This document shows, piece by piece, positions 1-64,000 of a DNA stretch of 64,000 bases (positions within the stretch are counted from its first letter, which is position 1; each line of letters opens with the position of its first letter). The notes under the pieces were generated by a model that was not told where the DNA came from, did no database searches, and was given only the letters and a program-made list of their open reading frames with translations. A program made the position numbers and the translations under genes. The DNA comes from Larkinella rosea (GTDB lineage Bacteria > Bacteroidota > Bacteroidia > Cytophagales > Spirosomataceae), in the NCBI RefSeq assembly GCF_003858635.1, contig NZ_RQJO01000015.1, positions 744,001-808,000 of the forward strand, written 5' to 3'.

Positions 1-760
1 CGGTTCTTCGCTGGAATACCTGAAGTTACTGAACCATTTCGACTACACGGTTTACACCGATTTCCGGCACACCAGCGGCCCGGCAATCGACTCGTTGCTG
101 GCGGTTGGGCGGTGGCTTGGCGGTTTGTATCTGATTGTCAGCATATTTTTTTCGGGCGGTATTCTGCTGGAAGTTTCACCCGCTTCGCAAATCCGGCAAC
201 CGTTTCGGCTGAGCCGGTTTCTTTCCGCCTGTGTTCACTTTTTTGGGCGGTTTTTCCGGCTGTTTCTCTACGTCTTAAGTATTCTTCTGGTAATTGCCTT
301 TTTCGGGATATTCGTTGGGGCGTTAGCCGGTTACAGCCTGAGTGAGGTGTCGAACGAAGAATCGGTTATTTATTTCGCAGTAGGCTGCGTTTTGGTCTTT
401 GGTTTTCTGGGGTTACTGATGCTTTGTGCCGGAGATTACGCCAAAGTTCTGCTGTTTCGCCGGGACGAAAACCGGGCGCTTCCAGCATTTATACAAGCCG
501 TGCGGTTTGTATTCGCCCATTTTCGACTCACTTTTGGATTATACCTGCTGCTACTGAGTATGGGAGCGGTTGGTTTTACTATTTACTTCCTGATTGAATC
601 GTTGATCGTAACCAGCGGCTGGCTCCCGATTGGGCTGTTGTTCATTTTTCAGCAACTCCTGATTTTTTCGAGAGTATTTCTGAGAGTCTGGATGCTGGCC
701 ACCGCGATGGCGGTTTTTGACCGGAAAACCGCTCAGTCAACATTGTTCCAACCGATTTAA
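1..760 (+). CDS. Multi-pass membrane protein, 5'-truncated by window edge
   Basis: The frame ending at 760 is open to the left edge (first full codon at base 2), so the true start lies outside the window; a TTG at 95 is only an in-frame codon. The visible 252 residues begin with a soluble stretch and continue with about four to five hydrophobic segments, separated by Arg-rich loops (for example the FRRDENR loop near the middle). The protein ends in a short polar tail. I recognise no family. It is followed by a small dyad (775-798) and then the MFS pair. Function unknown; an integral membrane protein is the safe description. Confidence 0.75.
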   Translation, partial: GSSLEYLKLLNHFDYTVYTDFRHTSGPAIDSLLAVGRWLGGLYLIVSIFFSGGILLEVSPASQIRQPFRLSRFLSACVHFFGRFFRLFLYVLSILLVIAFFGIFVGALAGYSLSEVSNEESVIYFAVGCVLVFGFLGLLMLCAGDYAKVLLFRRDENRALPAFIQAVRFVFAHFRLTFGLYLLLLSMGAVGFTIYFLIESLIVTSGWLPIGLLFIFQQLLIFSRVFLRVWMLATAMAVFDRKTAQSTLFQPI

Positions 761-774
761 ATACCTGTGACAAT

Positions 775-798
775 CCACATTGACTTGGTCAAATGTGG
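775..798. other. Intergenic dyad (possible terminator or operator)
   Basis: The two arms CCACATTGAC and GTCAAATGTGG face each other across TTG with one bulged base. It lies 15 bases after the stop of the membrane protein and 56 bases before the first MFS gene. There is no T-run directly after it, so an operator is as likely as a terminator. Confidence 0.35.
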
Positions 799-853
799 CT
801 AAATCGGTAACTTGCCATGTAATATTTTTTCCTAACATCCTTTTACCAAACGA

Positions 854-2119
854 ATGCAGTCAACTATTCCTCCCCCGCCGAAACTTTCGTATAAATCTTT
901 ATTTGGCTTGCCCGTCATTGTGGCCGCTTTGGGCTACTTTGTCGACATCTACGATCTGCTCCTTTTTGGTATCGTTCGCGTTCCCAGTTTGAAAGATCTG
1001 GGGCTGAACGACGAGCAAATTTCCAACGTTGGGGCTAATATTCTGAATTGGCAGATGGGCGGTTTGCTCATCGGCGGTATTTTGTGGGGCGTTCTGGGCG
1101 ACAAACGCGGACGACTTTCGGTGTTGTTCGGTTCCATCATTACTTATTCCATTGCCAACATTGCCTGCGGTTTTATTGATCGTGTCACGTTCATGAATCC
1201 CGTCGATTACTACGCGGCCATGCGGTTTGTCGCCGGTGTCGGACTGGCGGGCGAACTGGGCGCGGGCATCACGCTCGTTTCCGAAGTATTGCCGAAACAA
1301 CTGCGGGCCATCGGAACCTCGCTCGTCGCCGGAATCGGCCTGTTTGGGGCCGTTGTGGCCTATTTCACCGTTGAATTATTCAATTGGCAAAACGCTTTTC
1401 TGATCGGCGGAGCGATGGGAATTGGCTTATTGCTGCTCCGGATTGGCGTTATCGAATCCGGAATGTTTACGGAGGTGTCGGAGCAGAAACACGTGCAGAA
1501 AGGAAACTTCTTTGCCTTTTTTACGAACTGGGAACGGTTTTCACGCTACATGAAGTGCATCGGAATCGGGCTCCCCACCTGGTTCATCATTGGAATTCTG
1601 GCGACGTTCAGCAACGAATTCGGGAAAGCGTTTGGGATTGCCGAGCCTGTCAAACCGGGACTGACCATCATGTGGTGTTACATCGGGCTGGCCATCGGTG
1701 ATCTGGCGAGTGGTTTGATCAGTCAGGGCCTGGAATCGCGCAAAAAAGCAGTCGCTTTGCTGATGGGTTTTACCTTGCTGGTCAGTCTGATCTACGTCTA
1801 TGTGACGCCAAAAACCGTTATGAGCCTGTACATGTATTTCCTGGCGATGGGCTTTGGCATTGGTTACTGGGCCATGTTTGTTACCATCGGCGCCGAACAG
1901 TTTGGAACGAACCTGCGGGCCACTGCCGCTACCACCGTTCCGAATATGGTGCGCGGAACGGTTATTCTGATGACGAGCCTGTATGCGTATTTTAAACCTT
2001 CGCTGGCGGTGATCAACGCCGGAGTGGCCGTTGGTTTGATCTGCTTCGCCATCGGTTTTTACTCCATTCTGACTATCCCCGAAACGCACGGCAAAGACCT
2101 TAATTACTTAGAGGAGTAA
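854..2119 (+). CDS. MFS transporter (copy 1 of tandem pair)
   Basis: A 421-residue major facilitator of the inner membrane with about 12 hydrophobic helices. The loop after helix 2 carries the MFS signature GDKRGR (near residue 83). The sequence LGYFVDIYDLLLF in helix 1 and GVGLAGELGAG in helix 4 are like sugar/organic-acid proton symporters of the family. The substrate cannot be told from sequence. Its neighbour at 2203 is a close paralogue with conserved sequence along the whole length, so the pair arose by tandem duplication. The spacer between them is only 83 bases and holds a purine arm followed by a pyrimidine arm, so the two may still be cotranscribed. Confidence 0.88.
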   Translation: MQSTIPPPPKLSYKSLFGLPVIVAALGYFVDIYDLLLFGIVRVPSLKDLGLNDEQISNVGANILNWQMGGLLIGGILWGVLGDKRGRLSVLFGSIITYSIANIACGFIDRVTFMNPVDYYAAMRFVAGVGLAGELGAGITLVSEVLPKQLRAIGTSLVAGIGLFGAVVAYFTVELFNWQNAFLIGGAMGIGLLLLRIGVIESGMFTEVSEQKHVQKGNFFAFFTNWERFSRYMKCIGIGLPTWFIIGILATFSNEFGKAFGIAEPVKPGLTIMWCYIGLAIGDLASGLISQGLESRKKAVALLMGFTLLVSLIYVYVTPKTVMSLYMYFLAMGFGIGYWAMFVTIGAEQFGTNLRATAATTVPNMVRGTVILMTSLYAYFKPSLAVINAGVAVGLICFAIGFYSILTIPETHGKDLNYLEE

Positions 2120-2121
2120 AG

Positions 2122-2202
2122 CAGGAACGGAGGAAGGAGGGAGAGGAGTTACCATCTGCTTTCTTCCTTTTGCCTTTTCTCCCTTATTTTTCTCTTCCTC
2201 TT
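2122..2202. repeat. Quasi-palindromic spacer, purine arm/pyrimidine arm (ACGGAGGA family)
   Basis: The complete gap between the two MFS genes is a purine-rich stretch (2124-2148, beginning GGAACGGAGGAAGGAGG) followed by a pyrimidine-rich stretch up to the next ATG. The arms can pair imperfectly. The word GAACGGAGGA recurs in the spacers at 4143 and 9671. Confidence 0.5.
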
Positions 2203-3435
2203 ATGACGACTTCTCCTTCCGTAACCTACCGCCCGTTATTTACTTTACCGGTTATTGTGGCGGCTTTGGGCTATTTCGTGGATGTCTACGATCTGCTGCT
2301 GTTCAACATTGTTCGCGTTCCGAGCCTGAAAGATTTGGGTCTCGACGAAAAACAGGTGTCGGTGATTGGTGGTACGGTTTTAAACTGGCAACAGGCTGGG
2401 TTGCTGCTGGGCGGTATTTTGTGGGGTATTCTGGGCGATAAACGCGGGCGGCTTTCGGTGCTGTTCGGCTCCATTATTACGTATTCCGTGGCTAACATTG
2501 CCTGCGGTTTTGTGCAGGACGCCAACACCTATGCGGTTTTGCGTTTCGTCGCAGGCCTGGGGCTGGCGGGCGAACTGGGCGCGGGCATTACGCTCGTCTC
2601 CGAAATTCTGCCGAAAGAACTGCGTGGCTACGGAACCTCCCTGATCGCGGGCGTGGGTCTGTTTGGGGCCGTTGTGGCCTATTTTACGGTGGTGCTGTTC
2701 AACTGGCGGACAACGTATTTCATCGGTGGCGGTTTGGGATTGCTGCTGCTGCTGTTGCGTGTATCGGTTTTTGAATCAGGGATGTTTCTGAAAATCAAGG
2801 AGCAAACCGTTCAGCGCGGTAATTTCTGGTCGCTGTTTTCCAACGGGAAACGCTTTCTGACGTACCTCCGCTGCATGGGGCTGGCCGTTCCAACGTATTT
2901 TGTCATTGGCATTCTGGCTACCTTCAGCAATGAATTCGGAAAAGCACTGGGCATTGCCGAACCGATAGCACCGGGCCGGGTCGTCATGTTTACGTATATT
3001 GGTATGGCCGTCGGTGACCTGATCAGCGGCCCGCTCAGCCAGTGGTTTCATTCCCGTCGGCAAGCAATCGGTGCGCTGATGACAATGAATCTGCTTTTTG
3101 TGGCGGTTTATTTGTTTGCCGGTATTTCGACAATGCCGGTTTTCTACGCGGTCTGCGTGGGACTCGGTTTTTCCATTGGCTACATCGCCCTGTTTCTGAC
3201 GGTTTCGGCCGAACACTTTGGCACCAACCTGCGGGCCACGGCCACCACGTCCATTGCCAACAACGTTCGGGCTACCACCTTGTTAACCATTCCGCTTTTT
3301 CAAACCCTCAAAGTATCTTTTGGGGTCATCAATGCAGCCGCCATGGTCGGCGCGATTTGTTTCGTCATCAGTTTCTGGTCGCTGGTAACATTGGACGAAA
3401 CGTACGGGAAAGACCTCAATTACACGGAACACTAA
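2203..3435 (+). CDS. MFS transporter (copy 2 of tandem pair)
   Basis: A 410-residue major facilitator, paralogue of the upstream gene, with the same GDKRGRLSVLFGSIITYS loop and the same C-terminal ending KDLNY. I chose the ATG at 2203 rather than the TTG at 2170, because the shorter form aligns with the start of copy 1 and the longer one would read through the pyrimidine arm of the spacer. Copy 2 lacks several residues of the loop after helix 3 that copy 1 has. Substrate unknown; duplicated transporters of this type often differ in specificity or expression, but that is inference. Confidence 0.87.
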   Translation: MTTSPSVTYRPLFTLPVIVAALGYFVDVYDLLLFNIVRVPSLKDLGLDEKQVSVIGGTVLNWQQAGLLLGGILWGILGDKRGRLSVLFGSIITYSVANIACGFVQDANTYAVLRFVAGLGLAGELGAGITLVSEILPKELRGYGTSLIAGVGLFGAVVAYFTVVLFNWRTTYFIGGGLGLLLLLLRVSVFESGMFLKIKEQTVQRGNFWSLFSNGKRFLTYLRCMGLAVPTYFVIGILATFSNEFGKALGIAEPIAPGRVVMFTYIGMAVGDLISGPLSQWFHSRRQAIGALMTMNLLFVAVYLFAGISTMPVFYAVCVGLGFSIGYIALFLTVSAEHFGTNLRATATTSIANNVRATTLLTIPLFQTLKVSFGVINAAAMVGAICFVISFWSLVTLDETYGKDLNYTEH

Positions 3436-3436
3436 A

Positions 3437-3598
3437 CTATGATTACGGTGATGAACTATGATGTTTATGATAGAATGTGATTGCGGTGATGTTAATGATG
3501 ATTTTAAAAAATTGATCTTAAAGTCCATCACAAACATCACTGTAATCATAGTCTTTCACCATAATCATAGGCTATTATAACCATCACTGTAATCATAG
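3437..3598. repeat. Long quasi-palindromic repeat region (GATTACGGTGATG words)
   Basis: CTATGATTACGGTGATG (3437-3453) pairs with CATCACTGTAATCATAG (3582-3598) with one mismatch in 17. Further copies of the same words lie between them (for example 3477-3493 and 3534-3552), so several alternative hairpins are possible. The region begins one base after the MFS stop codon. It probably ends transcription, but it has no classical T-run. The following 110 bases up to 3708 show nothing else clear. Confidence 0.7.
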
Positions 3599-3708
3599 TC
3601 CCGTTCATCCTTCTTTTCTGCCTTTTCTCCTAATTCGCCGTTTTGTCGGTGGGCTTCCTACATCTTTCTGGTGAATCTGAACAGTAGACAACAAACCTGT
3701 TAAACACC

Positions 3709-4134
3709 ATGAAAACGATTATCCGCACCGCCAGCGGTCTGTTGCTGGGTGCCCTTCTCTTGGTCGGAACGACCTCATTTGCGCAGACAGCCCCTGAAGA
3801 CAAACCCTTTCAAGTTGTCACCTATCCATCGGCAAATCCCCTGAAAGTGTGGGTGAACATCCAGAAAAATGATCCCGGCAGTAAAATCGTTGTTCGGTTG
3901 CGCGATCAGGAAAACCGGATCGTCTTTGCCGAAACCATGCCCCGGCAGCTTGATAAATACCGCCAACGATTCGATATGAGCGAAATGGCCGATGGCGCGT
4001 ATACCTTCCAGATCACGAATGGCAAGGAAACCGTCGAAAAATCATTCCAGCTAAAATCATCGGGTGTTCAGCAACGTACCACGCAACGACTGCTCACTGT
4101 GGTGCCGGTTACGGATCCACAGTCGGGAATGTAA
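3709..4134 (+). CDS. Small secreted beta-sandwich-like protein
   Basis: 141 residues with a clear signal peptide ending TTSFAQ (about residue 25). The mature part has alternating strands: VVTYPSANPLKVWVNIQK, KIVVRLRDQENRIVFAE, then a MADGAYTFQITNGKETVEKSFQL ending. This order (variable strand, 'LRDxxNRxxF', 'DGxYxxxxxNG') is shared with the protein at 15865, so they are distant paralogues. The pattern is like small Ig-like domains of periplasmic or secreted Bacteroidota proteins (DUF3244 type), but I cannot assign a family. It faces the FecR gene convergently and has its own promoter region. Confidence 0.75.
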   Translation: MKTIIRTASGLLLGALLLVGTTSFAQTAPEDKPFQVVTYPSANPLKVWVNIQKNDPGSKIVVRLRDQENRIVFAETMPRQLDKYRQRFDMSEMADGAYTFQITNGKETVEKSFQLKSSGVQQRTTQRLLTVVPVTDPQSGM

Positions 4135-4142
4135 GCCACAAA

Positions 4143-4204
4143 GGAATGAGAGAACGGAGGAGTGAATAAAGGGTTACCGGCGAAACCGTAACCTATTCAT
4201 TCCT
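4143..4204. terminator. Quasi-palindromic convergent terminator (ACGGAGGA family)
   Basis: Between the secreted-protein stop (4134) and the FecR stop (4205). GAATA-GGTTAC (4164-4177 with an AAG bulge) pairs with GTAACCTATTC (4188-4198). The left arm carries GAACGGAGGA and AATAAAGGG, both also present in the 9675 spacer. It could serve both converging genes. Confidence 0.5.
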
Positions 4205-4984
4205 TCACTCGTTTCTTGCCCAGAACGTGTAAAGCTGCGGCTTGACCTGACGCCGGACGAGTTGGGTTGATTTTTCGTCATATTCCGCCATTCCGCCCGG
4301 TTTCAGCGCATACTTCTTCATTTCGCCGAGCATTCCGGAAAAATAGATGACGAAATTAGCCTGTCCCTGTTCGACCACCACCCGCACCTTATTGTGTTGG
4401 TAATTGACATAAATCCGGGCTTTCTGGGCTTCGGTTACCACATGATCGGCGGTGTGAATCTGCAACCGATATCCGATGGGTTGCTCAGCGACCAGGACAA
4501 CGGCCTCACCGTCGAGCCAGATGCTGCGGTTTGGTCCCGACCAGTCGGACGAAACCCTCAACTTTGAATTTTTATTCAGTATAACCGCCGAATGGTCGGT
4601 TAATTCAACCCGCATGTACTGATCGGCTCCGGATTGGTAGATGACATCGGCGGGCAATTGCGCTTCGCGCAAAAACCGGATGCTGAGGCCAAAAATAATG
4701 ATACAGCCGACCCAGATGGCAATCCGGGCAATCTGTCGCCATACCGTTCGGTAGAGGGGCGGCTCAGGCTCCAGGGGGAGATCTTTGGTTTGTCGGGCAA
4801 TGCCCGCCCACATGCGCTGCCAATCGGGCGATTCGACACCAGCAACCGACGGATTGCTCCATTGCTTCCGCATCAGCCCGCGCAACCGCGATTCATTGTC
4901 CGGGTTCTGCAACCAGCCAATCACCCACTGTTCTTCTTCGGGGCTGCACTCGTTCCGGACATATTTAACCAACAACTCTTCCAT
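4205..4984 (-). CDS. FecR-like anti-sigma factor (short form)
   Basis: 259 residues. N-terminal cytoplasmic anti-sigma region with the typical MEELLVKYVRNECSPEEEQWVIGWLQNP start, one transmembrane helix (IAIWVGCIIIFGLSIRFL, about 88-105), then a periplasmic FecR domain whose core VELTDHSAVILNKNSKLRV is easily seen. It ends soon after this domain; the C-terminal DUF4974 part of longer family members seems absent. Known role of the family: holds the partner ECF sigma factor and releases it on a signal from a TonB-dependent receptor. The partner sigma gene lies directly upstream, but no receptor gene is adjacent, so the signal source is unknown. Confidence 0.85.
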   Translation of the reverse strand: MEELLVKYVRNECSPEEEQWVIGWLQNPDNESRLRGLMRKQWSNPSVAGVESPDWQRMWAGIARQTKDLPLEPEPPLYRTVWRQIARIAIWVGCIIIFGLSIRFLREAQLPADVIYQSGADQYMRVELTDHSAVILNKNSKLRVSSDWSGPNRSIWLDGEAVVLVAEQPIGYRLQIHTADHVVTEAQKARIYVNYQHNKVRVVVEQGQANFVIYFSGMLGEMKKYALKPGGMAEYDEKSTQLVRRQVKPQLYTFWARNE

Positions 4985-4995
4985 TACAATGAGTT

Positions 4996-5070
4996 GATGA
5001 GTGAATGATAGAATGAGTGAAAAGCCTACCGGATTCTATTTTTATTCACTCATTCTATCATTCACTCATT
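4996..5070. repeat. 26-bp-arm hairpin between sigma and anti-sigma genes
   Basis: Left arm 4996-5021 and right arm 5045-5070 match at 25 of 26 positions and contain GAATGATAGAATGAGTGAA. The element begins 5 bases after the sigma stop (in transcript direction) and ends 11 bases before the FecR start. The same word and the same flanking AAAATTAA occur in the element at 59618-59691. It would fold in the joint mRNA and could set the sigma to anti-sigma ratio. Confidence 0.85.
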
Positions 5071-5075
5071 CAAAA

Positions 5076-5618
5076 TTAATACGTATGTCGTTGAAAATAA
5101 GTGCCTAAGGTGTCGTAGGATTGATCCAGGTGATCTTCGATGGTTCGCGTAGAGAGGTTCATGCGATCCGCGATTTGTTGGGATGTATAGCCCTCGTGGC
5201 GGCTGAGCAGATAAATTTCCCGACGGCGCGGGGGCAGTTGCGAAACCGCCTGTTGATACAGCAATTCCAGCTCCTGATACAGCACCTGTTCCTCGGTATC
5301 GGTGCCCGATTGGGTGGTTAAACGTTGAAGAATTTCCTGTGGCTGACACTGGCTGTGCCGTTCGCGGAAGGCCGCCAGGACCAACCCATAGGTCATCGTA
5401 AATAAATACCCATTCAGGGGAATATCTTCATCAAGTGTACTCCGGCGTTCCCAAAGGGTGGTAAATACATCGCTTACGATTTGCTGAGCGGTTTCCGGGG
5501 ATTTAAGAAAGCTGACGGTGAAATAATAAATCCGTTGAACATACCGGTCGTAGACCCGCCGAAAAGCGGTTGGGTCGGCGTTCCGTAGTTGTCGGAGAAG
5601 TGTTTGTTCAGCTTGCAT
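5076..5618 (-). CDS. ECF-type RNA polymerase sigma factor
   Basis: 180 residues with sigma region 2 (about 10-80: AFRRVYDRYVQRIYYFTVSFLKSPETAQQIVSDVFTTLWERR) and region 4 (about 115-175, helix-turn-helix in SQQIADRMNLSTRTIEDHL). This is the usual Bacteroidota FecI-like class that directs polymerase to genes of uptake systems. It is paired with the FecR gene downstream. No SusC-type receptor is next to it, so its targets must lie elsewhere or include itself. The 435-base upstream region has dyads that may regulate it. Confidence 0.9.
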   Translation of the reverse strand: MQAEQTLLRQLRNADPTAFRRVYDRYVQRIYYFTVSFLKSPETAQQIVSDVFTTLWERRSTLDEDIPLNGYLFTMTYGLVLAAFRERHSQCQPQEILQRLTTQSGTDTEEQVLYQELELLYQQAVSQLPPRRREIYLLSRHEGYTSQQIADRMNLSTRTIEDHLDQSYDTLGTYFQRHTY

Positions 5619-6053
5619 TCTTTACGCGTTTTTTTGATTTTGGTCTGATCGTTGTTTGTTGATTATCAGACACAGAGCTCTCCAAACTCAGTGGACAAAT
5701 TCCGAATATCCCGGTTCGGGATTTGCTCCTGTGTAATTTTCAGAACCTCCCGGTAGACGAAAAGAGTGACCATCGTCTTTGAAGACGTTGGAAGCAAATT
5801 AGCTATGCTGATCGGACTGAATGTGAGGGTAAATATACACAGAATTGTCAGAAATGCAGGGATTTGGTTTACCGTTAAGTAAACTAACGCGGTGGAGGAC
5901 CGTTCCATCAGTAAAGAAAAGTTCAGATTAGTTCAGGAGGTAATTACCGGTTTGAACTTACTAATTTTTTCGGTATCCTGCATACTTTTACCAAAAAAAC
6001 CGCCTAGTTTTATCGGTAATTGTCCTATTTTGGGTCTACAATAAACCACACGC
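5619..6053. other. Intergenic region with two perfect dyads, no convincing gene
   Basis: Divergent region between the sigma gene (minus) and the SCP2 gene (plus). It contains ATCCCGGTTCGGGAT (5708-5722, 6-bp arms) and CGTCTTTGAAGACG (5774-5787, 6-bp arms). An 80-codon minus frame at 5666-5908 spans both dyads, but its composition is AT-rich and its protein is unlike anything I know. A structured leader or operators for the sigma gene is the better reading. CTATTTTGGG near 6027-6036 resembles a Bacteroidota -7 box for SCP2. Confidence 0.4.
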
Positions 6054-6350
6054 ATGAATTTACAGGATTTCACAGACCAGATTCGCCAGCGGATCGGCAC
6101 CGAAAGCGGTTTCAATGCAACCGTTAAATTAGCTACGGATCAGGGCAGTATTTTTATCGACGGGCGGGAAAATCCACCGGTTGTTTCCAATGAAGATAAC
6201 GAAGCTGACTGCACCATCAAGGTTTCGCTGAGCGATTTGCAAAAACTGGGTACCGGCGAACTGAACCCGATGACGGCTTTTATGTTTGGTAAACTCAAAG
6301 TTCAGGGAGATATGGCGCTTGCGATGAAAATCGGGCAGAAATTGAGCTAA
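6054..6350 (+). CDS. SCP2 sterol-binding-domain protein
   Basis: 98 residues, a single SCP2 domain with the typical ending NPMTAFMFGKLKVQGDMALAMKIGQKL and the strand motif ADCTIKVSLSDLQKLGTGELNP. The family binds lipids or acyl chains in a small alpha/beta cavity. It is cytoplasmic, with no signal peptide. It stands alone, 49 bases before the oxidoreductase gene, and could be cotranscribed with it. The lipid ligand is unknown. Confidence 0.88.
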   Translation: MNLQDFTDQIRQRIGTESGFNATVKLATDQGSIFIDGRENPPVVSNEDNEADCTIKVSLSDLQKLGTGELNPMTAFMFGKLKVQGDMALAMKIGQKLS

Positions 6351-6399
6351 TCTCCGGGTGGTTACCCCCTTTCCTAACCCTTAAATTCCGAAATTCCTC

Positions 6400-7842
6400 A
6401 TGAAACTCACCGCTCTTTCCCGCCGGAAATTTTTGCAGGGCAGCGCTCTGGCAGCCGCCGGTTTTACGATTGTGCCGCGTCATGTGCTGGGCGGTCCCGG
6501 TTTTACCGCCCCCAGCGATAAACTCAATATAGCCGCTGTCGGTTGTGGTGGAAAGGCGGATGTGAACATTCGGTTGGCCTATAACAAAGGTTCGGACAAT
6601 TTTGTCGCGCTGTGTGACGTCGACGACCGGCAGGCGAAGAAGTTTCGCGCCCAATTTCCCAACGCGCCGTATTTCAAAGATTACCGCCAGCTATTCGACA
6701 AGGAATCGAAGAATTTCGATGCGGTGATCGTCTCGACACCCGACCACATGCACGCGCCCATTGCGATGGCGGCCATGCAGTTAGGCAAGCACGTTTACTG
6801 CGAAAAACCGCTCACGCACGACATCTACGAAGCCCGGATGCTGACCGAAGCCGCCCGCAAATACAAAGTCGTTACCCAAATGGGCAATCAGGGCAGCAGC
6901 GGTGACGATACCCGGAAAATAGAAACCTGGATTCAGAAAGGCGTTATCGGACACGTCCATACCGTCAATTGCTGGACCAACCGCCCGGTTTGGCCACAGG
7001 GCGTCCGCTCGCCGAAAGACAAAGGCGAGTCGCAGCCGGTGCCGTCGGAAGTGGACTGGGATCTGTGGCTCGGAACGGCTCCGCTCCGCGATTACCACGA
7101 AGCTTACATGCCGACCCGCTGGCGGGGGTATTGGGATTTCGGAACCGGCGCACTGGGCGACATGGGCTGCCACTTCATGGACGTGCCGTTCCGGGCATTG
7201 AAGCTGAAATACCCGACTTCGGTGGAGTGCAGCGTTGGGTCGGTTTATGCCGACTTCTTCAAGGAAGCGTTTTACGACGACGTTTGCCCGCCTTCCTCGG
7301 CGATTCACCTGACGTTTCCATCGGACGATCACAAGGTGAAGGAAATCAAGTTTTCGTGGTACGACGGTGGCATTCGCCCGCAGCTTCCCGAAGGACTTCC
7401 CTACGAAAAAGTATTTACGAACATCGACGGCGGAATGATGTTCATCGGCAGCAAAGGCATTCTGGTCGCGGAATTATTCGGCAACAACCCGCGTCTGTTT
7501 CCCGAAGAAAAATTTGGTGACAAAAAGCTGCCTGATGCCGAAAAACCGTTCGTCGAGGGCAAAACCGAAGGTCATCAGCAACAGTGGGTGAAGGCCTGTA
7601 AACAGGGCTACGGAGCCTACACCAGCTCGTCGTTCGAGGAATCCGGGCCGCTGACCGAAACCGTCCTGATGGGCAACCTGGCGACACGCAGTTACCTGGC
7701 GCGGGAAGCAAAAACCGGGGGCGGTTTTAATTTTCCCGGTCGGAAGAAACTGCTCTGGGACGGCGCGAATATGAAAATCACCAATTTTGATTACGCCAAC
7801 CAGTTTGTAAAACGGCAGTATCGCGGGAATTATTCGTTGTAA
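6400..7842 (+). CDS. Gfo/Idh/MocA family oxidoreductase with Tat signal
   Basis: 480 residues. The N-terminus has a twin-arginine signal (SRRKFLQGSALAAAGF), so the folded, NAD(P)-loaded enzyme would cross the inner membrane through the Tat pore (TatC at 58726). The Rossmann fold begins at NIAAVGCGGKADVN, followed by VIVSTPDHMHAPIA and the catalytic-loop CEKPLTHD typical of the family. The C-terminal domain ends with the NFDYANQFVKRQYRGNYSL tail seen in exported Bacteroidota members. Substrate is probably a sugar or polyol; some family members are glycosidases that use bound NAD. Which activity this one has cannot be seen. Confidence 0.9.
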   Translation: MKLTALSRRKFLQGSALAAAGFTIVPRHVLGGPGFTAPSDKLNIAAVGCGGKADVNIRLAYNKGSDNFVALCDVDDRQAKKFRAQFPNAPYFKDYRQLFDKESKNFDAVIVSTPDHMHAPIAMAAMQLGKHVYCEKPLTHDIYEARMLTEAARKYKVVTQMGNQGSSGDDTRKIETWIQKGVIGHVHTVNCWTNRPVWPQGVRSPKDKGESQPVPSEVDWDLWLGTAPLRDYHEAYMPTRWRGYWDFGTGALGDMGCHFMDVPFRALKLKYPTSVECSVGSVYADFFKEAFYDDVCPPSSAIHLTFPSDDHKVKEIKFSWYDGGIRPQLPEGLPYEKVFTNIDGGMMFIGSKGILVAELFGNNPRLFPEEKFGDKKLPDAEKPFVEGKTEGHQQQWVKACKQGYGAYTSSSFEESGPLTETVLMGNLATRSYLAREAKTGGGFNFPGRKKLLWDGANMKITNFDYANQFVKRQYRGNYSL

Positions 7843-7869
7843 TACCGCTGCCAGGGCCGTGGGCCGCTG

Positions 7870-8256
7870 TCAGGGTGCTTTCCGAACCGCAATTGCTTCG
7901 ATTTCGATCAGAAAACCGTAGTGCAATTGGTTGGTAGGAACCACAGCACGGGCGGGTTTGTGCTCACCGAAAAAGCCGGCATAAGCCGCATTGACCTGAT
8001 CCCAGAGCGCGATGTCGGCGATGTAAACCGTCGTTTTCAGGACGTGGGCGAGGTCGCTGCCGGCGGCATCCAGAATGGCCTTAACGTTCTCCAGCACCTG
8101 CCGGGTTTGCTCATCGATCGAACCGGTCAATTTTTCTTTGGTGACGGGATCAATCGGTAACTGGCCGGACACAAAAATGAGGTCGTTCCAGACGGTGGCC
8201 TGCGCATAATGCCCGGCTGCCAGCGGAGCGTTGGGCGTTTCGACGGTTTGAATCAT
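7870..8256 (-). CDS. ridA: RidA family reactive-intermediate deaminase
   Basis: 128 residues from the ATG at 8256; a TTG four codons upstream would run into the spacer hairpin and is less likely. The family hydrolyses reactive enamine/imine intermediates made by PLP enzymes. The active-site Arg lies in PARAVVP and the Glu in EIEAIAV. The N-terminal GHYAQATVWNDLIFVSGQLPIDP is the usual opening of the subunit, which works as a trimer in the cytoplasm. It lies downstream of pdxJ, whose product makes PLP, in the same direction with a hairpin between; the link is functionally sensible. Confidence 0.93.
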   Translation of the reverse strand: MIQTVETPNAPLAAGHYAQATVWNDLIFVSGQLPIDPVTKEKLTGSIDEQTRQVLENVKAILDAAGSDLAHVLKTTVYIADIALWDQVNAAYAGFFGEHKPARAVVPTNQLHYGFLIEIEAIAVRKAP

Positions 8257-8270
8257 GAGTTCAGACAAGA

Positions 8271-8335
8271 GAGGTTAGACAAGAGAAGTGAGACGGGGAA
8301 TAAAGACTTCTGTCTCACTTCTCTTGTCTAACCTC
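8271..8335. repeat. 24-bp perfect inverted repeat between pdxJ and ridA (GACAAGAGA family)
   Basis: Arms 8271-8294 and 8312-8335 are perfectly complementary over 24 bases around a 17-base loop. The arm contains TTAGACAAGAGAAGTGAGAC. The outer end touches the pdxJ stop codon (8337). Related words occur at 57792 and 63011. In the transcript it lies between two genes of the same direction, so it can be a terminator, a processing site or a 3'-end stabiliser. Confidence 0.9.
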
Positions 8336-8336
8336 T

Positions 8337-9050
8337 TTATTCTAATTCTTTCAGATACAGTTGAATCGTGTTTTCCAGGCCCAGGTACAAGGCATCGCTG
8401 ATCAGCGCGTGACCGATCGATACTTCGAGCAAACCGGGGATATTCTGGTGAAAATACCGCAGATTTTCCAGACTTAAATCGTGACCGGCATTAAGACCAA
8501 TTCCTAAATCATTGGCTACGTTGGCGGCCTGAACAAACGGCGCAATGGCGGCTTCCCGGTTTTCGGCGTAGTGGGCGGCATACGGTTCGGTGTAGAGTTC
8601 GATCCGGTCGGTGCCGGTTTCTTTGGCGCCCCGTACCATCGCTTCGTCGGCATCGACAAAAATCGAAACGCGAATGCCCAATCGCTGAAAATGATTGACC
8701 AGGTTCGTCAGGTGAACCCGGTGTTTGATCGTATCCCAGCCCGCGTTCGACGTAATGGCATCCACGGCATCGGGCACGAGCGTCACCTGTTCGGGCCGGG
8801 TGCGCGTCACCAGTTCAATAAACCGCTCGTCGGGATTGCCTTCAATGTTGAACTCGGTGGATACCACTTTTTTGAGATGCAGCACGTCGTTGTAGCGGAT
8901 GTGCCGCTCGTCGGGGCGCGGATGAACCGTAATTCCTTCCGCGCCGAACCGTTCGCAATCGAGGGCCACTTTGACCACATCCGGATTATTCCCTCCCCGC
9001 GAATTCCGCAGCGTGGCAATTTTATTGATATTAACGCTCAGACGAGTCAT
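8337..9050 (-). CDS. pdxJ: Pyridoxine 5'-phosphate synthase
   Basis: 237 residues covering the whole PdxJ family: [20 protein letters not shown] start, [15 protein letters not shown] phosphate/substrate loop, and the C-terminal [13 protein letters not shown] and [13 protein letters not shown] segments. The enzyme joins 1-deoxy-D-xylulose 5-phosphate and 3-amino-2-oxopropyl phosphate into pyridoxine 5'-phosphate, the ring-closing step of DXP-dependent vitamin B6 synthesis. A cytoplasmic TIM barrel. It is followed by the 24-bp hairpin and ridA. Confidence 0.97.
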
Positions 9051-9210
9051 TTTTCAGTGAAGAGTTATGAGTTAAGCGTGATGAGTTATGAATAAGCCCA
9101 TCCTGTTTTCGTAACTTTGCCAACCTTTCAATGGTTCCGGGAGTAAAGTTACTTTTAACTAATAACCGCACGGGCGGCCCCGTTTTAATTTTTAACTAAA
9201 ATATGAAATT

Positions 9211-9663
9211 ATGGCGCTGAAACAACAAATCGATACCGATATCAAGGAGGCCATGAAAGCCCGGGAACAGGATCGGTTGCGGGCTTTGCGGGCGATTAAA
9301 TCGCTGATTTTGCTGGAAGAAACCAAAGACGGATCGGCCGGGGGCGACATCAAACCCGAAGATGAACTGAAGTTACTGACCAAAGCCGTCAAACAGCGCC
9401 GGGATTCGGCCGATATTTACCGTACGCAGGGCCGCGAAGACCTTTTGCAGGCTGAACTGGCCGAAATTGCCGTTATCGAACATTATTTGCCGAAACAACT
9501 TTCGGAAGACGAACTGAAAACCCGCGTACAGGCTATCATTGAAAAAGTGGGCGCCAAGGGTCCGCAGGATCTGGGAAAAGTAATGGGCGTGGCAACGAAA
9601 GAACTGGCGGGACAAGCCGAAGGGAAAGCCATTTCCGCTTTGGTAAAGAATTTGCTGAGTTAA
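9211..9663 (+). CDS. yqeY: GatB/YqeY domain protein
   Basis: 150 residues matching the stand-alone YqeY family in length and sequence (MALKQQIDTDIKEAMKAREQDRLRALRAIKSLIL start; ALVKNLL end). It is related to the C-terminal tRNA-binding tail domain of GatB, the amidotransferase subunit. Its cellular role is not settled; binding of tRNA or tRNA-like RNA is an inference from the domain. A TAACTTTG box at 9112-9119 could be its promoter. The cvpA-like gene follows after a large hairpin. Confidence 0.9.
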   Translation: MALKQQIDTDIKEAMKAREQDRLRALRAIKSLILLEETKDGSAGGDIKPEDELKLLTKAVKQRRDSADIYRTQGREDLLQAELAEIAVIEHYLPKQLSEDELKTRVQAIIEKVGAKGPQDLGKVMGVATKELAGQAEGKAISALVKNLLS

Positions 9664-9674
9664 AGGAAAAGAAC

Positions 9675-9754
9675 GGAGGAAAGGAAGAGAGGAGAAAAGG
9701 AATAAAGGGAGTATTTCTCTTCTTTCCTCCGTTCCTACTCTCTTCCTTTCCTCC
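9675..9754. repeat. 17-bp-arm hairpin between yqeY and cvpA (ACGGAGGA family)
   Basis: GGAGGAAAGGAAGAGAG (9675-9691) is exactly complementary to 9738-9754. The strand is almost all purine before the centre and almost all pyrimidine after it. It shares GAACGGAGGA and AATAAAGGG with the element at 4143. It fills nearly the whole gap between two genes of the same direction. Confidence 0.85.
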
Positions 9755-9763
9755 TTGAGAAAA

Positions 9764-10348
9764 ATGAAAATTCTCGACATTGTCATTCTGATCACGCTGC
9801 TGTATGGTGCTTTCAACGGCTACCGCAAGGGGTTGCTGGTGGAAATTGTAGCCATTGTTGCGTTCATTGTGGCTATGATCGTCGGATTCAAATTTCTGGG
9901 GTTCGGGATTGATTTGCTGGCGCCATACATCAGCATGGATGTGGCCCGACGGTTGTTACCGTGGCTGGGTTTTTCGATCATTTTTTTTCCGACCGTTTTT
10001 CTGATCAACCGCATCGGTTTTTCCCTGCGTCAATCGTTGAAATACACCCTTTTGGGAACGTTTGACAGCCTGGCGGGGGCGGCCGTCGGAATTTTTACCT
10101 GGGTTTTCGGAATTAGTGTAATGCTCTGGTTGTTAACCTGGATGGGCGTACGTATGCCCGTCAAACACACGCAGGAAACTTACCTGTATCCGGTGATTAA
10201 ACCGGTTGCGCCGAAAGTGATGGACGTAACCTCGGGCTGGATTCCCATTGGTACGAACTGGATTCGCAAACAAAAGGAAGAATTCTCACGCAATTTCGAT
10301 GATCCGGATACCGAAAATGCCAGCGAAGAAGCAGAAAAAGAAGGATGA
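9764..10348 (+). CDS. CvpA family membrane protein
   Basis: 194 residues from the ATG at 9764 (a TTG three codons earlier falls in the hairpin foot). Four hydrophobic helices: ILDIVILITLLYGAFNGYRKG, the VAIVAFIVAMIVGFKF segment, LLPWLGFSIIFFPTVFLI, and AAVGIFTWVFGISVMLWLLTW. The GYRKGLL and the GxxxGxxxxG-like helix are CvpA features. The E. coli relative is needed for colicin V production and envelope stress tolerance. The C-terminal tail is acidic and probably cytoplasmic. Its stop overlaps the rlmN start (ATGA), so the two genes are translationally coupled. Confidence 0.87.
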   Translation: MKILDIVILITLLYGAFNGYRKGLLVEIVAIVAFIVAMIVGFKFLGFGIDLLAPYISMDVARRLLPWLGFSIIFFPTVFLINRIGFSLRQSLKYTLLGTFDSLAGAAVGIFTWVFGISVMLWLLTWMGVRMPVKHTQETYLYPVIKPVAPKVMDVTSGWIPIGTNWIRKQKEEFSRNFDDPDTENASEEAEKEG

Positions 10349-11400
10349 TACCAACGAAGCAGGATATACGAAAACTCAACGAAGACCAACTCAAAACCTG
10401 GCTGACCGGCCACGGTGAGCAGGGTTTTCGGTCGAAACAAATTCAGGAATGGCTCTGGAAACGCTCGGTGCGGACGTTTGACGAGATGACCAACCTCTCG
10501 CTGAAAACGCGGCAATTGCTGGCGGAACATTTTGAAGTGCGCACGCTGGCGGTTTCGAAACAACAACAAAGTTCCGACGGAACCATCAAATCGTCGTTTC
10601 GGCTCTATGACGGTAATCTGGTGGAAGGTGTCCTGATTCCGGCCTTGCGGAAAGATGAGGACAACCGCATGACGGCCTGTATTTCGTCACAGGTGGGTTG
10701 CTCGCTGACCTGTAAATTCTGCGCCACGGGCTACATGGACCGCAAACGCAACCTGGAAGCCAGCGAAATGGTGGATCAGGTGGTGGCCATCGATCAGCAG
10801 GCTAAAGAAGCGTACGGAAGCGGTTTGACCAACATCGTATACATGGGCATGGGCGAACCGCTGCTGAATTACCAGAACATGCTGGAATCCGTCGAGCGGA
10901 TTACGTCGCCGAACGGTTTGGGCATGGCGGCCAAACGGATTACGGTTTCGACCGCCGGGATTGCCAAAATGATCAAGAAACTGGGCGACGATCAGGTGAA
11001 ATTCAACCTGGCGTTGTCGCTGCATGCCGCCAACGACGACAAGCGGAACCAGATTATGCCCATCAACGAGAGTAATTCGCTGCCTGCGCTGGCCGAAGCT
11101 TTGAATTACTTCTATCAAAAAACCGGTACGCGGGTGACGTTCGAATACATTGTGTTCAACAATTTCAACGACACCTTGCAGGACGCCAAAGAGTTGTGGC
11201 AGTTTACCAAAAAAGTGCCCGCCAAAGTCAACATCATCGAATATAACCCGATTGCGGAAGCGGATTTTACCAATACGGATGCCGACAAGCTCGACCAGTT
11301 TGCCGGTTTTCTGGAAAACCGGGGTGTTATCGTGAACATTCGCCGGAGCCGGGGCAAAGACATCGACGCGGCTTGCGGACAACTGGCTGGCAAGCAGTAA
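10345..11400 (+). CDS. rlmN: 23S rRNA/tRNA adenine C2-methyltransferase RlmN
   Basis: 351 residues, full length. Radical-SAM cluster motif CSLTCKFC with Cys at about 119, 123 and 126; SAM-binding MGMGEP; and the methyl-carrying Cys in DAACGQL near the C-terminus. The enzyme methylates C2 of A2503 in 23S rRNA and A37 in some tRNAs using two SAM and a cysteine-bound methyl. The start ATG is inside the cvpA stop (4-base overlap). Confidence 0.97.
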   Translation: MIPTKQDIRKLNEDQLKTWLTGHGEQGFRSKQIQEWLWKRSVRTFDEMTNLSLKTRQLLAEHFEVRTLAVSKQQQSSDGTIKSSFRLYDGNLVEGVLIPALRKDEDNRMTACISSQVGCSLTCKFCATGYMDRKRNLEASEMVDQVVAIDQQAKEAYGSGLTNIVYMGMGEPLLNYQNMLESVERITSPNGLGMAAKRITVSTAGIAKMIKKLGDDQVKFNLALSLHAANDDKRNQIMPINESNSLPALAEALNYFYQKTGTRVTFEYIVFNNFNDTLQDAKELWQFTKKVPAKVNIIEYNPIAEADFTNTDADKLDQFAGFLENRGVIVNIRRSRGKDIDAACGQLAGKQ

Positions 11401-11511
11401 TGTTTTAGGGCGGTTTGCCAAAACCGGGCGGACTTCAAATCAATCAAAAAAGAATCCAAACCAGCATGATTTTGTACAAAGTACTGGGTCATTGCTTAAC
11501 ATTTAGTTAAC

Positions 11512-11540
11512 ATTGCCCTCGAAAGTTTACCGTACTTTTG
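11512..11540 (+). promoter_or_regulatory. Putative Bacteroidota sigma-70 promoter of the phosphate transporter
   Basis: The -7 box TACTTTTG (11533-11540) fits TAnnTTTG exactly, with ATTG at 11512-11515 as a -33 candidate. The 17-base spacer is shorter than the usual 19-21, so the -33 assignment is uncertain. It lies 57 bases before the transporter start. Confidence 0.45.
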
Positions 11541-11597
11541 AGCCATAATTAGTTGTTGAGTTTTTACTAAGACTCAGTTTCACAGACTTGTATCTGC

Positions 11598-13013
11598 ATG
11601 TTCGGATTAGAAACGGATATTTTTATCCTCCTCGCTCTTTGTCTCTTCGCTGCCTGCGCATTTGAATTTGTCAACGGTTTTCACGATACAGCTAACGCCG
11701 TTGCGACGGTTATTTATACCAACTCCCTGAAGCCCAACATTGCCGTCGTCTGGTCGGGCATCTGCAATTTTGTGGGTGTATTGCTGGGTGGTATTGGCGT
11801 CGCCATGGGAATTGTCAATCTGTTGCCGGTCGAACTGCTTGTCGATCAGAATGTTTACCACAGCATTGCGATGGTGCTGGCGTTGTTGTTCAGTGCGATT
11901 ATCTGGAATTTGGGAACCTGGTATTTCGGATTGCCCAGCTCCAGTTCCCACACGCTGATCGGTTCGATCCTGGGCGTGGGCCTGGCGTTTTCGACGATGG
12001 GTGCGGCTGGCGAACGGGGTGGTGTCAACTGGGAAGAAGCCGAAAAAATCGGGAAAGCGCTGTTGCTTTCTCCGTTGATCGGGTTTAGTCTCGCCATTAT
12101 TTTGATGTATTTGCTGCGGAAACTGGTCGGTAATAAAGACCTTTTTAAAGAGCCGAAGAAAAATACGCCCCCGCCGACCTGGATTCGCTCCATCCTGATT
12201 TTAACCTGTACGGGCGTTAGCTTTTTCCACGGTTCGAACGACGGACAGAAAGGCGTCGGCCTGATCATGCTGATTCTGATCGGTATTACACCCGCTTATT
12301 TTGCGCTGAATAACACCATAGATCCGACCACGATGCGCGGAAATCTGGTGCAGATTTCGCAGATCGTCAATAAAATCGATACCACCGGTTTGTCCGACAC
12401 GGATCGGGGCCGGTTAGTTCGTACAAAAACCGAGATTGCTGATTTGCAGCAGGTTATTTCGCTTCCACTCGTAGATGGTAAGTTCAAAGCTGACGAGCGT
12501 TTGCAGATTCGCCGGGATTTGCTGCTGATCAACAACAACGTAAAGAAGTTGATCGAAAGCGAAGACGTCGACCTGAGTGCGACGGATATCGCTACGCTGA
12601 CAACCAACCTGAATGAGAAAGTGGGTCTGCGCCGGTTTACGGATTATGCGCCACTTTGGGTCATTCTGATGATTGCGTTGTCGCTCGGTTTGGGAACGAT
12701 GGTGGGCTGGAAACGGATTGTGGTGACGATTGGTGAAAAAATCGGAAAGCAGCATTTAACCTACGCCCAGGGTGCTTCGGCGGAATTGGTGGCGGCCACC
12801 ACCATCGCGCTGGCAACGCTCTACAAAGCGCCGGTCAGTACGACGCACATGCTGTCGTCGGGGATTGCCGGGAGCATGGTGGCCAGCAAAGGGATCAAAA
12901 ACCTCCAGGGCGGAACGGTTCGGAACATCGCCCTCGCCTGGCTGATGACGTTGCCGGTTTCGATTACGCTGTCGTTTACGCTGTACCTGCTCTTCCGCTG
13001 GATTTTTGACTAA
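11598..13013 (+). CDS. PiT family inorganic phosphate transporter
   Basis: 471 residues. Both halves of the duplicated PiT core are visible: EFVNGFHDTANAVATVI near the N-terminus and FFHGSNDGQKGVGLI in the middle, plus VSTTHMLSSGIAGSM near the end. It carries phosphate with a cation (H+ or Na+) across the inner membrane. A hydrophilic domain of about 100 residues (roughly 240-345, TTGLSDTDRGRLVRTKTEI and so on) separates the halves, as in long PiT members of this phylum. It converges with the acyltransferase gene 6 bases away. Confidence 0.95.
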   Translation: MFGLETDIFILLALCLFAACAFEFVNGFHDTANAVATVIYTNSLKPNIAVVWSGICNFVGVLLGGIGVAMGIVNLLPVELLVDQNVYHSIAMVLALLFSAIIWNLGTWYFGLPSSSSHTLIGSILGVGLAFSTMGAAGERGGVNWEEAEKIGKALLLSPLIGFSLAIILMYLLRKLVGNKDLFKEPKKNTPPPTWIRSILILTCTGVSFFHGSNDGQKGVGLIMLILIGITPAYFALNNTIDPTTMRGNLVQISQIVNKIDTTGLSDTDRGRLVRTKTEIADLQQVISLPLVDGKFKADERLQIRRDLLLINNNVKKLIESEDVDLSATDIATLTTNLNEKVGLRRFTDYAPLWVILMIALSLGLGTMVGWKRIVVTIGEKIGKQHLTYAQGASAELVAATTIALATLYKAPVSTTHMLSSGIAGSMVASKGIKNLQGGTVRNIALAWLMTLPVSITLSFTLYLLFRWIFD

Positions 13014-13019
13014 CATTCG

Positions 13020-13853
13020 TTAGAGCCACGTCATTTCTTTTGGGACGTCCTGCTCAATGGCTTGCCGTACTTTATCGATCAGCGATTCGACTGATTCATC
13101 GACGCTGTATTCCAGTGGCGGTTTGAAACGCACGCTCAGCTGCGTATTCCGTTTTTTAAACCGCAAGCCCTTCTTATCGAATGCCCGCCGGAAACCGTTG
13201 ATCACCACCGGGATAACAATTGGATTGTTGTTTTTCAAAATGTGCGCGGTGCCTTTCCGGATCGGCGCGTAAGGGCTGGTCGTTCCCTGCGGAAAACTGA
13301 TGACCCAGCCGTGTTCGAGCGCCATCGCAATCCGGTCGTTGGCCGTGTTATCCACCTCCCGTTTGACATCCTGCCCCTTCGCCCGCCAGGAGCGTTCAAT
13401 CTGAATAGCCCCGCCCAGGGCAAACATCCGGGGCACAAACCCGCCTTTCATCGTCTCGCTGGCTGCCACATAATAACTCCGGGCACGGGGTGAAAACAGG
13501 TAAACCGGCAGAACGATTGAATTTCTGAAACCCCATTTGACACTGCAAAAAATGTGGTAAAACGCAATGACATCGGCAAAATAGGTCTGGTGATTCGACA
13601 GAAAAACGACATTGTTGACGGGCAGATTCTCCAGATGCTCGGTTCCCTCAATCGTTAATTTGTTGTAAAGTGTATACCGAAAATAGGTAATCCAGCCCAC
13701 AATGGACATCAGAATACGTTTAATAAACAGCGAATTACCGAAAGGGTCCAGCTCAAAAAGGCCCATGAAATCCAGTTTATCAAGCGGTTTTGGCAAAAAG
13801 CTATACCGGGTTGGTTTCTTGTACGTCATGCGAAGGTAAGTCGGGCTATCCAT
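13020..13853 (-). CDS. PlsC-like lysophospholipid acyltransferase with altered motif spacing
   Basis: 277 residues. The acyltransferase blocks are present but unusual: block I is NHQTYFAD (His to Asp distance of five residues rather than the family's usual four), block II is GAIQIERSW, and block III is FPQGTTS with Gln instead of the usual Glu. Family role: moves an acyl chain from acyl-ACP/CoA to a lysophospholipid at the inner membrane. Some Bacteroidota have such diverged members with lipid substrates that are not known. The start could also be the Met at 13829 (MTYKKPTRY). No operon partners. Confidence 0.82.
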   Translation of the reverse strand: MDSPTYLRMTYKKPTRYSFLPKPLDKLDFMGLFELDPFGNSLFIKRILMSIVGWITYFRYTLYNKLTIEGTEHLENLPVNNVVFLSNHQTYFADVIAFYHIFCSVKWGFRNSIVLPVYLFSPRARSYYVAASETMKGGFVPRMFALGGAIQIERSWRAKGQDVKREVDNTANDRIAMALEHGWVISFPQGTTSPYAPIRKGTAHILKNNNPIVIPVVINGFRRAFDKKGLRFKKRNTQLSVRFKPPLEYSVDESVESLIDKVRQAIEQDVPKEMTWL

Positions 13854-13918
13854 TCATAAAGCTACAAAAGCAATACAATGTTTTCGATAAAAAGTACTAT
13901 ATGGATACGGAATTGTAA

Positions 13919-14044
13919 CTAAATGCGAATAAAATAAACCGCCCCATTAATCCATTGCCACCGGCGCCTGTCCAAGAGCCAGATTGCACAACCAGCCAAT
14001 ACGACGAAGATCAGCACGAAGGCTAGCCGTTTGCGATCGACCAA
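13919..14044 (-). CDS. Possible 41-residue single-pass membrane peptide
   Basis: A short minus-strand frame from a TTG at 14044 to TAG at 13919-13921. The product has basic residues (DRKR), one hydrophobic helix AFVLIFVVLAGCAIWLLD, then DRRRWQW and a short tail. The helix with positive flanks is what a real membrane peptide looks like, and the GC of this stretch is higher than that of the neighbouring 65 bases. No family known; the TTG start and lack of homologue information keep it tentative. It would be antisense to the leader of the OMP gene at 14065. Confidence 0.35.
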   Translation of the reverse strand: MVDRKRLAFVLIFVVLAGCAIWLLDRRRWQWINGAVYFIRI

Positions 14045-14064
14045 CCAACCTATATTTTACAATC

Positions 14065-14754
14065 ATGAAACGATTTACACTGGCAGGAATAGCCGCGCTG
14101 GCCTTTTTTATCATTCAAACCGCATCGGCTCAGGTGCAGGTCGGCTTCCGGGCCGGAGCCAATTGGGGGGCAGTTTCCAAACCCGAATTTCTAGACAAGT
14201 TCTCGCCAACTTTCCGCCTGTCGGCTGGCCCAACGGGGGCGGTTTTTCTGGAAGCTCCGGTCAGCAACCGCGTCAGTATCCGCACCGAGGTGTCGTATGT
14301 TCAGAAAGGGTTCGTGATTGATGAAGGCTTTAAACTGCCGATTGGCAACTGGGATTTGCCACTGGGAGCGCGGGTAGCCTACCAGACACGGTATCTGGAA
14401 TTACCGGTTTTGGCCAAAATCAACCTGAACGACGGTCCGGTTCAGGTCTATATGCTGGCAGGTGCTGCGGCCGGTTACGCCATGAACGGCCGCATTCGCA
14501 CCCGAACCAGTGGTATTTTCCGGAGCCAACCCTTCGATATGGACATGAATCTGAATACAATGGGTTATAACCGCTGGGATTTTAGCGCCATTGGCGGCCT
14601 CGGTTTGAGCGCCGAAGTTGGGCCGGGAAAATTCTTCGTCGAAACGCGCTACGAACACGGTTTTTCGCGCCAGTATGATCTTCCGTTCATTCAGCTTCCC
14701 ATCCGCAACCGCGGGCTAAGTGCCTCGATTGGGTATGCGTTTGCAATAAATTAA
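14065..14754 (+). CDS. Outer-membrane beta-barrel protein (PorT-like family)
   Basis: 229 residues from the ATG at 14065, where a good signal peptide begins (MKRFTLAGIAALAFFIIQTASAQ). The frame is open 27 codons further upstream but those residues are hydrophilic. After the signal come alternating strands starting VQVGFRAGANWGAV, RVSIRTEVSYVQKGFVID, and ending SASIGYAFAIN, the pattern of the 8-stranded OMP_b-brl_2 domain common in Bacteroidota. Located in the outer membrane; function unknown. Its stop codon falls within the first arm of a palindromic spacer. Confidence 0.88.
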   Translation: MKRFTLAGIAALAFFIIQTASAQVQVGFRAGANWGAVSKPEFLDKFSPTFRLSAGPTGAVFLEAPVSNRVSIRTEVSYVQKGFVIDEGFKLPIGNWDLPLGARVAYQTRYLELPVLAKINLNDGPVQVYMLAGAAAGYAMNGRIRTRTSGIFRSQPFDMDMNLNTMGYNRWDFSAIGGLGLSAEVGPGKFFVETRYEHGFSRQYDLPFIQLPIRNRGLSASIGYAFAIN

Positions 14755-14828
14755 CAATGAATAATTAACAATGAACCACGAGCCATGATAATACACAAAT
14801 CAGTATATGCTGTTCATTATTCATTGTT
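14753..14828. repeat. Quasi-palindromic 3'-end element (AACAATGAATAAT words)
   Basis: AACAATGAATAAT (14753-14765) is the exact complement of 14816-14828. A second pairing register exists because the word TTAACAATGAA is repeated in the left arm. It starts inside the stop codon of the OMP gene. Confidence 0.75.
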
Positions 14829-14889
14829 AATTGTTCATTAATATTTAAAAAGAAAGTTTGTGTGTGTTTAAGGGTTAGAGTTGAACTGG

Positions 14890-14920
14890 AAAAGCCCGGG
14901 GCATTTGCACCGGGCTTTTT
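14890..14920 (+). terminator. Rho-independent terminator
   Basis: AAAAGCCCGG (14890-14899) pairs with CCGGGCTTTT (14910-14919), followed by more T. The stem is symmetrical (A-run before, T-run after), so it can end both the OMP transcript and the minus-strand gene at 14945. Confidence 0.9.
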
Positions 14921-14944
14921 TGCTGGTTGCGGACGAATGCGGTT

Positions 14945-15568
14945 TTACAAAATGCCTTTTACAAAGCCCAAAACACTGTCGAGCTGGCCTTTCACGGCGG
15001 GTTCGGCGGCTTTGGCCACTACGCCCCCTTTGCTCAGTTTCGAGAGGCCACCCAGCGCCGTTGTGACGAGGGAGTTGCCGGTGCTGGCATTGCTGCCGCC
15101 CAATACAGAAAGACCGGTTTTGACCAGATTCAGGTTGCTGGTCAGACCAGCCACTTTCGAGACCAGATTGCCGCCCCCCATCAGTTTTTCGATTTGACCG
15201 GCACCGAGGGCGGTTTTGGCCAGACTAACGGCTTTTTGCAATACATCGCCTTTCAACAAACCGCTCTGTGCCAGGGGCAACAATTTCTTCAGATTGGCAA
15301 CCTGCGCCAGCAATTTGTCTTTGAAACTGCCCGTACTGCTTTTCGCTTCGGTTTCGAGAGCCGCGGTTCCGGCTTGTAAAGCCTGCACGGTTTCGGCTTT
15401 AGCCCCTTTGGCGTAGGCCGTTACGGCTTTGTCGAGCAGGGCAGCCGTTGAGTCAGCATCGATCAGAACGATGGCAGTGGGCGTGAAGGAAGGCGATGCG
15501 GCTACTGCAGTTGAGACAAAACCGGCAGTCGCGATCGAGACAGCCAGGCCGAGAACGATTTTTTTCAT
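14945..15568 (-). CDS. Secreted Ala/Lys/Gly-rich helical protein, unknown family
   Basis: 207 residues. Signal peptide MKKIVLGLAVSIATAGFVSTAVAA, then a low-complexity mature chain rich in Ala, Leu, Lys and Gly, predicted to be mostly helical (TAALLDKAVTAYAKGAKAETVQALQAG and so on), with no Cys. A GGGNLVSKVAGLTSNL hinge divides it. I recognise no domain. It is divergent from the small secreted protein at 15865; the gap contains a sigma-54 promoter reading the other way. It may be a periplasmic stress or surface protein, but that is a guess. Confidence 0.8.
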   Translation of the reverse strand: MKKIVLGLAVSIATAGFVSTAVAASPSFTPTAIVLIDADSTAALLDKAVTAYAKGAKAETVQALQAGTAALETEAKSSTGSFKDKLLAQVANLKKLLPLAQSGLLKGDVLQKAVSLAKTALGAGQIEKLMGGGNLVSKVAGLTSNLNLVKTGLSVLGGSNASTGNSLVTTALGGLSKLSKGGVVAKAAEPAVKGQLDSVLGFVKGIL

Positions 15569-15668
15569 GGTGTATTCCTATGGTTTTCAAGGTGATTTAG
15601 TAAGCAGGCAGAAAGTTAATGTTTTTACAAACATCAATGCCATTAAAAGGAAGTTAGTTTTACAGGAT

Positions 15669-15717
15669 GTGTACGGTTTTGTCCGCAACTGAACAGTAAC
15701 TGTCCGGCTGCGTACAC
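15669..15717. promoter_or_regulatory. Candidate enhancer (upstream activator site) for the sigma-54 promoter
   Basis: GTGTACG (15669-15675) and CGTACAC (15711-15717) form perfect arms; inside them TCCGCAACTG and CAGTAACTGTCCGG add a second imperfect dyad. It lies 64-112 bases upstream of the -24 box, the distance at which sigma-54 activator proteins usually bind. Confidence 0.4.
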
Positions 15718-15780
15718 TTAAAAGTTTGGCCTATTTTATTTACCTTTTGATTATCAATTAGTTACAAAATTTCAGTTTCG

Positions 15781-15797
15781 TTGGCACGGCGTTGGCA
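15781..15797 (+). promoter_or_regulatory. Sigma-54 (RpoN) -24/-12 promoter
   Basis: TTGGCACGGCGTTGGCA has the invariant GG, exactly ten bases, then the invariant GC, and matches the consensus TGGCACG-N-TTGC well. It lies 67 bases before the start codon of the 15865 gene. Transcription would need an AAA+ activator encoded elsewhere. Confidence 0.78.
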
Positions 15798-15864
15798 TAG
15801 TAGATAATCGAACATGTAAACAACAACTCTAAGACATAACAACACATTCTAAACAACAAATACC

Positions 15865-16239
15865 ATGATGAACTTACTGAGTAACCTGATCTGCACCGCC
15901 ATTTTGAGCACCACGCCCGTCGACAATGGCAACGCTCCCAAAACCCTTTCGTTCGACGCCAGCGCCTACGTAACCGTCAACAGCCAGATTCGGGTTGCGG
16001 TCGAAAAATCAGCCCTGGAGCCCGTGCAGATTCTGCTGCGCGACGCCAACAACCGGGTGATGTTTCAGCAATACGTAGGCAAAAAAGAACAGAAGTATGC
16101 GGTTAAACTGAACGTGGCCGAATTGCCCGACGGAAAGTATGAACTGGAAGTAAAATCGAATGACGGCAGCATCCGCAAAGAAGTGAATCTGGGCTCGGCT
16201 CCGGTTGAAGCCCCCACGCGGCTGGTCGTGATGAAATAA
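15865..16239 (+). CDS. Small secreted beta-sandwich-like protein under sigma-54 control
   Basis: 124 residues. The N-terminus is hydrophobic (MMNLLSNLICTAILST) but short for a signal peptide; export is probable, not sure. The body SQIRVAVEKSALEPVQILLRDANNRVMFQQYVGKKEQKYAVKLNVAELPDGKYELEVKSNDG follows the same strand plan as the protein at 3709, including LRDxxNRxxF and DGxY. Its upstream region carries a sigma-54 promoter with a candidate enhancer, so it is switched on by an activator, not constitutive. A strong terminator follows, so it is a single-gene unit. Function unknown. Confidence 0.78.
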   Translation: MMNLLSNLICTAILSTTPVDNGNAPKTLSFDASAYVTVNSQIRVAVEKSALEPVQILLRDANNRVMFQQYVGKKEQKYAVKLNVAELPDGKYELEVKSNDGSIRKEVNLGSAPVEAPTRLVVMK

Positions 16240-16263
16240 GGAAATTTCGGGTTTCTGAAAATG

Positions 16264-16294
16264 AAAAAAGGCCAGGGTAATCCTGGCCTTTTTT
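16264..16294. terminator. Bidirectional rho-independent terminator
   Basis: A 13-bp perfect stem (AAAAAAGGCCAGG / CCTGGCCTTTTTT) with loop GTAAT, between the converging secreted-protein and aldo/keto reductase genes. Confidence 0.95.
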
Positions 16295-16306
16295 GTTTAT
16301 CAAATT

Positions 16307-17338
16307 TTAACGAACGTATTTTTTCCGGTCATTGGCCTGGCGGTTCACCATCCAGCCCGGATATTCGGGCGTCAGCTGGCTGACCTCATCCAGTTTTTTC
16401 AGGTCGTCGGCACTCAGCACCACGTCGACGGCTTTCAGGTTGTCGTCGAGTTGTTCCGGTTTTTTGGCACCGATGATAACCGTCGTAACGGCGGGTTGGT
16501 GCAGCAGCCAGGCCAGCGCAATCTGCGCAACCGAAACGCCTTTTTCGGCGGCTATCGGCTCCATCACATCGATGATGTCGTACGCTTTTTCCTTATTGAC
16601 CGGCGGGAAATCAAAATTCACCCGGCGTGCATCGTCCGGCTGTTTGTTCCGACCGTATTTGCCACTCAGGAAACCGCCCGCCAGTGGGCTCCACACCATC
16701 AAACCCACTTTCTGGTCGAGCAACAGCGGCACCACTTCGCGCTCCAGATCCCGTCCGGCAATGGTGTAATACGCCTGTAGCGATACAAACCGGGCCAGGT
16801 CCTTGTGCTCGGAATACGCCAGGGCTTTCATCAGGTGCCAGGCTGCGAGGTTGCTGCAACCGATGTAGCGAACTTTGCCGCTTTTCACCAGATCGTCGAG
16901 CGCGCGGAGCGTTTCTTCGAGTGGCGTCAGAAAATCAAAACCGTGAATCTGGTACAGGTCGATGTAGTCGGTGTTCAGTCGGCGCAGGCTTTCTTCGGCC
17001 TGTTGAATAATGTGTTTCCGGCTCAGCCCAATCTGGTTCGGGCCTTCGCCCATTTTTCCCCGCACTTTGGTGGCAAGCACGAGATCGTCGCGTTTCAAGC
17101 CGAGATTTCGGATGGCCTGACCCGTTAGTTGTTCGGATTTCCCTTCGGCGTAGACATTGGCCGTGTCGATAAAATTGATGCCCGCATCGACCGAGCGTTT
17201 GAGAAGCTGATCGACCGGTTCCTGATCCAGTTGACCAATTGCCCCCCACATTCCTCCTCCGCTGCCCCCAAACGTCATGGTGCCTAAGCAGAGTTCGGAA
17301 ACCAGTAATCCGGTGTTTCCCAATAGGTTGTACTTCAT
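16307..17338 (-). CDS. Aldo/keto reductase
   Basis: 343 residues, NADPH-dependent (alpha/beta)8 barrel. Catalytic tetrad is visible: Asp and Tyr in FIDTANVYAEG, Lys in LVLATKVRG, His in DLYQIHGFD. C-terminal GAKKPEQLDDNL is the cofactor-phosphate binding region. Members of this subgroup (YajO/YccK-like, about 330-345 residues) reduce various aldehydes and sugar derivatives; the real substrate is not known. Cytoplasmic, single gene, ending at the bidirectional terminator. Confidence 0.93.
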   Translation of the reverse strand: MKYNLLGNTGLLVSELCLGTMTFGGSGGGMWGAIGQLDQEPVDQLLKRSVDAGINFIDTANVYAEGKSEQLTGQAIRNLGLKRDDLVLATKVRGKMGEGPNQIGLSRKHIIQQAEESLRRLNTDYIDLYQIHGFDFLTPLEETLRALDDLVKSGKVRYIGCSNLAAWHLMKALAYSEHKDLARFVSLQAYYTIAGRDLEREVVPLLLDQKVGLMVWSPLAGGFLSGKYGRNKQPDDARRVNFDFPPVNKEKAYDIIDVMEPIAAEKGVSVAQIALAWLLHQPAVTTVIIGAKKPEQLDDNLKAVDVVLSADDLKKLDEVSQLTPEYPGWMVNRQANDRKKYVR

Positions 17339-17454
17339 GAGGTGTAATGATTTTGGGTTTATCGGTTTACGCTTCGTGCGGTTTTCGGAAGCGCAATACC
17401 GTTGATTCTAACAAAACCGGGCCTAATTCGTTTCATTGAACAAATGATCTTTTT

Positions 17455-17763
17455 ATGAAGCGCCCGGTTTTAATACTCCTTATTTGCTGCTTTTCGGCCG
17501 TTTTTGGTTATAGCCAGAGCGATACCGTACGGCAAAAACCACAACAGTTACCGACCACTATTTCGCCCATTGTGACGCCCTCGAACAGTGCGCCGTTGAC
17601 AACTCCGGCCGTCGATCCGGTGACAACGCCCGGAAAAGTGATCAATCCGCGCGAAAACCGGGGCAAACGCAAAGTGCGGGTGATGCCACCGAGCGATCCG
17701 AACGCGTTCGGGGTTGGGGTTTCGCTGGAAAAGAAAGACACCACCCGGCGAAAAGACAACTGA
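17455..17763 (+). CDS. Small secreted Pro/Thr-rich protein
   Basis: 102 residues. Signal peptide MKRPVLILLICCFSAVFGYSQ, then a Pro/Thr-rich stretch (QLPTTISPIVTPSNSAPLTTPAVDPVTTPGK) and a basic segment (RENRGKRKVRVMPP), ending in KKDTTRRKDN. Probably unstructured and periplasmic or surface-attached. No family known. It converges with the GH95-like gene 6 bases later; codon use is like that of its neighbours, which supports it being real. Confidence 0.65.
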   Translation: MKRPVLILLICCFSAVFGYSQSDTVRQKPQQLPTTISPIVTPSNSAPLTTPAVDPVTTPGKVINPRENRGKRKVRVMPPSDPNAFGVGVSLEKKDTTRRKDN

Positions 17764-17769
17764 TTATGA

Positions 17770-20067
17770 TTAGTCCTGCCCGTTGAACGTTACGGAACCG
17801 CCCGGTTGTAGTTTAACCGTGGCAAAACCGGTTTCGTTTTTTTCGACCGACGCCCGTTGCGATGCTTTAACGAGGTAGTTTTTAAACGGTAATTTTAATC
17901 GGGCCGTACCGCCTTTCTCCGATTTGATCGTGACGCCATCCGGTTTTCCTGCGGTTCGTTTGGCACTGACCAAAAATGCTCCTTCGGTTCGTAAGTCCGT
18001 AAAACCGACCTCAGTCCAGCTTGCGGGAATGGCCGGAAATACCTCGATAAAACCGGCATAACTCTGAATCAGCATTTCCTGCAAACCGGCGGCAAAGGCA
18101 AAATTCCCTTCCAGTGTAAACGGCCGGTACGTAAACTTCGATTTCCCCGACTTGGTCTGATCGCCGTTCAGATGAAAGGAATTGACCGAACAAAACGCAG
18201 AGGCAAAAGTCTGCAGGGCCTCGGCCGCTCCCGATCCGTCTTTGGCCCGTGCTTTCAGACTGCCCAGCCAGGCGTAGGAATACCCGCACCACCAGTCCGG
18301 CCCGACGCGGTCGAGCAGCGTCAGCGAATTCTTAATAATCTGCTGCGAATTTTCGCCGTCTTCCCACCGGATGAGCCCCAGCGGATGAATCGCCATGAGG
18401 TGTGAAAAATGCCGGTGCGACTCATTATAAGGAAGACTGGCGGCAAACATCAGTTCTTTCTGTTCGCTTAACGCATAATCACCGAATTGATTTTGAATCG
18501 TTTGCCAGTGACTGGCGTCGGCGTTGTTGCCCAAAACCGTTGCCATTTCTGAAGCCGCTTTGAAGACAAACTTCATCAGCGAAAGATCGTAGTTGGTGTT
18601 GGTCGGAAACCAGGCTTCCAGGCTATTATTTTTGATTTCAGGACTTGAGCTGATGGGCAGTTTCCGTTTGCCGGTTTCGTCCAGAACCGTTAGCTGTTCC
18701 AGATGCTGAGCAACGCCTTTTAGCCACGGATAGGCTTTCTGACGCAGAAAAACCGCATCCTGACTGTATTTCCACTGCAAATAATAGTGGTGCGCGAGCC
18801 AGGCCGAAACCGTGGGCGAGAGCGAATACTGAATCCAGCCGCCCATTTCCTTGCCCGTCAGTGTGGTAACGCCGGGCACAGCAAGACCCTCAGTTCCAAA
18901 ATACCGCTTTGTATAATCGCGGTAAACCGGCCGGTTTTCTTCCAGGTGATTGAGGTACCCGATGCTTTCGTCGAGATGATTGCCGCTGTAGCTCGGCCAG
19001 TAACTGAGTTGCGTGTTCAAATCATGGTGATAATCACCCTTCCAGGGCGGAATCCGGCCGTTGTCGGCGGTCCAGACGGCTTGCAGGGAGATTGGGGGAG
19101 CGTCGGCACGGGCGGTGGCACCGAACTTGTAGGTTTCGAGGTACCACTGTTTTTGCAGCAACGAATCCGGCACCTGAACGGCGGATTTGGCCCAAAACCG
19201 CTGCCACCAGGTGCGGTGCGAAGCCAGATCGGCGGCATAGGTTCGGGGAGCGGTTTTGACCGAAACGGCGTTTTTCTTCTTTTCGGGAAAGTGCGAAGCG
19301 ATCGTCCAGGTCCCTTCCAGCGTGGTTCCCTTCTGCGTCCACTGAATCGTAACGTCGTAGGAAAAACCGCCCCAGCCGTTCTGGTGATACGTAATTTTGT
19401 TTTTCTGCCGCACCACATTTCCCTGCGTATACCCGAGTCGCACCAGATCGTCACCATCGACAACGGCATTTTCGGCCTTTTCCTCAATGGCTTTTCCGTA
19501 CGCGGGCGGCAGGAGTTCGGGGGCAAAACCGGCGGGAATCTGTTCAAAGCGGAACCAGCCAACCGGTTCGGTCGCGTGGACAAACGAACGCAAAACCGCC
19601 CCATTCTGCCATTTTACTTCCGCAACGGCGTTTTGGATCAGCAGCCGGGCCGACTGCACCGGTCCCCAGGCCGCCGTATTGAATTCCAGAGCCGCGCCCG
19701 GAATCTTGGTCGGACCCGGCTCCGTGTCGTACGGTTTATCGAAATAATCCTGAACAATTTTGTATTCTTTTTTTCGGACCTGTCCCTGCACCCATTGATA
19801 GCTGAATTCAGGTCGGTCGAGCCCGCGCATGGGGCGTAAATCCCACAAATCGACGCGATCCAGCGAAAACCGCACGTGCTGATTTTTCTGCCAGATCAAT
19901 GCGCCCAGAACGCCGTTTCCCAGCGGCAGGGCTTCGTCCCAGCGGGTGGGTAATTGAGCAAACCGGAGGTCATGTGGACCTGGCTGGAGCGGTTGGGCGG
20001 TTAGGGGCGGATTGAGCAGCAAAAAGCCGCCAACCATTCCCAGTAAAAAGAGGTAGCGTCGGGTCAT
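17770..20067 (-). CDS. GH95-like glycoside hydrolase (alpha-L-fucosidase/galactosidase type)
   Basis: 765 residues with a signal peptide (about 1-25). The N-terminal beta-sandwich opens with RWDEALPLGNGVLGALIW, the hallmark of GH95 proteins. The (alpha/alpha)6 barrel has DLNTQLSYWPSYSGNH (substrate Asn region), SSSPEIKNNSLEAW (region of the catalytic Glu in the family's SPEN motif) and SHRHFSHLMAIHPLG. The C-terminal sandwich IEVFPAIPASWTEVGF is also typical. GH95 enzymes invert alpha-L-fucosidic or alpha-L-galactosidic bonds. This sequence is diverged, so specificity is unsure. Periplasmic. Confidence 0.82.
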   Translation of the reverse strand: MTRRYLFLLGMVGGFLLLNPPLTAQPLQPGPHDLRFAQLPTRWDEALPLGNGVLGALIWQKNQHVRFSLDRVDLWDLRPMRGLDRPEFSYQWVQGQVRKKEYKIVQDYFDKPYDTEPGPTKIPGAALEFNTAAWGPVQSARLLIQNAVAEVKWQNGAVLRSFVHATEPVGWFRFEQIPAGFAPELLPPAYGKAIEEKAENAVVDGDDLVRLGYTQGNVVRQKNKITYHQNGWGGFSYDVTIQWTQKGTTLEGTWTIASHFPEKKKNAVSVKTAPRTYAADLASHRTWWQRFWAKSAVQVPDSLLQKQWYLETYKFGATARADAPPISLQAVWTADNGRIPPWKGDYHHDLNTQLSYWPSYSGNHLDESIGYLNHLEENRPVYRDYTKRYFGTEGLAVPGVTTLTGKEMGGWIQYSLSPTVSAWLAHHYYLQWKYSQDAVFLRQKAYPWLKGVAQHLEQLTVLDETGKRKLPISSSPEIKNNSLEAWFPTNTNYDLSLMKFVFKAASEMATVLGNNADASHWQTIQNQFGDYALSEQKELMFAASLPYNESHRHFSHLMAIHPLGLIRWEDGENSQQIIKNSLTLLDRVGPDWWCGYSYAWLGSLKARAKDGSGAAEALQTFASAFCSVNSFHLNGDQTKSGKSKFTYRPFTLEGNFAFAAGLQEMLIQSYAGFIEVFPAIPASWTEVGFTDLRTEGAFLVSAKRTAGKPDGVTIKSEKGGTARLKLPFKNYLVKASQRASVEKNETGFATVKLQPGGSVTFNGQD

Positions 20068-20107
20068 TGGGTTTTTGAGTAGTTAGGAAGTTATAAAAAG
20101 CGGGTGA

Positions 20108-20530
20108 TTAATCGACGGGTTCAAACTGAGGGTTCCAGGCCACTTCCCAGAGGTGTCCGTCGGGGTCCTGGAAATAACCCGAGTAACCTCCCCAGAACGT
20201 ATCGGCCGGGGGTTTGACGATGGTTGCCCCGGCTTTTGCGGCCAGTTCCATCACCGCTACCACCTCTTCTTTGCTTCGCACATTATGACCGATCGTAAAT
20301 TCGGTGGCCGAAGGGGGTTGTTGCGGGAGTTTCGTATCCGCCGAAATGCTTCTCCGGGGCCAGAGGGCCAGTTTCAAACCGCTCTGGAGATCAAAAAACG
20401 CAACGGCTCCATTTTCAAATTCTGTTCCGATGATCCCTTCCGTCGGAAGCCCCAAACCATCCTGATAAAACCGGACAGATTTTTCCAGATCGCTTACGCC
20501 CAATGTCAAAATGGAGATGCGGGGTTTCAT
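20108..20530 (-). CDS. VOC (glyoxalase/dioxygenase fold) protein
   Basis: 140 residues: ISILTLGVSDLEKSVRFYQDGLGLP at the start and YFQDPDGHLWEVAWNP at the end are the two beta-alpha-beta-beta-beta halves of the VOC fold; the Glu of the last motif and an early residue normally bind a metal. Families with this size include glyoxalase, fosfomycin-type resistance and unknown isomerases. Nothing points to one of them. Cytoplasmic, 40 bases downstream of its neighbour. Confidence 0.88.
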   Translation of the reverse strand: MKPRISILTLGVSDLEKSVRFYQDGLGLPTEGIIGTEFENGAVAFFDLQSGLKLALWPRRSISADTKLPQQPPSATEFTIGHNVRSKEEVVAVMELAAKAGATIVKPPADTFWGGYSGYFQDPDGHLWEVAWNPQFEPVD

Positions 20531-20665
20531 CGTTTGTTCAATAATAGTGGGTTATTTTTCGGTAAATCTGTGAAATTTCGTGCGTAGAAGCACAAATCAA
20601 ATAAAGAATAGCAGGAAAAAATGTCTGAAAACAAAGAATAATTAGATGAACGGCCAAAATAATCA

Positions 20666-20697
20666 TTGCATCTCATCTGCGAGATTTTAGTATCTTG
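20666..20697 (+). promoter_or_regulatory. Weak putative promoter of the DUF6265-like gene
   Basis: TTG at 20666-20668 and TATCTTG at 20691-20697 with 22 bases between, close to the Bacteroidota -33/-7 pattern. It leaves only 21 bases to the start codon at 20719. Confidence 0.3.
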
Positions 20698-20718
20698 CTC
20701 CCCTTAAAACCTTTTCCC

Positions 20719-21249
20719 ATGAACCTTTTCAGCAAATTCCGTCTCGGCAACCTGCGCGATTCCGCTCCTTTTTCCATTCTTCTTGCGCTCTATTTATTGG
20801 TCAACCTGGCGGGGCATGCCCAGTCCAAAGGCACGCTGGCCGATGTCAGCTTTATGGAAGGCCGCTGGAAAGGAACCTTCAACGGCGGTCCGATCGATGC
20901 CGCCTGGGCCGCTCCGCAGGGCGACAACCTGGCCGGTTTCATGCGCATGATGAAAGACGGCAAAGTGACAATGTACGAACTGCTCATCTTTGAACAAACC
21001 GAAAAAGGCCCCATTGTGTTGGTGAAACACTTCAAACCGGGCCTGATCGGGTCAGAGGAAAAAGACGTTTCGGACCGCTATTCGTTTATTGAAGCCAAAA
21101 AGAACCAGGCGCTGTTTGAAAAAGCGGATGGCCAGATCCGGATTATCTACGAAAAACGGTCGGACAACCAGCTGGTAATTCAGCGCGGCAATCAGAAAGA
21201 CGGTAAATGGGTTTTCGCCGATCTGTTCGTGTTTGACCGGGTGAAGTGA
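20719..21249 (+). CDS. Secreted DUF6265-like protein
   Basis: 176 residues from the ATG at 20719; the upstream TTG gives a poor N-terminus. Signal segment APFSILLALYLLVNLAGHAQ, then a single domain beginning SFMEGRWKGTFNGGPIDAAWAAPQGDNLAGFMRMM, the lipocalin-like strand pattern of DUF6265. Family function is unknown; the barrel could bind a small ligand. Periplasmic. It is followed by a perfect terminator. Confidence 0.78.
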   Translation: MNLFSKFRLGNLRDSAPFSILLALYLLVNLAGHAQSKGTLADVSFMEGRWKGTFNGGPIDAAWAAPQGDNLAGFMRMMKDGKVTMYELLIFEQTEKGPIVLVKHFKPGLIGSEEKDVSDRYSFIEAKKNQALFEKADGQIRIIYEKRSDNQLVIQRGNQKDGKWVFADLFVFDRVK

Positions 21250-21277
21250 CGGTTTTGTAGAAGCGTTAACAATAATT

Positions 21278-21308
21278 AAATGAGCCCACTCGTCAAGTGG
21301 GCTCATTT
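21278..21308. terminator. Rho-independent terminator
   Basis: 13-bp perfect stem AAATGAGCCCACT / AGTGGGCTCATTT with loop CGTCA, between the DUF6265-like gene and the nuclease gene. Confidence 0.85.
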
Positions 21309-21325
21309 GCGTTTAACTTTAAAAA

Positions 21326-22348
21326 ATGCTGATGATGAATCCGGCTCACCATTTTACGGAAGTAATTACGCTGATACAGCAAGCGAGACAACGGGCGGTG
21401 GCCAGTATAAATCGGGAACTTATTGAATTGTATTGGAACGTCGGGACGTATATTAGTCAAAAAGTAGAGATTAGCGAATGGGGTGATGGTACCGTCATGC
21501 AACTAGCCGACTATTTACAGCAACAGCACCCTGATTGGAAGGGCTTCAGTTACAGAGGTTTATACCGGATGCGTAGATTTTACGAAACCTATCGTGATGC
21601 CCCAGAATTTTTGACAGCACTGCTGTCAAAAATAAGCTGGACAAACCATCTTATCATTCTGGCTCAGTGCAAAACGCCGGAAGAGCGACAATTCTATCTG
21701 TTACTAACAACGAAAGAGCGATATAGTACGCGTGAATTAGAACGCCAGATTGCATCAGGAATCTACGAACGGGTAATGCTTTCACCAAATGTGGAAACCG
21801 TACGTACTCAATTACAAGAAAAAGGCCATAACCTAATTAGTGATGGCATTTTTCGGGACCAATATGTATTTGAATTCCTTAATTTACCCGAACGGCATTC
21901 CGAACGTGATCTCCAAAGGGCATTGATTCAAAACATGAAGCGGTTTTTGCTTGAACTGGGCCGTGATTTTACATTTATGGGCGAAGAATACCCCGTACAG
22001 GTTGGTATGCGCGATTTCCGACTCGACTTACTGTTCTACCACCGCGATTTGCGATGTCTGGTGGCTTTTGAATTAAAAGCAGGACCGTTTGAACCAGAGT
22101 ATCTTGGTAAACTCAACTTTTATCTGGAAGCGCTTGATCGCGATGTACGTAAACCACATGAGAATCCTAGTATTGGAATATTGCTGTGTGCGAGCACCGA
22201 TCAGGCCGTTGTAGAGTATGCGCTAAGCCGGACGCTCTCGCCAACGCTGGTGGCCGATTATACACGACAGTTACCCGATAAACACTTGCTCGAAGCTAAA
22301 TTAGCAGAGTTCTATCAACTCAATCAAGCGGATTCCGAAGATAATTAG
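21326..22348 (+). CDS. DUF1016 (YhcG-like) PD-(D/E)XK nuclease
   Basis: 340 residues. N-terminal DUF1016 helical domain (about 8-160: INRELIELYWNVGTYISQKV, YRGLYRMRRFYETY, ISWTNHLIIL) and a C-terminal PD-(D/E)XK nuclease fold (about 175-320) with active-site pattern FRLDLLFYHRDLRCLVAFELKAG (Asp, then Glu-x-Lys). These proteins are often found near restriction-modification or defence genes and are thought to cut or process DNA. Here there is no partner gene. The gene is visibly more AT-rich than its neighbours and lies between two terminators, so recent transfer is likely. Confidence 0.9.
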   Translation: MLMMNPAHHFTEVITLIQQARQRAVASINRELIELYWNVGTYISQKVEISEWGDGTVMQLADYLQQQHPDWKGFSYRGLYRMRRFYETYRDAPEFLTALLSKISWTNHLIILAQCKTPEERQFYLLLTTKERYSTRELERQIASGIYERVMLSPNVETVRTQLQEKGHNLISDGIFRDQYVFEFLNLPERHSERDLQRALIQNMKRFLLELGRDFTFMGEEYPVQVGMRDFRLDLLFYHRDLRCLVAFELKAGPFEPEYLGKLNFYLEALDRDVRKPHENPSIGILLCASTDQAVVEYALSRTLSPTLVADYTRQLPDKHLLEAKLAEFYQLNQADSEDN

Positions 22349-22356
22349 CCGGTCTT

Positions 22357-22397
22357 ATCCCTGATTGCCAGTATCTAATGTAATCCGGGATTTTTTT
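22357..22397 (+). terminator. Probable terminator of the nuclease gene
   Basis: ATCCCTGATT (from 22357) pairs with AATCCGGGAT (22382-22391) with one mismatch, followed by a run of T to 22397. Confidence 0.5.
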
Positions 22398-22478
22398 CCA
22401 ATCGGAACTACGACCAGACCCAGCGTGTTGCTGACGGGAAGCCCGCATACCGGGCGACACCCCACCCCGTTTGCACGA

Positions 22479-23612
22479 ATGAAAAAAATCCTGAAAAGAA
22501 TGGCCCTCGTAATCGTTTCGCTGCTTCTCATCCTTGTCATTGCCGTTGTTGCGTTTGTGAACCTTTCTCCGCAATTCGGCGCAACACCCACCGGTGAACG
22601 GCTGAAACGCATTCAGAATTCGCCCCAATTTAAGGACGGAACATTCCAGAACCTGGTGCCGACGAGCCTCGATATGTCGGCGGGGAAAATGGTATCCGCG
22701 ACCTGGAAAATGCTCACGGGTGTGCCGGGTGCCGAACCAACCGATACCATCAAAACCGTCCCGTTCGACGTGAAACTGTTTGAAGGCAACGGCGGGCCGG
22801 AACAGGTTGCCGTCAGTTGGTTCGGGCATTCGTCGCTGCTGATCCGGATTCAGGGAAAAACCTTGCTGACCGACCCGGTTTTCAGCGAACGGGCATCGTT
22901 TGCCTCGTTTTCGGGCCCCAAGCGGTTTCCGTTCGACCATTACATGGATGTGGATGAACTGCCGCACGTGGACGCCGTCGTGCTATCGCACGACCATTAC
23001 GATCACCTGGATTACGGAACGTTCACGCGATTGAAAGACAAAGTCGACCGGTTTTTTGTGCCGCTCGGCGTCGGCGCTCACCTGGAAAAATGGGGCGTTG
23101 CACCGGCTCAGATCACGGAACTCGACTGGCATGAATCCGCCAAATTGGGCGATCTGACGCTGGTTTGTGCGCCCGCCCGCCATTTCTCCGGCCGCGGATT
23201 GACCAACCGAAACGGAACGCTGTGGTGTTCGTGGGCGTTGCTGGGAACGCAAAAGCGGGTGTATTACGGGGGCGATACCGGTTATTACCCCGGCCTGAAA
23301 ATGGTGGGGGAGAAGTATGGCCCGTTCGATATTGCGCTGCTGGAATGTGGCGCTTACAATGAAGACTGGATCGATATCCACATGATGCCCGAACAAACCG
23401 CTCAGGCTCAACTGGATGTGAAAGCCGATCTGCTGATTCCCATTCACTGGGGAAAATTCAATCTGGCGCTGCACACCTGGCGCGACCCGATCCGGCGGCT
23501 TATGAAAAAGTCGGCGGAACTGGGGACCAAAATTGCTACACCCCGCATTGGCGAAGTAACGGTTTTGGGTGCAGCCCTTCCGACCGCAGCTTGGTGGGAA
23601 AGCATGCCGTAA
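22479..23612 (+). CDS. MBL-fold hydrolase, NAPE-PLD-like
   Basis: 377 residues from the ATG at 22479, where an N-terminal membrane helix begins (MALVIVSLLLILVIAVVAFVNL); the frame is open 38 codons further upstream but with no signal-like sequence. The metallo-beta-lactamase core has SHDHYDHLD (HxHxDH zinc motif), ARHFSGRG, GGDTGYY and PIHWGKF. DPVFSERASFASFSGPKRF is the pattern of the NAPE-PLD/RomA branch, whose best-known member cleaves N-acyl-phosphatidylethanolamine. Likely membrane-anchored and facing the periplasm. Next to a ceramidase-like gene and the Mla genes. Confidence 0.88.
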   Translation: MKKILKRMALVIVSLLLILVIAVVAFVNLSPQFGATPTGERLKRIQNSPQFKDGTFQNLVPTSLDMSAGKMVSATWKMLTGVPGAEPTDTIKTVPFDVKLFEGNGGPEQVAVSWFGHSSLLIRIQGKTLLTDPVFSERASFASFSGPKRFPFDHYMDVDELPHVDAVVLSHDHYDHLDYGTFTRLKDKVDRFFVPLGVGAHLEKWGVAPAQITELDWHESAKLGDLTLVCAPARHFSGRGLTNRNGTLWCSWALLGTQKRVYYGGDTGYYPGLKMVGEKYGPFDIALLECGAYNEDWIDIHMMPEQTAQAQLDVKADLLIPIHWGKFNLALHTWRDPIRRLMKKSAELGTKIATPRIGEVTVLGAALPTAAWWESMP

Positions 23613-23613
23613 C

Positions 23614-24963
23614 CTACATCCGATCCAGCAAACCTTTCATCATTTCGACAAAATACGCGCCGTTTTCCGGCCCAAACCAGTTCATCGTCATCGTCTCGTA
23701 GGCTTCCTTGTGGTAGTATTTGTCGGGCGTAATGTAACCGACATACCCGCCATTAAAGCTCGTTACCATTAAATTCAACCCTTTCCGGCCGGCCTGCTGC
23801 CGGAGTTCGGCGACCAACTCACCCGAAAAATCGCAGGGCGTGCCGAGCAAAACCGTCTGGCCAATGCGCAACGCTTTCAAATCCGAAGGATAATCGCCGT
23901 AAACCGTGTGAAACAGCCAGCCACGCACCCGCCAGTCGTCGGTGACGCGGGCCTGGGGTTCGCGGAGTTGCAGGGGTAAGGTCAGCAGTTCGAGCGTGCT
24001 GTCCGGTTTTGTTTTGAATTGGGGCAAGGCAGGCGAAATCCGCGCCGTCAGTGTATCGGCGTACGTCCGAATGGTCGCAAATTCATCTTTTCCCGGTTTC
24101 GTTTTCGAACCGGTGCTCCCGACCGATCCGGCCATGAAAGCCACAAAACCGCCTGATTGTTTTTCCAGCCGATCAACCAGCGCGCCCGGATAATCCCGGC
24201 TTAAATACTGATAATCAGCCGCCCGGAAAATTGTCGCGTGGGCTCCGAATGTGCAGAGCAACGCCGATTCACCGGTTTTTTTCTTAAATTTCAATAGCCG
24301 TATTTCGCCGTCAACTTTCCCTTCATCGTTCATGCGGTTATAAACCAGGTCAGGTGCGTCAATTTCGGAAAACCCAATTTCTACCGGTGCCAGTTGTTTT
24401 TCGGCCAGCACGATGGATTTCAAAACCGCATCGGTAATGTGATCGACAACCCGCTGGTCAAAATCGCCCGCAAACAACTCGCCAACCAGCCCCGGAGCCC
24501 AGCCGCCCAGCGTATTGTGGCTGTGAATGGCGCCCGTGAACACATTCTCCCACTGAAAACCGATTTCCGGTAATCTTTTTTTAAGTTGTTCTGTTACGGT
24601 GGGAGGAGTAATCAGCAAATCGAGCGCAACAACGGCCACTTTGGTGTTACCGTTGTTCAAAACAATCGTCCGAACGTAAATGGAGTCGCTGACGGTGGTC
24701 CAGTGTTTGCCTTTTCGGGCGCCATAACCGCCGGTGGGCGTGGTGAACGAAGGCGTCAGATTGACCCTGGCCCAACCCGCCCGCAATCCGGCCGTCGGAT
24801 TTGGCGGTGGAGCCAGATCGAGCAGTTGTTGCCGCGTATAACGGTAATACTCGGTTTTTCGGTACGGCTGATCATCGACCGGAGCCAGGCTAACGGCCAG
24901 AAAAAGGAGAATGGCTGCAACCAGTCCCAGCACTACTTTGAAGAAGATACGGAGGAATTTCAT
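23614..24963 (-). CDS. Neutral/alkaline ceramidase-like amidohydrolase
   Basis: 449 residues. N-terminal membrane anchor or signal (FFKVVLGLVAAILLFLAVSLAP), then a domain with RAGWARVNLTPSFTTPTGGYGAR, VAVVALDLLI and TGAIHSHNTLGGW (zinc-binding His region), matching the N-terminal half of neutral ceramidases, which split the amide bond of ceramides. It is shorter than the canonical 650-residue enzymes and lacks their C-terminal domain, as do many bacterial relatives of unknown substrate. It converges with the NAPE-PLD-like gene (1-base gap). Both candidates attack N-acyl lipids. Confidence 0.8.
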   Translation of the reverse strand: MKFLRIFFKVVLGLVAAILLFLAVSLAPVDDQPYRKTEYYRYTRQQLLDLAPPPNPTAGLRAGWARVNLTPSFTTPTGGYGARKGKHWTTVSDSIYVRTIVLNNGNTKVAVVALDLLITPPTVTEQLKKRLPEIGFQWENVFTGAIHSHNTLGGWAPGLVGELFAGDFDQRVVDHITDAVLKSIVLAEKQLAPVEIGFSEIDAPDLVYNRMNDEGKVDGEIRLLKFKKKTGESALLCTFGAHATIFRAADYQYLSRDYPGALVDRLEKQSGGFVAFMAGSVGSTGSKTKPGKDEFATIRTYADTLTARISPALPQFKTKPDSTLELLTLPLQLREPQARVTDDWRVRGWLFHTVYGDYPSDLKALRIGQTVLLGTPCDFSGELVAELRQQAGRKGLNLMVTSFNGGYVGYITPDKYYHKEAYETMTMNWFGPENGAYFVEMMKGLLDRM

Positions 24964-25050
24964 GATTTTTCGTTGACCAAAACTAACAAAATCTAACCTT
25001 GTATCGTCAAATCAAGTTAATAGTATTAGTTTATCGTTTACAGTTTAGCG

Positions 25051-25133
25051 TTTATGGTTTTCAGTCTATCATTACAACAGATGTATCGGCCTGATTACGA
25101 GATTCGTACGATTGAAACCATAAATCATAAACG
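25051..25133. repeat. Quasi-palindrome in divergent promoter region (GTTTATGGTTT words)
   Basis: TTTATGGTTTTCA (25051-25063) pairs with TGAAACCATAAA (25113-25124) with one bulge; CGTTTAT and ATAAACG extend it. It lies between the ceramidase-like gene and mlaE, which diverge. The repeated word GTTTA(T/C) occurs several times in the left arm. Confidence 0.5.
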
Positions 25134-25175
25134 AAACCGAAAACCCATTTTGCCTGATTCCATTCATCTTTACTG

Positions 25176-25991
25176 ATGCAAGCCAGCCAAACCTCCTCCT
25201 CTACTGAAACGGCCGAAAAACCGGTCGTTACCCGGCGGCTCGACCGCATGTTTCTGGCCTTAAGCGATGTCGCGTCGTTTGTCGGGCAGTTTTTTAAAGA
25301 AGTTTTCGCTCCACCTTATGAAGGGAAGGAAATCATCCGGCAATGTTATGAAGTGGGTGTTCGCTCGCTGCCGCTGATTTCGCTGACCGGTTTTATCACG
25401 GGCATTGTATTTACCAACCAGTCACGGCCGTCGCTGGCTACGTTTGGGGCCACGTCCTGGCTGCCGTCGCTGATTTCGATTGCGCTGGTTCGGGCGCTGG
25501 CTCCGCTCGTTACGGCCCTGATTGCGTCCGGCCGGGTAGGCTCCAATATTGGCGCTGAGTTGGGGTCCATGCGCGTGACGGAGCAGATCGAAGCGATGGA
25601 AGTTTCAGGTACCAATCCGTTCAAGTTTCTGGTCGTTACCCGTGTCATTGCGACCACATTCATGATTCCAACGCTGGCGATGTTTTTCGTTTTTCTGGGT
25701 GTTATGGGTTCATACGTCAACGTCGCCCAGAACGAAAAGACCAGTTTCATGTCGTTTATCGAGACGTTTTTCAGTTCGATCACTTTTCTGGATATTAACT
25801 CGACAATTATTAAATCGCTCATTTTCGGGTTTACGATTGGGATTGTCGGCTGTTATAAAGGCTATAATTCGTCGAAAGGAACCGAAGGGGTCGGCAAAGC
25901 GGCCAATGCTTCGGTAGTAACCTCAATGTTTCTGGTTTTTATCGAAGAACTTCTCTTCCTCCAAGTCATAAATGCCATTCGCGCGGCCTAA
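25176..25991 (+). CDS. mlaE: MlaE-type ABC transporter permease
   Basis: 271 residues, inner membrane permease of the lipid transport complex. The family signature GSNIGAELGSMRVTEQIEAMEV is perfect; helices include LPLISLTGFITGIVFTNQ, MIPTLAMFFVFLGVMGSYV and VVTSMFLVFIEELLFLQV. With MlaF and MlaD it forms the core that moves phospholipids between inner and outer membrane. mlaF follows 3 bases later. Confidence 0.95.
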   Translation: MQASQTSSSTETAEKPVVTRRLDRMFLALSDVASFVGQFFKEVFAPPYEGKEIIRQCYEVGVRSLPLISLTGFITGIVFTNQSRPSLATFGATSWLPSLISIALVRALAPLVTALIASGRVGSNIGAELGSMRVTEQIEAMEVSGTNPFKFLVVTRVIATTFMIPTLAMFFVFLGVMGSYVNVAQNEKTSFMSFIETFFSSITFLDINSTIIKSLIFGFTIGIVGCYKGYNSSKGTEGVGKAANASVVTSMFLVFIEELLFLQVINAIRAA

Positions 25992-25994
25992 CGT

Positions 25995-26771
25995 ATGAAT
26001 CCGAAAAAACCGGTCAATCACCAGAAAGAAGCCGTTATCACCATCCGTAACCTGAAAATTTCGTTTGGCGATCTGCACGTGTTGCGGGGCGTCGATCTGG
26101 ACCTGTACCAGGGCGAAAACCTGGTGGTGCTGGGTCGTTCGGGAACGGGAAAATCCGTATTGATTAAAATCATTGCCGGTTTGCTGGAGCCGGATCAGGG
26201 CTCGGTAAATGTATTGGGCGAAGATGTTGGGAAGCTGAATAAACGGGAGTTAGATGCATTGCGCCTGAAACTGGGCTTTTCATTTCAGAACAGCGCCCTG
26301 TACGACAGCATGACCGTGCGGGAAAATCTGGAATTTCCGCTCATCCGCAATGTCCGGAATCTAAGCCGCGCCGACATCAACAAAGCGGTTGAAGAAGCCC
26401 TGGCCGATGTGGGACTTAGCCAGACCATCAACCAGATGCCGTCGGAACTGTCGGGCGGGCAACGCAAGCGGATCGGGATTGCCCGAACGCTGATCCTGAA
26501 ACCGGAAATCATGCTCTATGATGAGCCAACGGCCGGTCTGGACCCGATCACGTCGAACGAAATCAATCACCTCATCAACGAGGTTCAGGAGCGCCACAAC
26601 ACGTCATCGATCATCATTACGCACGACCTCACCTGCGCCAAAGCCGTCGGCGACCGCATCGCGATGCTGCTCGACGGGCGGTTTGAACGGCAGGGCACAT
26701 TCGACGAAGTTTTCGAAGATTCGAACGATGAGCGCGCAAAACAGTTTTATGAGTACAACTTTGTGAATTAA
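25995..26771 (+). CDS. mlaF: MlaF-type ABC transporter ATP-binding protein
   Basis: 258 residues. Walker A GRSGTGKS (about 50), signature LSGGQRKRIGIART, Walker B IMLYDEPTAGLDP, switch His in ITHD. All catalytic parts of the ATPase are intact. N-terminal extension MNPKKPVNHQKEAVITIRNL before the domain. Acts on the cytoplasmic side with MlaE. Confidence 0.96.
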   Translation: MNPKKPVNHQKEAVITIRNLKISFGDLHVLRGVDLDLYQGENLVVLGRSGTGKSVLIKIIAGLLEPDQGSVNVLGEDVGKLNKRELDALRLKLGFSFQNSALYDSMTVRENLEFPLIRNVRNLSRADINKAVEEALADVGLSQTINQMPSELSGGQRKRIGIARTLILKPEIMLYDEPTAGLDPITSNEINHLINEVQERHNTSSIIITHDLTCAKAVGDRIAMLLDGRFERQGTFDEVFEDSNDERAKQFYEYNFVN

Positions 26772-26826
26772 GGATTTAGCTAACCAATAGATCGGGTATC
26801 CATACCTCAAACTAGCCATTAATTAA

Positions 26827-27876
26827 ATGAAAGCTGCTGAAAATAAACGAGCCATCACCGTCGGTATTTTTGTGTTTCTCGGCATTGTGATTCTGGTAAC
26901 CGGAATTATGGTGTTGGGCGGACAACAGAAACGGTTTGTGAAGAGCATCCGCGTAAATGCCATTTTCAATAACGTAGGCGGTTTACAGGCCGGGGCGAAT
27001 GTCTGGTTTTCCGGGGTGAAAATCGGTACCGTTCGTAAAATCCAGTTCTACGGCAACTCGCAGGTCGAGGTCACCATGAACATCGAGGAGTCGGTGCAGC
27101 AGTACATCCGCAAGGATGCACTGGCCGCGCTGAGCACCGACGGATTGATCGGGAATAAAATTGTGGAAATCGTCGGCGGAAGTGTGCAGGCCGGAACCGT
27201 GGAAGACGGCGATATTCTGCACGCCAAAGCGGCTTTGAATACCGACGAAATCATGGCGACCTTGCAGAAAAACAACAATAACCTGCTCCGGGTAACCACC
27301 GACGCCAAGAATATTCTGGATGAAGTCCTGAAAGGAAAGGGCGTTGCGGGGGCGGTTTTGCGGGATTCGACGCTGGCCGATCGCTTCAAAAATACCGTTG
27401 CGAATCTACAGGCGGCTTCGAGCGGGGCGGCTCAGGCCACGAAATCGCTAAGTCAGGTTTCGACTTCCCTGAATCAATTTGCGGGTAAACTGAACAACAA
27501 AGGAACGCTGGCAAATGATCTGGTGTCCGACACGGTTATTTTTCACGATCTGCGCGTATCGTCGGCGCGGCTGCGGCAGGTATCGAGTACGGCAGTCGAC
27601 GCCACCGAAAATATCAAAAAGGCGAGCGACAAGCTCAACAGCAGCGATAACGCCATCGGCATTCTGCTCAACGATCAGGCCGTGAACAAAAACCTGAAAA
27701 ACACGATTCGGAACGTGGAAAGCAGCAGCTACAAGCTCGACGAAAACCTGGAAGCCTTGCAGCACAACTTCCTGCTGCGCGGTTTTTTCCGGCGCCGGGC
27801 CAAAGAGCAGGCCAAGCAAAAAGAAGCCGCTACCACCACGGCAACGGCTACGACCGACACCAGCGTGCAGAAGTAA
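26827..27876 (+). CDS. mlaD: MlaD/MCE family lipid-binding protein
   Basis: 349 residues. One N-terminal transmembrane helix (TVGIFVFLGIVILVTGIMVLGG), one MCE domain (about 38-125: KSIRVNAIFNNVGGLQAGANVWFSGVKIGTVRKIQF), then a long helical part (to about 310) and a Lys/Ala/Thr-rich tail. It anchors in the inner membrane and forms a hexameric ring that passes lipids to the MlaEF pump or receives them. Long helical C-termini like this can span part of the periplasm. Last gene of the mla operon. Confidence 0.93.
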   Translation: MKAAENKRAITVGIFVFLGIVILVTGIMVLGGQQKRFVKSIRVNAIFNNVGGLQAGANVWFSGVKIGTVRKIQFYGNSQVEVTMNIEESVQQYIRKDALAALSTDGLIGNKIVEIVGGSVQAGTVEDGDILHAKAALNTDEIMATLQKNNNNLLRVTTDAKNILDEVLKGKGVAGAVLRDSTLADRFKNTVANLQAASSGAAQATKSLSQVSTSLNQFAGKLNNKGTLANDLVSDTVIFHDLRVSSARLRQVSSTAVDATENIKKASDKLNSSDNAIGILLNDQAVNKNLKNTIRNVESSSYKLDENLEALQHNFLLRGFFRRRAKEQAKQKEAATTTATATTDTSVQK

Positions 27877-27921
27877 CCGGATCAACTCTTATCTTTACGC
27901 CCGGATTTTGACGGACGTACT

Positions 27922-28227
27922 ATGTTGTATTTCACGCAGATTTTATTTGTAAACGAAGGGCAGGAAGCGGTTTTTCATTCGTTTGAAGATCACGTTTTGC
28001 CGCTTTTGCAACGCCATCGGGGCGAGTTGCTGTACCGGGTTCGCCCGCCCAAACCCGCCGTGGTAGCTACGGCCATGGGGTATCCGTACGAAGTTCATCT
28101 GGTCACTTTTCCGGCGCTGGCGGATTTTGAAGCGTATCGCGACGACCCGGCGCGATTGCAGCATATGCCCCTGAAAAACCAGTCTATTGCTAAAGTGTTG
28201 TTAATCATGGGTGAACAGCTATCCTGA
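27922..28227 (+). CDS. DUF1330-like small dimeric alpha/beta protein
   Basis: 101 residues with the ferredoxin-like beta-alpha-beta repeat of DUF1330 and similar dimeric barrels: MLYFTQILFVNEGQEAVFHSFEDHVLPLLQRHRGELLYRV followed by YPYEVHLVTFPALADFEAY. Family function is unknown. Its 3' end overlaps the murI start by 17 bases, so the two genes are probably translationally coupled. Confidence 0.78.
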   Translation: MLYFTQILFVNEGQEAVFHSFEDHVLPLLQRHRGELLYRVRPPKPAVVATAMGYPYEVHLVTFPALADFEAYRDDPARLQHMPLKNQSIAKVLLIMGEQLS

Positions 28228-29065
28228 CGTGAACCGCGAAGCCAGTAGTTACCAGCCCATTGGTGTCTTCGATTCCGGGTACGGCGGTCTGACTGTTTTG
28301 AAGTCCATTGTCCGGCAATTGCCCCAGTACGATTACGTGTATCTGGGCGACAACGCCCGCACACCCTACGGCACGCGTTCGTTCGATACGGTGTATCACT
28401 ACACCCTGGAGTGCGTTCAGCACCTGTTCGCGATGGGCTGCCGGTTGGTAGTGCTGGCCTGTAACACAGCTTCGGCCAAGGCATTACGGAATATTCAGCA
28501 ACTCGATTTGCCGCGTATCGCGCCCGATCGAAGAGTTTTGGGCGTCATCCGGCCCACGACGGAAGTGATTGGCAACTACTCCAAAACCGGTCATATCGGG
28601 ATTCTGGCGACGCGCGGAACGGTTACCTCAGAATCGTATGTGGTTGAAATCGAAAAGTTTTTCCCGGACCTGAACGTATACCAGGAAGCGTGTCCGATGT
28701 GGGTGCCGCTGGTCGAAAATGGCGAACACAACGACCCCGGCGCGGATTATTTTGTAAAAAAACACCTCGACCGGCTGCTGAATCAGTCGCCGGAGATCGA
28801 TACGGTTTTGCTGGCCTGTACGCATTATCCACTGCTGCTGCCCAAAATCCGGCAATTCCTGCCCGGCAATCGCACCATTCTGGGACAGGGCGAGATTGTC
28901 GCCAATAGCCTGGACGATTACCTCCACCGACATCCTGAAATCGACGCTCAGTGCAGCAAAGGCCAGAGCCTGAAATTTTACACGACCGATTCGGCCGAAG
29001 AATTCGAGCAAAAAGCCGGTTTGTTCTGGGGCGATCCGGTGCGGGCCGAACGGTTGGCGTTGTAA
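28211..29065 (+). CDS. murI: Glutamate racemase
   Basis: 284 residues, full length. GVFDSGYGGLTVLKS start, LGDNARTPYGTRS, and the two catalytic cysteines in LVVLACNTASAKAL (about Cys 84) and LLACTHYPLLLP (about Cys 202). It makes D-glutamate for peptidoglycan from L-glutamate in the cytoplasm. The only possible start near the family's N-terminus is GTG at 28211, inside the previous gene. Confidence 0.96.
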   Translation: MNSYPDVNREASSYQPIGVFDSGYGGLTVLKSIVRQLPQYDYVYLGDNARTPYGTRSFDTVYHYTLECVQHLFAMGCRLVVLACNTASAKALRNIQQLDLPRIAPDRRVLGVIRPTTEVIGNYSKTGHIGILATRGTVTSESYVVEIEKFFPDLNVYQEACPMWVPLVENGEHNDPGADYFVKKHLDRLLNQSPEIDTVLLACTHYPLLLPKIRQFLPGNRTILGQGEIVANSLDDYLHRHPEIDAQCSKGQSLKFYTTDSAEEFEQKAGLFWGDPVRAERLAL

Positions 29066-29131
29066 CGAATGAGTATAAAAACCGCCTTTGCTGGTCTTTA
29101 GTAAAACCGCTGCTTTTCGGAACGGATTTCT

Positions 29132-30652
29132 ATGACCGCCAACCCCAAACCGCTTTACCTGCTGCTGGCTCTAGTCGTCGTGTCGACGGTTATACTGGTT
29201 GGTTATCAGTTGATTAAGCCTAAACCGGTACAGAAACAGGACGAGTGGGCGACGGTTTTCAGGGAGCTGGGGACGCTTTCATCACCCCGGCTGGCCGACC
29301 TCAATAACGACGGTATTCTGGACATCGTCATGGGGGCGGGGAGTGTCGAATTCCGCACCAGCGACTCGGCGATCATTGCGGTCAACGGGGCCAACGGGCA
29401 GTTGCTCTGGAACGTCCGGGCGCGCGATCAGATTTTTGGTTCACCGCTCTTTCTCGACATCACCGGCGACGGTATTTTCGACGTTTTTATTGGGGGACGG
29501 GCCGCCGAGTTCAAAGCCATCGACGGCAAATCCGGCAGCGTCATTTGGGATTATTTCACGAATTCGGACAATCGCACACCCAGCGATTCCGGCACGTATA
29601 ATTTCTTCAGCCCGCAGTTTATTCCCGATCAGGATGCCGACGGTTTGGCGGATTTGGTCGTTGCAGCGGGCGGTTACGTGAAAGCCGCTCCGCACGATCC
29701 CCGGCGTCCGGCGGGGCGGTTGCTGGTGCTGAGTAGCGCTACCGGAAAAAGGCTGGCTTCGGCGGTGATGCCCGACGGGAAAGAGACGTATACCTCGGTG
29801 GTTGTTGCTGATTTCAAGCGCGATAGCCATTTGTCAATCATTTTTGGAACCGGGGGCGAAACCCTGAGCGGTAGTCTGTACAAAGCTTCGCTGAGCGATT
29901 TACTGAAAAACGATTTGTCGAAAGCGACGCTATTGGAGCCGGGATACGAGAAAGGATTTGTGGCGCCCCCGGTTTTGGCCGACATCACGCAGGACGGTAT
30001 TCTGGACATTATCGCTAACTCGGTCAACGGTCGGATGGTTGCCATCGATGGCGCAACGGAGCAGGTGCTCTGGCGGGTCAATGTTCCCAAAACGGAAGCA
30101 TACTGCTCGCTAGCTGTTGGTTTTTTTACGGACGACGATGTGCCGGATTTTTTCACGAATTACGGAATCGGTACCTGGCCGCAGCTAAACCGCTCGGTGC
30201 AGTTGATGGTGGACGGAAAAACCGGTCAGATCGCGTTTCAGGATTCGCTCGGGAGTTTCCAGGAAAGCACCCCACTGGCGTTCGATCACAATCAGGACGG
30301 TTTTGACGACGCGCTTTTTAGCCTGAATTACAATCGGTTGTCTACGATCAGCAATCAGTTGCTGGTGATCGATTTCCACAATGATACCACGTACCAGATC
30401 GGGAAACGGCAATTCGGTGCAAACGTCGCCAGCACGCCCTGGCTTGGTGATCTGGATGCCGACGGTTTACTGGATCTGGTGTATTGCCACGAAACCAATC
30501 CGGTCGATTTGCTGTCGATCAGTCAGAAAAAAGGACTGAAAATCAATAAGCTGAAGCTAGCGGTTCCGACATCGAAAAACCGGGTCTGGGGGGCTTACAT
30601 GGGCAGCGATCACGATGGAATTTTTCGGGGAAAACGAAAACCGTCGAGTTGA
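29132..30652 (+). CDS. FG-GAP/VCBS repeat beta-propeller protein, membrane-anchored
   Basis: 506 residues. N-terminal signal or anchor helix YLLLALVVVSTVILVGY (about 9-25). The rest is a propeller of calcium-loop repeats: LADLNNDGILDIVMG, LDITGDGIFDVFIGG, LVVAAGGYVK, LADITQDGILDIIAN, FDHNQDGFDDALF, LGDLDADGLLDLVY, each a DxDxDG-type loop. PQQ-like segments (GANGQLLWNVRARD, DGKSGSVIWDYF, DGATEQVLWRV) alternate with them, so each blade resembles PQQ propellers. Extracytoplasmic, ligand unknown; a surface or periplasmic scaffold is likely. Confidence 0.85.
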   Translation: MTANPKPLYLLLALVVVSTVILVGYQLIKPKPVQKQDEWATVFRELGTLSSPRLADLNNDGILDIVMGAGSVEFRTSDSAIIAVNGANGQLLWNVRARDQIFGSPLFLDITGDGIFDVFIGGRAAEFKAIDGKSGSVIWDYFTNSDNRTPSDSGTYNFFSPQFIPDQDADGLADLVVAAGGYVKAAPHDPRRPAGRLLVLSSATGKRLASAVMPDGKETYTSVVVADFKRDSHLSIIFGTGGETLSGSLYKASLSDLLKNDLSKATLLEPGYEKGFVAPPVLADITQDGILDIIANSVNGRMVAIDGATEQVLWRVNVPKTEAYCSLAVGFFTDDDVPDFFTNYGIGTWPQLNRSVQLMVDGKTGQIAFQDSLGSFQESTPLAFDHNQDGFDDALFSLNYNRLSTISNQLLVIDFHNDTTYQIGKRQFGANVASTPWLGDLDADGLLDLVYCHETNPVDLLSISQKKGLKINKLKLAVPTSKNRVWGAYMGSDHDGIFRGKRKPSS

Positions 30653-30687
30653 GATTTATACATAAATTCGGACCAGAATTTATATCC

Positions 30688-30839
30688 CAGCCCACGGTTT
30701 TAACCGTGGATTTACGGAAAATCTAGCACCCATAAAAACCGTTTTAACGGTTTGAAATTCCGGATCACAAAACCGTTAAAACGGTTTCCAAACCTCAATT
30801 TTCCACGTGATGCGAATCCACGGTTGAAACCATGGGCTG
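30688..30839. repeat. Nested palindromic element, CCACGG class, copy 1
   Basis: Outer arms 30688-30711 and 30816-30839 are complementary at 22 of 24 positions, and each arm is itself a palindrome (CCACGGTTTTAACCGTGG). Inside are two 18-base palindromes, AAACCGTTTTAACGGTTT (30736-30753) and AAACCGTTAAAACGGTTT (30770-30787). The element fills most of the gap between two plus-strand genes. The outer arms recur at 41631-41759. Confidence 0.9.
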
Positions 30840-30864
30840 ATAGATTCGATAATTCATTATTCAC

Positions 30865-31743
30865 ATGAAAACATATTTTGCAACCGTGGTGATTGCCTTG
30901 CTTCTCAGCACGATTTTTTGCCATGGACAATCCGTAAACGACTCGGTGGTCTACGTCCGGAAAATCTACAAAACCGTCGACACGGTTCAACTGACGGCGC
31001 ATATTTTTTATAAACCGTCGACGATCGTGAAAAAAGGCAATACGGCGCTGGCTTTTTTCCACGGCGGGGGCTGGGCATTTGGCGACCCGAACGAGTTTTT
31101 TAACGCCAGTAAACGCTACGCAAAGCTCGGTTTGGTGGCGATTTCGTTTCAATACCGGCTGGTGACGGACACCGGAAATAATCCGGAAAAAACCATTACG
31201 CCCGTCGAGTGCGTGATCGATGTGCGGTCGGCGATGCGCTGGTTGCGCGAACACGCCAGCGACTTTGGTGTCGACCCGAACAAGATCGTTGCGGGCGGGC
31301 AATCGGTTGGGGGCCAGTTGGTTCTGTGCACGGCGATGATCGATACGCCGAATGATCCGCAGGATAATCTGAAAATCAGCCCGGTACCGAACGCCATCAT
31401 TTCGTGGTCGGGAACGGTCAACACACTTGAACCCTGGTGCGACCGGTTGCTGGGCAACAAACGAGCTCAAATCTGGCATATTTCACCGGCTCACAACCTG
31501 AAGCGGGGCCTACCGCCCGTCATTGCGTTTCACGGAACCAAAGACACGATGGTCGATCTATGGACCGTCAGTTTTTTCGCCGACGACATGCGGGCGCTGG
31601 GCAACCACTTCGAAATCCACAAATACGAAGGCCGACAGCACTATTTGGGCGATCCGGATCCGTTTTACGCCCGCTTGTTCGACGAAGGAATTTTAAAGGA
31701 AACCGACGATTTTCTGCGCCGGTTTGGGTTTATGAAACCGTAA
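30865..31743 (+). CDS. Alpha/beta-hydrolase, carboxylesterase (BD-FAE/lipase type)
   Basis: 292 residues. Signal peptide MKTYFATVVIALLLSTIFCHGQ. Oxyanion loop HGGGWAFGD (about 66-74), nucleophile elbow GGQSVGGQ (Ser near 143), acid in HGTKDTMVD and His in EGRQHYLGD. This is the arrangement of secreted esterases that take acetyl or feruloyl groups from plant polysaccharides, which fits the neighbouring SusCD genes; substrate not proved. Its last 14 bases overlap the end of the convergent ASPIC lipoprotein gene. Confidence 0.88.
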   Translation: MKTYFATVVIALLLSTIFCHGQSVNDSVVYVRKIYKTVDTVQLTAHIFYKPSTIVKKGNTALAFFHGGGWAFGDPNEFFNASKRYAKLGLVAISFQYRLVTDTGNNPEKTITPVECVIDVRSAMRWLREHASDFGVDPNKIVAGGQSVGGQLVLCTAMIDTPNDPQDNLKISPVPNAIISWSGTVNTLEPWCDRLLGNKRAQIWHISPAHNLKRGLPPVIAFHGTKDTMVDLWTVSFFADDMRALGNHFEIHKYEGRQHYLGDPDPFYARLFDEGILKETDDFLRRFGFMKP

Positions 31744-34700
31744 GCGCAACCCGTCGCGCTTTCCCCGCAAACGAATAAATTGTTACTGAAACCACCCCGA
31801 CCGGTAGCACCAACGTTCGCGCCGACTGCGACAGATACGTCGATCCGTACGCCAATTCCTGCCTCCGTTTCTGGCCATTCGCCAGCGTAATTTCGGCCCA
31901 GGCGTCGGTTCTTTGCAAGGCCAAAACCCGTTGCGGTTTTTGATTGGGTTGCGAAAACGCCAGCAACGGGCCGGAATTTTGCGTCACCAACACCAGATGC
32001 TGACCGGTTTTGGTGTGCAGCGTTGCCAATCCTTTGGCGTCACCGGTCGTGGTAAAACCGCTTTCGGTTACCGGAGTTGGCTGGAAATTCCCTTTTCCAT
32101 CGCCTTTCAGATACAGACCGATACTCGCATCATACCGCCCGATCGTCACTTCCGTTGCGTAGGAATTACCAACTGTGAGCAAGTCCAGAAAACCGTCCTG
32201 ATCGACGTCCAGACTGGTCATGCCGTAGAGCGGGGCAAACTGCACCTGTACCGGCAGCGGTTTCAGCGTAAATTTCCCGTTTCCTTCGTTTTGCAGGTAC
32301 ACGCTCTCAAACCGGTCGCAGGTCAGCACATAAGCGCCCTTGAGTTCTTCCTCCATGAACAGGTCAGCAAACGAACTTTTGGCGTAATCGGCGTACTTCA
32401 AAAACCGCCGGCGCATGAAATTCATCTGACCGATCAGCTCGTCGCGGGCGTGCGTGGCCTGTTGCTGGCCTTGCAGGTAATACGTCAAAACCGGGTCTAG
32501 TGTGCCATTCTGGTCGAAATCCTTGGCATAAACCGCAATCGGTTCGTCGGCAGTCGGTTTGTAGCGGCTGTTTTGCCCGCAGTTGCCCAGCACGTAATCC
32601 ATATCGCCGTCGTTGTCGAAATCGCCACTGGCAAGGCTGTTCCACCAGCCGCGGGTGTGCTGCAAGCCGAGCGATTCGGAGACGTTCGTAAACCGGCCTT
32701 GGTCGTTTTTGAAAACTGTAACGGGCATCCATTCCCCGGCCACCATCAGATCGATTTGCCCGTCGTTGTCAAAATCGGTCCATAACGCTGATGTTACCAA
32801 ACCCACGCGACTAAGCGCTTTTCCGCCTACTTCGTCGGTCACGTTGCTAAACTTGCCGCCGTCATTTCGCAGGATGTAACTTCTGGCGGGCAGCGGATAT
32901 TTGCCAGGATAAACCCGCCCACCCACGAACAGATCGAGGTCGCCGTCGCGATCGTAATCAGCCGCAACGACGCACGAACCGCTGTCGGTAATCCGGGGCA
33001 AAGCCGACGGATCACGACTGAAATTGCCCTGGCCGTCGTTGCGATACAGCCGGGGCTGGTAATAACTCGTTTCGGCCATCTGCTCGTTGCTGCCGCTCAC
33101 GATAAACAAATCGAGATCGTTGTCACCGTCGGCGTCGAACAGCAAAACGCCCAGGTCTTCAAGTGGCTGGTCCAGATTGAACTCTTTTCCCGTAAAACGC
33201 CCATCGGCGGTTTGTAGAAACAGTTTGCCGGGGTAACCGGAAGAGTTACCCACAAAAAAATCCTCCCGACCGTCGCCGTTGACGTCGCCGACGGCGATGC
33301 CGGGCCCGCTCTGCGAATATTTGTGCGGCAACAAATGCTCGACCTTGAAATCGGCGTATTCGTTTTCCTGATGCCTGAAATCGATGCTCAACCGAGCCGC
33401 CACTTCCGCAAACAAAACCGGTTTTGGTTTTTCGGGTAAAACCGGCCCCCGAACAGCGTCTTTGTGTCGAACCGTAATAACCTGATTGGCTTTGACGTTG
33501 CGGAGAATCGTACGCTTGCCGTCGGGCCATTGAATGAGAAGGCTATCGGCGGTAGCGGTTTTTCCCAATCCAAAATGTAGCACCGATTCGACGCTCGACT
33601 GAAAACCACGATAGGGCGAATTTTCCAGGTATTGAACGTCATTTTTTCCAGCGTACAAACTCACCTTCGCGCCCAAACCGGCGGTGTTGAGGGAGTCGCC
33701 GACGAGTTTCAGTCGGAGGTAATGATTTGTTTTCAGCTCGTTGGAGCGGTTTTTGTAAAGAAAAACCGGGTCGTTGATGTTGTTGACCACCAGATCCAGA
33801 TCGCCATCGTTGTCCAGATCGGCGTAGGCAGCCCCGTTCGAAAAACTCAACTCGCGCAGGCCCCAGGCGTCGGATTTTTTGGTGAACGTGAGATCGCCCG
33901 GTCGGTCGCCACCGTTATTCCGAAAAACGTAATTCTGCAATTTGGAACCCTGTAATTCTTCAACCGCGCGGAGCATGATGCGGTGCTGTTCGCTTAAATT
34001 TTCGGGTAAGCGATTGGGCGCGTCGGGCGAAGCGGCATATTTGTTATAGACCGAAAAATCGCGGTTCGTGATGTCTTTCGGATAGCCGTTGCTGATAAAC
34101 AGGTCTTTAAAGCCGTCGTTGTCGAAATCGGCCAGCAGGGGTGCCCAGCTCCAGTCAGTGGCGTGAACCCCGGCGAGTTGTCCGATCTCGCTGAACGTAC
34201 CGTTACCGTTGTTGAGTTGCAGCGTGTTGCGCATGTACGACGGCAAATAGCCCTGCGCCAGCGTCATCATGAACTTGTCGTAGTTTTTGGCCCCGCTGAA
34301 CAATTTCTGCCGCTCGTTGTCTTCGGGCAGCATATCGACGGCCATGATGTCGGGCAAACCGTCGTTGTTGATGTCGGCGATGTCGTTGCCCATCGCAAAA
34401 TTGCTGGTGTGTTTCAGGTACTTAGCTGCGCATTCGGTGAAGGTTCCGTTCTGGTTGTTGAGGTAAATAAAGTCGTCATCGACGTAATCGTTCGAGACGT
34501 AAATGTCGGGCCAGTTGTCGTTGTTGATGTCGCAGATGGCCAGCCCCAACCCGTAGCCGTCGATCAGCATCCCGGCTTTTTTCGACACATCCGTGAACGT
34601 TCCGTTGCCGTTGTTCTGAAATAGTTTATCCGCGCTCTTCCCGGAACCGTCCGTTATTTTGGGATGAATCACGCTGGTGTCCCAGGTTTCGTTGGCGTAG

Positions 34701-35272
34701 GTCGCAATGAACAGGTCCAGATCGCCGTCGCGGTCGTAATCCAGAAAAGCCGCCATCGTGGAAAAACCGGTGTACGCCAGTCCGTAAGCCGCTGCGGATT
34801 CGGTAAAACCGCCTTTTCGATTGTTGATGTAGAGCCGGTTGGTCCGGCGCGCGTCGCCGTATACGCGCGCCGAGCACACGTACAAATCCGGGAAACCGTC
34901 GCCGTTGACATCCGCCACGGCCACGCCCGTCGCCCAGTTATCACCCCGGATGCCCGCCGATTCGGTGATATCTTTGAATTGTAAATTTCCCAGATTGAGG
35001 TACAGCCGGCTGGGCACCTGATTTCCACTGAAAAACAAATCCGGCAGCCCGTCGAGGTTGACGTCCAGCACCGCCACGCCCCCGCCGTTGTACACGTATT
35101 CGTAATCCAGCAGGTTGACGGAATCGTTCTCAGTGATCATGTTGGCGAACTGAATACCGCTTTTTTCAGCGGGAATCCGCTCAAAAACCGGCGGCTCTTC
35201 TTCCCGGTTCCGGCAGGAAAAAAGGAACAGTAAATTCAGCAGGTAAAAACCGGTAACAAGCAAGCGACGCAT
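31730..35272 (-). CDS. FG-GAP/ASPIC-UnbV surface lipoprotein
   Basis: 1180 residues. Lipoprotein signal with Cys near 20, followed by RNREEEPP, an acid-rich start as seen on surface-exported Bacteroidota lipoproteins. N-terminal FG-GAP propeller (about 55-500; LDVNLDGLPDLFFSG, ADVNGDGFPDLYV and so on), then an ASPIC/UnbV domain (about 515-600: LKLVGDSLNTAGLGAKVSLYAG, HFGLGKT), then a second propeller (about 640-1110). The calcium-loop DxDxDG repeats are many. It is the last gene after susC-susD, where a surface glycan-binding protein usually stands, so it probably binds the substrate outside the cell. A double hairpin separates it from susD. Confidence 0.9.
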   Translation of the reverse strand: MRRLLVTGFYLLNLLFLFSCRNREEEPPVFERIPAEKSGIQFANMITENDSVNLLDYEYVYNGGGVAVLDVNLDGLPDLFFSGNQVPSRLYLNLGNLQFKDITESAGIRGDNWATGVAVADVNGDGFPDLYVCSARVYGDARRTNRLYINNRKGGFTESAAAYGLAYTGFSTMAAFLDYDRDGDLDLFIATYANETWDTSVIHPKITDGSGKSADKLFQNNGNGTFTDVSKKAGMLIDGYGLGLAICDINNDNWPDIYVSNDYVDDDFIYLNNQNGTFTECAAKYLKHTSNFAMGNDIADINNDGLPDIMAVDMLPEDNERQKLFSGAKNYDKFMMTLAQGYLPSYMRNTLQLNNGNGTFSEIGQLAGVHATDWSWAPLLADFDNDGFKDLFISNGYPKDITNRDFSVYNKYAASPDAPNRLPENLSEQHRIMLRAVEELQGSKLQNYVFRNNGGDRPGDLTFTKKSDAWGLRELSFSNGAAYADLDNDGDLDLVVNNINDPVFLYKNRSNELKTNHYLRLKLVGDSLNTAGLGAKVSLYAGKNDVQYLENSPYRGFQSSVESVLHFGLGKTATADSLLIQWPDGKRTILRNVKANQVITVRHKDAVRGPVLPEKPKPVLFAEVAARLSIDFRHQENEYADFKVEHLLPHKYSQSGPGIAVGDVNGDGREDFFVGNSSGYPGKLFLQTADGRFTGKEFNLDQPLEDLGVLLFDADGDNDLDLFIVSGSNEQMAETSYYQPRLYRNDGQGNFSRDPSALPRITDSGSCVVAADYDRDGDLDLFVGGRVYPGKYPLPARSYILRNDGGKFSNVTDEVGGKALSRVGLVTSALWTDFDNDGQIDLMVAGEWMPVTVFKNDQGRFTNVSESLGLQHTRGWWNSLASGDFDNDGDMDYVLGNCGQNSRYKPTADEPIAVYAKDFDQNGTLDPVLTYYLQGQQQATHARDELIGQMNFMRRRFLKYADYAKSSFADLFMEEELKGAYVLTCDRFESVYLQNEGNGKFTLKPLPVQVQFAPLYGMTSLDVDQDGFLDLLTVGNSYATEVTIGRYDASIGLYLKGDGKGNFQPTPVTESGFTTTGDAKGLATLHTKTGQHLVLVTQNSGPLLAFSQPNQKPQRVLALQRTDAWAEITLANGQKRRQELAYGSTYLSQSARTLVLPVGVVSVTIYSFAGKARRVALTVS

Positions 35273-35311
35273 AGACTTACAATGACGGCAAAGTTTGTCC
35301 TTAGAAATGAA

Positions 35312-35374
35312 AATTCGTCAGTAGTTGCCCGGCTACTGACGAATTAGAATTACCCCCAAATCCCCTCAGGGGGT
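35312..35374 (-). terminator. Double hairpin between susD and the ASPIC gene
   Basis: In transcript order: a C/G-rich palindrome (CCCCC 35353-35357 pairing with GGGGG 35369-35373, with an alternative inner CCCCTCAGGGG pairing), then a perfect 13-bp stem (AATTCGTCAGTAG 35312-35324 and its complement 35333-35345) followed by a short T-run. It could stop or weaken transcription into the ASPIC gene. Confidence 0.6.
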
Positions 35375-35383
35375 TGATGTAAT

Positions 35384-36856
35384 TTACCAGCCCGGGTTTT
35401 GCTTCAAGACTCCTTTGTTGAGCAGGATTTCGTTTTCCGGAATCGGGAAATACAGGCGGTCGGGGCTGCTGGCTTTCACGATCTGGGCGGCATAGGTTGG
35501 GTCCCAGCGCAGCAGATCCAGCCAGCGAACGCCTTCAAACATCAGCTCCCGGCGTTTTTCGGCGCGAATCGCCTGCCGCATTTTTTCCTGCGTATCGACG
35601 TCGGCCAGCGTCAGCAACGGAATACCGGTGGTGCCCACGGGCAGCGTGGGGCGGAACCGGTTGGCAAAGTTGGGGTCCTGCGCCCGCGCCCGGAACGTAT
35701 TCAGAATGGCCAAAACCGCCTGTTTGTTGGTTTCGTAGCTGAGTTCGTTGAGGGCTTCGGCTTTGTTGAAATAAATTTCGCCCAACCGCAGCATCACCAG
35801 ATTGGCGCGCGCAATGCCTTCGTTGGCCCAAAGCGGCTGGGGCAGAAACTTGTTCGAGACTTTGTCGTCCTTGATCACGTTTTCGTAGCGAACATCCTTG
35901 CGCGGTTTTTCGTACTGCGCCACGGCGTCGTCGGTCGCCCGGAACTCGCCGTTGCCGTAATACCAGCCGTGAATCCCCATGTTGAAAAAACCGGGTCCGG
36001 CTTCGGCCTGAATTTCAAGAATAGCTTCGGCGCTGTTCTGATCGCCCAGAAACATGGTCGTCCACGGATTGGTCAGCGTAAACTGGTTGCTGTTGATGAT
36101 TTCATCGGACAGTTTGACGACTTCCGCCCAGTTTTTTTCCTGCAACCGAATCCGCGACAGGAAGCCTTTGGCCGCCCATTTGCTGGCCCGGCCCCGGCGT
36201 TCGTTGGCCGAAAACTGCGTCAGCGAATTCGGAAGGTTGGTTTCGGCCACCTGCAAATCTTTCACCACCTGCGCCAGCACTTCCGACTGCGGAACGCTCG
36301 GTTTCTGGTTTTCTTCCGGCAACGCGCCCGACGGAAAGTCCAGAATCAGCGGCACGTTGCGCCACAACATCGCCAGGTAGTAATACGAAAGTCCACGAAT
36401 AAAATGCGCTTCGCCCAGCACTTCATCCTTGCGTTTGTCGTTGGCGGTGGTGGCTCCGACGAATGCCGTTGGTGCAATGTCTTTTACTTTCTCCAGAAAA
36501 AGATTGGCGTTGGCGATCGTTACCCAGGGCGCATTAAAATACGTGTCCGTTGTGCCGTTGTTGACGCTGGACATATCGGTCCGGGTTTCCATCAGGTAAC
36601 CGAATTTCCCGGCGCCGGTGGTCAAATCGTCGGAATTCATGTCCAGCAGCATGTACGTACCCACGATGTGATTTTCGGTAAATAAGCGGTTATAGGTTCC
36701 GATCAGCCCCAGTTCGGCATCAGTGCCGTTTGAATAAAAACCGTCCTGCGCCAGTGCCGATTCGGGCTTCTGATCCAATGTGTTACAGCCATTTACGGCA
36801 AAACCGATCAGAAAAAGAGCCGCCAGCCGAAGCATTTTGTTGTTTAGTTTTTTCAT
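35384..36856 (-). CDS. susD: SusD/RagB family surface lipoprotein
   Basis: 490 residues. Lipoprotein signal with Cys near 24 (FAVNGCNTLDQKPES). The SusD-like N-terminal region (FYSNGTDAELGLIGTYNRLF), the TPR core (ARASKWAAKGFLSRIRLQEKNWAEVV type) and the C-terminal MRQAIRAEKRRELMFEGVRWLDLLRW and FPIPENEILLN motifs are all present. SusD acts as the lid over the SusC channel and binds the substrate outside. Gene order susC then susD with a 37-base gap is classic. The substrate is not indicated; gene symbol is by family only. Confidence 0.95.
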   Translation of the reverse strand: MKKLNNKMLRLAALFLIGFAVNGCNTLDQKPESALAQDGFYSNGTDAELGLIGTYNRLFTENHIVGTYMLLDMNSDDLTTGAGKFGYLMETRTDMSSVNNGTTDTYFNAPWVTIANANLFLEKVKDIAPTAFVGATTANDKRKDEVLGEAHFIRGLSYYYLAMLWRNVPLILDFPSGALPEENQKPSVPQSEVLAQVVKDLQVAETNLPNSLTQFSANERRGRASKWAAKGFLSRIRLQEKNWAEVVKLSDEIINSNQFTLTNPWTTMFLGDQNSAEAILEIQAEAGPGFFNMGIHGWYYGNGEFRATDDAVAQYEKPRKDVRYENVIKDDKVSNKFLPQPLWANEGIARANLVMLRLGEIYFNKAEALNELSYETNKQAVLAILNTFRARAQDPNFANRFRPTLPVGTTGIPLLTLADVDTQEKMRQAIRAEKRRELMFEGVRWLDLLRWDPTYAAQIVKASSPDRLYFPIPENEILLNKGVLKQNPGW

Positions 36857-36893
36857 GAGTACGAATGAAAAAGGAGAATGACGAATCTTGATC

Positions 36894-39800
36894 TTAAAAT
36901 GAAATGTTCAGGCCCAGCGTGTAGCTTTTTGGCTGCGGGAACGTCCCGTAGTCGTAGCCCATGGCCACGTTGCCGCCGATGCCCGAACCGGTGAAATGGC
37001 TCACTTCGGGATCATAACCTGTGTAGTTGGTGAACGTCAGCAGGTTATTCGACGAGAAGTAAATCCGCGCCGACGCAATTTTAAGCCGGTTCGTAAAAGT
37101 GCGGGGCAGGTTGTAACCCAGTGTCAGCGTTTTCAGGCGCAGGTACGAACCGTCTTCGAGCCAGCCGTTGTGGGGCAGCAGGTTGTTGGCGCTCCGGTTG
37201 TCGTAGAAAACGCCCGGATATTCCGTGACATCACCCGGTTTTTGCCACCGTTTGTCGAACGAAACCTGCGTGGTGTTGTAGCCAATCGTCGAATTCAGGT
37301 CGCGGTTCAGGCCTTCCATCCACTTCCGCGTCTGGTTGTAAATCTTATTGCCATACGACCATTGAAAGAAGATGCTTAGGTCAAACCCCTTGTAACCGAA
37401 TGAGTTGGTCAAGCCGCCGATGTGTTTCGGCAGCGGACTTCCCATGATCACGCGGTCGAGGCTGTTGACGGCTCCGCCCGATTTATCCTGATCGACAATG
37501 ACGACCGTGCCGTTTTCGGGATTCACGTTTTTCTCCCGTTCATACACCCAGAACGAAATGGGTTGACCGACGCGAATCAGCGTGGCTTCGTTCACCGCAA
37601 TGTCCTGCCCGGCTACCAGCGACAGTACTTTGTTGCGGTTCATGCTGAAATTCAGGCTGGTATTCCAGGTAAAATCGCCGGTCAGGTTGACCGTATTGAT
37701 ACCCAGTTCGAACCCTTTGTTTTCCATTCTTCCGATGTTGGTCAGCGTGGAGCCAAAACCGGAGGTGCGGGGCAGCGGAATATCGAGCAACAGATCCTTG
37801 GTGGTTTTGATGTAATAATCGGCGGTCAGATTCAGGCGGTTATTCAAAAAACCGACGTCGGCACCGACGTTAAACTGGGCGGTTTGTTCCCAGGAAAAAT
37901 CAGCATTGGGAATGTTGTTGGCCACCGCGCCCAAGCGGTTCAGGTAGTTGCGACCGGTATTGGCACCCCCGCCGACGCCAAAGGTGCCGATGTAGGAGTA
38001 GTTTCCGATTTCCTGATTTCCCGTAATTCCGTAGCTCGTCCGCAGTTTCAGGTTGCTGACGGTCGTCGACGATTTCATAAACTCTTCTTCCGTCAAATTC
38101 CAGCCGACCGAGGCCGAAGGGAAAAAACCGTATTTGTTGTTGGCCCCAAACCGCGACGAACCGTCGATCCGGGCATTGACCGACAACAGGTATTTGCTCT
38201 TGTAATTGTAGTTCAACCGGCCGAAGTAGGAGGCAATTCCCCAGGATTCCGCGCCGGAGGTCGAGCTCAAAATGGTAGAACCGCCATTCAGCGTCGTGAT
38301 GTTTTTGCTGACAAAACCGCCGACGTACGAAAACGCTTCTTCCAGGCGGGATTCCTGAAAACTGGTCCCCAGCAAGGCCTGGAATTTGTGGTCTTTTCCT
38401 AAATTAAAATCGTAGGTAAAATAATTTTCCGTCAACCACAACACTTCATTGAAATTCCGAACACTGCCCGATCCGGTACCATTCCCCTGCACAGCGGCCT
38501 GAAATGGTTCGTAGAAAAAGTCTTCGTTCTCGAAGCGAACGTCCGTTCCGACCTGCGTCCGGAAGCGCAGCCCTTTGATGATTTCCCATTCGGCAAACAG
38601 ATTACCAATTAATCGAAGCGTCTTGTTATCAAGGTGTTGTGCCAGCGCCATCGCTACCGGATTGGCGATCAGCGGAGCCAGCGGATCGAACGAATATTCG
38701 CCGTTGGGCAGGTAGATGGGCGTGGCCGGGCTACGCGTCAGCGCTGTTGTCAACACCGGCGAACCGTAGAGGTGATTACCACCCGCATCCGAGCGGGGCG
38801 TTCCGTTGTTGCGGAGCCGGTTGTTGTCGGTAAAACTGACCATCAGGCTATTCCCGATTTTGATCTTGTTATTGATTTTCTGATCCAGATTGACACGGAG
38901 CGTGTAGCGCTTAAACCGCGAATCGATCAGAACGCCTTGCTGGTCCATGTAACCCGCGCTCAGCATATACTGCGTTTTTTCGGTGCCGCCCCGGGTCGAA
39001 AGGTTGATGTTGGCGGTGGGTGCGCTGCGCAAAACCGCATCCTGCCAGTCGGTGTTGATGGTGGGATTGCGGATAAATTCCTGCGTAAAAACCGGTGCGG
39101 CTTTGATGGACGCCAGACCTTCGTTCGACAGGGTCGCGAAGTCGGACGCGCCCAGCACTTTGTAGCGGCTGGTCGATTGCGAAAAACCGTAGTAGCTCGT
39201 CAAATCGATCTGTTGCTTGCCAGCTTTGCCGCGTTTGGTCGTCACCAGCACCACGCCGTTGGCCGCCCGCGCCCCGTAAATAGAGGTCGACGCGGCATCT
39301 TTCAGGATTTCAATCGACTCAATGTCCGCCGGATTGATGTTCGACATCCCGTTGATCCGTTCTTCGCCGGTTTGCTGGTTGAACGTCTGCGTGTTGTTAA
39401 TCGGAATCCCGTCCACGACATACAACGGCTCGTTGCCCGCGCCCAGCGACGAGGTGCCACGAATCCGGATGGAAACGCCCCCGCCCGGTGCGCCGGTATT
39501 ATTCGTGACCTGCACGCCCGAAGCCCGGCCCTGAAGCGCCTGATCCAGACCGACCAGCGGCATGTCTTTGATCTCTTTCGCCGTTACCGTTGCAATGGCG
39601 CTGGTAACTTCAGCTTTCGTCTGCGTTCCGTAACCGACCACCTGCACTTCGCTCAAAAGTCGTTCATCCGTCGCGAGCTGCACGTTGATCACCGAGCGGT
39701 TATTGACCGGAACTTCTTTGGACAGGAACCCGATGTACGAGAAAATGAGCGTTCCGTTCGGATTCGGCACGTTGATGACGTAATTGCCTTCGGCGTCGGT

Positions 39801-40379
39801 CGTGACGCCACTCGTCGAACCTTTGATGATGACGTTGACACCCACCAGCCCGTCGCCGTTGTCGGACGTTACGCGGCCCCGCACGTTGATGGCGGTTTTT
39901 CGCTCCAGCCGGGCCATCAAATCCAGGTTGACGCGGGCCTGCAAGGGGTTGAAAAGGGCGTTGTCCAGCAGGGGAATCGTCGTAGACCGCGCGGCTTCGA
40001 TGCTCTCCGGGCGGTTTTCTTTCCGGTTTTCTTTGGGCGGAACCACCACGTAAACATGGTCTTTCACCTTTTCAAATTGGAGATTCAGCGGTTCCAGCAA
40101 ATTCTGGAGCGCGTCCTCGATCCGGGCGGGCGCGTTGGCCTGCCGGGTTACAAACTTGTTATCGACGGTCTGGAGATTGTAGATCACCGACGCATTATAC
40201 CGCGTACCCAACTCATTCAGAGCCTGTTTGAGCGGTTTGTGTAATTCCGTCAATACTTTTTTCTCGACCGGCGATTTGTCAATCGAAGCCGTTACCTGGG
40301 CGTATCCCTGCCAGCTTATAACCGCCTGGAGGAACAGACAGAACGATAGCTTGCGCAATGAGTATCGGTTCTTATTCAT
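36894..40379 (-). CDS. susC: SusC/RagA TonB-dependent receptor with STN signalling domain
   Basis: 1161 residues. Signal peptide to about 27, STN domain (about 45-115, KKVLTELHKPLKQALNELG to HVYVVVPP), CarboxypepD_reg-like domain (about 165-245, VRGRVTSDNGDGLVGVNVII), plug (DMPLVGLDQALQGRASGVQV, IRIRGTSSLGAGNEPLYVVDGIP), then a 22-strand barrel ending KSYTLGLNISF. It imports large substrates through the outer membrane with TonB energy. The STN domain is the part that passes the signal to FecR, whose gene is only 12 bases upstream, so this is a sensor-type receptor. Confidence 0.97.
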   Translation of the reverse strand: MNKNRYSLRKLSFCLFLQAVISWQGYAQVTASIDKSPVEKKVLTELHKPLKQALNELGTRYNASVIYNLQTVDNKFVTRQANAPARIEDALQNLLEPLNLQFEKVKDHVYVVVPPKENRKENRPESIEAARSTTIPLLDNALFNPLQARVNLDLMARLERKTAINVRGRVTSDNGDGLVGVNVIIKGSTSGVTTDAEGNYVINVPNPNGTLIFSYIGFLSKEVPVNNRSVINVQLATDERLLSEVQVVGYGTQTKAEVTSAIATVTAKEIKDMPLVGLDQALQGRASGVQVTNNTGAPGGGVSIRIRGTSSLGAGNEPLYVVDGIPINNTQTFNQQTGEERINGMSNINPADIESIEILKDAASTSIYGARAANGVVLVTTKRGKAGKQQIDLTSYYGFSQSTSRYKVLGASDFATLSNEGLASIKAAPVFTQEFIRNPTINTDWQDAVLRSAPTANINLSTRGGTEKTQYMLSAGYMDQQGVLIDSRFKRYTLRVNLDQKINNKIKIGNSLMVSFTDNNRLRNNGTPRSDAGGNHLYGSPVLTTALTRSPATPIYLPNGEYSFDPLAPLIANPVAMALAQHLDNKTLRLIGNLFAEWEIIKGLRFRTQVGTDVRFENEDFFYEPFQAAVQGNGTGSGSVRNFNEVLWLTENYFTYDFNLGKDHKFQALLGTSFQESRLEEAFSYVGGFVSKNITTLNGGSTILSSTSGAESWGIASYFGRLNYNYKSKYLLSVNARIDGSSRFGANNKYGFFPSASVGWNLTEEEFMKSSTTVSNLKLRTSYGITGNQEIGNYSYIGTFGVGGGANTGRNYLNRLGAVANNIPNADFSWEQTAQFNVGADVGFLNNRLNLTADYYIKTTKDLLLDIPLPRTSGFGSTLTNIGRMENKGFELGINTVNLTGDFTWNTSLNFSMNRNKVLSLVAGQDIAVNEATLIRVGQPISFWVYEREKNVNPENGTVVIVDQDKSGGAVNSLDRVIMGSPLPKHIGGLTNSFGYKGFDLSIFFQWSYGNKIYNQTRKWMEGLNRDLNSTIGYNTTQVSFDKRWQKPGDVTEYPGVFYDNRSANNLLPHNGWLEDGSYLRLKTLTLGYNLPRTFTNRLKIASARIYFSSNNLLTFTNYTGYDPEVSHFTGSGIGGNVAMGYDYGTFPQPKSYTLGLNISF

Positions 40380-40391
40380 GAGGTGAAATTC

Positions 40392-41459
40392 TTAAGGGTG
40401 ATCGGATAAAGGAATGCTATTCTCAATAACTACCTGATTATCAGTCCGGATGATGCGCAGATTCGACGATTTGGCCAGAACCGTCAACAGTACATCCAGG
40501 TTATCGCTCGGAATGGTGCCGACCAGTTTCTGGTTGGCTTTCACATTATCTTTGAAAATCACATCGACGCCGTAGGTGTCTTCGATCATTTCGCCGACTT
40601 TGTAAAGGGGCGTATTTTCAAAAACCAGCACTTTATTGCGCCAGGACGTCAGCGCTTCGGCGTTCACCTGATTCTTGACGACTTTTTTGTCTTTCCGGAA
40701 ATATTCCACCGTCTCGCCGGGCACCATCATCACCCGGTTAGTATCTTTCTCCGACATGATGTTGACTTTGACCTTGCCGGAATTGAGCACCACGTTGGTT
40801 TTGTCGTTGCGGTTAAAAACGTTAAACCGCGTTCCCAGCACCTCGACGTCCAGGTCGGACGTGTGCACCACAAACCGGGCGTTGTTTACCTTGTGCCTGA
40901 CATCGAAAAACGCTTCGCCGTCAATCCAGACCTCGCGATCGTGTTTCCCGCCCCAGTTGGGTGCGTGCCGTAATTTGGTGTTGCCATTCAGTGTTACCAC
41001 CGAACTGTCGGGGAGTGTAAACGTGCGGTTTTCACCGTAAGCGGTTTGGTAACTAATAAGCTCCTTCGCAGTGCGGTTCAAGTAGAAATAGGTGCCTCCC
41101 GCCAGCACCAGCAAACCCGCCAGCGAAGCCGCCACCCATCCCGGCCAGCGGTTCCACCAGGTTGTTTGGGTACTATCTGACCATAAAGGTTTTACGGATG
41201 ATTCATTTGCACCGATGGACACCAGCAGCCGTTCCAGCTCCCGGTTTTTCTGCTCCTCCGAAACAACCGGTTTTTGCGGAGTAAGCAGCGAAATCAGCGC
41301 CCTTGCTTCGTCGATTTCGCGTTGTTTTTCGGGATGTTCCCGGATGAAATGCTCCCAAAACTGAACCGCTTCGGCATTCGTGCCGGACACGAAGGCCTGA
41401 AATGATTCATCGGTGGCAAAATCCTCGCTGGTGTAGTGTATGTAATGGGATGGATGCAT
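40392..41459 (-). CDS. FecR family anti-sigma factor (full-length form)
   Basis: 355 residues from the ATG at 41459 (MHPSHYIHYTSEDFATDESF); 14 upstream in-frame codons give a poor N-terminus. Cytoplasmic anti-sigma region, transmembrane helix WVAASLAGLLVLAGGTYFYL, FecR domain (TLPDSSVVTLNGNTKLRHAPNW to VEVLGTRFNVFNRN) and a C-terminal DUF4974/STN-partner domain (VGEMIEDTYGVDVIFKDN). It would hold the sigma factor until the SusC receptor signals. Second gene after sigma, with a nested palindrome between them. Confidence 0.95.
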   Translation of the reverse strand: MHPSHYIHYTSEDFATDESFQAFVSGTNAEAVQFWEHFIREHPEKQREIDEARALISLLTPQKPVVSEEQKNRELERLLVSIGANESSVKPLWSDSTQTTWWNRWPGWVAASLAGLLVLAGGTYFYLNRTAKELISYQTAYGENRTFTLPDSSVVTLNGNTKLRHAPNWGGKHDREVWIDGEAFFDVRHKVNNARFVVHTSDLDVEVLGTRFNVFNRNDKTNVVLNSGKVKVNIMSEKDTNRVMMVPGETVEYFRKDKKVVKNQVNAEALTSWRNKVLVFENTPLYKVGEMIEDTYGVDVIFKDNVKANQKLVGTIPSDNLDVLLTVLAKSSNLRIIRTDNQVVIENSIPLSDHP

Positions 41460-41630
41460 AACGAAAGCGCTTAGAACGAGCGAAAAGATGAAGAATGACA
41501 AACCGGGTTTCGTCCTCTTTTGCTAATAGGACAGCGGGTTTGCAGTTATATACTCAAAATATTTTTGGGCAAATTGTCCGGCAGTTTTACACCGGTTTTT
41601 AGGAAATAAATGGAGCCATTTCGAAAGCAT

Positions 41631-41759
41631 TTTATCAGCCCACGGTTTGAACCGTGGGACCATCAGACGGCAATTTTCCGCCAATAAAAACCGTTTAAAC
41701 GGTTTCTGGATGGGAGCCAGATTTTCCGTTTTCCACGGTTAAAACCGTGGGCTGATAAA
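41631..41759. repeat. Nested palindromic element, CCACGG class, copy 2 (between sigma and fecR)
   Basis: Outer arms (41631-41658 and 41732-41759) share TTTATCAGCCCACGGTTT and are nearly perfect complements; each arm contains a CCACGGTT-AACCGTGG palindrome. Inside is AAACCGTTTAAACGGTTT (41688-41705). Copy 1 is at 30688-30839. This copy lies 25 bases after the sigma stop codon. The remaining bases 41460-41630 show no gene. Confidence 0.9.
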
Positions 41760-41784
41760 TCCCTGGGAAATAATTGATTGAAAA

Positions 41785-42453
41785 TCAGGAAGCAAAGAAA
41801 TAGACAATCAGCAACGCGAGCGGGCTGGCGTATTTGCCGTCGAAATAGGCGCTGTCGAGCACCGGGCGGAGCGCGGTCGATGAGGGCGGAACCAGGGCGG
41901 TTTTGTGTTCTTTCAGACTTTTTAGACTCTGATGAATCAGATTCCGGACCGACTGGACGTTGAGCGCCATCACATCCGCAATTTTTTCGTAATCGAGCCC
42001 TTCGTAAAACTTCAGAAAAAGCGCTTCCCGCTGCCGTTTGGAGAGCTGGTTCAGGCAATGCGCCAGTGCTTCGCCCTGTTCTTTGGAAATCTGGGCGGCA
42101 ATCAGGAAATCTTCGTGTGAAAATGTGATGTCAAATTCATAGAGGTAATCGGCCTGAATGCTCTTCTTTTTATTGGCCGACACGGCTTCGTCGCTGATGT
42201 GCCGTTGCAGCGCTTTAAGCAAATAGGCTCGGACAAACCGGATTTCACCCAATTGTTCGCGCCGGGTCCAGAGTTTCAGAAACACATTCTGGATGCAATC
42301 CTGCACCAAATCTTCATCCCGGACGAGCTTCATTCCGTAGTAATACAGGCTGTCGTAATGCTCCCTGAAAATATGCGCCAGGGCGTTGGAGTCTCCATTT
42401 CGGAAATTTCTCCAAACCGCATTTTCCGCCGTATGTTCACTAGGGGTTTCCAT
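41785..42453 (-). CDS. ECF-type RNA polymerase sigma factor with hydrophobic C-terminal tail
   Basis: 222 residues. Region 2 (AHIFREHYDSLYYYGMKLV, DCIQNVFLKLWTRREQL) and region 4 (LSKRQREALFLKFYEGLDYEKIADVM, NVQSVRNLIHQSLKSLKEH) of an ECF sigma factor. After region 4 comes an extra 40-residue tail that ends in a hydrophobic stretch, SPLALLIVYFFAS. Such a tail is longer than a minimal ECF factor needs and might attach to membrane or FecR. It heads the sigma-fecR-susC-susD operon. Confidence 0.93.
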   Translation of the reverse strand: METPSEHTAENAVWRNFRNGDSNALAHIFREHYDSLYYYGMKLVRDEDLVQDCIQNVFLKLWTRREQLGEIRFVRAYLLKALQRHISDEAVSANKKKSIQADYLYEFDITFSHEDFLIAAQISKEQGEALAHCLNQLSKRQREALFLKFYEGLDYEKIADVMALNVQSVRNLIHQSLKSLKEHKTALVPPSSTALRPVLDSAYFDGKYASPLALLIVYFFAS

Positions 42454-42769
42454 TACGCTAAAATCAATACCTTGAAATTACTTTGCTGAATTGTACTATT
42501 GTAGGAAATGCTTGCCCGGTTGGATCGCTGAAAAACGCAATTGGTTTACAAAGAGATAAAGAAATTTCTATTTTTTCCAAAAAAAAAGATAAAAACTGCT
42601 TTCGTGGTTTCCAGACCGTATCCGATTTTTTTGAATAGATGTAAAAAATACATTTATTATCTCAGGTAAAATCAAAAACCAGCTTAGAAGGAACTCCCGA
42701 AATATTGTACTATTTGGTTATTCAAGCCAGATGACTAGAATAGATAACAGGCGGTTTTTCGGGAGCTGA
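42454..42769. other. Intergenic region, AT-rich, no gene seen
   Basis: 315 bases between the sigma gene and the isomerase-like gene. It is AT-rich and should contain the sigma operon promoter. The only structure I see is an inverted repeat ACTCCCGAAA near 42693 against TTTCGGGAGC near 42758. No reading frame of interest. Confidence 0.5.
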
Positions 42770-43720
42770 TTAGGCCTGTTGCCACAGTTCTTTGACCCTT
42801 TTCAACTCCTTTTTCAGGGATTCAAAAGCCACCTTCTGATCGCTGAGCGGCAGTTTGGTCGCGCCGTCTCCACCCGGCGTATGCTCCGAATGAAATGACG
42901 CCGAAACCTGAATTTTATACTGTTTCAACAGCTGAAAATAATTTTTGTAGTCGGACATGCCTTCGCCGATCGGCACGTTTTTCACCACCCATTTCCCCGC
43001 GCGGTTTTCCCACGCAAAGTCCTGAAACACCAGCGTTTTGATATGCGATTGCAGCAACCGCAGGCCGTTTTGCCACGATAAACCGCCCTCGACCGTCGCG
43101 TGCCGGATGTCGTATTGAACGCCCATCGTCTCCGGATCGGCGGTTTTCAGCATTTCCCAGACCTCCCAGGCCGACGCGCCCACCAGACTCCCCGAATGAT
43201 TCTGATACCCGCCCGTAAGGTTTAGCTTTTGGTTCAACTCGCTGAGGCCCTTTACTTTCTGTTGATACTGCCGCAGCGATTCGGGCAAACTGCGGTCGGC
43301 GGGGTACCAGTACCAGTTCATGCGGTAGTGCCGGATGCCGAGCTGGGCCGCCGTTTCCAACACCCGGTGGTCCACCGGATTGGCCGCATCTTCGACGGCG
43401 GTGGTCATCAGCGAGGGCGAAAAACCGACTTTTTTCAAGGCTTCAACGGCTTTGGGCAAATCGGTTTCGACGCGCTCGGGCCGCACGTGGCCATTCGGTC
43501 GAACGGTCAGATCGACGCCATCGAATCCGAGTTCGGCGGCCTTTTCGGCCAGATCGGTGTAATTCAGAAACTGCAAATGCTTCGAAAACAGGTGCATTTT
43601 GGGAATCGCAAGTTCCTGCGTCGGTTGACTTTGCAGCCGGTCGGGCTGGAGCAGCGAGAGTGCACCGGTGACCAATGCGGTTTTCTGGATGAACGATCGG
43701 CGGGAGTAGTTGGCAGCCAT
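42770..43720 (-). CDS. Xylose-isomerase-like TIM-barrel protein with Tat signal
   Basis: 316 residues. Twin-arginine signal SRRSFIQKTALVTGALSLL, then an AP-endonuclease-2/xylose isomerase-like barrel: LAEKAAELGFDGVDLTVRPNGHV, LNLTGGYQNHSGSLVG, MGVQYDIRHATVEGG and VSASFHSEH with the metal-binding Glu/Asp/His positions of the fold. Exported sugar phosphate isomerase/epimerase family members are common near Bacteroidota glycan loci. The reaction is not known. It may be Tat-exported through TatC. Confidence 0.88.
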   Translation of the reverse strand: MAANYSRRSFIQKTALVTGALSLLQPDRLQSQPTQELAIPKMHLFSKHLQFLNYTDLAEKAAELGFDGVDLTVRPNGHVRPERVETDLPKAVEALKKVGFSPSLMTTAVEDAANPVDHRVLETAAQLGIRHYRMNWYWYPADRSLPESLRQYQQKVKGLSELNQKLNLTGGYQNHSGSLVGASAWEVWEMLKTADPETMGVQYDIRHATVEGGLSWQNGLRLLQSHIKTLVFQDFAWENRAGKWVVKNVPIGEGMSDYKNYFQLLKQYKIQVSASFHSEHTPGGDGATKLPLSDQKVAFESLKKELKRVKELWQQA

Positions 43721-43872
43721 AGCGGGATCGGGTAAGGTATTGGAAGCCGTAAGGGGCGCAAGGGGAAAATTATACTCGGATAAAACCGGATTTTTGGCGC
43801 GAAAAGAAAAAGTGAGTATGAATAGCGCAGGTACGCTGTCTTGCAGATAACCGCGAACTTTTCCCCATTTTT

Positions 43873-45903
43873 ATGAAACCATACCGCCTGAGTTCCCTGC
43901 TGCTTTTTCTGTTTGGTGCGTTTCGGACAACCGCCCATTTTCCGCCCGATAAAAGTCAGAAAATAAGCTTGTCGGCGGAAATGATCATTAACGAAGGTGC
44001 TAAAGGAAATGCCGGTTTTCTGGCGGATGAACAAGGGCCGAAAGACCGAATTCCGGTCGAAAAATGCACCACAAACTGGTCGGTGAACGTGGCCGAAGGC
44101 GAATTGTCGTGGTATTTGCCCGCCAACGCGGTGATCGATCTGGGCCGGGACTACGTCATTACCAAAATCTACCTGTACGACGGCGATGGCATGGTCGGAA
44201 ATTGCCGGATCAACTACGGCATTCCCTTTCGCTGGACACCTTTGCTGACCGATCCGCTGACCAACAGCAACGTCTGGAATGTTCATTCGGTGGCGAATAA
44301 TCGGACACGGTATTTGCAGATTTCGAAGGAAACCGACGCCGACATGCGCGAAATTGTGATTTACGGTTATCCGGTTGGCCCTGCTCCGACAGCCTCAAAG
44401 GCAGCCGCCCCGGCGCGAATTGGCCCGGTTTTGAAAAATACCATCGGTATCAATTCGCATTGTGGTGATCCGATGGACAAGGTCGAAGTGGCTGATTTTG
44501 TGCGCGAATACCACAGCTGGCATTACCACGAAGGCGGTTTTACGCGCGGTTATCCCGGTTATCCGAACAACGCCACGCAGTGGAATCCGAGTACATTGAA
44601 AAGTGATACGGTCAAAAAAGCCGCCGGGGTAATTCCCGACTGGAATCCGAATCTGAAAACGGGGGTCGATTTTGATGTCTATTATCAGAAAATGAAAGCC
44701 GCCGGCATTACGGTTTTTCCCTGCATTCAGGGCACGGTTCCGTGGCTGAACGGCGCGCCCGACAAACACTCGCGACACAAGCCTGTGGCAAAACCGGGTG
44801 CCGACCCCACCAATCCGGCGTCGTACGCGGCTCATGCCGATCTGATGTTCCAGTTTGCCGCCCGCTACGGTCATACGAAAGTATCTGACGATCAGCTGAA
44901 ACTGGCGCCCAACCAGCCCCGAAAGTCCGGTTTGGGGTATCTGGATTATTACGAAAACTGGAACGAGCCCGACGGCTGGTGGGGCGGGCGCAGCGATTAT
45001 TTTAGTCCATATGAATACGCGGCCCTATCGAGCGCGGATTACGACGGGCACGAATCGACGATGGGCAAAAACAAGGGCATCAAAAATGCCGATCCGACCG
45101 CCAAACTGGTCATGAGCGGTATTGCCATTCCGAGTGTGGAGTATCTGCGGGCCATGCAGTTCTGGTTTGAACACAACCGGAAAGACCACAAATTCGTTTT
45201 CGACGTGCTGACGGTTCACCACTATTGCAACGCTGGGGGCGGGCAGGCCGTGATGACCAAAGGCGTGAGCCCCGAACAGGACAATTTGCGGGGTGTGATG
45301 CAGCGCGTAACGGATTTCAGAAACCGCTACGCGCCCGAAAAAGAAGTCTGGATGACCGAGTTTGGCTGGGACACCAACCCGGTGACAAAACAGGCCGCGC
45401 CGACGCCGGAAATTCAGGGACAATGGCTGGTGCGGGCGTTTCTGGCGTGTTTTGCGGGCGGAATGGACCGTGTCGCGATGTTTATGCTGCGCGATGTGCG
45501 AACAACCGGCACCACCCAGTTCGACAACAGCGGGTTGATTGGTGCGACCGGTGACCCGACCGTCAAACCGTCGTGGTATTACGTTCATACGCTGCGGGAA
45601 CAGCTTTCGGGCTTTGTATTTTATGGCGAAACCGCGACCGGGAACGAAAAAGTGACGGTTTTTAAATTCAAAAATCCGACGACGAACGAGGGAATTTATG
45701 CGTTCTGGTGCCCTACGTCGGACGGAACAGAAGTGCCGGATTATTCACTAAAACTGGAAGGTTCACCCACGACGGCGACGCTGGTAACGCTCCGGAACGG
45801 GCAGAAACACGGCGTTTCCCAAAAACTGTCGCCCACGGCGGGAACCGTTCGGGTGGCGGTTTCGGAGCGACCAGCTTTCCTGAAAGTCAATAAAATGCCG
45901 TGA
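43873..45903 (+). CDS. Secreted clan GH-A glycoside hydrolase
   Basis: 676 residues with a signal peptide (about 1-22). N-terminal galactose-binding-like domain (about 45-170; VIDLGRDYVITKIYLYDG), then a TIM barrel of clan GH-A: acid/base Glu in YYENWNEPDGWW (about Glu 364) and nucleophile Glu in VWMTEFGWDT (about Glu 496). C-terminal beta domain after 600. It resembles GH39/GH30-type retaining enzymes, but I cannot fix the family or the sugar. Downstream of the SusCD locus, divergent from the isomerase-like gene, and probably working on the same glycan. Confidence 0.85.
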   Translation: MKPYRLSSLLLFLFGAFRTTAHFPPDKSQKISLSAEMIINEGAKGNAGFLADEQGPKDRIPVEKCTTNWSVNVAEGELSWYLPANAVIDLGRDYVITKIYLYDGDGMVGNCRINYGIPFRWTPLLTDPLTNSNVWNVHSVANNRTRYLQISKETDADMREIVIYGYPVGPAPTASKAAAPARIGPVLKNTIGINSHCGDPMDKVEVADFVREYHSWHYHEGGFTRGYPGYPNNATQWNPSTLKSDTVKKAAGVIPDWNPNLKTGVDFDVYYQKMKAAGITVFPCIQGTVPWLNGAPDKHSRHKPVAKPGADPTNPASYAAHADLMFQFAARYGHTKVSDDQLKLAPNQPRKSGLGYLDYYENWNEPDGWWGGRSDYFSPYEYAALSSADYDGHESTMGKNKGIKNADPTAKLVMSGIAIPSVEYLRAMQFWFEHNRKDHKFVFDVLTVHHYCNAGGGQAVMTKGVSPEQDNLRGVMQRVTDFRNRYAPEKEVWMTEFGWDTNPVTKQAAPTPEIQGQWLVRAFLACFAGGMDRVAMFMLRDVRTTGTTQFDNSGLIGATGDPTVKPSWYYVHTLREQLSGFVFYGETATGNEKVTVFKFKNPTTNEGIYAFWCPTSDGTEVPDYSLKLEGSPTTATLVTLRNGQKHGVSQKLSPTAGTVRVAVSERPAFLKVNKMP

Positions 45904-45906
45904 CGA

Positions 45907-47820
45907 TCACCGGACTGCGAGCGGTTTTTCACCGGCGTTGGGGTCCAGAAACCGGTTGTCGATCAGGCCATTCCGATAGGCTTGCAGCGTGGCTTGCAAG
46001 CGTTGCTGCAATTGGTGCCGACGGACTTCATTCCGGATCGGCTGATCGGTTCGGGAGTCGTAAAGAACGCCGGTTCCGTCGAGCGGCATTTCCAGGTAAA
46101 CGTCTTTTTCGACCAGCCGAAACCGCCCGGCGGCATACTGAACGGCCTGGCCGGGTTCGGTATCGAAAACCGATTGCCCGAACGGCAATACCGGGTTTTC
46201 GTTCAGGTTGAGGTAATGCAAAACCGTGGGCATCAGGTCCGTATGCTGACAAATCCGGTCGGTGTCCGTTTGCTGTTTAAGCGCCTGAACAACCTGAGGA
46301 TCAGCGTGGAAAAGCAGGATTGGGACGCGATAGGCCCCCAGCGGATTGGCATAACCCGGTTCGGTGGTTTCCTGCGTATGATCGGCAGTAATGACAAACA
46401 AGGTTTGCCGGAACCACGGCTGTTTTTGGGCGGTTTTGAAAAATTCCCGCAGCGCATAATCTGCGTAACCAATGCTTTCGTGAACTTCCACCTTGCCTTT
46501 CGGAAAGCGGTTTTTGTATTGCGCCGGAATCGTGTAGGGCATGTGCGAACTGAGCGTAAAAAGGACCGCGCCGAACGGCTGTTTCGACTGGCTCAGCTGC
46601 CCGGAAACATATTGCAGATACGGCTCGTCGAAAATGCCCCAGTTGCCGTCAAAATCCCGTTCGCGGAGCGAATCCGGGTATTCGTTCAGGCCGTAATAGT
46701 TTTGAAAACCGGCCTGTTGTGAAAATCCTTCGAAGCCCATCGAGCCGTTGCGGGCTGCGTGGAAAAAGTGGGTTTGAAAACCGTGCCGATGCAGCAGCGT
46801 GCCGAGTCCCGAAAACCGGTTCGACTGGTAGGTTGAGGTAATAAAGGGTTCGTCCATGAGCTGCGGAATGGACGCCGTGACGGCCGGAACCGCCATGATC
46901 GACTCCCGGCCGTTGGCAAAACCGTTGGTAAAAAAAACGCTTTGCCGCGCCAGCGAATCCAGAAAAGGCGTGTAACCCCGGTACGGATTCCCGTAGCCCA
47001 TGTACTCTTTCGCAAAACTTTCCAGGATAATCACAACGACATTCTGCGGGGGCTGAACGGGCAAGTGGAGCGGAGTTGGTGACGGATGACAGATGAGCGA
47101 CCAGGCGGTTTTCTGATCGGTAAAAAACGCCAGCCGTTCGGTGCCGACCGCGTCGATGGAGGTCAGAAAAGTGAAGGACGAATTCAATGTGAGATTGCCC
47201 AAACCCGCGTCATTCTGTCGGAAAGCCTGATTGGCACGCAACGGTTTTTCCTGGAAACCGCCCCGAAAGAGGAGAATACTCAGCGCCAGCGCGAACGCCA
47301 ACCCGGCCCAGCCCGGCCACCAAGCCACGCGACTCGAGGTTTCGACGGGTTTTCGGTTGGGATAAAACCGGACCAGAACGTACGTTATTCCCGCAAAAAT
47401 CAGGAGCAAATACCAGAAATGGACAACCAGCGAAGGCAGTTGATCGGTGATGTCGCCCCCCAGGTCGAGGAGGCTGATGATCGTCCGGCGGCCGGTAAAC
47501 GGGTAATATTCAGCATCGATGAGATTCAACAGCAACAGCGGCAGGTTGACCGCCAGATACACCGTTTTCAGCACGCGTTGCCAGGTCGTTGTGGCCACCC
47601 ACCGGAGCGGCAGGAGGGAAAGGAGCGTGAAGAGAATGTTGCTGAGGGCGATGATCGACCAGTCGAAACGGATGCCCAGGAGAAACGACCGGCCAATTTC
47701 CTGAAATGAAGCCTGTTGAAAGGTGTCACGATTAAAATACCAGAAGAAGAATCGGCAAACCGTGTAGGCAAGCCACAGCAGCCCGAGCCGTTGAAGCCAC
47801 AGGCTATAGCATTTTTTCAT
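45907..47820 (-). CDS. LtaS/MdoB-like sulfatase-fold membrane phosphotransferase
   Basis: 637 residues from the ATG at 47820; 64 more codons upstream are open but they overlap the divergent pirin gene and are not plausible. Four to five transmembrane helices (LGLLWLAYTVCRFFFWYF, ILFTLLSLLPLRWV and so on), then an alkaline phosphatase/sulfatase domain: NVVVIILESFAKEY metal site, nucleophile region NGRESIMAVP, and ITADHTQ metal site. Relatives transfer phosphoglycerol or phosphoethanolamine to envelope glycans. Faces the periplasm. Stop is 3 bases from the GH gene stop. Confidence 0.87.
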   Translation of the reverse strand: MKKCYSLWLQRLGLLWLAYTVCRFFFWYFNRDTFQQASFQEIGRSFLLGIRFDWSIIALSNILFTLLSLLPLRWVATTTWQRVLKTVYLAVNLPLLLLNLIDAEYYPFTGRRTIISLLDLGGDITDQLPSLVVHFWYLLLIFAGITYVLVRFYPNRKPVETSSRVAWWPGWAGLAFALALSILLFRGGFQEKPLRANQAFRQNDAGLGNLTLNSSFTFLTSIDAVGTERLAFFTDQKTAWSLICHPSPTPLHLPVQPPQNVVVIILESFAKEYMGYGNPYRGYTPFLDSLARQSVFFTNGFANGRESIMAVPAVTASIPQLMDEPFITSTYQSNRFSGLGTLLHRHGFQTHFFHAARNGSMGFEGFSQQAGFQNYYGLNEYPDSLRERDFDGNWGIFDEPYLQYVSGQLSQSKQPFGAVLFTLSSHMPYTIPAQYKNRFPKGKVEVHESIGYADYALREFFKTAQKQPWFRQTLFVITADHTQETTEPGYANPLGAYRVPILLFHADPQVVQALKQQTDTDRICQHTDLMPTVLHYLNLNENPVLPFGQSVFDTEPGQAVQYAAGRFRLVEKDVYLEMPLDGTGVLYDSRTDQPIRNEVRRHQLQQRLQATLQAYRNGLIDNRFLDPNAGEKPLAVR

Positions 47821-47889
47821 GAATTTATAGAGGTGTCGCAATAATCGGCAAATGTAGCAAAAGTAGATGGATACTGATAATTTTACAGC

Positions 47890-48741
47890 ATGCGAACGAT
47901 TCAGACAGTTATCAAGCCGCAGGGCCAGCAATTGGGGCCGCTGACGATGCACCAGCCGTTGCCCGCCAATGGCGTCGACCAACTCGACCCTTTTTTGCTG
48001 CTGCACCACCACGGCCCGACCCGGTTTCCGGCCCGCAACAGCGGTTTACCCTTTGGGCCACACCCGCACCGGGGTTTCGAAACCGTGACGTTTATTTACC
48101 AGGGCGACGTGCAGCACCGCGACAGCAGCGGTTTTGCCAGTACCATCGAAACCGGAGGCATTCAGTGGATGACCACCGGCAGCGGACTGGTGCATTCGGA
48201 AAGTTCGTCGGAGGCATTTAAAGAGACCGGTGGCATGGTCGAGCTTATTCAGCTCTGGACCAATTTACCGGGGCGGCTGAAGATGGTAAAACCGCATTAC
48301 GTCGGTTTGCAGAAAAATGACATTCCGGCGGTGACGCTGGCGGACGGAAAAGGAACGGTGGCCGTTACGTCCGGCGTCTGGAATGGTGTTGCCGGGCCGG
48401 TTCAGCCGGTTTACGATGTGGAGCTGGCAAACGTTTCGCTGTTGGCGGGCGGTTCGTTTACGCGCCGGATCGAGGCTTCGCGTACTGTTCTGTTTTATCT
48501 GTTAAATGGCGCAATTGTCGTTAACGGTCAGAAAATCAGTGGCCGTTCGCTGGTCATTTTTGAAAATGACGGTGACGAAATCGACGTTCGTGCCACCGAC
48601 GAATCGCGCATTTTGCTGGGTTCGGCCCAGCCGATTAACGAACCGGTGGTGTCGCACGGCCCGTTTGTGATGAATACCGAACAGGAAATCCGGCAGGCCA
48701 TTTCCGATTACCAAAGCGGGCGGATGGGACACCTCAGTTGA
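47890..48741 (+). CDS. Pirin family cupin protein
   Basis: 283 residues. The N-terminal cupin carries the metal-binding pattern FGPHPHRGFETVTFIYQGDVQHRDSSG with later GSGLVHSES and a Glu, as in pirins; the C-terminal cupin begins about residue 150 (VYDVELANVSLLAGGSF). Some bacterial pirins have quercetinase-like dioxygenase activity; others act as redox sensors. Which of these applies here is unknown. Cytoplasmic. Its end overlaps the convergent lipoprotein gene by 8 bases. Confidence 0.93.
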   Translation: MRTIQTVIKPQGQQLGPLTMHQPLPANGVDQLDPFLLLHHHGPTRFPARNSGLPFGPHPHRGFETVTFIYQGDVQHRDSSGFASTIETGGIQWMTTGSGLVHSESSSEAFKETGGMVELIQLWTNLPGRLKMVKPHYVGLQKNDIPAVTLADGKGTVAVTSGVWNGVAGPVQPVYDVELANVSLLAGGSFTRRIEASRTVLFYLLNGAIVVNGQKISGRSLVIFENDGDEIDVRATDESRILLGSAQPINEPVVSHGPFVMNTEQEIRQAISDYQSGRMGHLS

Positions 48742-49852
48742 TTTTCAAAACGGTATAAGCCGCCTGATGGGGCTGGCGGGTTTGGGGCCCCACTTTCGTG
48801 GCGGTGCGGTCGTCGTCGTGAATGACCAGCAAATGATTGGCGTCGATGAACGTCAGGTCTTCGGCTTTGTGGTTGAAATGAACCGGCTGGCCAGCCGCGT
48901 CGCGCACGACACTAAACGGTCGGTTGTTCAGAACGGCATCGGGCGTGGCCGTCCAGAGATAGGCGTCCAGTTGGCCATTGACTTCGATGGAGGTCAGGAG
49001 CCAGAACAGCTTGCGGGTTCGGTCGTATTCGATGCTCGACAACGCCAGCGGTTTGGGCAGATCGGGAACGGTGGCCGGGTCAAAATCGGCCACTACGCGC
49101 CAGTTGTCGCGCAACGCCAGCCGCTCGCCAGTAGCGGTTTTTTCCACGAAAAACGGCACGCTTACAATCCGAACCCGGTAGTCGAATTTATCGTATTTTT
49201 CGCCTTCTTCCCGAATCCCGAACAGCAGCAGCGAATCCATGACGGCCAGTCCTTCCACCTTGAAATACGGCATTCCGTTGGGGTAGGCCGGGCGGTTTTG
49301 CGATAAGACTTTGCCGAGTTGTTCGCGGAGCGCCACGGAATTTTTCGCGCCCGGCTGCGGAGCCAGCACCTGAGGATTGGCTTCCTGGCCCTTTTTCCAG
49401 TATAAAATGGTGTTGTAACTATCCCAGTCCGTCGAACCTGGTTTGACGCGGTCGAACGCCGTGGTCAGGAAAACATAGTCGCCGTTGGTGGCAAAATCTT
49501 CGTATTTGCGCGTGGTCCGAAAGGTTTCCGCGAGCAGGGGCGTGGGCCGGACGGTGGTGTCGGCCAAGGTTTTCCAGGGCTTCGTAAAAACCGGGCTCAA
49601 TCCGGCGGGCATGTCCTTGTCGTTGGCGACGAAAACCGTGCCGTTGTCGAACAAAACCGCCGAGGCTTCGCACCAGACCGGGTTGCCATCGGGCATTTTC
49701 GTGCCGAAATCGCAGCAGGAAAGCCGGTTTTCAGTTTCAACCGAAGCCGTCAATACCGAAGCGTTTTTTCCGGTTAGGTTCCGACCGGTTTTACATTCGG
49801 TCAGCGAAAGGGATAGCAGCACCAGGCTGACCAAGGCGTAATGGTTTCTCAT
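48734..49852 (-). CDS. Lipoprotein, possible beta-propeller, unknown family
   Basis: 372 residues. Lipoprotein signal with Cys near 20 (LSLSLTECKTG). The mature chain shows repeating strand segments such as VWCEASAVLFDNGTVFVANDKDMP, YFKVEGLAVMDSLLLFGIREEG and LALSSIEYDRTRKLFWLLTSIEV, which look like blades of a propeller similar to DUF3616 or phytase-like esterases. No motif gives a function. Its start overlaps the DUF418 gene stop by 4 bases (ATGA), so the two are cotranscribed. Confidence 0.75.
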   Translation of the reverse strand: MRNHYALVSLVLLSLSLTECKTGRNLTGKNASVLTASVETENRLSCCDFGTKMPDGNPVWCEASAVLFDNGTVFVANDKDMPAGLSPVFTKPWKTLADTTVRPTPLLAETFRTTRKYEDFATNGDYVFLTTAFDRVKPGSTDWDSYNTILYWKKGQEANPQVLAPQPGAKNSVALREQLGKVLSQNRPAYPNGMPYFKVEGLAVMDSLLLFGIREEGEKYDKFDYRVRIVSVPFFVEKTATGERLALRDNWRVVADFDPATVPDLPKPLALSSIEYDRTRKLFWLLTSIEVNGQLDAYLWTATPDAVLNNRPFSVVRDAAGQPVHFNHKAEDLTFIDANHLLVIHDDDRTATKVGPQTRQPHQAAYTVLKIN

Positions 49853-51117
49853 TGAATCGCTTTTGATGATTCTGGTTTGGGGACGGACGCTGAGGGGCGA
49901 ATCACTTCGTTTTTATACGCCCAATTTCGCCACACGGTTTCGAGTGGACCCGATCGGTGGTATTTTAACCACTGCGTGCTGTACCAAACCTGAAAGATAT
50001 AGAGGCAAATTACGGCAAAAAACGATTGCAGAAGCGTCAGGTGGCCCGAAAATCCGAATGCGTAGCCGTAAAAAAAGGCCATGCAAAGGAGGGTTTGCAT
50101 CAGGTAGTTGGTTAAGCCCAGGCGGCCGGCATTCCCAATCCAGCGGAAAAAGCGGGGCGGTTTTTGTTGAAGAAACAAGGATAGCTCAATAAGATAAACG
50201 ATGGTCAGCAGCGGAGTGCCCATAAATTCGGCAAGCGAAAAGATCAGTTTTTCACAGGGCAATTGGGTCGCTGGCAGCAGGTGGATGTCAAAAAGCGGCA
50301 GACAGGAAAGACCTTTTAGCAATAAAGCGAAGGGGAAAATCCAGAAAACGAGTTTCAGGAGCTGAATTTTGATGGCGTTGATCCGACGGAAAAGCTGCAA
50401 TTTTCCCGTCACCAGACCCAGCAGAAACAGTAGTTCATAGTGGAGATAATTCACCAGTCCATTCCGGATGGCCGCGATGTGTAACAGCATGACACCGAGT
50501 TTCTGAAGACGGATGACGTCCCAAACCGAGCCGTATTGCCAGGTAGATACCACTTGCGTCACGACCAGTTCGAACGACTGTTGACTCCGGGCGAGTGACT
50601 CCGGCGTGTCTGGAAAAAGGACAATAGTGACCACTTGGCTACCAATACCGAGCAGCAGGAGCGCAACCATCCAGTTCAGAACGGTTGCCACCGATTTGGT
50701 ATTGAAGTACAAGAGAGTAAACCCGAGGAGTGCGTATTTGTGCAGAATATCCCCAAACCAGAAAATGAAGGCATGAATAAGGCCCATCAGCAGCAGAAGC
50801 CATAATCGGCGTCTGAAAATCCGGTTGGCATCGAGCCCAGCCTGGTTGTTTTTTGACCACATCAGGTAAAAACTCAGGCCAAACAGGAAACTGTAAAGGG
50901 TATAAAATTGCCCCCGGAAGAAAAGGTGGACAAAAAACTGGGTGGGAACGTAGGCATCCGGCTGACCTAAATGCCGTTCGTACACCTGCTCCGGACGAAG
51001 AAAAGCAAACAGGGAGTATGTCTGACTATTCATGATCAGAATTCCCAACAGAGCGATACCTCGGATGATGTCAATAAAGTGGAAACGTCGGTCGTTTAAG
51101 GGCGTTTGTTGGTTCAT
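49849..51117 (-). CDS. DUF418 family multi-pass membrane protein
   Basis: 422 residues from the ATG at 51117; the frame is open 51 codons further back but that part overlaps the terminator hairpin and does not look like protein. FHFIDIIRGIALLGILIMN at the start is the DUF418 signature; about ten transmembrane helices follow, with the C-terminal domain SLFLQQKPPRFFRWIGNAGRLGLTNYLMQTLL. This family (YeiB-like) has an acyltransferase-3-like fold and unknown substrate. It is coupled to the lipoprotein gene that follows. Confidence 0.9.
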   Translation of the reverse strand: MNQQTPLNDRRFHFIDIIRGIALLGILIMNSQTYSLFAFLRPEQVYERHLGQPDAYVPTQFFVHLFFRGQFYTLYSFLFGLSFYLMWSKNNQAGLDANRIFRRRLWLLLLMGLIHAFIFWFGDILHKYALLGFTLLYFNTKSVATVLNWMVALLLLGIGSQVVTIVLFPDTPESLARSQQSFELVVTQVVSTWQYGSVWDVIRLQKLGVMLLHIAAIRNGLVNYLHYELLFLLGLVTGKLQLFRRINAIKIQLLKLVFWIFPFALLLKGLSCLPLFDIHLLPATQLPCEKLIFSLAEFMGTPLLTIVYLIELSLFLQQKPPRFFRWIGNAGRLGLTNYLMQTLLCMAFFYGYAFGFSGHLTLLQSFFAVICLYIFQVWYSTQWLKYHRSGPLETVWRNWAYKNEVIRPSASVPKPESSKAIQ

Positions 51118-51141
51118 TGTTTGCGTTGAAGCGCATAAAAG

Positions 51142-51179
51142 TTGCCGTCTGTCGCACACGAAGATGCGACAGACGGCAA
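51142..51179 (-). terminator. Terminator of the T9SS repeat protein gene
   Basis: TTGCCGTCTGTCGCA (51142-51156) and its perfect complement (51165-51179) form a 15-bp stem with an 8-base loop, followed by TTTT in minus-strand direction. It lies 9 bases after the stop of the T9SS protein gene. Confidence 0.8.
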
Positions 51180-51187
51180 CCGCTGGT

Positions 51188-54100
51188 TTAGTTGGCTTTG
51201 ATGATTTTGACGGTTTTAAACCGCCCGGGTGTGCTGACCCGCAGCAGTAACACCCCGGCTGGCTCACCACCCAGCGAAAGCTGATGGGATGCGTTTGCTT
51301 CGCCGGCCGGAATCTGTTTTTCCTGAACGATATGTCCTTGCAGATTGGTTAGCAGCAGGCGAACCGCTTGATTCGCAGCTCCCTGAATCGCAAACTGCAC
51401 CGCATCGGTTCGCACCGGATTCCCGAAAATAACTACCTCCAGCTCGGGGGCGGTTTCGGCCGCCAGTCGGGCGTTGGCGCACTGATACGCTTTGGGCGAT
51501 CCTTTCAGGACGTAATTGCTGCCCAGCACGCGGGCATTCACCAGTGTTCCGTTGGCCAGACTGGCCGGGGCAGTAAAGTTATAGGCATGCGCACCGTTCC
51601 CTTTCCCCGCGTCTTTCAGGTCGGAACGGTAGATATTGGCCAGCGTACTGCCCAAAACCGTTACCTGCCCCGGACTGGTTTCGGTGTAAAACTCGACGGT
51701 AAAGGGCGTATTGGGTTTGCTGCGATCCCAGACCCAGCCCCGGATGCCTCCACAATCGAGTTTATCCAGGTAGCCTTCGAAATTGCCGGTTACGCTGGTT
51801 GTAGCCGCCGGATTGACGGTCAGGTTGAAGCTCACACTGTTGGTGGCGCCCTCTTCGTCGGTGGCCGCATAAATCAGCACAAACGTGTTGGCAACCGTGG
51901 GTGTTCCGCTAATGACACGAGTCGCCGAATTCAAGCTCAGGCCATCGGGCAAATTAGTCAGGGTGTAGGTCAAACTGCCATTCTCGGGATCGGTAAAGGC
52001 GACCAGTGTACCCGAAAACGGCACCCCTACCTGCGCCACCAGCGGAGCGATCAGCACCGTCGGCGTGGGCGGCTGGGGCGGTTTGTTGGCAGAAGGCGTT
52101 GGGTTGCCCTGGCAAATGAGGGCTTTGGGCGAATCTTTCAGGATGAAATTACTGCCGGCTACACGGGCGGAAAGCAAATGGGGGTTGCCGTCTTTGAGCT
52201 GGTCAGGAATGGTGAACCGAAAACCATGTTTGCCATTGCCTTTCCCCGCATCGGCTAGGTCCTGACGAAACTGGTCGGCCAGCAGCGTCTGGATAACGCG
52301 GGAACCATCGAGAATATCGACTGATACAGCAGTATTGCCCTTGTTCCGATCCCAGGCCCAGCCGCGGAAACTGCTGCAGTCGGCTCCGTTGATAAAACCG
52401 TCAAACGAACCGCTGACTAACGAAGCCTCAATAACGACACTGAGCTGGCCGGGTGCGCTGGTACAGACTCCGCTGGTGCAGGTGGCTGAATAAATCAGCG
52501 TGCCGGTGGCGGAAGTCGGGATCGAAATTTCGCTGGACGTGCCCTGGGTCTGATTCGACCCCGACCAGGTCAGCAAACCGCTCGCACAACCGCTGATGGT
52601 CAGGCTAACGGCCGGGGTATTTTGCAGAATGGGCAGGGTCGTGCCGGCGGTTAAAGCCAGCGTTGGGGCAGCGGGCGGGGTTTTATTTCCGGTTACTTCT
52701 ACATTGGCTACCGCCGTACAGCCGTTGGGCGAAGTGACGACCACCGAATAGGTTCCGGCTTGCGAAACCGCAGCGGTATTTTCGCTGGTACCCGGTGTCG
52801 TCCCGGTGCTGAAGGCATACGTGACGCCGGTGGCCGGGCTGGCCGTCAGCGTTACGGTGGGGTTGGTGCAGCTGATGGCTCCGCTGGCGGTGAGGCTGAC
52901 CGACGAAGGGGCGGTTTTGTCACTCGTCACCTCGATTGAAGCGCTAGCGGTACAGCCGCTAGGGTTGGTAACGACCACTGAGTAGGTTCCGGCCTCGGAA
53001 ACGGTGATTTCCGTTGTGTTGGCCCCGGTGCTCCACTGGTAAGTGCCTCCGCCCTTGGCGGTTAGCGTGGCCGAAGGAAGCGTACAATTTAGTGCCGTGG
53101 CTGTGGGGGTAATACCCGCTGTCGGCGGGGTTTTATTTCCGGTTACTTCCACACTGGCTACCGCCGTACAGCCGTTGGGCGAAGTGACGACCACCGAATA
53201 GGTTCCGGCTTGCGAAACCGCAGCGGTATTTTCGCTGGTACCCGGTGTCGTCCCGGTGCTGAAGGCATACGTGACGCCGGTGGCCGGGCTGGCCGTCAGC
53301 GTTACGGTGGGGTTGGTGCAGCTGATGGCTCCGCTGGCGGTGAGGCTGACCGACGAAGGGGCGGTTTTGTCACTCGTCACCTCGATTGAAGCGCTAGCGG
53401 TACAGCCGCTAGGGTTGGTAACGACCACTGAGTAGGTTCCGGCCTCGGAAACGGTGGCGGTGTTGCCGCTGCTGATCTGAGTAGCGCCATTACTAAAATG
53501 GTATGTTGCGCCATTACTAGCAGGAGCCGTTAACGTGACTAAGGGGTTGCTACAACTGATGTCGCCATTTTTAGATAAGCTGCTTTCTGGGTTGGTATTA
53601 ACAGCTAACGTGAATACTCGGGAGGTAACCGTGTTGCAATCGCCGGTCACATCTACTGTATAGGTGCTCGCATCTGCCGCACTGACATTCGATAATTGTA
53701 AATTGGGGCTATTGGTACCAATAACCTGACCGTTTTTCTTCCAGGTATATACTAGATTAGGGCCTGAAGCGACCACGGAAACGATCAGGTTACTTCCTGC
53801 ACAAACGGCTGAACTAGTGGCCGGCTGTGTGGTAATGACGGTAGGAATGATCGGCTGACGTTGTACTTCAAAAGCACCCAAATCAATCGTACTTCCATAG
53901 ATGCGGGTATTATCGTCCAGATCCTTGGGCGTCGTGTTGGCGGCATTATCACCTACATTAAGAGCCGGAGAACAGGGCAGTAAACGCAAATTGTCATTCG
54001 TTGCATCGACAAAGAGCGGGTCCTGGCTGCTATTTCCATTCTGCCCGGCGTAACCACTCTGCGCAATGATCGAATTGGTGACTGTTGTCGTTGGGGAATT

Positions 54101-55033
54101 ATAGGATGGCGCATAAAGGTCATTCGGAGAGTTGCCCCAGAGAATGCAATTTTTAAAAATAGCCGTTGATTCATTGTAAAGGACGCCCGCAGTATTGGTT
54201 GCTGAGTTTCCGCTAAAGCTGCAATTGATCACCGTAAGCGTGCCGCCAATGATGACTTCCAGCGCTGCCCCGGATTGAGAAGCCGAATTATGGCTAAAAC
54301 TACAGTTCGTGAGTGTAATATTTCCAAAATTGATTGCTAAAGCTCCCCCGCGTACCGCCATGTTGCCAACAAAATTGCAATTCGTGAACGTAGAATTTGA
54401 AGAGCTGTTTAGCACCGCTCCACCATCTGTTGATGCTGCCTGGTTATTGGTGAACGTACAATTGCGGATGGTGGGGCTACTGTAAAAATTGTGGAGGGCT
54501 GTACCACTAGCGCTGAAAATGTTTTCTTCCGTTTTCCCCCCTTTCATAACAAATCCGTCCAATACAGCAGCGGCTGACAAACCGTTGTTGTTGTTATAGA
54601 TAATATGGTACGAATTGTCGTCCGAATTACCTGCCTGGCCAATGTCACCACTTAAGGTCGTTGATGAAGGTGTTGTTAAATTGATCGTTGGACGGTCACT
54701 AAACTGGGTTTCGGTTCCCTTAAAACCGCCATAGATAGCTACGCCCTCTTTCATAGCGTACGCAATTGTACGGTCGGTACCGGTTGTGGGTTTATACGTG
54801 CCAGCCGCGACCCAAATCTGGTCGCCTGACGACGAAGCATTGATAACGGCCTGTAAATCATTCGAGGCATTGGCCCAGTTGGCTGTGCCATCACCCGAGC
54901 CGTTGGTTTTCACATATCGGGTCTGTTGTGCCTGAACATCGGCCAGACTACCCGCCAGGAGCAGGATGAATCCGCATAAACCCATCCATCGGAGGAAGTT
55001 GGGTCTGCCATAAAAACATACACGTGTTTGCAT
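51188..55033 (-). CDS. Giant T9SS-exported repeat protein (beta-helix, Ig-like repeats, GWxWDR domains)
   Basis: 1281 residues. Signal peptide to about 35, right-handed beta-helix (about 40-390; GDQIWVAAGTYKP, NCTFTNNQAASTDGGAVLN), a row of Ig-like repeats (about 400-860; GTYSVVVTNPSGCTASASIEV type), two copies of a domain with C-x-x-x-RGWxWDR (about 872-975 and 1078-1180), a cadherin/He_PIG-like domain between them (about 985-1075), and a C-terminal T9SS type A sorting domain (about 1190-1281, ending in VSTPGRFKTVKIIKAN). It leaves the cell through the type IX secretion system and is attached or released at the surface. An in-frame 333-base DNA repeat lies in the Ig-like part. Confidence 0.92.
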   Translation of the reverse strand: MQTRVCFYGRPNFLRWMGLCGFILLLAGSLADVQAQQTRYVKTNGSGDGTANWANASNDLQAVINASSSGDQIWVAAGTYKPTTGTDRTIAYAMKEGVAIYGGFKGTETQFSDRPTINLTTPSSTTLSGDIGQAGNSDDNSYHIIYNNNNGLSAAAVLDGFVMKGGKTEENIFSASGTALHNFYSSPTIRNCTFTNNQAASTDGGAVLNSSSNSTFTNCNFVGNMAVRGGALAINFGNITLTNCSFSHNSASQSGAALEVIIGGTLTVINCSFSGNSATNTAGVLYNESTAIFKNCILWGNSPNDLYAPSYNSPTTTVTNSIIAQSGYAGQNGNSSQDPLFVDATNDNLRLLPCSPALNVGDNAANTTPKDLDDNTRIYGSTIDLGAFEVQRQPIIPTVITTQPATSSAVCAGSNLIVSVVASGPNLVYTWKKNGQVIGTNSPNLQLSNVSAADASTYTVDVTGDCNTVTSRVFTLAVNTNPESSLSKNGDISCSNPLVTLTAPASNGATYHFSNGATQISSGNTATVSEAGTYSVVVTNPSGCTASASIEVTSDKTAPSSVSLTASGAISCTNPTVTLTASPATGVTYAFSTGTTPGTSENTAAVSQAGTYSVVVTSPNGCTAVASVEVTGNKTPPTAGITPTATALNCTLPSATLTAKGGGTYQWSTGANTTEITVSEAGTYSVVVTNPSGCTASASIEVTSDKTAPSSVSLTASGAISCTNPTVTLTASPATGVTYAFSTGTTPGTSENTAAVSQAGTYSVVVTSPNGCTAVANVEVTGNKTPPAAPTLALTAGTTLPILQNTPAVSLTISGCASGLLTWSGSNQTQGTSSEISIPTSATGTLIYSATCTSGVCTSAPGQLSVVIEASLVSGSFDGFINGADCSSFRGWAWDRNKGNTAVSVDILDGSRVIQTLLADQFRQDLADAGKGNGKHGFRFTIPDQLKDGNPHLLSARVAGSNFILKDSPKALICQGNPTPSANKPPQPPTPTVLIAPLVAQVGVPFSGTLVAFTDPENGSLTYTLTNLPDGLSLNSATRVISGTPTVANTFVLIYAATDEEGATNSVSFNLTVNPAATTSVTGNFEGYLDKLDCGGIRGWVWDRSKPNTPFTVEFYTETSPGQVTVLGSTLANIYRSDLKDAGKGNGAHAYNFTAPASLANGTLVNARVLGSNYVLKGSPKAYQCANARLAAETAPELEVVIFGNPVRTDAVQFAIQGAANQAVRLLLTNLQGHIVQEKQIPAGEANASHQLSLGGEPAGVLLLRVSTPGRFKTVKIIKAN
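52674..53006. repeat. 333-bp direct repeat, copy A (inside T9SS protein gene)
   Basis: Nearly identical (two mismatches seen, near its left end) to 53124-53456; offset 450 bases, a whole number of codons. It encodes about residues 676-786, an Ig-like repeat pair. Confidence 0.93.
53124..53456. repeat. 333-bp direct repeat, copy B (inside T9SS protein gene)
   Basis: Partner of copy A; encodes about residues 526-636. The 117 bases between the copies encode a diverged repeat, so the basic unit is 450 bases or 150 residues. Confidence 0.93.
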
Positions 55034-55227
55034 TGCTGAATTGGAATTAAAAAATGGATAGATTCAGCTGCAAAGGTTGGTCAAGGCAATTAAGGAGGCT
55101 ATAAGCGACGTTTCCAATGCTATAACTGACGTTACATTCGTCGGTCAATAGCGGTTTCCGGGAAGATTCCGGGCTTTTTTGATGCATTCCTGATCGGGCT
55201 TTTGCATCCCAAAAAGAAAAGAGCGTT

Positions 55228-55251
55228 AAAAACCGGTCGCGTATCGACCGG
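55228..55251 (-). terminator. Minus-strand terminator
   Basis: CCGGTCG (55233-55239) and CGACCGG (55245-55251) make a perfect 7-bp stem with a 5-base loop; in the minus direction five T follow (55232-55228). It would end transcription coming from the thioredoxin-like gene. Confidence 0.55.
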
Positions 55252-55434
55252 AAAGGAAATGGAATCGGTTGAACTCAATCGCCGTTCTGACCCGTTTGAG
55301 GCTTCGGAATACGTATGGGAAGCAGGGCATTAGCTCAGGAGAGTAAAGTAGTTGCCTTAGAATAACTAACTGCAACACTTTTTCGACATCTTGCGTACTT
55401 TCAAGTATAGATAAAAAGGTTAGAATTACATGCC

Positions 55435-55462
55435 CCGGTGTTTGCCGGGGTTTTGTTTTTCA
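55435..55462 (+). terminator. Plus-strand terminator without a gene upstream
   Basis: CCCCGG, loop TGTTTG, CCGGGG, then TTTTGTTTTT. The T-run is on the plus strand only, so it would end a plus-strand transcript starting inside this gap. Confidence 0.6.
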
Positions 55463-55501
55463 AGCAGTTGCGAGTACAGTCCGGTTTACTCAACGATATT
55501 C

Positions 55502-56230
55502 TTATTTACTGATTTTTTGTAAGACGTTTTTTAATTCTTCATAATCAGGGCCATCCATGTAGGCGGCAACTTTTCCGGTCCGGTCAATGACGATAAATGC
55601 GGGCATATTGGTAACGTGAAATTTGCCATTAAAACCGTACGAATCAGGGATCGGGATAAAAGGAAGGGATTCCCGGGCCATAAATTCGTCCAAACTCTCC
55701 TTCGATTCCGCGAAAATGCCTAACGACACGGGGCCGGTGTCTGACTGATAGGGTTTCAGAATATCGGCATAGGATTTGGCCTGATTGACGCCCCAGAACG
55801 GTTTTTTCAGACTAATCCAGAAACTAAGTACCACAACGCGCCCCTGTAAATCGGTTGACCGGTAGACTTTGCCATCCAATCCTTTCATGACAAAGAGCGG
55901 AATGGTTTCGCCAACTTTAGGTCTTCCTTCCGCAGTGGGCCGGAAAGAGTGCGTTTCCCGCTCCTCGGGCGTTGCGGGGCGGATTTTGTACGCGCTGGTC
56001 TGCCCATATTCGTCGTAAACCCGCTCCAGGTGATACCCAAATGGATCGTCCTTTGTTAACCGGCGGTATTGCTGATCGGAAATCCGTTTCCCAGTGGCTT
56101 TATCAAAGATTACGGTGTTCTCATTTATACGCATTTCCTGCCTGATCCCGGTCTGCTCTATGGTAATGGGCTGGGCAAGGGATGCGTGATAGATGCAAAT
56201 TGATAAAATAAACAAAAAAGGGTAGCGCAT
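55502..56230 (-). CDS. Thioredoxin-fold (TlpA/AhpC-like) protein without catalytic cysteines
   Basis: 242 residues. Signal peptide ending at SLAQ (about 20). The C-terminal half is a thioredoxin fold: KVGETIPLFVMKGLDGKVYRSTDLQGRVVVLSFWISLKKPFWGVNQAKSYADI, with cis-Pro in VTNMPAFIVIDRTGKV. In place of the usual WCxxC the sequence is WISLKKPF, and the mature protein has no Cys at all, so it cannot be a thiol oxidoreductase. It may be a redox-dead binding or chaperone relative. Periplasmic. No operon partner recognised. Confidence 0.85.
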   Translation of the reverse strand: MRYPFLFILSICIYHASLAQPITIEQTGIRQEMRINENTVIFDKATGKRISDQQYRRLTKDDPFGYHLERVYDEYGQTSAYKIRPATPEERETHSFRPTAEGRPKVGETIPLFVMKGLDGKVYRSTDLQGRVVVLSFWISLKKPFWGVNQAKSYADILKPYQSDTGPVSLGIFAESKESLDEFMARESLPFIPIPDSYGFNGKFHVTNMPAFIVIDRTGKVAAYMDGPDYEELKNVLQKISK

Positions 56231-56296
56231 AACCGTTATATTTAATCTGGAATAATACTACTAAAAATTCGTCGAACGCGGAGCAATTGTGCCTCT

Positions 56297-57793
56297 ATGA
56301 AGCAACTCTACCTGATTATTCTGACCGGTTTTCTTTCCTCGCCCGCGGTTTTTGCCCAATCGCCCGCCCGGCATCAAAGCCGGTTATACGCAGAAGTGGG
56401 TGCTTTGGCTTCTTCCACCGACCGGACGCCTTTCTGGCTCCGGGCCAACCAGTATGGTAGTATACCGTTATCGGCTCCGTTCGGAACGCTCCGGGTTGGG
56501 CTGGCCGGAACGGTGCTGATCAGCGATACGACCACGGGGCGTTATCGCACCCGGCCCCAGCGTGCCTGGACGTTGCAATACCAGGCCGAAGCGGTTGGGA
56601 ACGCCGGAAAGTCGAGCCAGTTGCTGCTGCCGGAAGGCTACGTAAAAGTGATGCATCGCGGGATTGAACTGGTTGCGGGACGTCGGCGCGAGGTAATCGG
56701 TCTGGTGGATTCAACGCTTTCGTCGGGCTCATATGCCTGGTCGGGCAACGCACTGCCCATTCCAAAAGTCCAGTTTGGGACGCGGGGATTTGTGCCGCTC
56801 GGACGCCGGGGCTGGCTGTCGATCAACGGTTTTATCGCGCACGGCTGGTACGCCAAAACCTGGTATTTGCGGCATTCGTTTCTGCACCAGAAATCGCTGC
56901 TTTTCCGGATTGGAAAGCCGACCGCGACGCTTCGGTTCTACGCCGGAATCAACCACAATGTGCAGTGGGGCGGCCAATCCGATTACATCGATCCCAAATT
57001 TGCGGTAAATGGCAAACTGCCCGGTCGCCTGGCCGATTTCCCAAATGTGTTGTTTGCCATCCGGACCAACGGCCTGAACAATGATCGTCTGACGTCGTTC
57101 GATTACGTCAATTTATACGGAAATCACCTCGGTAGCATCGACTTCGGGGGGGAACTGCGGTTTCCGGCCGTCAATGTCTTTCTTTATCACCAGCACGCTT
57201 TTGATGATGTGACGGGGATGTTTTTCAAAAATCTTCCCGATGGCCTGAGCGGTATCCGATTGCGGAACAATCGTCCGGGTGCTGCCGGTTTTCAATTGCA
57301 TGAAGTTTTGCTGGAATTTCTGACTACGTTGAGCCAGAGCGGTCCCACTTTGTACCAAACCAACAAACCCTGGAAAGGGGCCGATAATTACTTCAACAAT
57401 TCGCAATACCGCGAAGGCTGGACGTATCAGGACCGGGTCATCGGCACGCCGTTTCTGACCCGTCGACAGGATATTCAGGCCGCCTACCAAAACTCCAGCG
57501 ATTGGGCCATCGTCAATAACCGGGTTCAGGTTTTTCATGCCGCCCTGCGGGCAACGGTGGCGAAGCAAATGGACCTACGGGTCAAAGTATCTTACAGCCG
57601 GAACTACGGTATTCCGGAAGTTTTTCTGGCAGGAACGCCCAAACAACTGTCGACCTGGGTGCAGGTCGGATTTCCGCTCCGCTGGCTCGGCGGGTCCTAC
57701 CTGACAGCCGCTCTGTCTGTCGATGCAGGTCAACTCTACGACAATGCGGCAGGCGGTTTGATCGGATTGAGCAAAACGATCTGGCAGAAATAG
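56297..57793 (+). CDS. Capsule assembly Wzi family outer-membrane protein
   Basis: 498 residues. Signal peptide MKQLYLIILTGFLSSPAVFAQ, then a beta-barrel with the Wzi family pattern YAEVGALASSTDRTPFWLRANQYGSIPLS, LVAGRRREVIGLVDSTLSSGSYAWSGNALPIPKVQFG and HNVQWGG. In other bacteria Wzi binds capsule polysaccharide at the cell surface. Bacteroidota have many Wzi-like proteins outside capsule loci, and no capsule gene is near here, so its partner is unknown. Confidence 0.87.
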   Translation: MKQLYLIILTGFLSSPAVFAQSPARHQSRLYAEVGALASSTDRTPFWLRANQYGSIPLSAPFGTLRVGLAGTVLISDTTTGRYRTRPQRAWTLQYQAEAVGNAGKSSQLLLPEGYVKVMHRGIELVAGRRREVIGLVDSTLSSGSYAWSGNALPIPKVQFGTRGFVPLGRRGWLSINGFIAHGWYAKTWYLRHSFLHQKSLLFRIGKPTATLRFYAGINHNVQWGGQSDYIDPKFAVNGKLPGRLADFPNVLFAIRTNGLNNDRLTSFDYVNLYGNHLGSIDFGGELRFPAVNVFLYHQHAFDDVTGMFFKNLPDGLSGIRLRNNRPGAAGFQLHEVLLEFLTTLSQSGPTLYQTNKPWKGADNYFNNSQYREGWTYQDRVIGTPFLTRRQDIQAAYQNSSDWAIVNNRVQVFHAALRATVAKQMDLRVKVSYSRNYGIPEVFLAGTPKQLSTWVQVGFPLRWLGGSYLTAALSVDAGQLYDNAAGGLIGLSKTIWQK

Positions 57794-57861
57794 ACAAGAG
57801 AGAATAGACGTGAGACAGGAGAAATGAAACTCATCCGGTTAAAATCTTTTTTCTCTTGTCT
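57792..57861. repeat. Quasi-palindromic 3'-end element (GACAAGAGA family)
   Basis: AGACAAGAGA (57792-57801) pairs with TCTCTTGTCT (57852-57861); the flanks TGAGACAGGAG and CTTTTGTCTCCC extend it imperfectly. It starts at the stop codon of the Wzi gene. Shares TAGACAAGAGA with 8271-8335 and 63011-63056. The rest of the gap to 58109 holds only a weak promoter. Confidence 0.65.
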
Positions 57862-58001
57862 GACCTCTTTTGTCTCCCAACAAAATTTAATCCCGGATTT
57901 TCCGTTGTAGGATTGCTTACCAGAATGGAACGGGTGTTTACCACTTAAGCACCTTTTTGCACGTTTCAGTTTATGGTTTTCCCAGTTGAGTGTTTTACCG
58001 A

Positions 58002-58031
58002 TTGGATTCCCCTGAATTGGTTACCACTTTT
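58002..58031 (+). promoter_or_regulatory. Weak putative promoter of the 58110 gene
   Basis: TTGG at 58002-58005 and CACTTTTG at 58024-58031, spacing 18, resembles -33/-7 boxes with one mismatch in the -7 box. Confidence 0.3.
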
Positions 58032-58109
58032 GTATCGTCGCGAAGGACGGGCGTAACAACCTCCCTTTCGAACAGTAAACAACAATAAGCGAGTAACAAT
58101 CAAGATATT

Positions 58110-58634
58110 GTGAAGAAAACAATATACTGTTCTGCCCTATTTGTCATCCTTGCCGTAGCCCCCGGTTTTTCGCAGATCGATCGAAAAATTACTGTTATGC
58201 TCAACATGGGGTTGGGAGTGCAATCGTATTCGGTGGGCGGATTGTGCAACGGAGCTTCTTTTGAACTGGGATTTACCGATAAAATCAGCGCTGGGGGTTA
58301 TTTTGATTATGCCCTGACTGGCACCAAGTTTGGCGACCACCGCTGGAAGGCGCAGTTTGTCAACTACGGCGTCCGGGGTTCCTATCATCTGGCCAGTGCG
58401 CTGGGAATCGGAAGTAATAAATTTGACCCGTATGCGGGGCTGTCGGTGGGAACCCGCACGGTCATTCGCCGGGAACGGCTGGACCAGAATCCATATTCAA
58501 AGCTCCACGCCCGCGGTTTTTTTCCGGGCGTGCATATGGGCGGTTTTTACCATTTCAGCCAGAAAATCGGCGGGTTTGCCGAACTGGGCTGGGGCATTGC
58601 CATCCTCCGGATGGGAATAACCGGTAAGTTTTAA
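58110..58634 (+). CDS. Small outer-membrane beta-barrel protein
   Basis: 174 residues from GTG at 58110, where a signal peptide begins (KKTIYCSALFVILAVAPGFSQ). Alternating strands follow: KITVMLNMGLGVQSY, CNGASFELGFTDKISAGGYFDYALTG, VNYGVRGSYHLASALG, PYAGLSVGTRTVIR, ending GWGIAILRMGITGKF. This is the size and pattern of 8-stranded barrels of the OMP_b-brl family. Function unknown. A nested palindromic element fills the gap to the convergent tatC gene. Confidence 0.78.
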   Translation: MKKTIYCSALFVILAVAPGFSQIDRKITVMLNMGLGVQSYSVGGLCNGASFELGFTDKISAGGYFDYALTGTKFGDHRWKAQFVNYGVRGSYHLASALGIGSNKFDPYAGLSVGTRTVIRRERLDQNPYSKLHARGFFPGVHMGGFYHFSQKIGGFAELGWGIAILRMGITGKF

Positions 58635-58636
58635 TC

Positions 58637-58723
58637 GTACCCACGGACTTTAGTCCGTGAAATCTTGGATGATTTATAGTAGCCCTTATAGGCTAGATCT
58701 TACGGACTAAAGTCCGTGGGTAC
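58637..58723. repeat. Nested palindromic element, ACGGACT class, copy 1
   Basis: The 22-base ends (58637-58658 and 58702-58723) are perfect inverted repeats; each contains the palindrome ACGGACTTTAGTCCGT or its complement. The centre has a small TAGCC/GGCTA stem. The element fills the gap between two converging stop codons: 2 bases remain on each side. Confidence 0.95.
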
Positions 58724-58725
58724 GT

Positions 58726-59601
58726 TTAATCTTCGTAACCGTCGGTTTTCATCAACGCCTGTTCTTCTTTCAGCCGCAGCCGCTGAACGTAGCCCGAAAC
58801 CCAGATACTGACTTCGTAGAGCAAAACCAGTGGAATGGCGACCAGAATCTGGCTGTACACATCCGGCGAAGGCGTGATAATCGCAGCAACCACCAGAATA
58901 ACGACCAGCGCATGACGGCGGTATTCCCGCATGAACTTGGGCGTTAGAATACCGACTTTCGACAACACAAACGCCACAATCGGCATCTGGAACGTCAGGG
59001 CGCAACCGAGCGTCAGCGTGGCCAGCGTCGAGATGTACGACGTAATATCGAACTCGTTCACAATGCTCGGATCGAGTTGGTAATTTGCCAGGAAGTTGAT
59101 CGCCAGTGGCGAAACGATGTAATAGCCGAACAGGACGCCCAGCATGAAGAGCGTGGTGACGTAAAAAACCGCTCCCCGTGCGGCCCGGCGCTCGGAGAGT
59201 TTCAGCCCCGGCATAATAAACCGCCAGAGTTCCCAGAAGGCATACGGAAATGCAAACAGTAAACCGACCATCAGCGAGGACGTCAGGGCCGTTGTGAACT
59301 GACCGGCCATCTCGCGGCTCTGCAGAGTGAAATTCAGTTTTTCGATGCACAAATCGGCAAAACCGGTTTTTTTCGACAGGATGCACATCATGCGGTAGGT
59401 CCAGAAATCCGTTTTGGAAGGCGCCAGAATAACGGAATCGTAAATTTCCCGGATAAAAATAAAGGCGAGTACCGCAAAGATGGCAATCGAGCCAATGGCC
59501 CGGACAATGTGCCACCGAAGCTCCTCTAAATGCTCAAGAAAGGTCATTTCACCTTCCTCCACCTCGTTCTCGCTATCAAATTCCTGGTCTATGGGCTTCA
59601 T
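58726..59601 (-). CDS. tatC: Sec-independent protein translocase TatC
   Basis: 291 residues, six transmembrane helices. The N-terminal cytoplasmic motif FLEHLEELRWHIVRAIGSIAIFAVLAF is the Tat signal-peptide binding region; FPYAFWELWRFIMPGLKLSERRAA is the typical first-cytoplasmic-loop region. It is the receptor and core of the twin-arginine system, and the window has two Tat-type substrates (6400 and 42770). No tatA gene is adjacent. A 29-bp hairpin separates it from glyA. Confidence 0.96.
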   Translation of the reverse strand: MKPIDQEFDSENEVEEGEMTFLEHLEELRWHIVRAIGSIAIFAVLAFIFIREIYDSVILAPSKTDFWTYRMMCILSKKTGFADLCIEKLNFTLQSREMAGQFTTALTSSLMVGLLFAFPYAFWELWRFIMPGLKLSERRAARGAVFYVTTLFMLGVLFGYYIVSPLAINFLANYQLDPSIVNEFDITSYISTLATLTLGCALTFQMPIVAFVLSKVGILTPKFMREYRRHALVVILVVAAIITPSPDVYSQILVAIPLVLLYEVSIWVSGYVQRLRLKEEQALMKTDGYED

Positions 59602-59617
59602 TTAACTTTTTAATGAG

Positions 59618-59691
59618 TGAATGATAGAATGAGTGAATAGCTTCGCCAGTTCTTTGCTTCCTGCGAAGCTATTCACTCATTCTATCATTCA
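59618..59691. repeat. 29-bp perfect inverted repeat between glyA and tatC (GAATGATAGAATGAGTGAA family)
   Basis: Arms 59618-59646 and 59663-59691 are perfect complements, loop of 16 bases. It contains GAATGATAGAATGAGTGAA as the element at 4996-5070 does. It lies 3 bases after the glyA stop and ends 16 bases before tatC. Confidence 0.95.
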
Positions 59692-59694
59692 AAA

Positions 59695-60987
59695 TTAACT
59701 ATAAAGTGGAAATGCTTTCATCCAGGAGTTGATCTCTTCTTTCACTGCCTGGAGTTTAGCTTCGTTATCGTGATTCATCAGAACCTCGTCGATATATACG
59801 ACGATTTGTTCCATATCGGATTCTTTCATGCCGCGCGTGGTAACGGCCGCCGTACCAACCCGCATCCCGGAAGTCACCATCGGCGATTTGTCGTCGAACG
59901 GAACCATATTTTTGTTGATCGTGATATCGGCTTTGATCAGCGTGTTTTCGGCCAGTTTACCCGACAGACCTTTTGAGCGCAAGTCGATCAGCATCAGGTG
60001 GTTGTCGGTGCCGCCCGAAATGATCTGGTAACCTTTCGAAACAAAAGCGGCCGCCATCGCCTGCGCGTTGCGCTGAATCTGGTTGGCGTAATCCCCGAAA
60101 TCGTCGGACAAAGCTTCGCCGAATGCAACGGCTTTGGCCGCAATAATATGTTCCAGCGGACCGCCCTGCGTACCCGGGAATACGCCCGAATCCAGCAGTG
60201 ACGACATCAGCCGCAGCTCGCCTTTTGGCGTTTTGATGCCAAAGGGGTTTTCAAAATCATTCCGCAGCATGATCATACCACCCCGGGGACCGCGCAGCGT
60301 TTTGTGCGTTGTCGTGGTCACAATGTGGCAATGATCCATCGGATCATTTAGTAATCCTTTGGCAATCAGACCCGCCGGGTGCGAAATATCGGCCAGCAGT
60401 AGGGCACCTACCGAATCAGCAATGGCACGTAACCGGGCGTAATCCCAGTCGCGGCTGTAGGCCGAAGCACCGCAAATCAGCAGTTTCGGACGTTCGCGCT
60501 GGGCGGTTTCTTCTACTTTGTCGTAATTGATCACCCCGGTTTCTTTCTCGACGCCGTAAAAAGTCGGCCGAAAATATTTTCCGGAAATATTTACCGCCGA
60601 ACCGTGCGTCAGGTGACCGCCGTGCGACAGGTCGAAACCCAGAATCGTATCACCCGGTTTCAGGCAGGCTACAAAAACCGCCGTGTTGGCCTGCGCGCCC
60701 GAATGGGGTTGCACGTTGGCCCACGAAGCGCCGAACAATTCTTTTACGCGGTCGATGGCAATCTGTTCGATTTCGTCAACGATTTCGCAGCCGCCATAAT
60801 ACCGTTTGCCGGGGAGCCCTTCGGCGTATTTGTTCGTCAATACGGTTCCGGCCGCTTCCAGTACCTGCTTGGAAACGAAGTTTTCGGAAGCGATCAGTTC
60901 CAGACCGGATTCCTGACGGTGTTGTTCTTTGGCGATAAGCTCAAATACCTGTGTGTCACGGGTAATGGAGGTGGCTGTAGTCGACAT
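59695..60987 (-). CDS. glyA: Serine hydroxymethyltransferase
   Basis: 430 residues, whole length. [40 protein letters not shown] at the start, the PLP-binding Lys in [13 protein letters not shown] (about 229) and NLMLIDLR-type folate region ([17 protein letters not shown]). It makes glycine and 5,10-methylene-THF from serine, the main source of one-carbon units, in the cytoplasm as a PLP enzyme. No operon partner; a nested palindrome lies upstream and a 29-bp hairpin downstream. Confidence 0.98.
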
Positions 60988-61040
60988 AAATAAACGGGTT
61001 GCCGAAGCGATTGGTTATTTTCGTAATAGGATAACAGTTT

Positions 61041-61111
61041 ACGTACCTACGGACTAAAGTCCGTATCTCTTTAATTTTGATAGCAATACGGACTTTAATC
61101 CGTAGGTACGT
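61041..61111. repeat. Nested palindromic element, ACGGACT class, copy 2
   Basis: Arms 61041-61066 and 61086-61111 match at 25 of 26 positions. Each contains ACGGACT-AGTCCGT (one arm with one change). Shares ACGGACTAAAGTCCGT and the GTACC/GGTAC ends with 58637-58723. It lies upstream of glyA, downstream of the AraC gene. Confidence 0.95.
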
Positions 61112-61151
61112 AGTACAAAAGTACGGAGAAAAATAGCATTCTGGTTGTCTT

Positions 61152-62021
61152 CTACTTATTATGTTGAAGCGACTGGTATTTCAGCGGTGTGGTGCCGTTG
61201 TGCAGTTTAAATTGGCGGTGAAAATGCGAAATATTATTGAAACCGCATTCCAGCCCCACCTGGCTGATGCTCAGATCCGACTGCATCAGCAATTTCCGGG
61301 CGTGGCTGATTCTCAGCTCGTTCAGGTATTCGATAAACGATTTGCGGGTTCTTTTCCGGAAATACCGGCAAAAAGCCGCCGGAGCCATCCCGGCCACCGA
61401 CGCCATGTCGTCGACCCGGATTTCTTCCCGGAAATGAGCAAGCATAAAATCCAGCACCCGTTTCATCCGCTCGGTTTCGGCTTCGCTGGCTTTCAGTTCG
61501 TAGTTATCGCTAGCCAGCATGACCGCATTTGGGTCGTCGGCCAGTTGCTGAAGCAGGTAGAGCAGCCGGAGCAGCCGCACCAGGCCATCGCAGTGTAGCA
61601 GACCTTCAACGGCGGCTTTGACGCCCTCCACTTTGTCGCACCCGAAATGCAAACCGTAACGGGCGCGGTTTAGCAAGGCCATGAGTGGTTGTGTTTCAGG
61701 GAGTTGAGGTAGTAAGGTGTCGCCTAATGACTGCGCAAACTGCACGACGATGGCTTCGGCTTTCAGCTCCGAACCCGGCTGGTAATAGTCGTCGTCGTTG
61801 CGCCAGAAGTGCGGCAATCCCGGCCCCAAAAGCACCAGGTCCCCCGCGTCGAAAGGTTCGACATGATCGCCGACAAACCGTTTGCCATGACTGCTGACAA
61901 TATACGTCAATTCGTATTCGGGATGAAAATGCCAGGGGGCGTCGAAAAACGGTAACTCTACGTGCATCACTCTTAGAGAATTGTGATCTCCAAGTTCAAT
62001 TTTTTCAAATAATGCTTTCAC
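61152..62021 (-). CDS. AraC family transcriptional regulator
   Basis: 289 residues from GTG at 62021 (VKALFEKIELGDHNSLRV), which is preferred to a TTG 17 codons upstream. N-terminal cupin sensor domain (LPFFDAPWHFHPEYELTYIVSSHGKRFVGDHV), then two helix-turn-helix motifs of AraC at the C-terminus (RVDDMASVAGMAPAAFCRYFRKRTRKSFIEYLNELRISHARKLL and ISQVGLECGFNNISHFHRQFK). It is divergent from the dioxygenase-like gene at 62166, with 144 bases between, so it probably controls that gene. Ligand likely a sugar or acid. Confidence 0.93.
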   Translation of the reverse strand: MKALFEKIELGDHNSLRVMHVELPFFDAPWHFHPEYELTYIVSSHGKRFVGDHVEPFDAGDLVLLGPGLPHFWRNDDDYYQPGSELKAEAIVVQFAQSLGDTLLPQLPETQPLMALLNRARYGLHFGCDKVEGVKAAVEGLLHCDGLVRLLRLLYLLQQLADDPNAVMLASDNYELKASEAETERMKRVLDFMLAHFREEIRVDDMASVAGMAPAAFCRYFRKRTRKSFIEYLNELRISHARKLLMQSDLSISQVGLECGFNNISHFHRQFKLHNGTTPLKYQSLQHNK

Positions 62022-62165
62022 AACATGCAGTATTTTTACTCTCAAGGAGTAATTAGGGGAACAAAAAGTCAAAATTATACACTTATTGGCATAATAATGA
62101 AATTTTTACAAGATAATATTGAACCAATTTTGTAACACTAATTATTCCTAAACCCGTTAAATTTT

Positions 62166-63002
62166 ATGCAAGTAACCGTCGATAACCCTTCTTTGCTGAA
62201 ACAGTTGGATGAGGAGTATGCCGTCAGCCCGGAAGCGATTGCCTTTTATCGGGAGAACGGTTACGTGAAGTTAAAAGACGTGCTCAGCCCGGAAGTGCTC
62301 CACTATTACGGGGACATCATTACCGGACTGGTTTTGAAGCTGAACACGCTGACCAAATCGATGGAGGAACGGACGACGTATGAGCGGGCCTTTCTCCAGA
62401 TCATGAACCTCTGGCGGGAAGACAAAACCGCCAGAGAGTTCGTTTTTTCGCGTCGCCTGGCCAAAATCGCGGCTGATCTGATGGGCGTCGATGGCGTTCG
62501 ACTTTACCACGACCAGGCGCTTTACAAAGAACCATCGGGCGGTTTTACGCCCTGGCACGCCGACCAGTTTTACTGGCCGTTGTCATCGCCCAAAACCGTT
62601 ACCGTCTGGATTCCGCTGCAGGACACACCGATGGAAATGGGACCGCTGGCGTTTGCCGAACAGAGTCAGGGCGTGGAAATTGGGCGTAATATCGAAATCA
62701 GCGACGAAAGCGAGCGGTTATTGGCCGACGAATTGACCAAGCTGAATTTTAACATCAACGACACGCCTTTTGAACTGGGTGAGGTAAGTTACCACGCCGG
62801 ATGGACGTTCCACCGCGCCGGACCGAACACCTCCGGCACCCCGCGCAAAGTGATGACGATGATTTACATGGATCAGGATCAGACAATTACTAAACCCTTA
62901 AACTCTTATCAGGAAGCTGACTGGACGACGTGGCTGGAAAGTTACCCCATCGGGAGCAAACCCGAAAGCTCGCTGAATCCGCTTTTGTTTGTAAGAGAGT
63001 AA
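62166..63002 (+). CDS. Phytanoyl-CoA dioxygenase (PhyH) family protein
   Basis: 278 residues. Fe(II)/2-oxoglutarate jelly-roll fold: AFYRENGYVKLKDVLSPE start, metal motif HxD in TPWHADQFYWPL (about residue 135), second His in WTFHRAGPN and 2-oxoglutarate Arg in TPRKVMTMIYMD. PhyH-family enzymes hydroxylate many small molecules; the substrate here is unknown. It stands divergent to the AraC gene, which suggests substrate-induced expression. Confidence 0.9.
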   Translation: MQVTVDNPSLLKQLDEEYAVSPEAIAFYRENGYVKLKDVLSPEVLHYYGDIITGLVLKLNTLTKSMEERTTYERAFLQIMNLWREDKTAREFVFSRRLAKIAADLMGVDGVRLYHDQALYKEPSGGFTPWHADQFYWPLSSPKTVTVWIPLQDTPMEMGPLAFAEQSQGVEIGRNIEISDESERLLADELTKLNFNINDTPFELGEVSYHAGWTFHRAGPNTSGTPRKVMTMIYMDQDQTITKPLNSYQEADWTTWLESYPIGSKPESSLNPLLFVRE

Positions 63003-63010
63003 AGAGGATA

Positions 63011-63056
63011 GACAAGAGAGTAAAGACCAGAAAAATTTTGTCTTTATTCTCTTGTC
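63011..63056. repeat. Quasi-palindromic 3'-end element (GACAAGAGA family)
   Basis: GACAAGAGAGTAAAGAC (63011-63027) pairs with GTCTTTATTCTCTTGTC (63040-63056), one G-T pair in 17. It begins 8 bases after the PhyH stop. Related to 8271-8335 and 57792-57861. Confidence 0.85.
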
Positions 63057-63105
63057 TCAATTCTCTTATCTAATTAAGTAAATTAAATATAGGTTGGTTG
63101 TGCAG

Positions 63106-63140
63106 AACACCCCGCTGGAACTCCGGCAGGGTGTTTTTTT
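63106..63140 (+). terminator. Rho-independent terminator
   Basis: AACACCC (63106-63112) pairs with GGGTGTT (63129-63135) around an inner GCTGG/CCGGC stem with loop AACT; a T-run follows. It ends the PhyH unit before dsbD. Confidence 0.8.
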
Positions 63141-63225
63141 TGGTTCTTGCATGATTTGTAGGTGGATTGGAGATATTTTTGCAGAATTCGTGTTGTAGGG
63201 TTGGGCAATTTAGTAAGCCATTGAT

Positions 63226-64000
63226 ATGAAACAAGTTGGCATTTTTTTCTCTTTTCTAGCGGTTTTTCTTGTAACGCTGACGACCGCTTCGGCGCAAATT
63301 CAGCCGGACCCAACGCACTGGACATTTACCACCTCGAAAGCCGAAGCCAAAGTGGGTGATGTGGTGGAGATTCGGATGAATGCCACGATCGACAAAAGCT
63401 GGCACGTCTACTCTTCGGATCTGGATCCGGATTTGGGTCCGATTCCAACCACGCTGAAATTGAAGGAAAACGGCAGTTTTGAGAAAGTCGGTGCGTTTAT
63501 CTCACTTTCCCCGAAAGAAGAATTTGAAGAAGTATGGAACGGCAAAGTGCGGTTTTTTGAAAACAAAGCCGCGCTGGTTCAGAAGGTTAAAATCCTGAAA
63601 CCGAATCCGGTGATCGAAGGCTCCATCGAATACCAGACCTGCTCCGGCACGACCTGCCTGCCACCCACCGAACAGGAGTTTAACGTTTCGATAAAAACCG
63701 CTGGCGTTGCAGCCGTTCCAACAACAGTTGCTCCAACCTCGGAAGCCGTCGCAACCGGCGAACCCACGTCAGTTTCCGCGACGAAAGATACGGTTTCGAA
63801 AGTGGCCGTTGCGCCTTCGACTGAAGCCGTAAAAACCGACTCCGAAACCGTTGCATCAGCGGCACCGGTTGTTCCGTCACAACTCGAAAATGATCAGCCC
63901 CAAAAGCCCGAATCGCTGCTTGGTTTTATGATTGCGGCTTTTCTGTCGGGCCTGCTGGCGTTGCTGACGCCCTGCGTTTTCCCGATCATCCCGATGACGG
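63226..64000 (+). CDS. dsbD: Thiol:disulfide interchange protein DsbD, N-terminal part (cut by window edge)
   Basis: The frame opens at the ATG at 63226 and runs past 64000 (258 residues visible). Signal peptide MKQVGIFFSFLAVFLVTLTTASA, N-terminal periplasmic DsbC/D-like domain with the Cys pair TCSGTTC (about 139 and 144), an Ala/Thr/Val-rich linker of about 60 residues, and the first membrane segment GFMIAAFLSGLLALLTPCVFPIIP with the transmembrane Cys. DsbD moves electrons from cytoplasmic thioredoxin to periplasmic substrates such as DsbC and cytochrome c maturation proteins. A TATTTTTG box at 63174-63181 may be the promoter. Confidence 0.92.
   Translation, partial: MKQVGIFFSFLAVFLVTLTTASAQIQPDPTHWTFTTSKAEAKVGDVVEIRMNATIDKSWHVYSSDLDPDLGPIPTTLKLKENGSFEKVGAFISLSPKEEFEEVWNGKVRFFENKAALVQKVKILKPNPVIEGSIEYQTCSGTTCLPPTEQEFNVSIKTAGVAAVPTTVAPTSEAVATGEPTSVSATKDTVSKVAVAPSTEAVKTDSETVASAAPVVPSQLENDQPQKPESLLGFMIAAFLSGLLALLTPCVFPIIPMT

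What the first reader, a model, noticed from the sequence alone, without database searches (positions are those of the whole stretch)
2122..63056. Recurrent quasi-palindromic spacers built from low-complexity words
At least eleven intergenic spacers (about 2122, 3437, 4143, 4996, 8271, 9675, 14753, 25051, 57792, 59618, 63011) hold long inverted repeats whose arms are almost simple-sequence words. Three word groups recur at distant loci: GAACGGAGGA (2122, 4143, 9675), GACAAGAGA (8271, 57792, 63011) and GAATGATAGAATGAGTGAA (4996, 59618). Arms stay complementary although the sequence varies between copies, which suggests that template switching or hairpin-based correction copies one arm to the other. 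Most start within a few bases after a stop codon and fill the gap to the next gene. Ordinary terminators (14890, 16264, 21278) in the same window look different. I know of no description of such a family.
Basis: partly seen in the sequence, partly recalled or inferred. Interest (0 to 1): 0.75.

Follow-up and report, generated by a model that had tools for sequence, protein, structure and literature searches.

The report
Seven-base-repeat hairpins between bacterial genes
Many gene-to-gene gaps in this bacterium and its relatives hold long DNA hairpins built from imperfect seven-base repeats whose two arms change together and whose loops flip between species, which points to a DNA copying process that keeps the arms matched.

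Summary
The window is from a Larkinella-like bacterium (Bacteroidota; same genus as L. knui). The low-complexity hairpins are real: in 464 kb, intergenic inverted repeats with loops over 8 nt number 35, against 0-1 per shuffle. The 'words' are degenerate tandem units, mostly of 7 nt (autocorrelation peaks at lags 7, 14, 21). Arms begin a median of 4 nt after a stop codon, and the 5' arm is poor in C. Orthologous gaps keep a hairpin while its sequence changes. Both-sided paired changes (1 to 11 per species pair) exceed expectation about 9- to 80-fold in eight of nine pairs. Between two close species 6 of 22 orientable loops are inverted, and whole hairpins are exchanged for others while flanks stay. 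One word forms a family of dozens of copies with strong covariation. Parts are known: cyanobacterial 7-bp STRR hairpins, Nostoc trnL P6b stems, template switching. New is the genome-wide, many-word Bacteroidota form with loop inversion and hairpin exchange.

The parts
3437..3596 (.). word hairpin (CTATGATTACGGTGATG type) between genes 2170-3435(+) and 3709-4134(+)
   Evidence: inverted repeat; G004 holds a cleaner 27-bp hairpin of the same word; model R2 hits 3468-3558, E 0.0018
4986..5073 (.). word hairpin, GAATGAGT/GAATGATA octamer units, 25-bp perfect arms, 23-nt loop; fills the gap between gene 5076-5618(-) and gene 4205-4984(-)
   Evidence: RNA fold z -8.6; orthologues with co-changed arms in G002, G003, G007
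8258..8343 (.). word hairpin, AGACAAG/AGAAGTG heptads, between genes 8337-9050(-) and 7870-8268(-)
   Evidence: RNA fold z -10.6; same word in G002-G007, loop inverted between G003 and G007
9664..9756 (.). word hairpin, GGAGGAAAGGAAG word, right after the stop of gene 9211-9663(+)
   Evidence: RNA fold z -3.9; the same gap holds an AATGGTT hairpin in G004, G002, G003, G007 and a REP-like hairpin in G006
14749..14846 (.). word hairpin, AATTAAC/AATGAAT heptads, convergent gap
   Evidence: RNA fold z -6.0; orthologues use other words
25043..25132 (.). weaker inverted repeat GTTTAGCGTTTATGGTTT / AAACCATAAATCATAAAC in a divergent gap
   Evidence: score 21, 18-nt arms, 54-nt loop; of seven relatives shown only G004 has one at that threshold
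57792..57876 (.). word hairpin, AGACAAGAGAGAATAGACGTGAGACAGGAG, right after the stop of gene 56297-57793(+)
   Evidence: no hairpin called in the orthologous gap of G003, G007 and G002
59618..59691 (.). word hairpin, 29-bp perfect arms TGAATGATAGAATGAGTGAATAGCTTCGC, 16-nt loop
   Evidence: RNA fold z -11.3; 52 matches in the own genome (itself and both strands included), best paralogue 91% identical over 85 nt
63003..63067 (.). word hairpin, AGACAAGAGAGTAAAGAC, right after the stop of gene 62166-63002(+)
   Evidence: RNA fold z -8.1
4141..4204 (.). weak hairpin with GAACGGAGGA word, convergent gap
   Evidence: RNA fold z -3.5; not called by the inverted-repeat scan; near-identical in G004, gaps of 19-46 nt with other sequence in seven relatives, one with its own 12-bp hairpin
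2122..2203 (.). purine run / pyrimidine run with GAACGGAGGA; not a significant hairpin
   Evidence: RNA fold z -1.46; the orthologous gap holds an AATGATAAATGTAAAATG-type hairpin in G002, G003, G004, G006 and G007

Best explanation
These are intergenic quasi-palindromes whose arms are degenerate tandem repeats, mostly of 7 nt. Shown: in Larkinella they sit mostly just downstream of stop codons; the two arms change together between species and between copies; loops invert; unit number and word change; a whole hairpin can be exchanged while its flanks stay; the gap keeps a hairpin even when the sequence is replaced. Inferred mechanism: during replication the nascent strand at a hairpin switches template to the opposite arm. 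Short switches rewrite one arm from the other (correction), and switches that cross the loop flip it. Slippage between units adds, removes and homogenises 7-nt words. The balance keeps a hairpin in place while its letters drift. Also inferred: position is set mainly by tolerance, in gaps at gene 3' ends where a transcribed stem does little harm and may act as an intercistronic mRNA element. I commit to DNA-level maintenance as the main cause of pairing, with RNA function secondary and unproven.
For: Co-change: pairs changed on both sides and still paired, observed against expected for independent arms: G003/G007 4 vs 0.18, G002/G003 4 vs 0.05, G002/G007 1 vs 0.02, own/G003 9 vs 0.80, own/G007 11 vs 0.91, own/G002 5 vs 0.36, G004/G003 9 vs 0.93, G004/G007 5 vs 0.57; own/G004 0 vs 0.05 with one hairpin. 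Loops: G003/G007 27 hairpin pairs examined, 16 same, 6 inverted, 5 undetermined; one has 45-nt arms identical in both species around an inverted loop. Inverted loops lie in hairpins with better arms (Mann-Whitney p 0.008). Period: lag 7 0.51 (z 15.8), lag 14 0.53 (z 12.2), lag 21 0.55 (z 14.1) in 49 arms; 21 REP arms z 0.2 at lag 7; 13 other arms z 2.8. Family: 20 copies in G007, 94.6% of cells paired, 20 of 43 pairs with both-sided change, 64 cells against 20.4 shuffled, 0 of 500 shuffles as high; slid controls 39.9-45.5% paired. Gap-level persistence: own hairpin gaps have one in G003 in 11 of 13 against 11 of 102 other gaps, p 6e-8; in G007 12 of 13 against 9 of 105. Mismatches in the sense strand: G.U 68, A.C 54 (p 0.24), near what a strand-symmetric DNA process gives. 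Position (own, G003, G004): 61 hairpins in 411 gaps with a gene 3' end against 4 in 110 divergent gaps, p 0.001.
Against: Template switching was not observed, only its expected products. In the less redundant set (own+G003) G.U exceeds A.C, 41 to 23 (p 0.03), a hint of RNA-level selection. The published intrastrand-switch argument predicts G-C over C-G and U-A over A-U; here the first holds (0.275 vs 0.129) but the second is reversed (A 0.358, T 0.238). Recurrence of the same words at many loci and in several genera needs copying between loci or a restricted vocabulary, which local switching does not explain; five of 20 paralogues in G007 share the loop motif CAATCCA(G/A) although their arms differ. 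Both-sided counts are small and conditioned on a hairpin being called in both species. G002, G003 and G007 are close, so events are not all independent. Own against G004 gave no inverted loop in two orientable pairs.
Confidence: 0.57

Rival explanations
1. Selection on RNA: the stems are intercistronic or 3'-end mRNA elements (RNase III sites, 3' stabilisers or translation insulators), and compensatory mutations are fixed by ordinary selection.
For: Arms start a median of 4 nt after the stop codon and are rare in divergent gaps; strong RNA folds; hairpin retained although words differ; G.U over A.C 41:23 in one set.
Against: G.U only 68 to A.C 54 over all 79 tandem hairpins. Loop inversion and exchange of a whole hairpin are not expected from stepwise compensation. 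In relatives the divergent gap that corresponds to window 9050-9211 has the same kind of arms flanking a promoter-like sequence, so the arms lie on opposite sides of it.
Confidence: 0.19
2. A dispersed mobile or copied repeat (MITE- or REP-like): hairpins are copied as units between gaps, and words are families of such elements.
For: 84 matches (both strands) of one hairpin in G007, many covering 85 or more of its 114 nt at 71-79% identity; 52 matches of 59618 in the own genome with shared outer ends; five of 20 G007 copies share a loop motif; exchange of a whole hairpin for one of another word class with flanks intact.
Against: Most loops differ between copies; arms vary freely with compensation, so no fixed end sequence is kept; the exchanged GGAGG hairpin at G007:C59:265942 has no other copy found in its genome. 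Target duplications and a transposase were not looked for. (Confidence raised from 0.15 on recheck because of the shared loop motif.)
Confidence: 0.18
3. They are intrinsic transcription terminators.
For: Hairpins at gene 3' ends. The T content after the stem (mean 3.6 of 10) is close to that of the short-loop repeats used as control (3.9), so this test does not separate them.
Against: 13 of 115 tails have six or more T, against 11 of 52 for short-loop repeats; arms are about 40% G+C; they fill gaps between co-directional genes to a median of 19 nt before the next start; a G003 gap has both such a hairpin and a classical terminator.
Confidence: 0.05
4. Chance or assembly artefact.
For: Most relatives' genomes are drafts, in which a loop between inverted arms could be misoriented if the assembly word length is below the arm length.
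Against: 35 against 0-1 in shuffles; arms of 20-45 nt are shorter than assembly word lengths as I recall them; inversions coexist with little-changed arms and flanks in several gaps.
Confidence: 0.01

Closest known systems
STRR (short tandemly repeated repetitive) sequences of filamentous cyanobacteria, including STRR hairpins near hupS-hupL and hoxW (PMC2670836, passages read)
   Same: usually 7-bp tandem units, intergenic, able to form hairpins, in one case close to the 3' end of a gene; suggested roles in transcript stability, translational coupling or termination
   Different: Bacteroidota; about fifteen words (my count); long arms of 20-45 bp; arm co-change, loop inversion and hairpin exchange documented here
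P6b stem-loop of the Nostoc tRNA-Leu intron (PMC4476775, abstract and passages read)
   Same: stem built from 7-nt units; of two unrelated words (TDNGATT, NNTGAGT) one has repeatedly replaced the other at one site while the stem stays
   Different: a single site inside a group I intron; here many intergenic sites and many words
Template switching between inverted repeats: yeast (PMC8604942, abstract read) and RNA stems (PMC8794818, abstract and passages read)
   Same: arm homogenisation, spacer inversion, multi-base compensatory change
   Different: described for yeast genes and for rRNA and microRNA; the parts I read do not treat a genome-wide class of bacterial intergenic repeats
TAACTGA heptamer repeats of Beggiatoaceae, cyanobacteria and five Bacteroidetes (PMC4679880, abstract and passages read)
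   Same: 7-nt units, intergenic, present in some Bacteroidetes
   Different: direct repeats, mostly just before start codons, one word, not paired arms
GGGNATC heptamer repeats of Xanthomonas and Nostoc (PMC4692102, abstract and passages read)
   Same: 7-nt intergenic repeats, some as inverted pairs
   Different: G-quadruplex type, one word type
REP / REPIN elements (PMC3733652 and PMC3116915, search listing and start of abstract only)
   Same: short dispersed extragenic palindromes; REP-like families also occur in this window
   Different: conserved core (recalled); here the core varies and the 7-nt period is diagnostic

Membership tests
STRR | degenerate tandem units of 7 bp | tested here: met
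   lags 7, 14, 21 at 0.51-0.55 in 49 arms; of the 27 arms (of 62 examined) with a clear period, 20 have 7, four have 8, two have 9, one has 10
STRR | mainly intergenic | tested here: met
   in own, 66 of 73 inverted repeats of all kinds (score >=28) are intergenic, 14 of these REP-like
STRR | membership in the published cyanobacterial word families | not tested
   consensus words were not collected from a source; no cyanobacterial genome searched
template-switched quasi-palindrome | arms homogenised (both-sided paired changes) | tested here: met
template-switched quasi-palindrome | spacer inversion | tested here: met
   6 of 22 orientable loops (27 examined) between G003 and G007
template-switched quasi-palindrome | switching by DNA polymerase seen directly | not testable with these tools
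   needs mutation accumulation or a reporter
REP/REPIN | conserved core sequence | tested here: not met
   orthologous and paralogous arms vary with compensation
REP/REPIN | associated RAYT transposase | not tested
   not searched
MITE | target-site duplication and fixed terminal repeats | not tested
   shared outer ends seen by eye in the GAATGAGT class; duplications not examined
intrinsic terminator | stem followed by a U run | tested here: inconclusive
   13 of 115 tails have >=6 T in 10 nt, against 11 of 52 for short-loop repeats; means 3.6 and 3.9
Rfam families | match above gathering score | tested here: not met
   no match in the window

The most novel reading that the evidence does not exclude
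Heptad hairpins are a self-perpetuating kind of intergenic DNA without a fixed sequence. What is inherited at a site is the grammar (7-nt units, C-poor 5' arm, paired arms, flippable loop), not the letters. Template switching both maintains hairpins and seeds them from other loci that share a word, so whole hairpins are exchanged between sites.
Probability: 0.25. Interest if true: 0.82.

Novelty: new variant of a known kind. Interest (0 to 1): 0.62.

Why it matters
Compensatory change is the usual proof of a functional RNA stem. Here a class of hairpins, extrapolated to a few hundred per genome (21 strict cases in 464 kb of 8.17 Mb), shows strong covariation together with loop inversion and near-equal G.U and A.C mismatches, which suggests that DNA copying alone can produce much of it. 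That would caution covariation-based RNA discovery in such genomes. It would also give natural, replicated sites for measuring template switching and for asking why tandem repeats in bacteria prefer 7 nt.

Tried and rejected
Stop codons in all frames as the purpose of the words: rejected. Stops exceed composition shuffles (139 against 112), but reversed arms hold as many (141), and the excess over unit-permuted arms is small (124; p 0.024 for the total, 0.11 for all three frames).

Loss of the palindrome nuclease SbcCD: not supported. SbcD is found in the own genome and in all eight other genus members searched; SbcC was not searched.

Rfam families: none in the window at gathering scores.

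Donor search for an exchanged hairpin: the GGAGG hairpin that stands in G007 where G003 has an AATGATG hairpin has no other copy found in G007, so the source of the exchange is unknown.

First covariance model: its structure was off by one column; the slide control showed it, and the corrected structure is used from then on. In one search the model is loose and at most 67 candidates per genome were scored: it also finds hairpins of other words, so its counts show long word hairpins in general, counted on both strands, and are lower bounds.

A first version of the persistence test used unequal thresholds for the two rows; it was redone with equal ones, and only the latter is used. Class counts of hairpins and of gaps use slightly different gene lists (all calls; genes of at least 180 nt).

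C-poor 5' arm: cause not found. The published template-switch explanation fits G over C but not A over T.

Literature: nine searches listed no description of this class in Bacteroidota; only open-licence papers are held, and I saw listings, abstracts and passages, no whole text. A 2026 survey of hairpins used perfect repeats with spacers of 0-8 bp (passages read), so most of these would be missed there.
Full report
What was checked. The window lies at G000:C13:744001-808000 of an 8.17-Mb, 18-contig genome. Genome G006 of the same genus has a contig of 602,378 bases, the length of the Larkinella knui contig that carries the same genes, so the source is taken to be a Larkinella species. Eight spacers were folded as RNA: seven beat all 200 shuffles (z -3.5 to -11.3), and 2120-2200 does not (z -1.46). 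In 464 kb around the window, intergenic inverted repeats with loops over 8 nt number 35, against 0 or 1 per dinucleotide shuffle. That count drops repeats with REP-like cores, which form separate families.

Anatomy. The arms are not arbitrary simple sequence. In 49 left arms from the own genome and G003, chosen by G over C excess and not by period, letters agree at distance 7 in 51%, at 14 in 53% and at 21 in 55% of positions (z 12 to 16); at other distances z is at most 2.7. Twenty-one REP arms show nothing at 7, and 13 other arms a weak 0.34 (z 2.8). Examples are AGACAAG-AGAAGTG, AATGTAA-AATGATG-AATGTTA and AGTTAAG-AATTAAG-AGTTAAA; the GAATGAGT class is an octamer. The 5' arm is poor in C. 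In 169 non-REP intergenic hairpins with loops over 8 nt from nine genomes (orthologous copies included) the matched left-arm bases are A 0.358, C 0.129, G 0.275, T 0.238, mean G over C skew 0.43; REP repeats give -0.16, short-loop repeats 0.03, genic ones 0.12. Of 20 further stretches fetched because they carry a word (19 from other genera, one from G005), nine hold a word hairpin, with skew 1.00 in eight and 0.65 in one; five show only other repeats and six a word without a hairpin.

Place. Genes were called with a simple home-made finder. In tandem gaps (79 word-type hairpins, nine genomes, orthologues included) the stem begins a median of 4 nt after the upstream stop codon and ends a median of 19 nt before the next start. 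In own, G003 and G004 together there are 61 in 411 gaps with a gene 3' end, against 4 in 110 divergent gaps.

Evolution between species. Orthologous gaps were extracted from up to eight genomes of the genus. The gap after gene 9211-9663 has a GGAGGAAAGG hairpin here, AATGGTT-word hairpins in G004, G002, G003 and G007, and a REP-like hairpin in G006. Own hairpin gaps have a hairpin in G003 in 11 of 13 cases against 11 of 102 other gaps, and in G007 in 12 of 13 against 9 of 105. Arms could be aligned in only some pairs, e.g. 6 of 11 for own/G003 and 18 of 25 for G003/G007. Where they can, changes on both sides that keep pairing exceed the expectation for independent arms in eight of nine species pairs (1 to 11 observed, 0.02 to 0.93 expected); the ninth has a single hairpin and none.

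Loops. Between G003 and G007 (median protein identity 97.8%), 27 hairpin pairs were compared: 16 loops have the same orientation, 6 are inverted and 5 cannot be told. In one, 45-nt arms are identical in both species and only the 13-nt loop is reversed and complemented, with one base changed. Inverted loops have better arms (p 0.008). G002 against G007 shows 2 inverted and 3 same of 10; G002 against G003 1 inverted and 5 same of 10; own against G004 none inverted, 2 same of 5.

Whole exchange. At G003:21525 an AATGATG hairpin faces a GGAGGAAAGG hairpin in G007 between matching flanks; at G003:236496 two different hairpins stand left of about 74 identical bases that include a classical terminator.

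Paralogues. One hairpin of G007 finds 84 matches in its genome, counted on both strands, many covering 85 or more of its 114 nt at 71-79% identity. Twenty of the best places were fetched and aligned: 94.6% of cells pair, 20 of 43 base pairs change on both sides, 64 cells do so against 20.4 in shuffles (0 of 500 as high), and slid controls pair 39.9-45.5%. The steadiest part is AAT(G) every 7 nt with variable triplets between. Loops vary, but five of the 20 share CAATCCA(G/A), which hints at copying between loci. A loose covariance model made from them finds matches at E <= 0.01 in 37 of 61 family genomes, 23 of 36 genera. Of 20 stored loci 15 were read: 14 hold a hairpin, with differing words, and one showed none at the point read. 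GAGTTAAGAGTTATGAG with up to one mismatch occurs in 21 of 81 family genomes, 346 times against 14 for the reversed string (my sums). GAATGAGTGAATGA occurs in 8 of 247 phylum genomes, 67 times in G184 and 7 in own, elsewhere once or twice, which is near the control's level. GACAAGAGA is enriched in the genus only.

Mechanism. Co-change, loop inversion and change of unit number are the products expected of template switching within a hairpin plus slippage between units. Yeast work reports arm homogenisation and spacer inversion (abstract), and RNA-stem work reports multi-base compensatory changes and rare loop inversions (passages). A test between DNA-level and RNA-level maintenance: RNA selection should tolerate G.U and not A.C in the transcribed strand. 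Over 79 tandem hairpins the counts are 68 and 54 (p 0.24); in the 38 from own and G003 they are 41 and 23 (p 0.03); in ten divergent ones, seven of them one orthologous gap, 3 and 12 (p 0.04). So RNA selection is at most a part. Polymerase slippage as the reason for units of 7 has been proposed (as cited in a paper read in passages).

Known relatives. Cyanobacterial STRRs are usually 7-bp repeats, lie in intergenic DNA and can form hairpins of unproven function (passages). The Nostoc trnL P6b stem is built from one of two unrelated 7-nt words, one of which has replaced the other several times. These are the nearest known things; the present class is best called a Bacteroidota variant with many words and well-marked DNA dynamics.

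Limits. Genome drafts may misorient loops, though the arms are short. Species pairs share history. Gene calls are approximate. No expression data were available.

Noticed in passing
58631-58729 and 61040-61112; 30688-30839 and 41631-41759: Two REP-like palindrome families with conserved cores (ACGTACCCACGGACTTTAGTCCGTG and CAGCCCACGGTTTTAACCGTGG), clearly distinct from the heptad hairpins and also dispersed in the own 464 kb.
   Followed up: partly
window 9050-9211 and the orthologous gaps in G001-G007: In this divergent gap the relatives have GAGTTATGAGTTAAGAG-type arms flanking a promoter-like TTTTGTAACTTTGCC (promoter motif recalled, not tested); the window copy has no called hairpin and, by eye, a GC-rich insert.
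   Followed up: partly
L219, L220, own C13:699707, G003:58191 gap: Short motifs GGCTGACGCA and CGGGCGGCCCCG recur inside or beside the loops of unrelated word hairpins, as if small inserts land in loops.
   Followed up: no
G003:120220 and G003:125128 gaps: Very long inverted repeats (52-58 nt arms, about 100-nt loops) with CCCC...GGGG cores, another family; at 125128 G007 holds a different repeat in its place.
   Followed up: no
G184 (67 copies of GAATGAGTGAATGA; loci L221-L230): An order-level relative has the same octamer word in arms separated by 55-167 nt, and one place (L228) with purine- and pyrimidine-style arms but no called pairing.
   Followed up: partly
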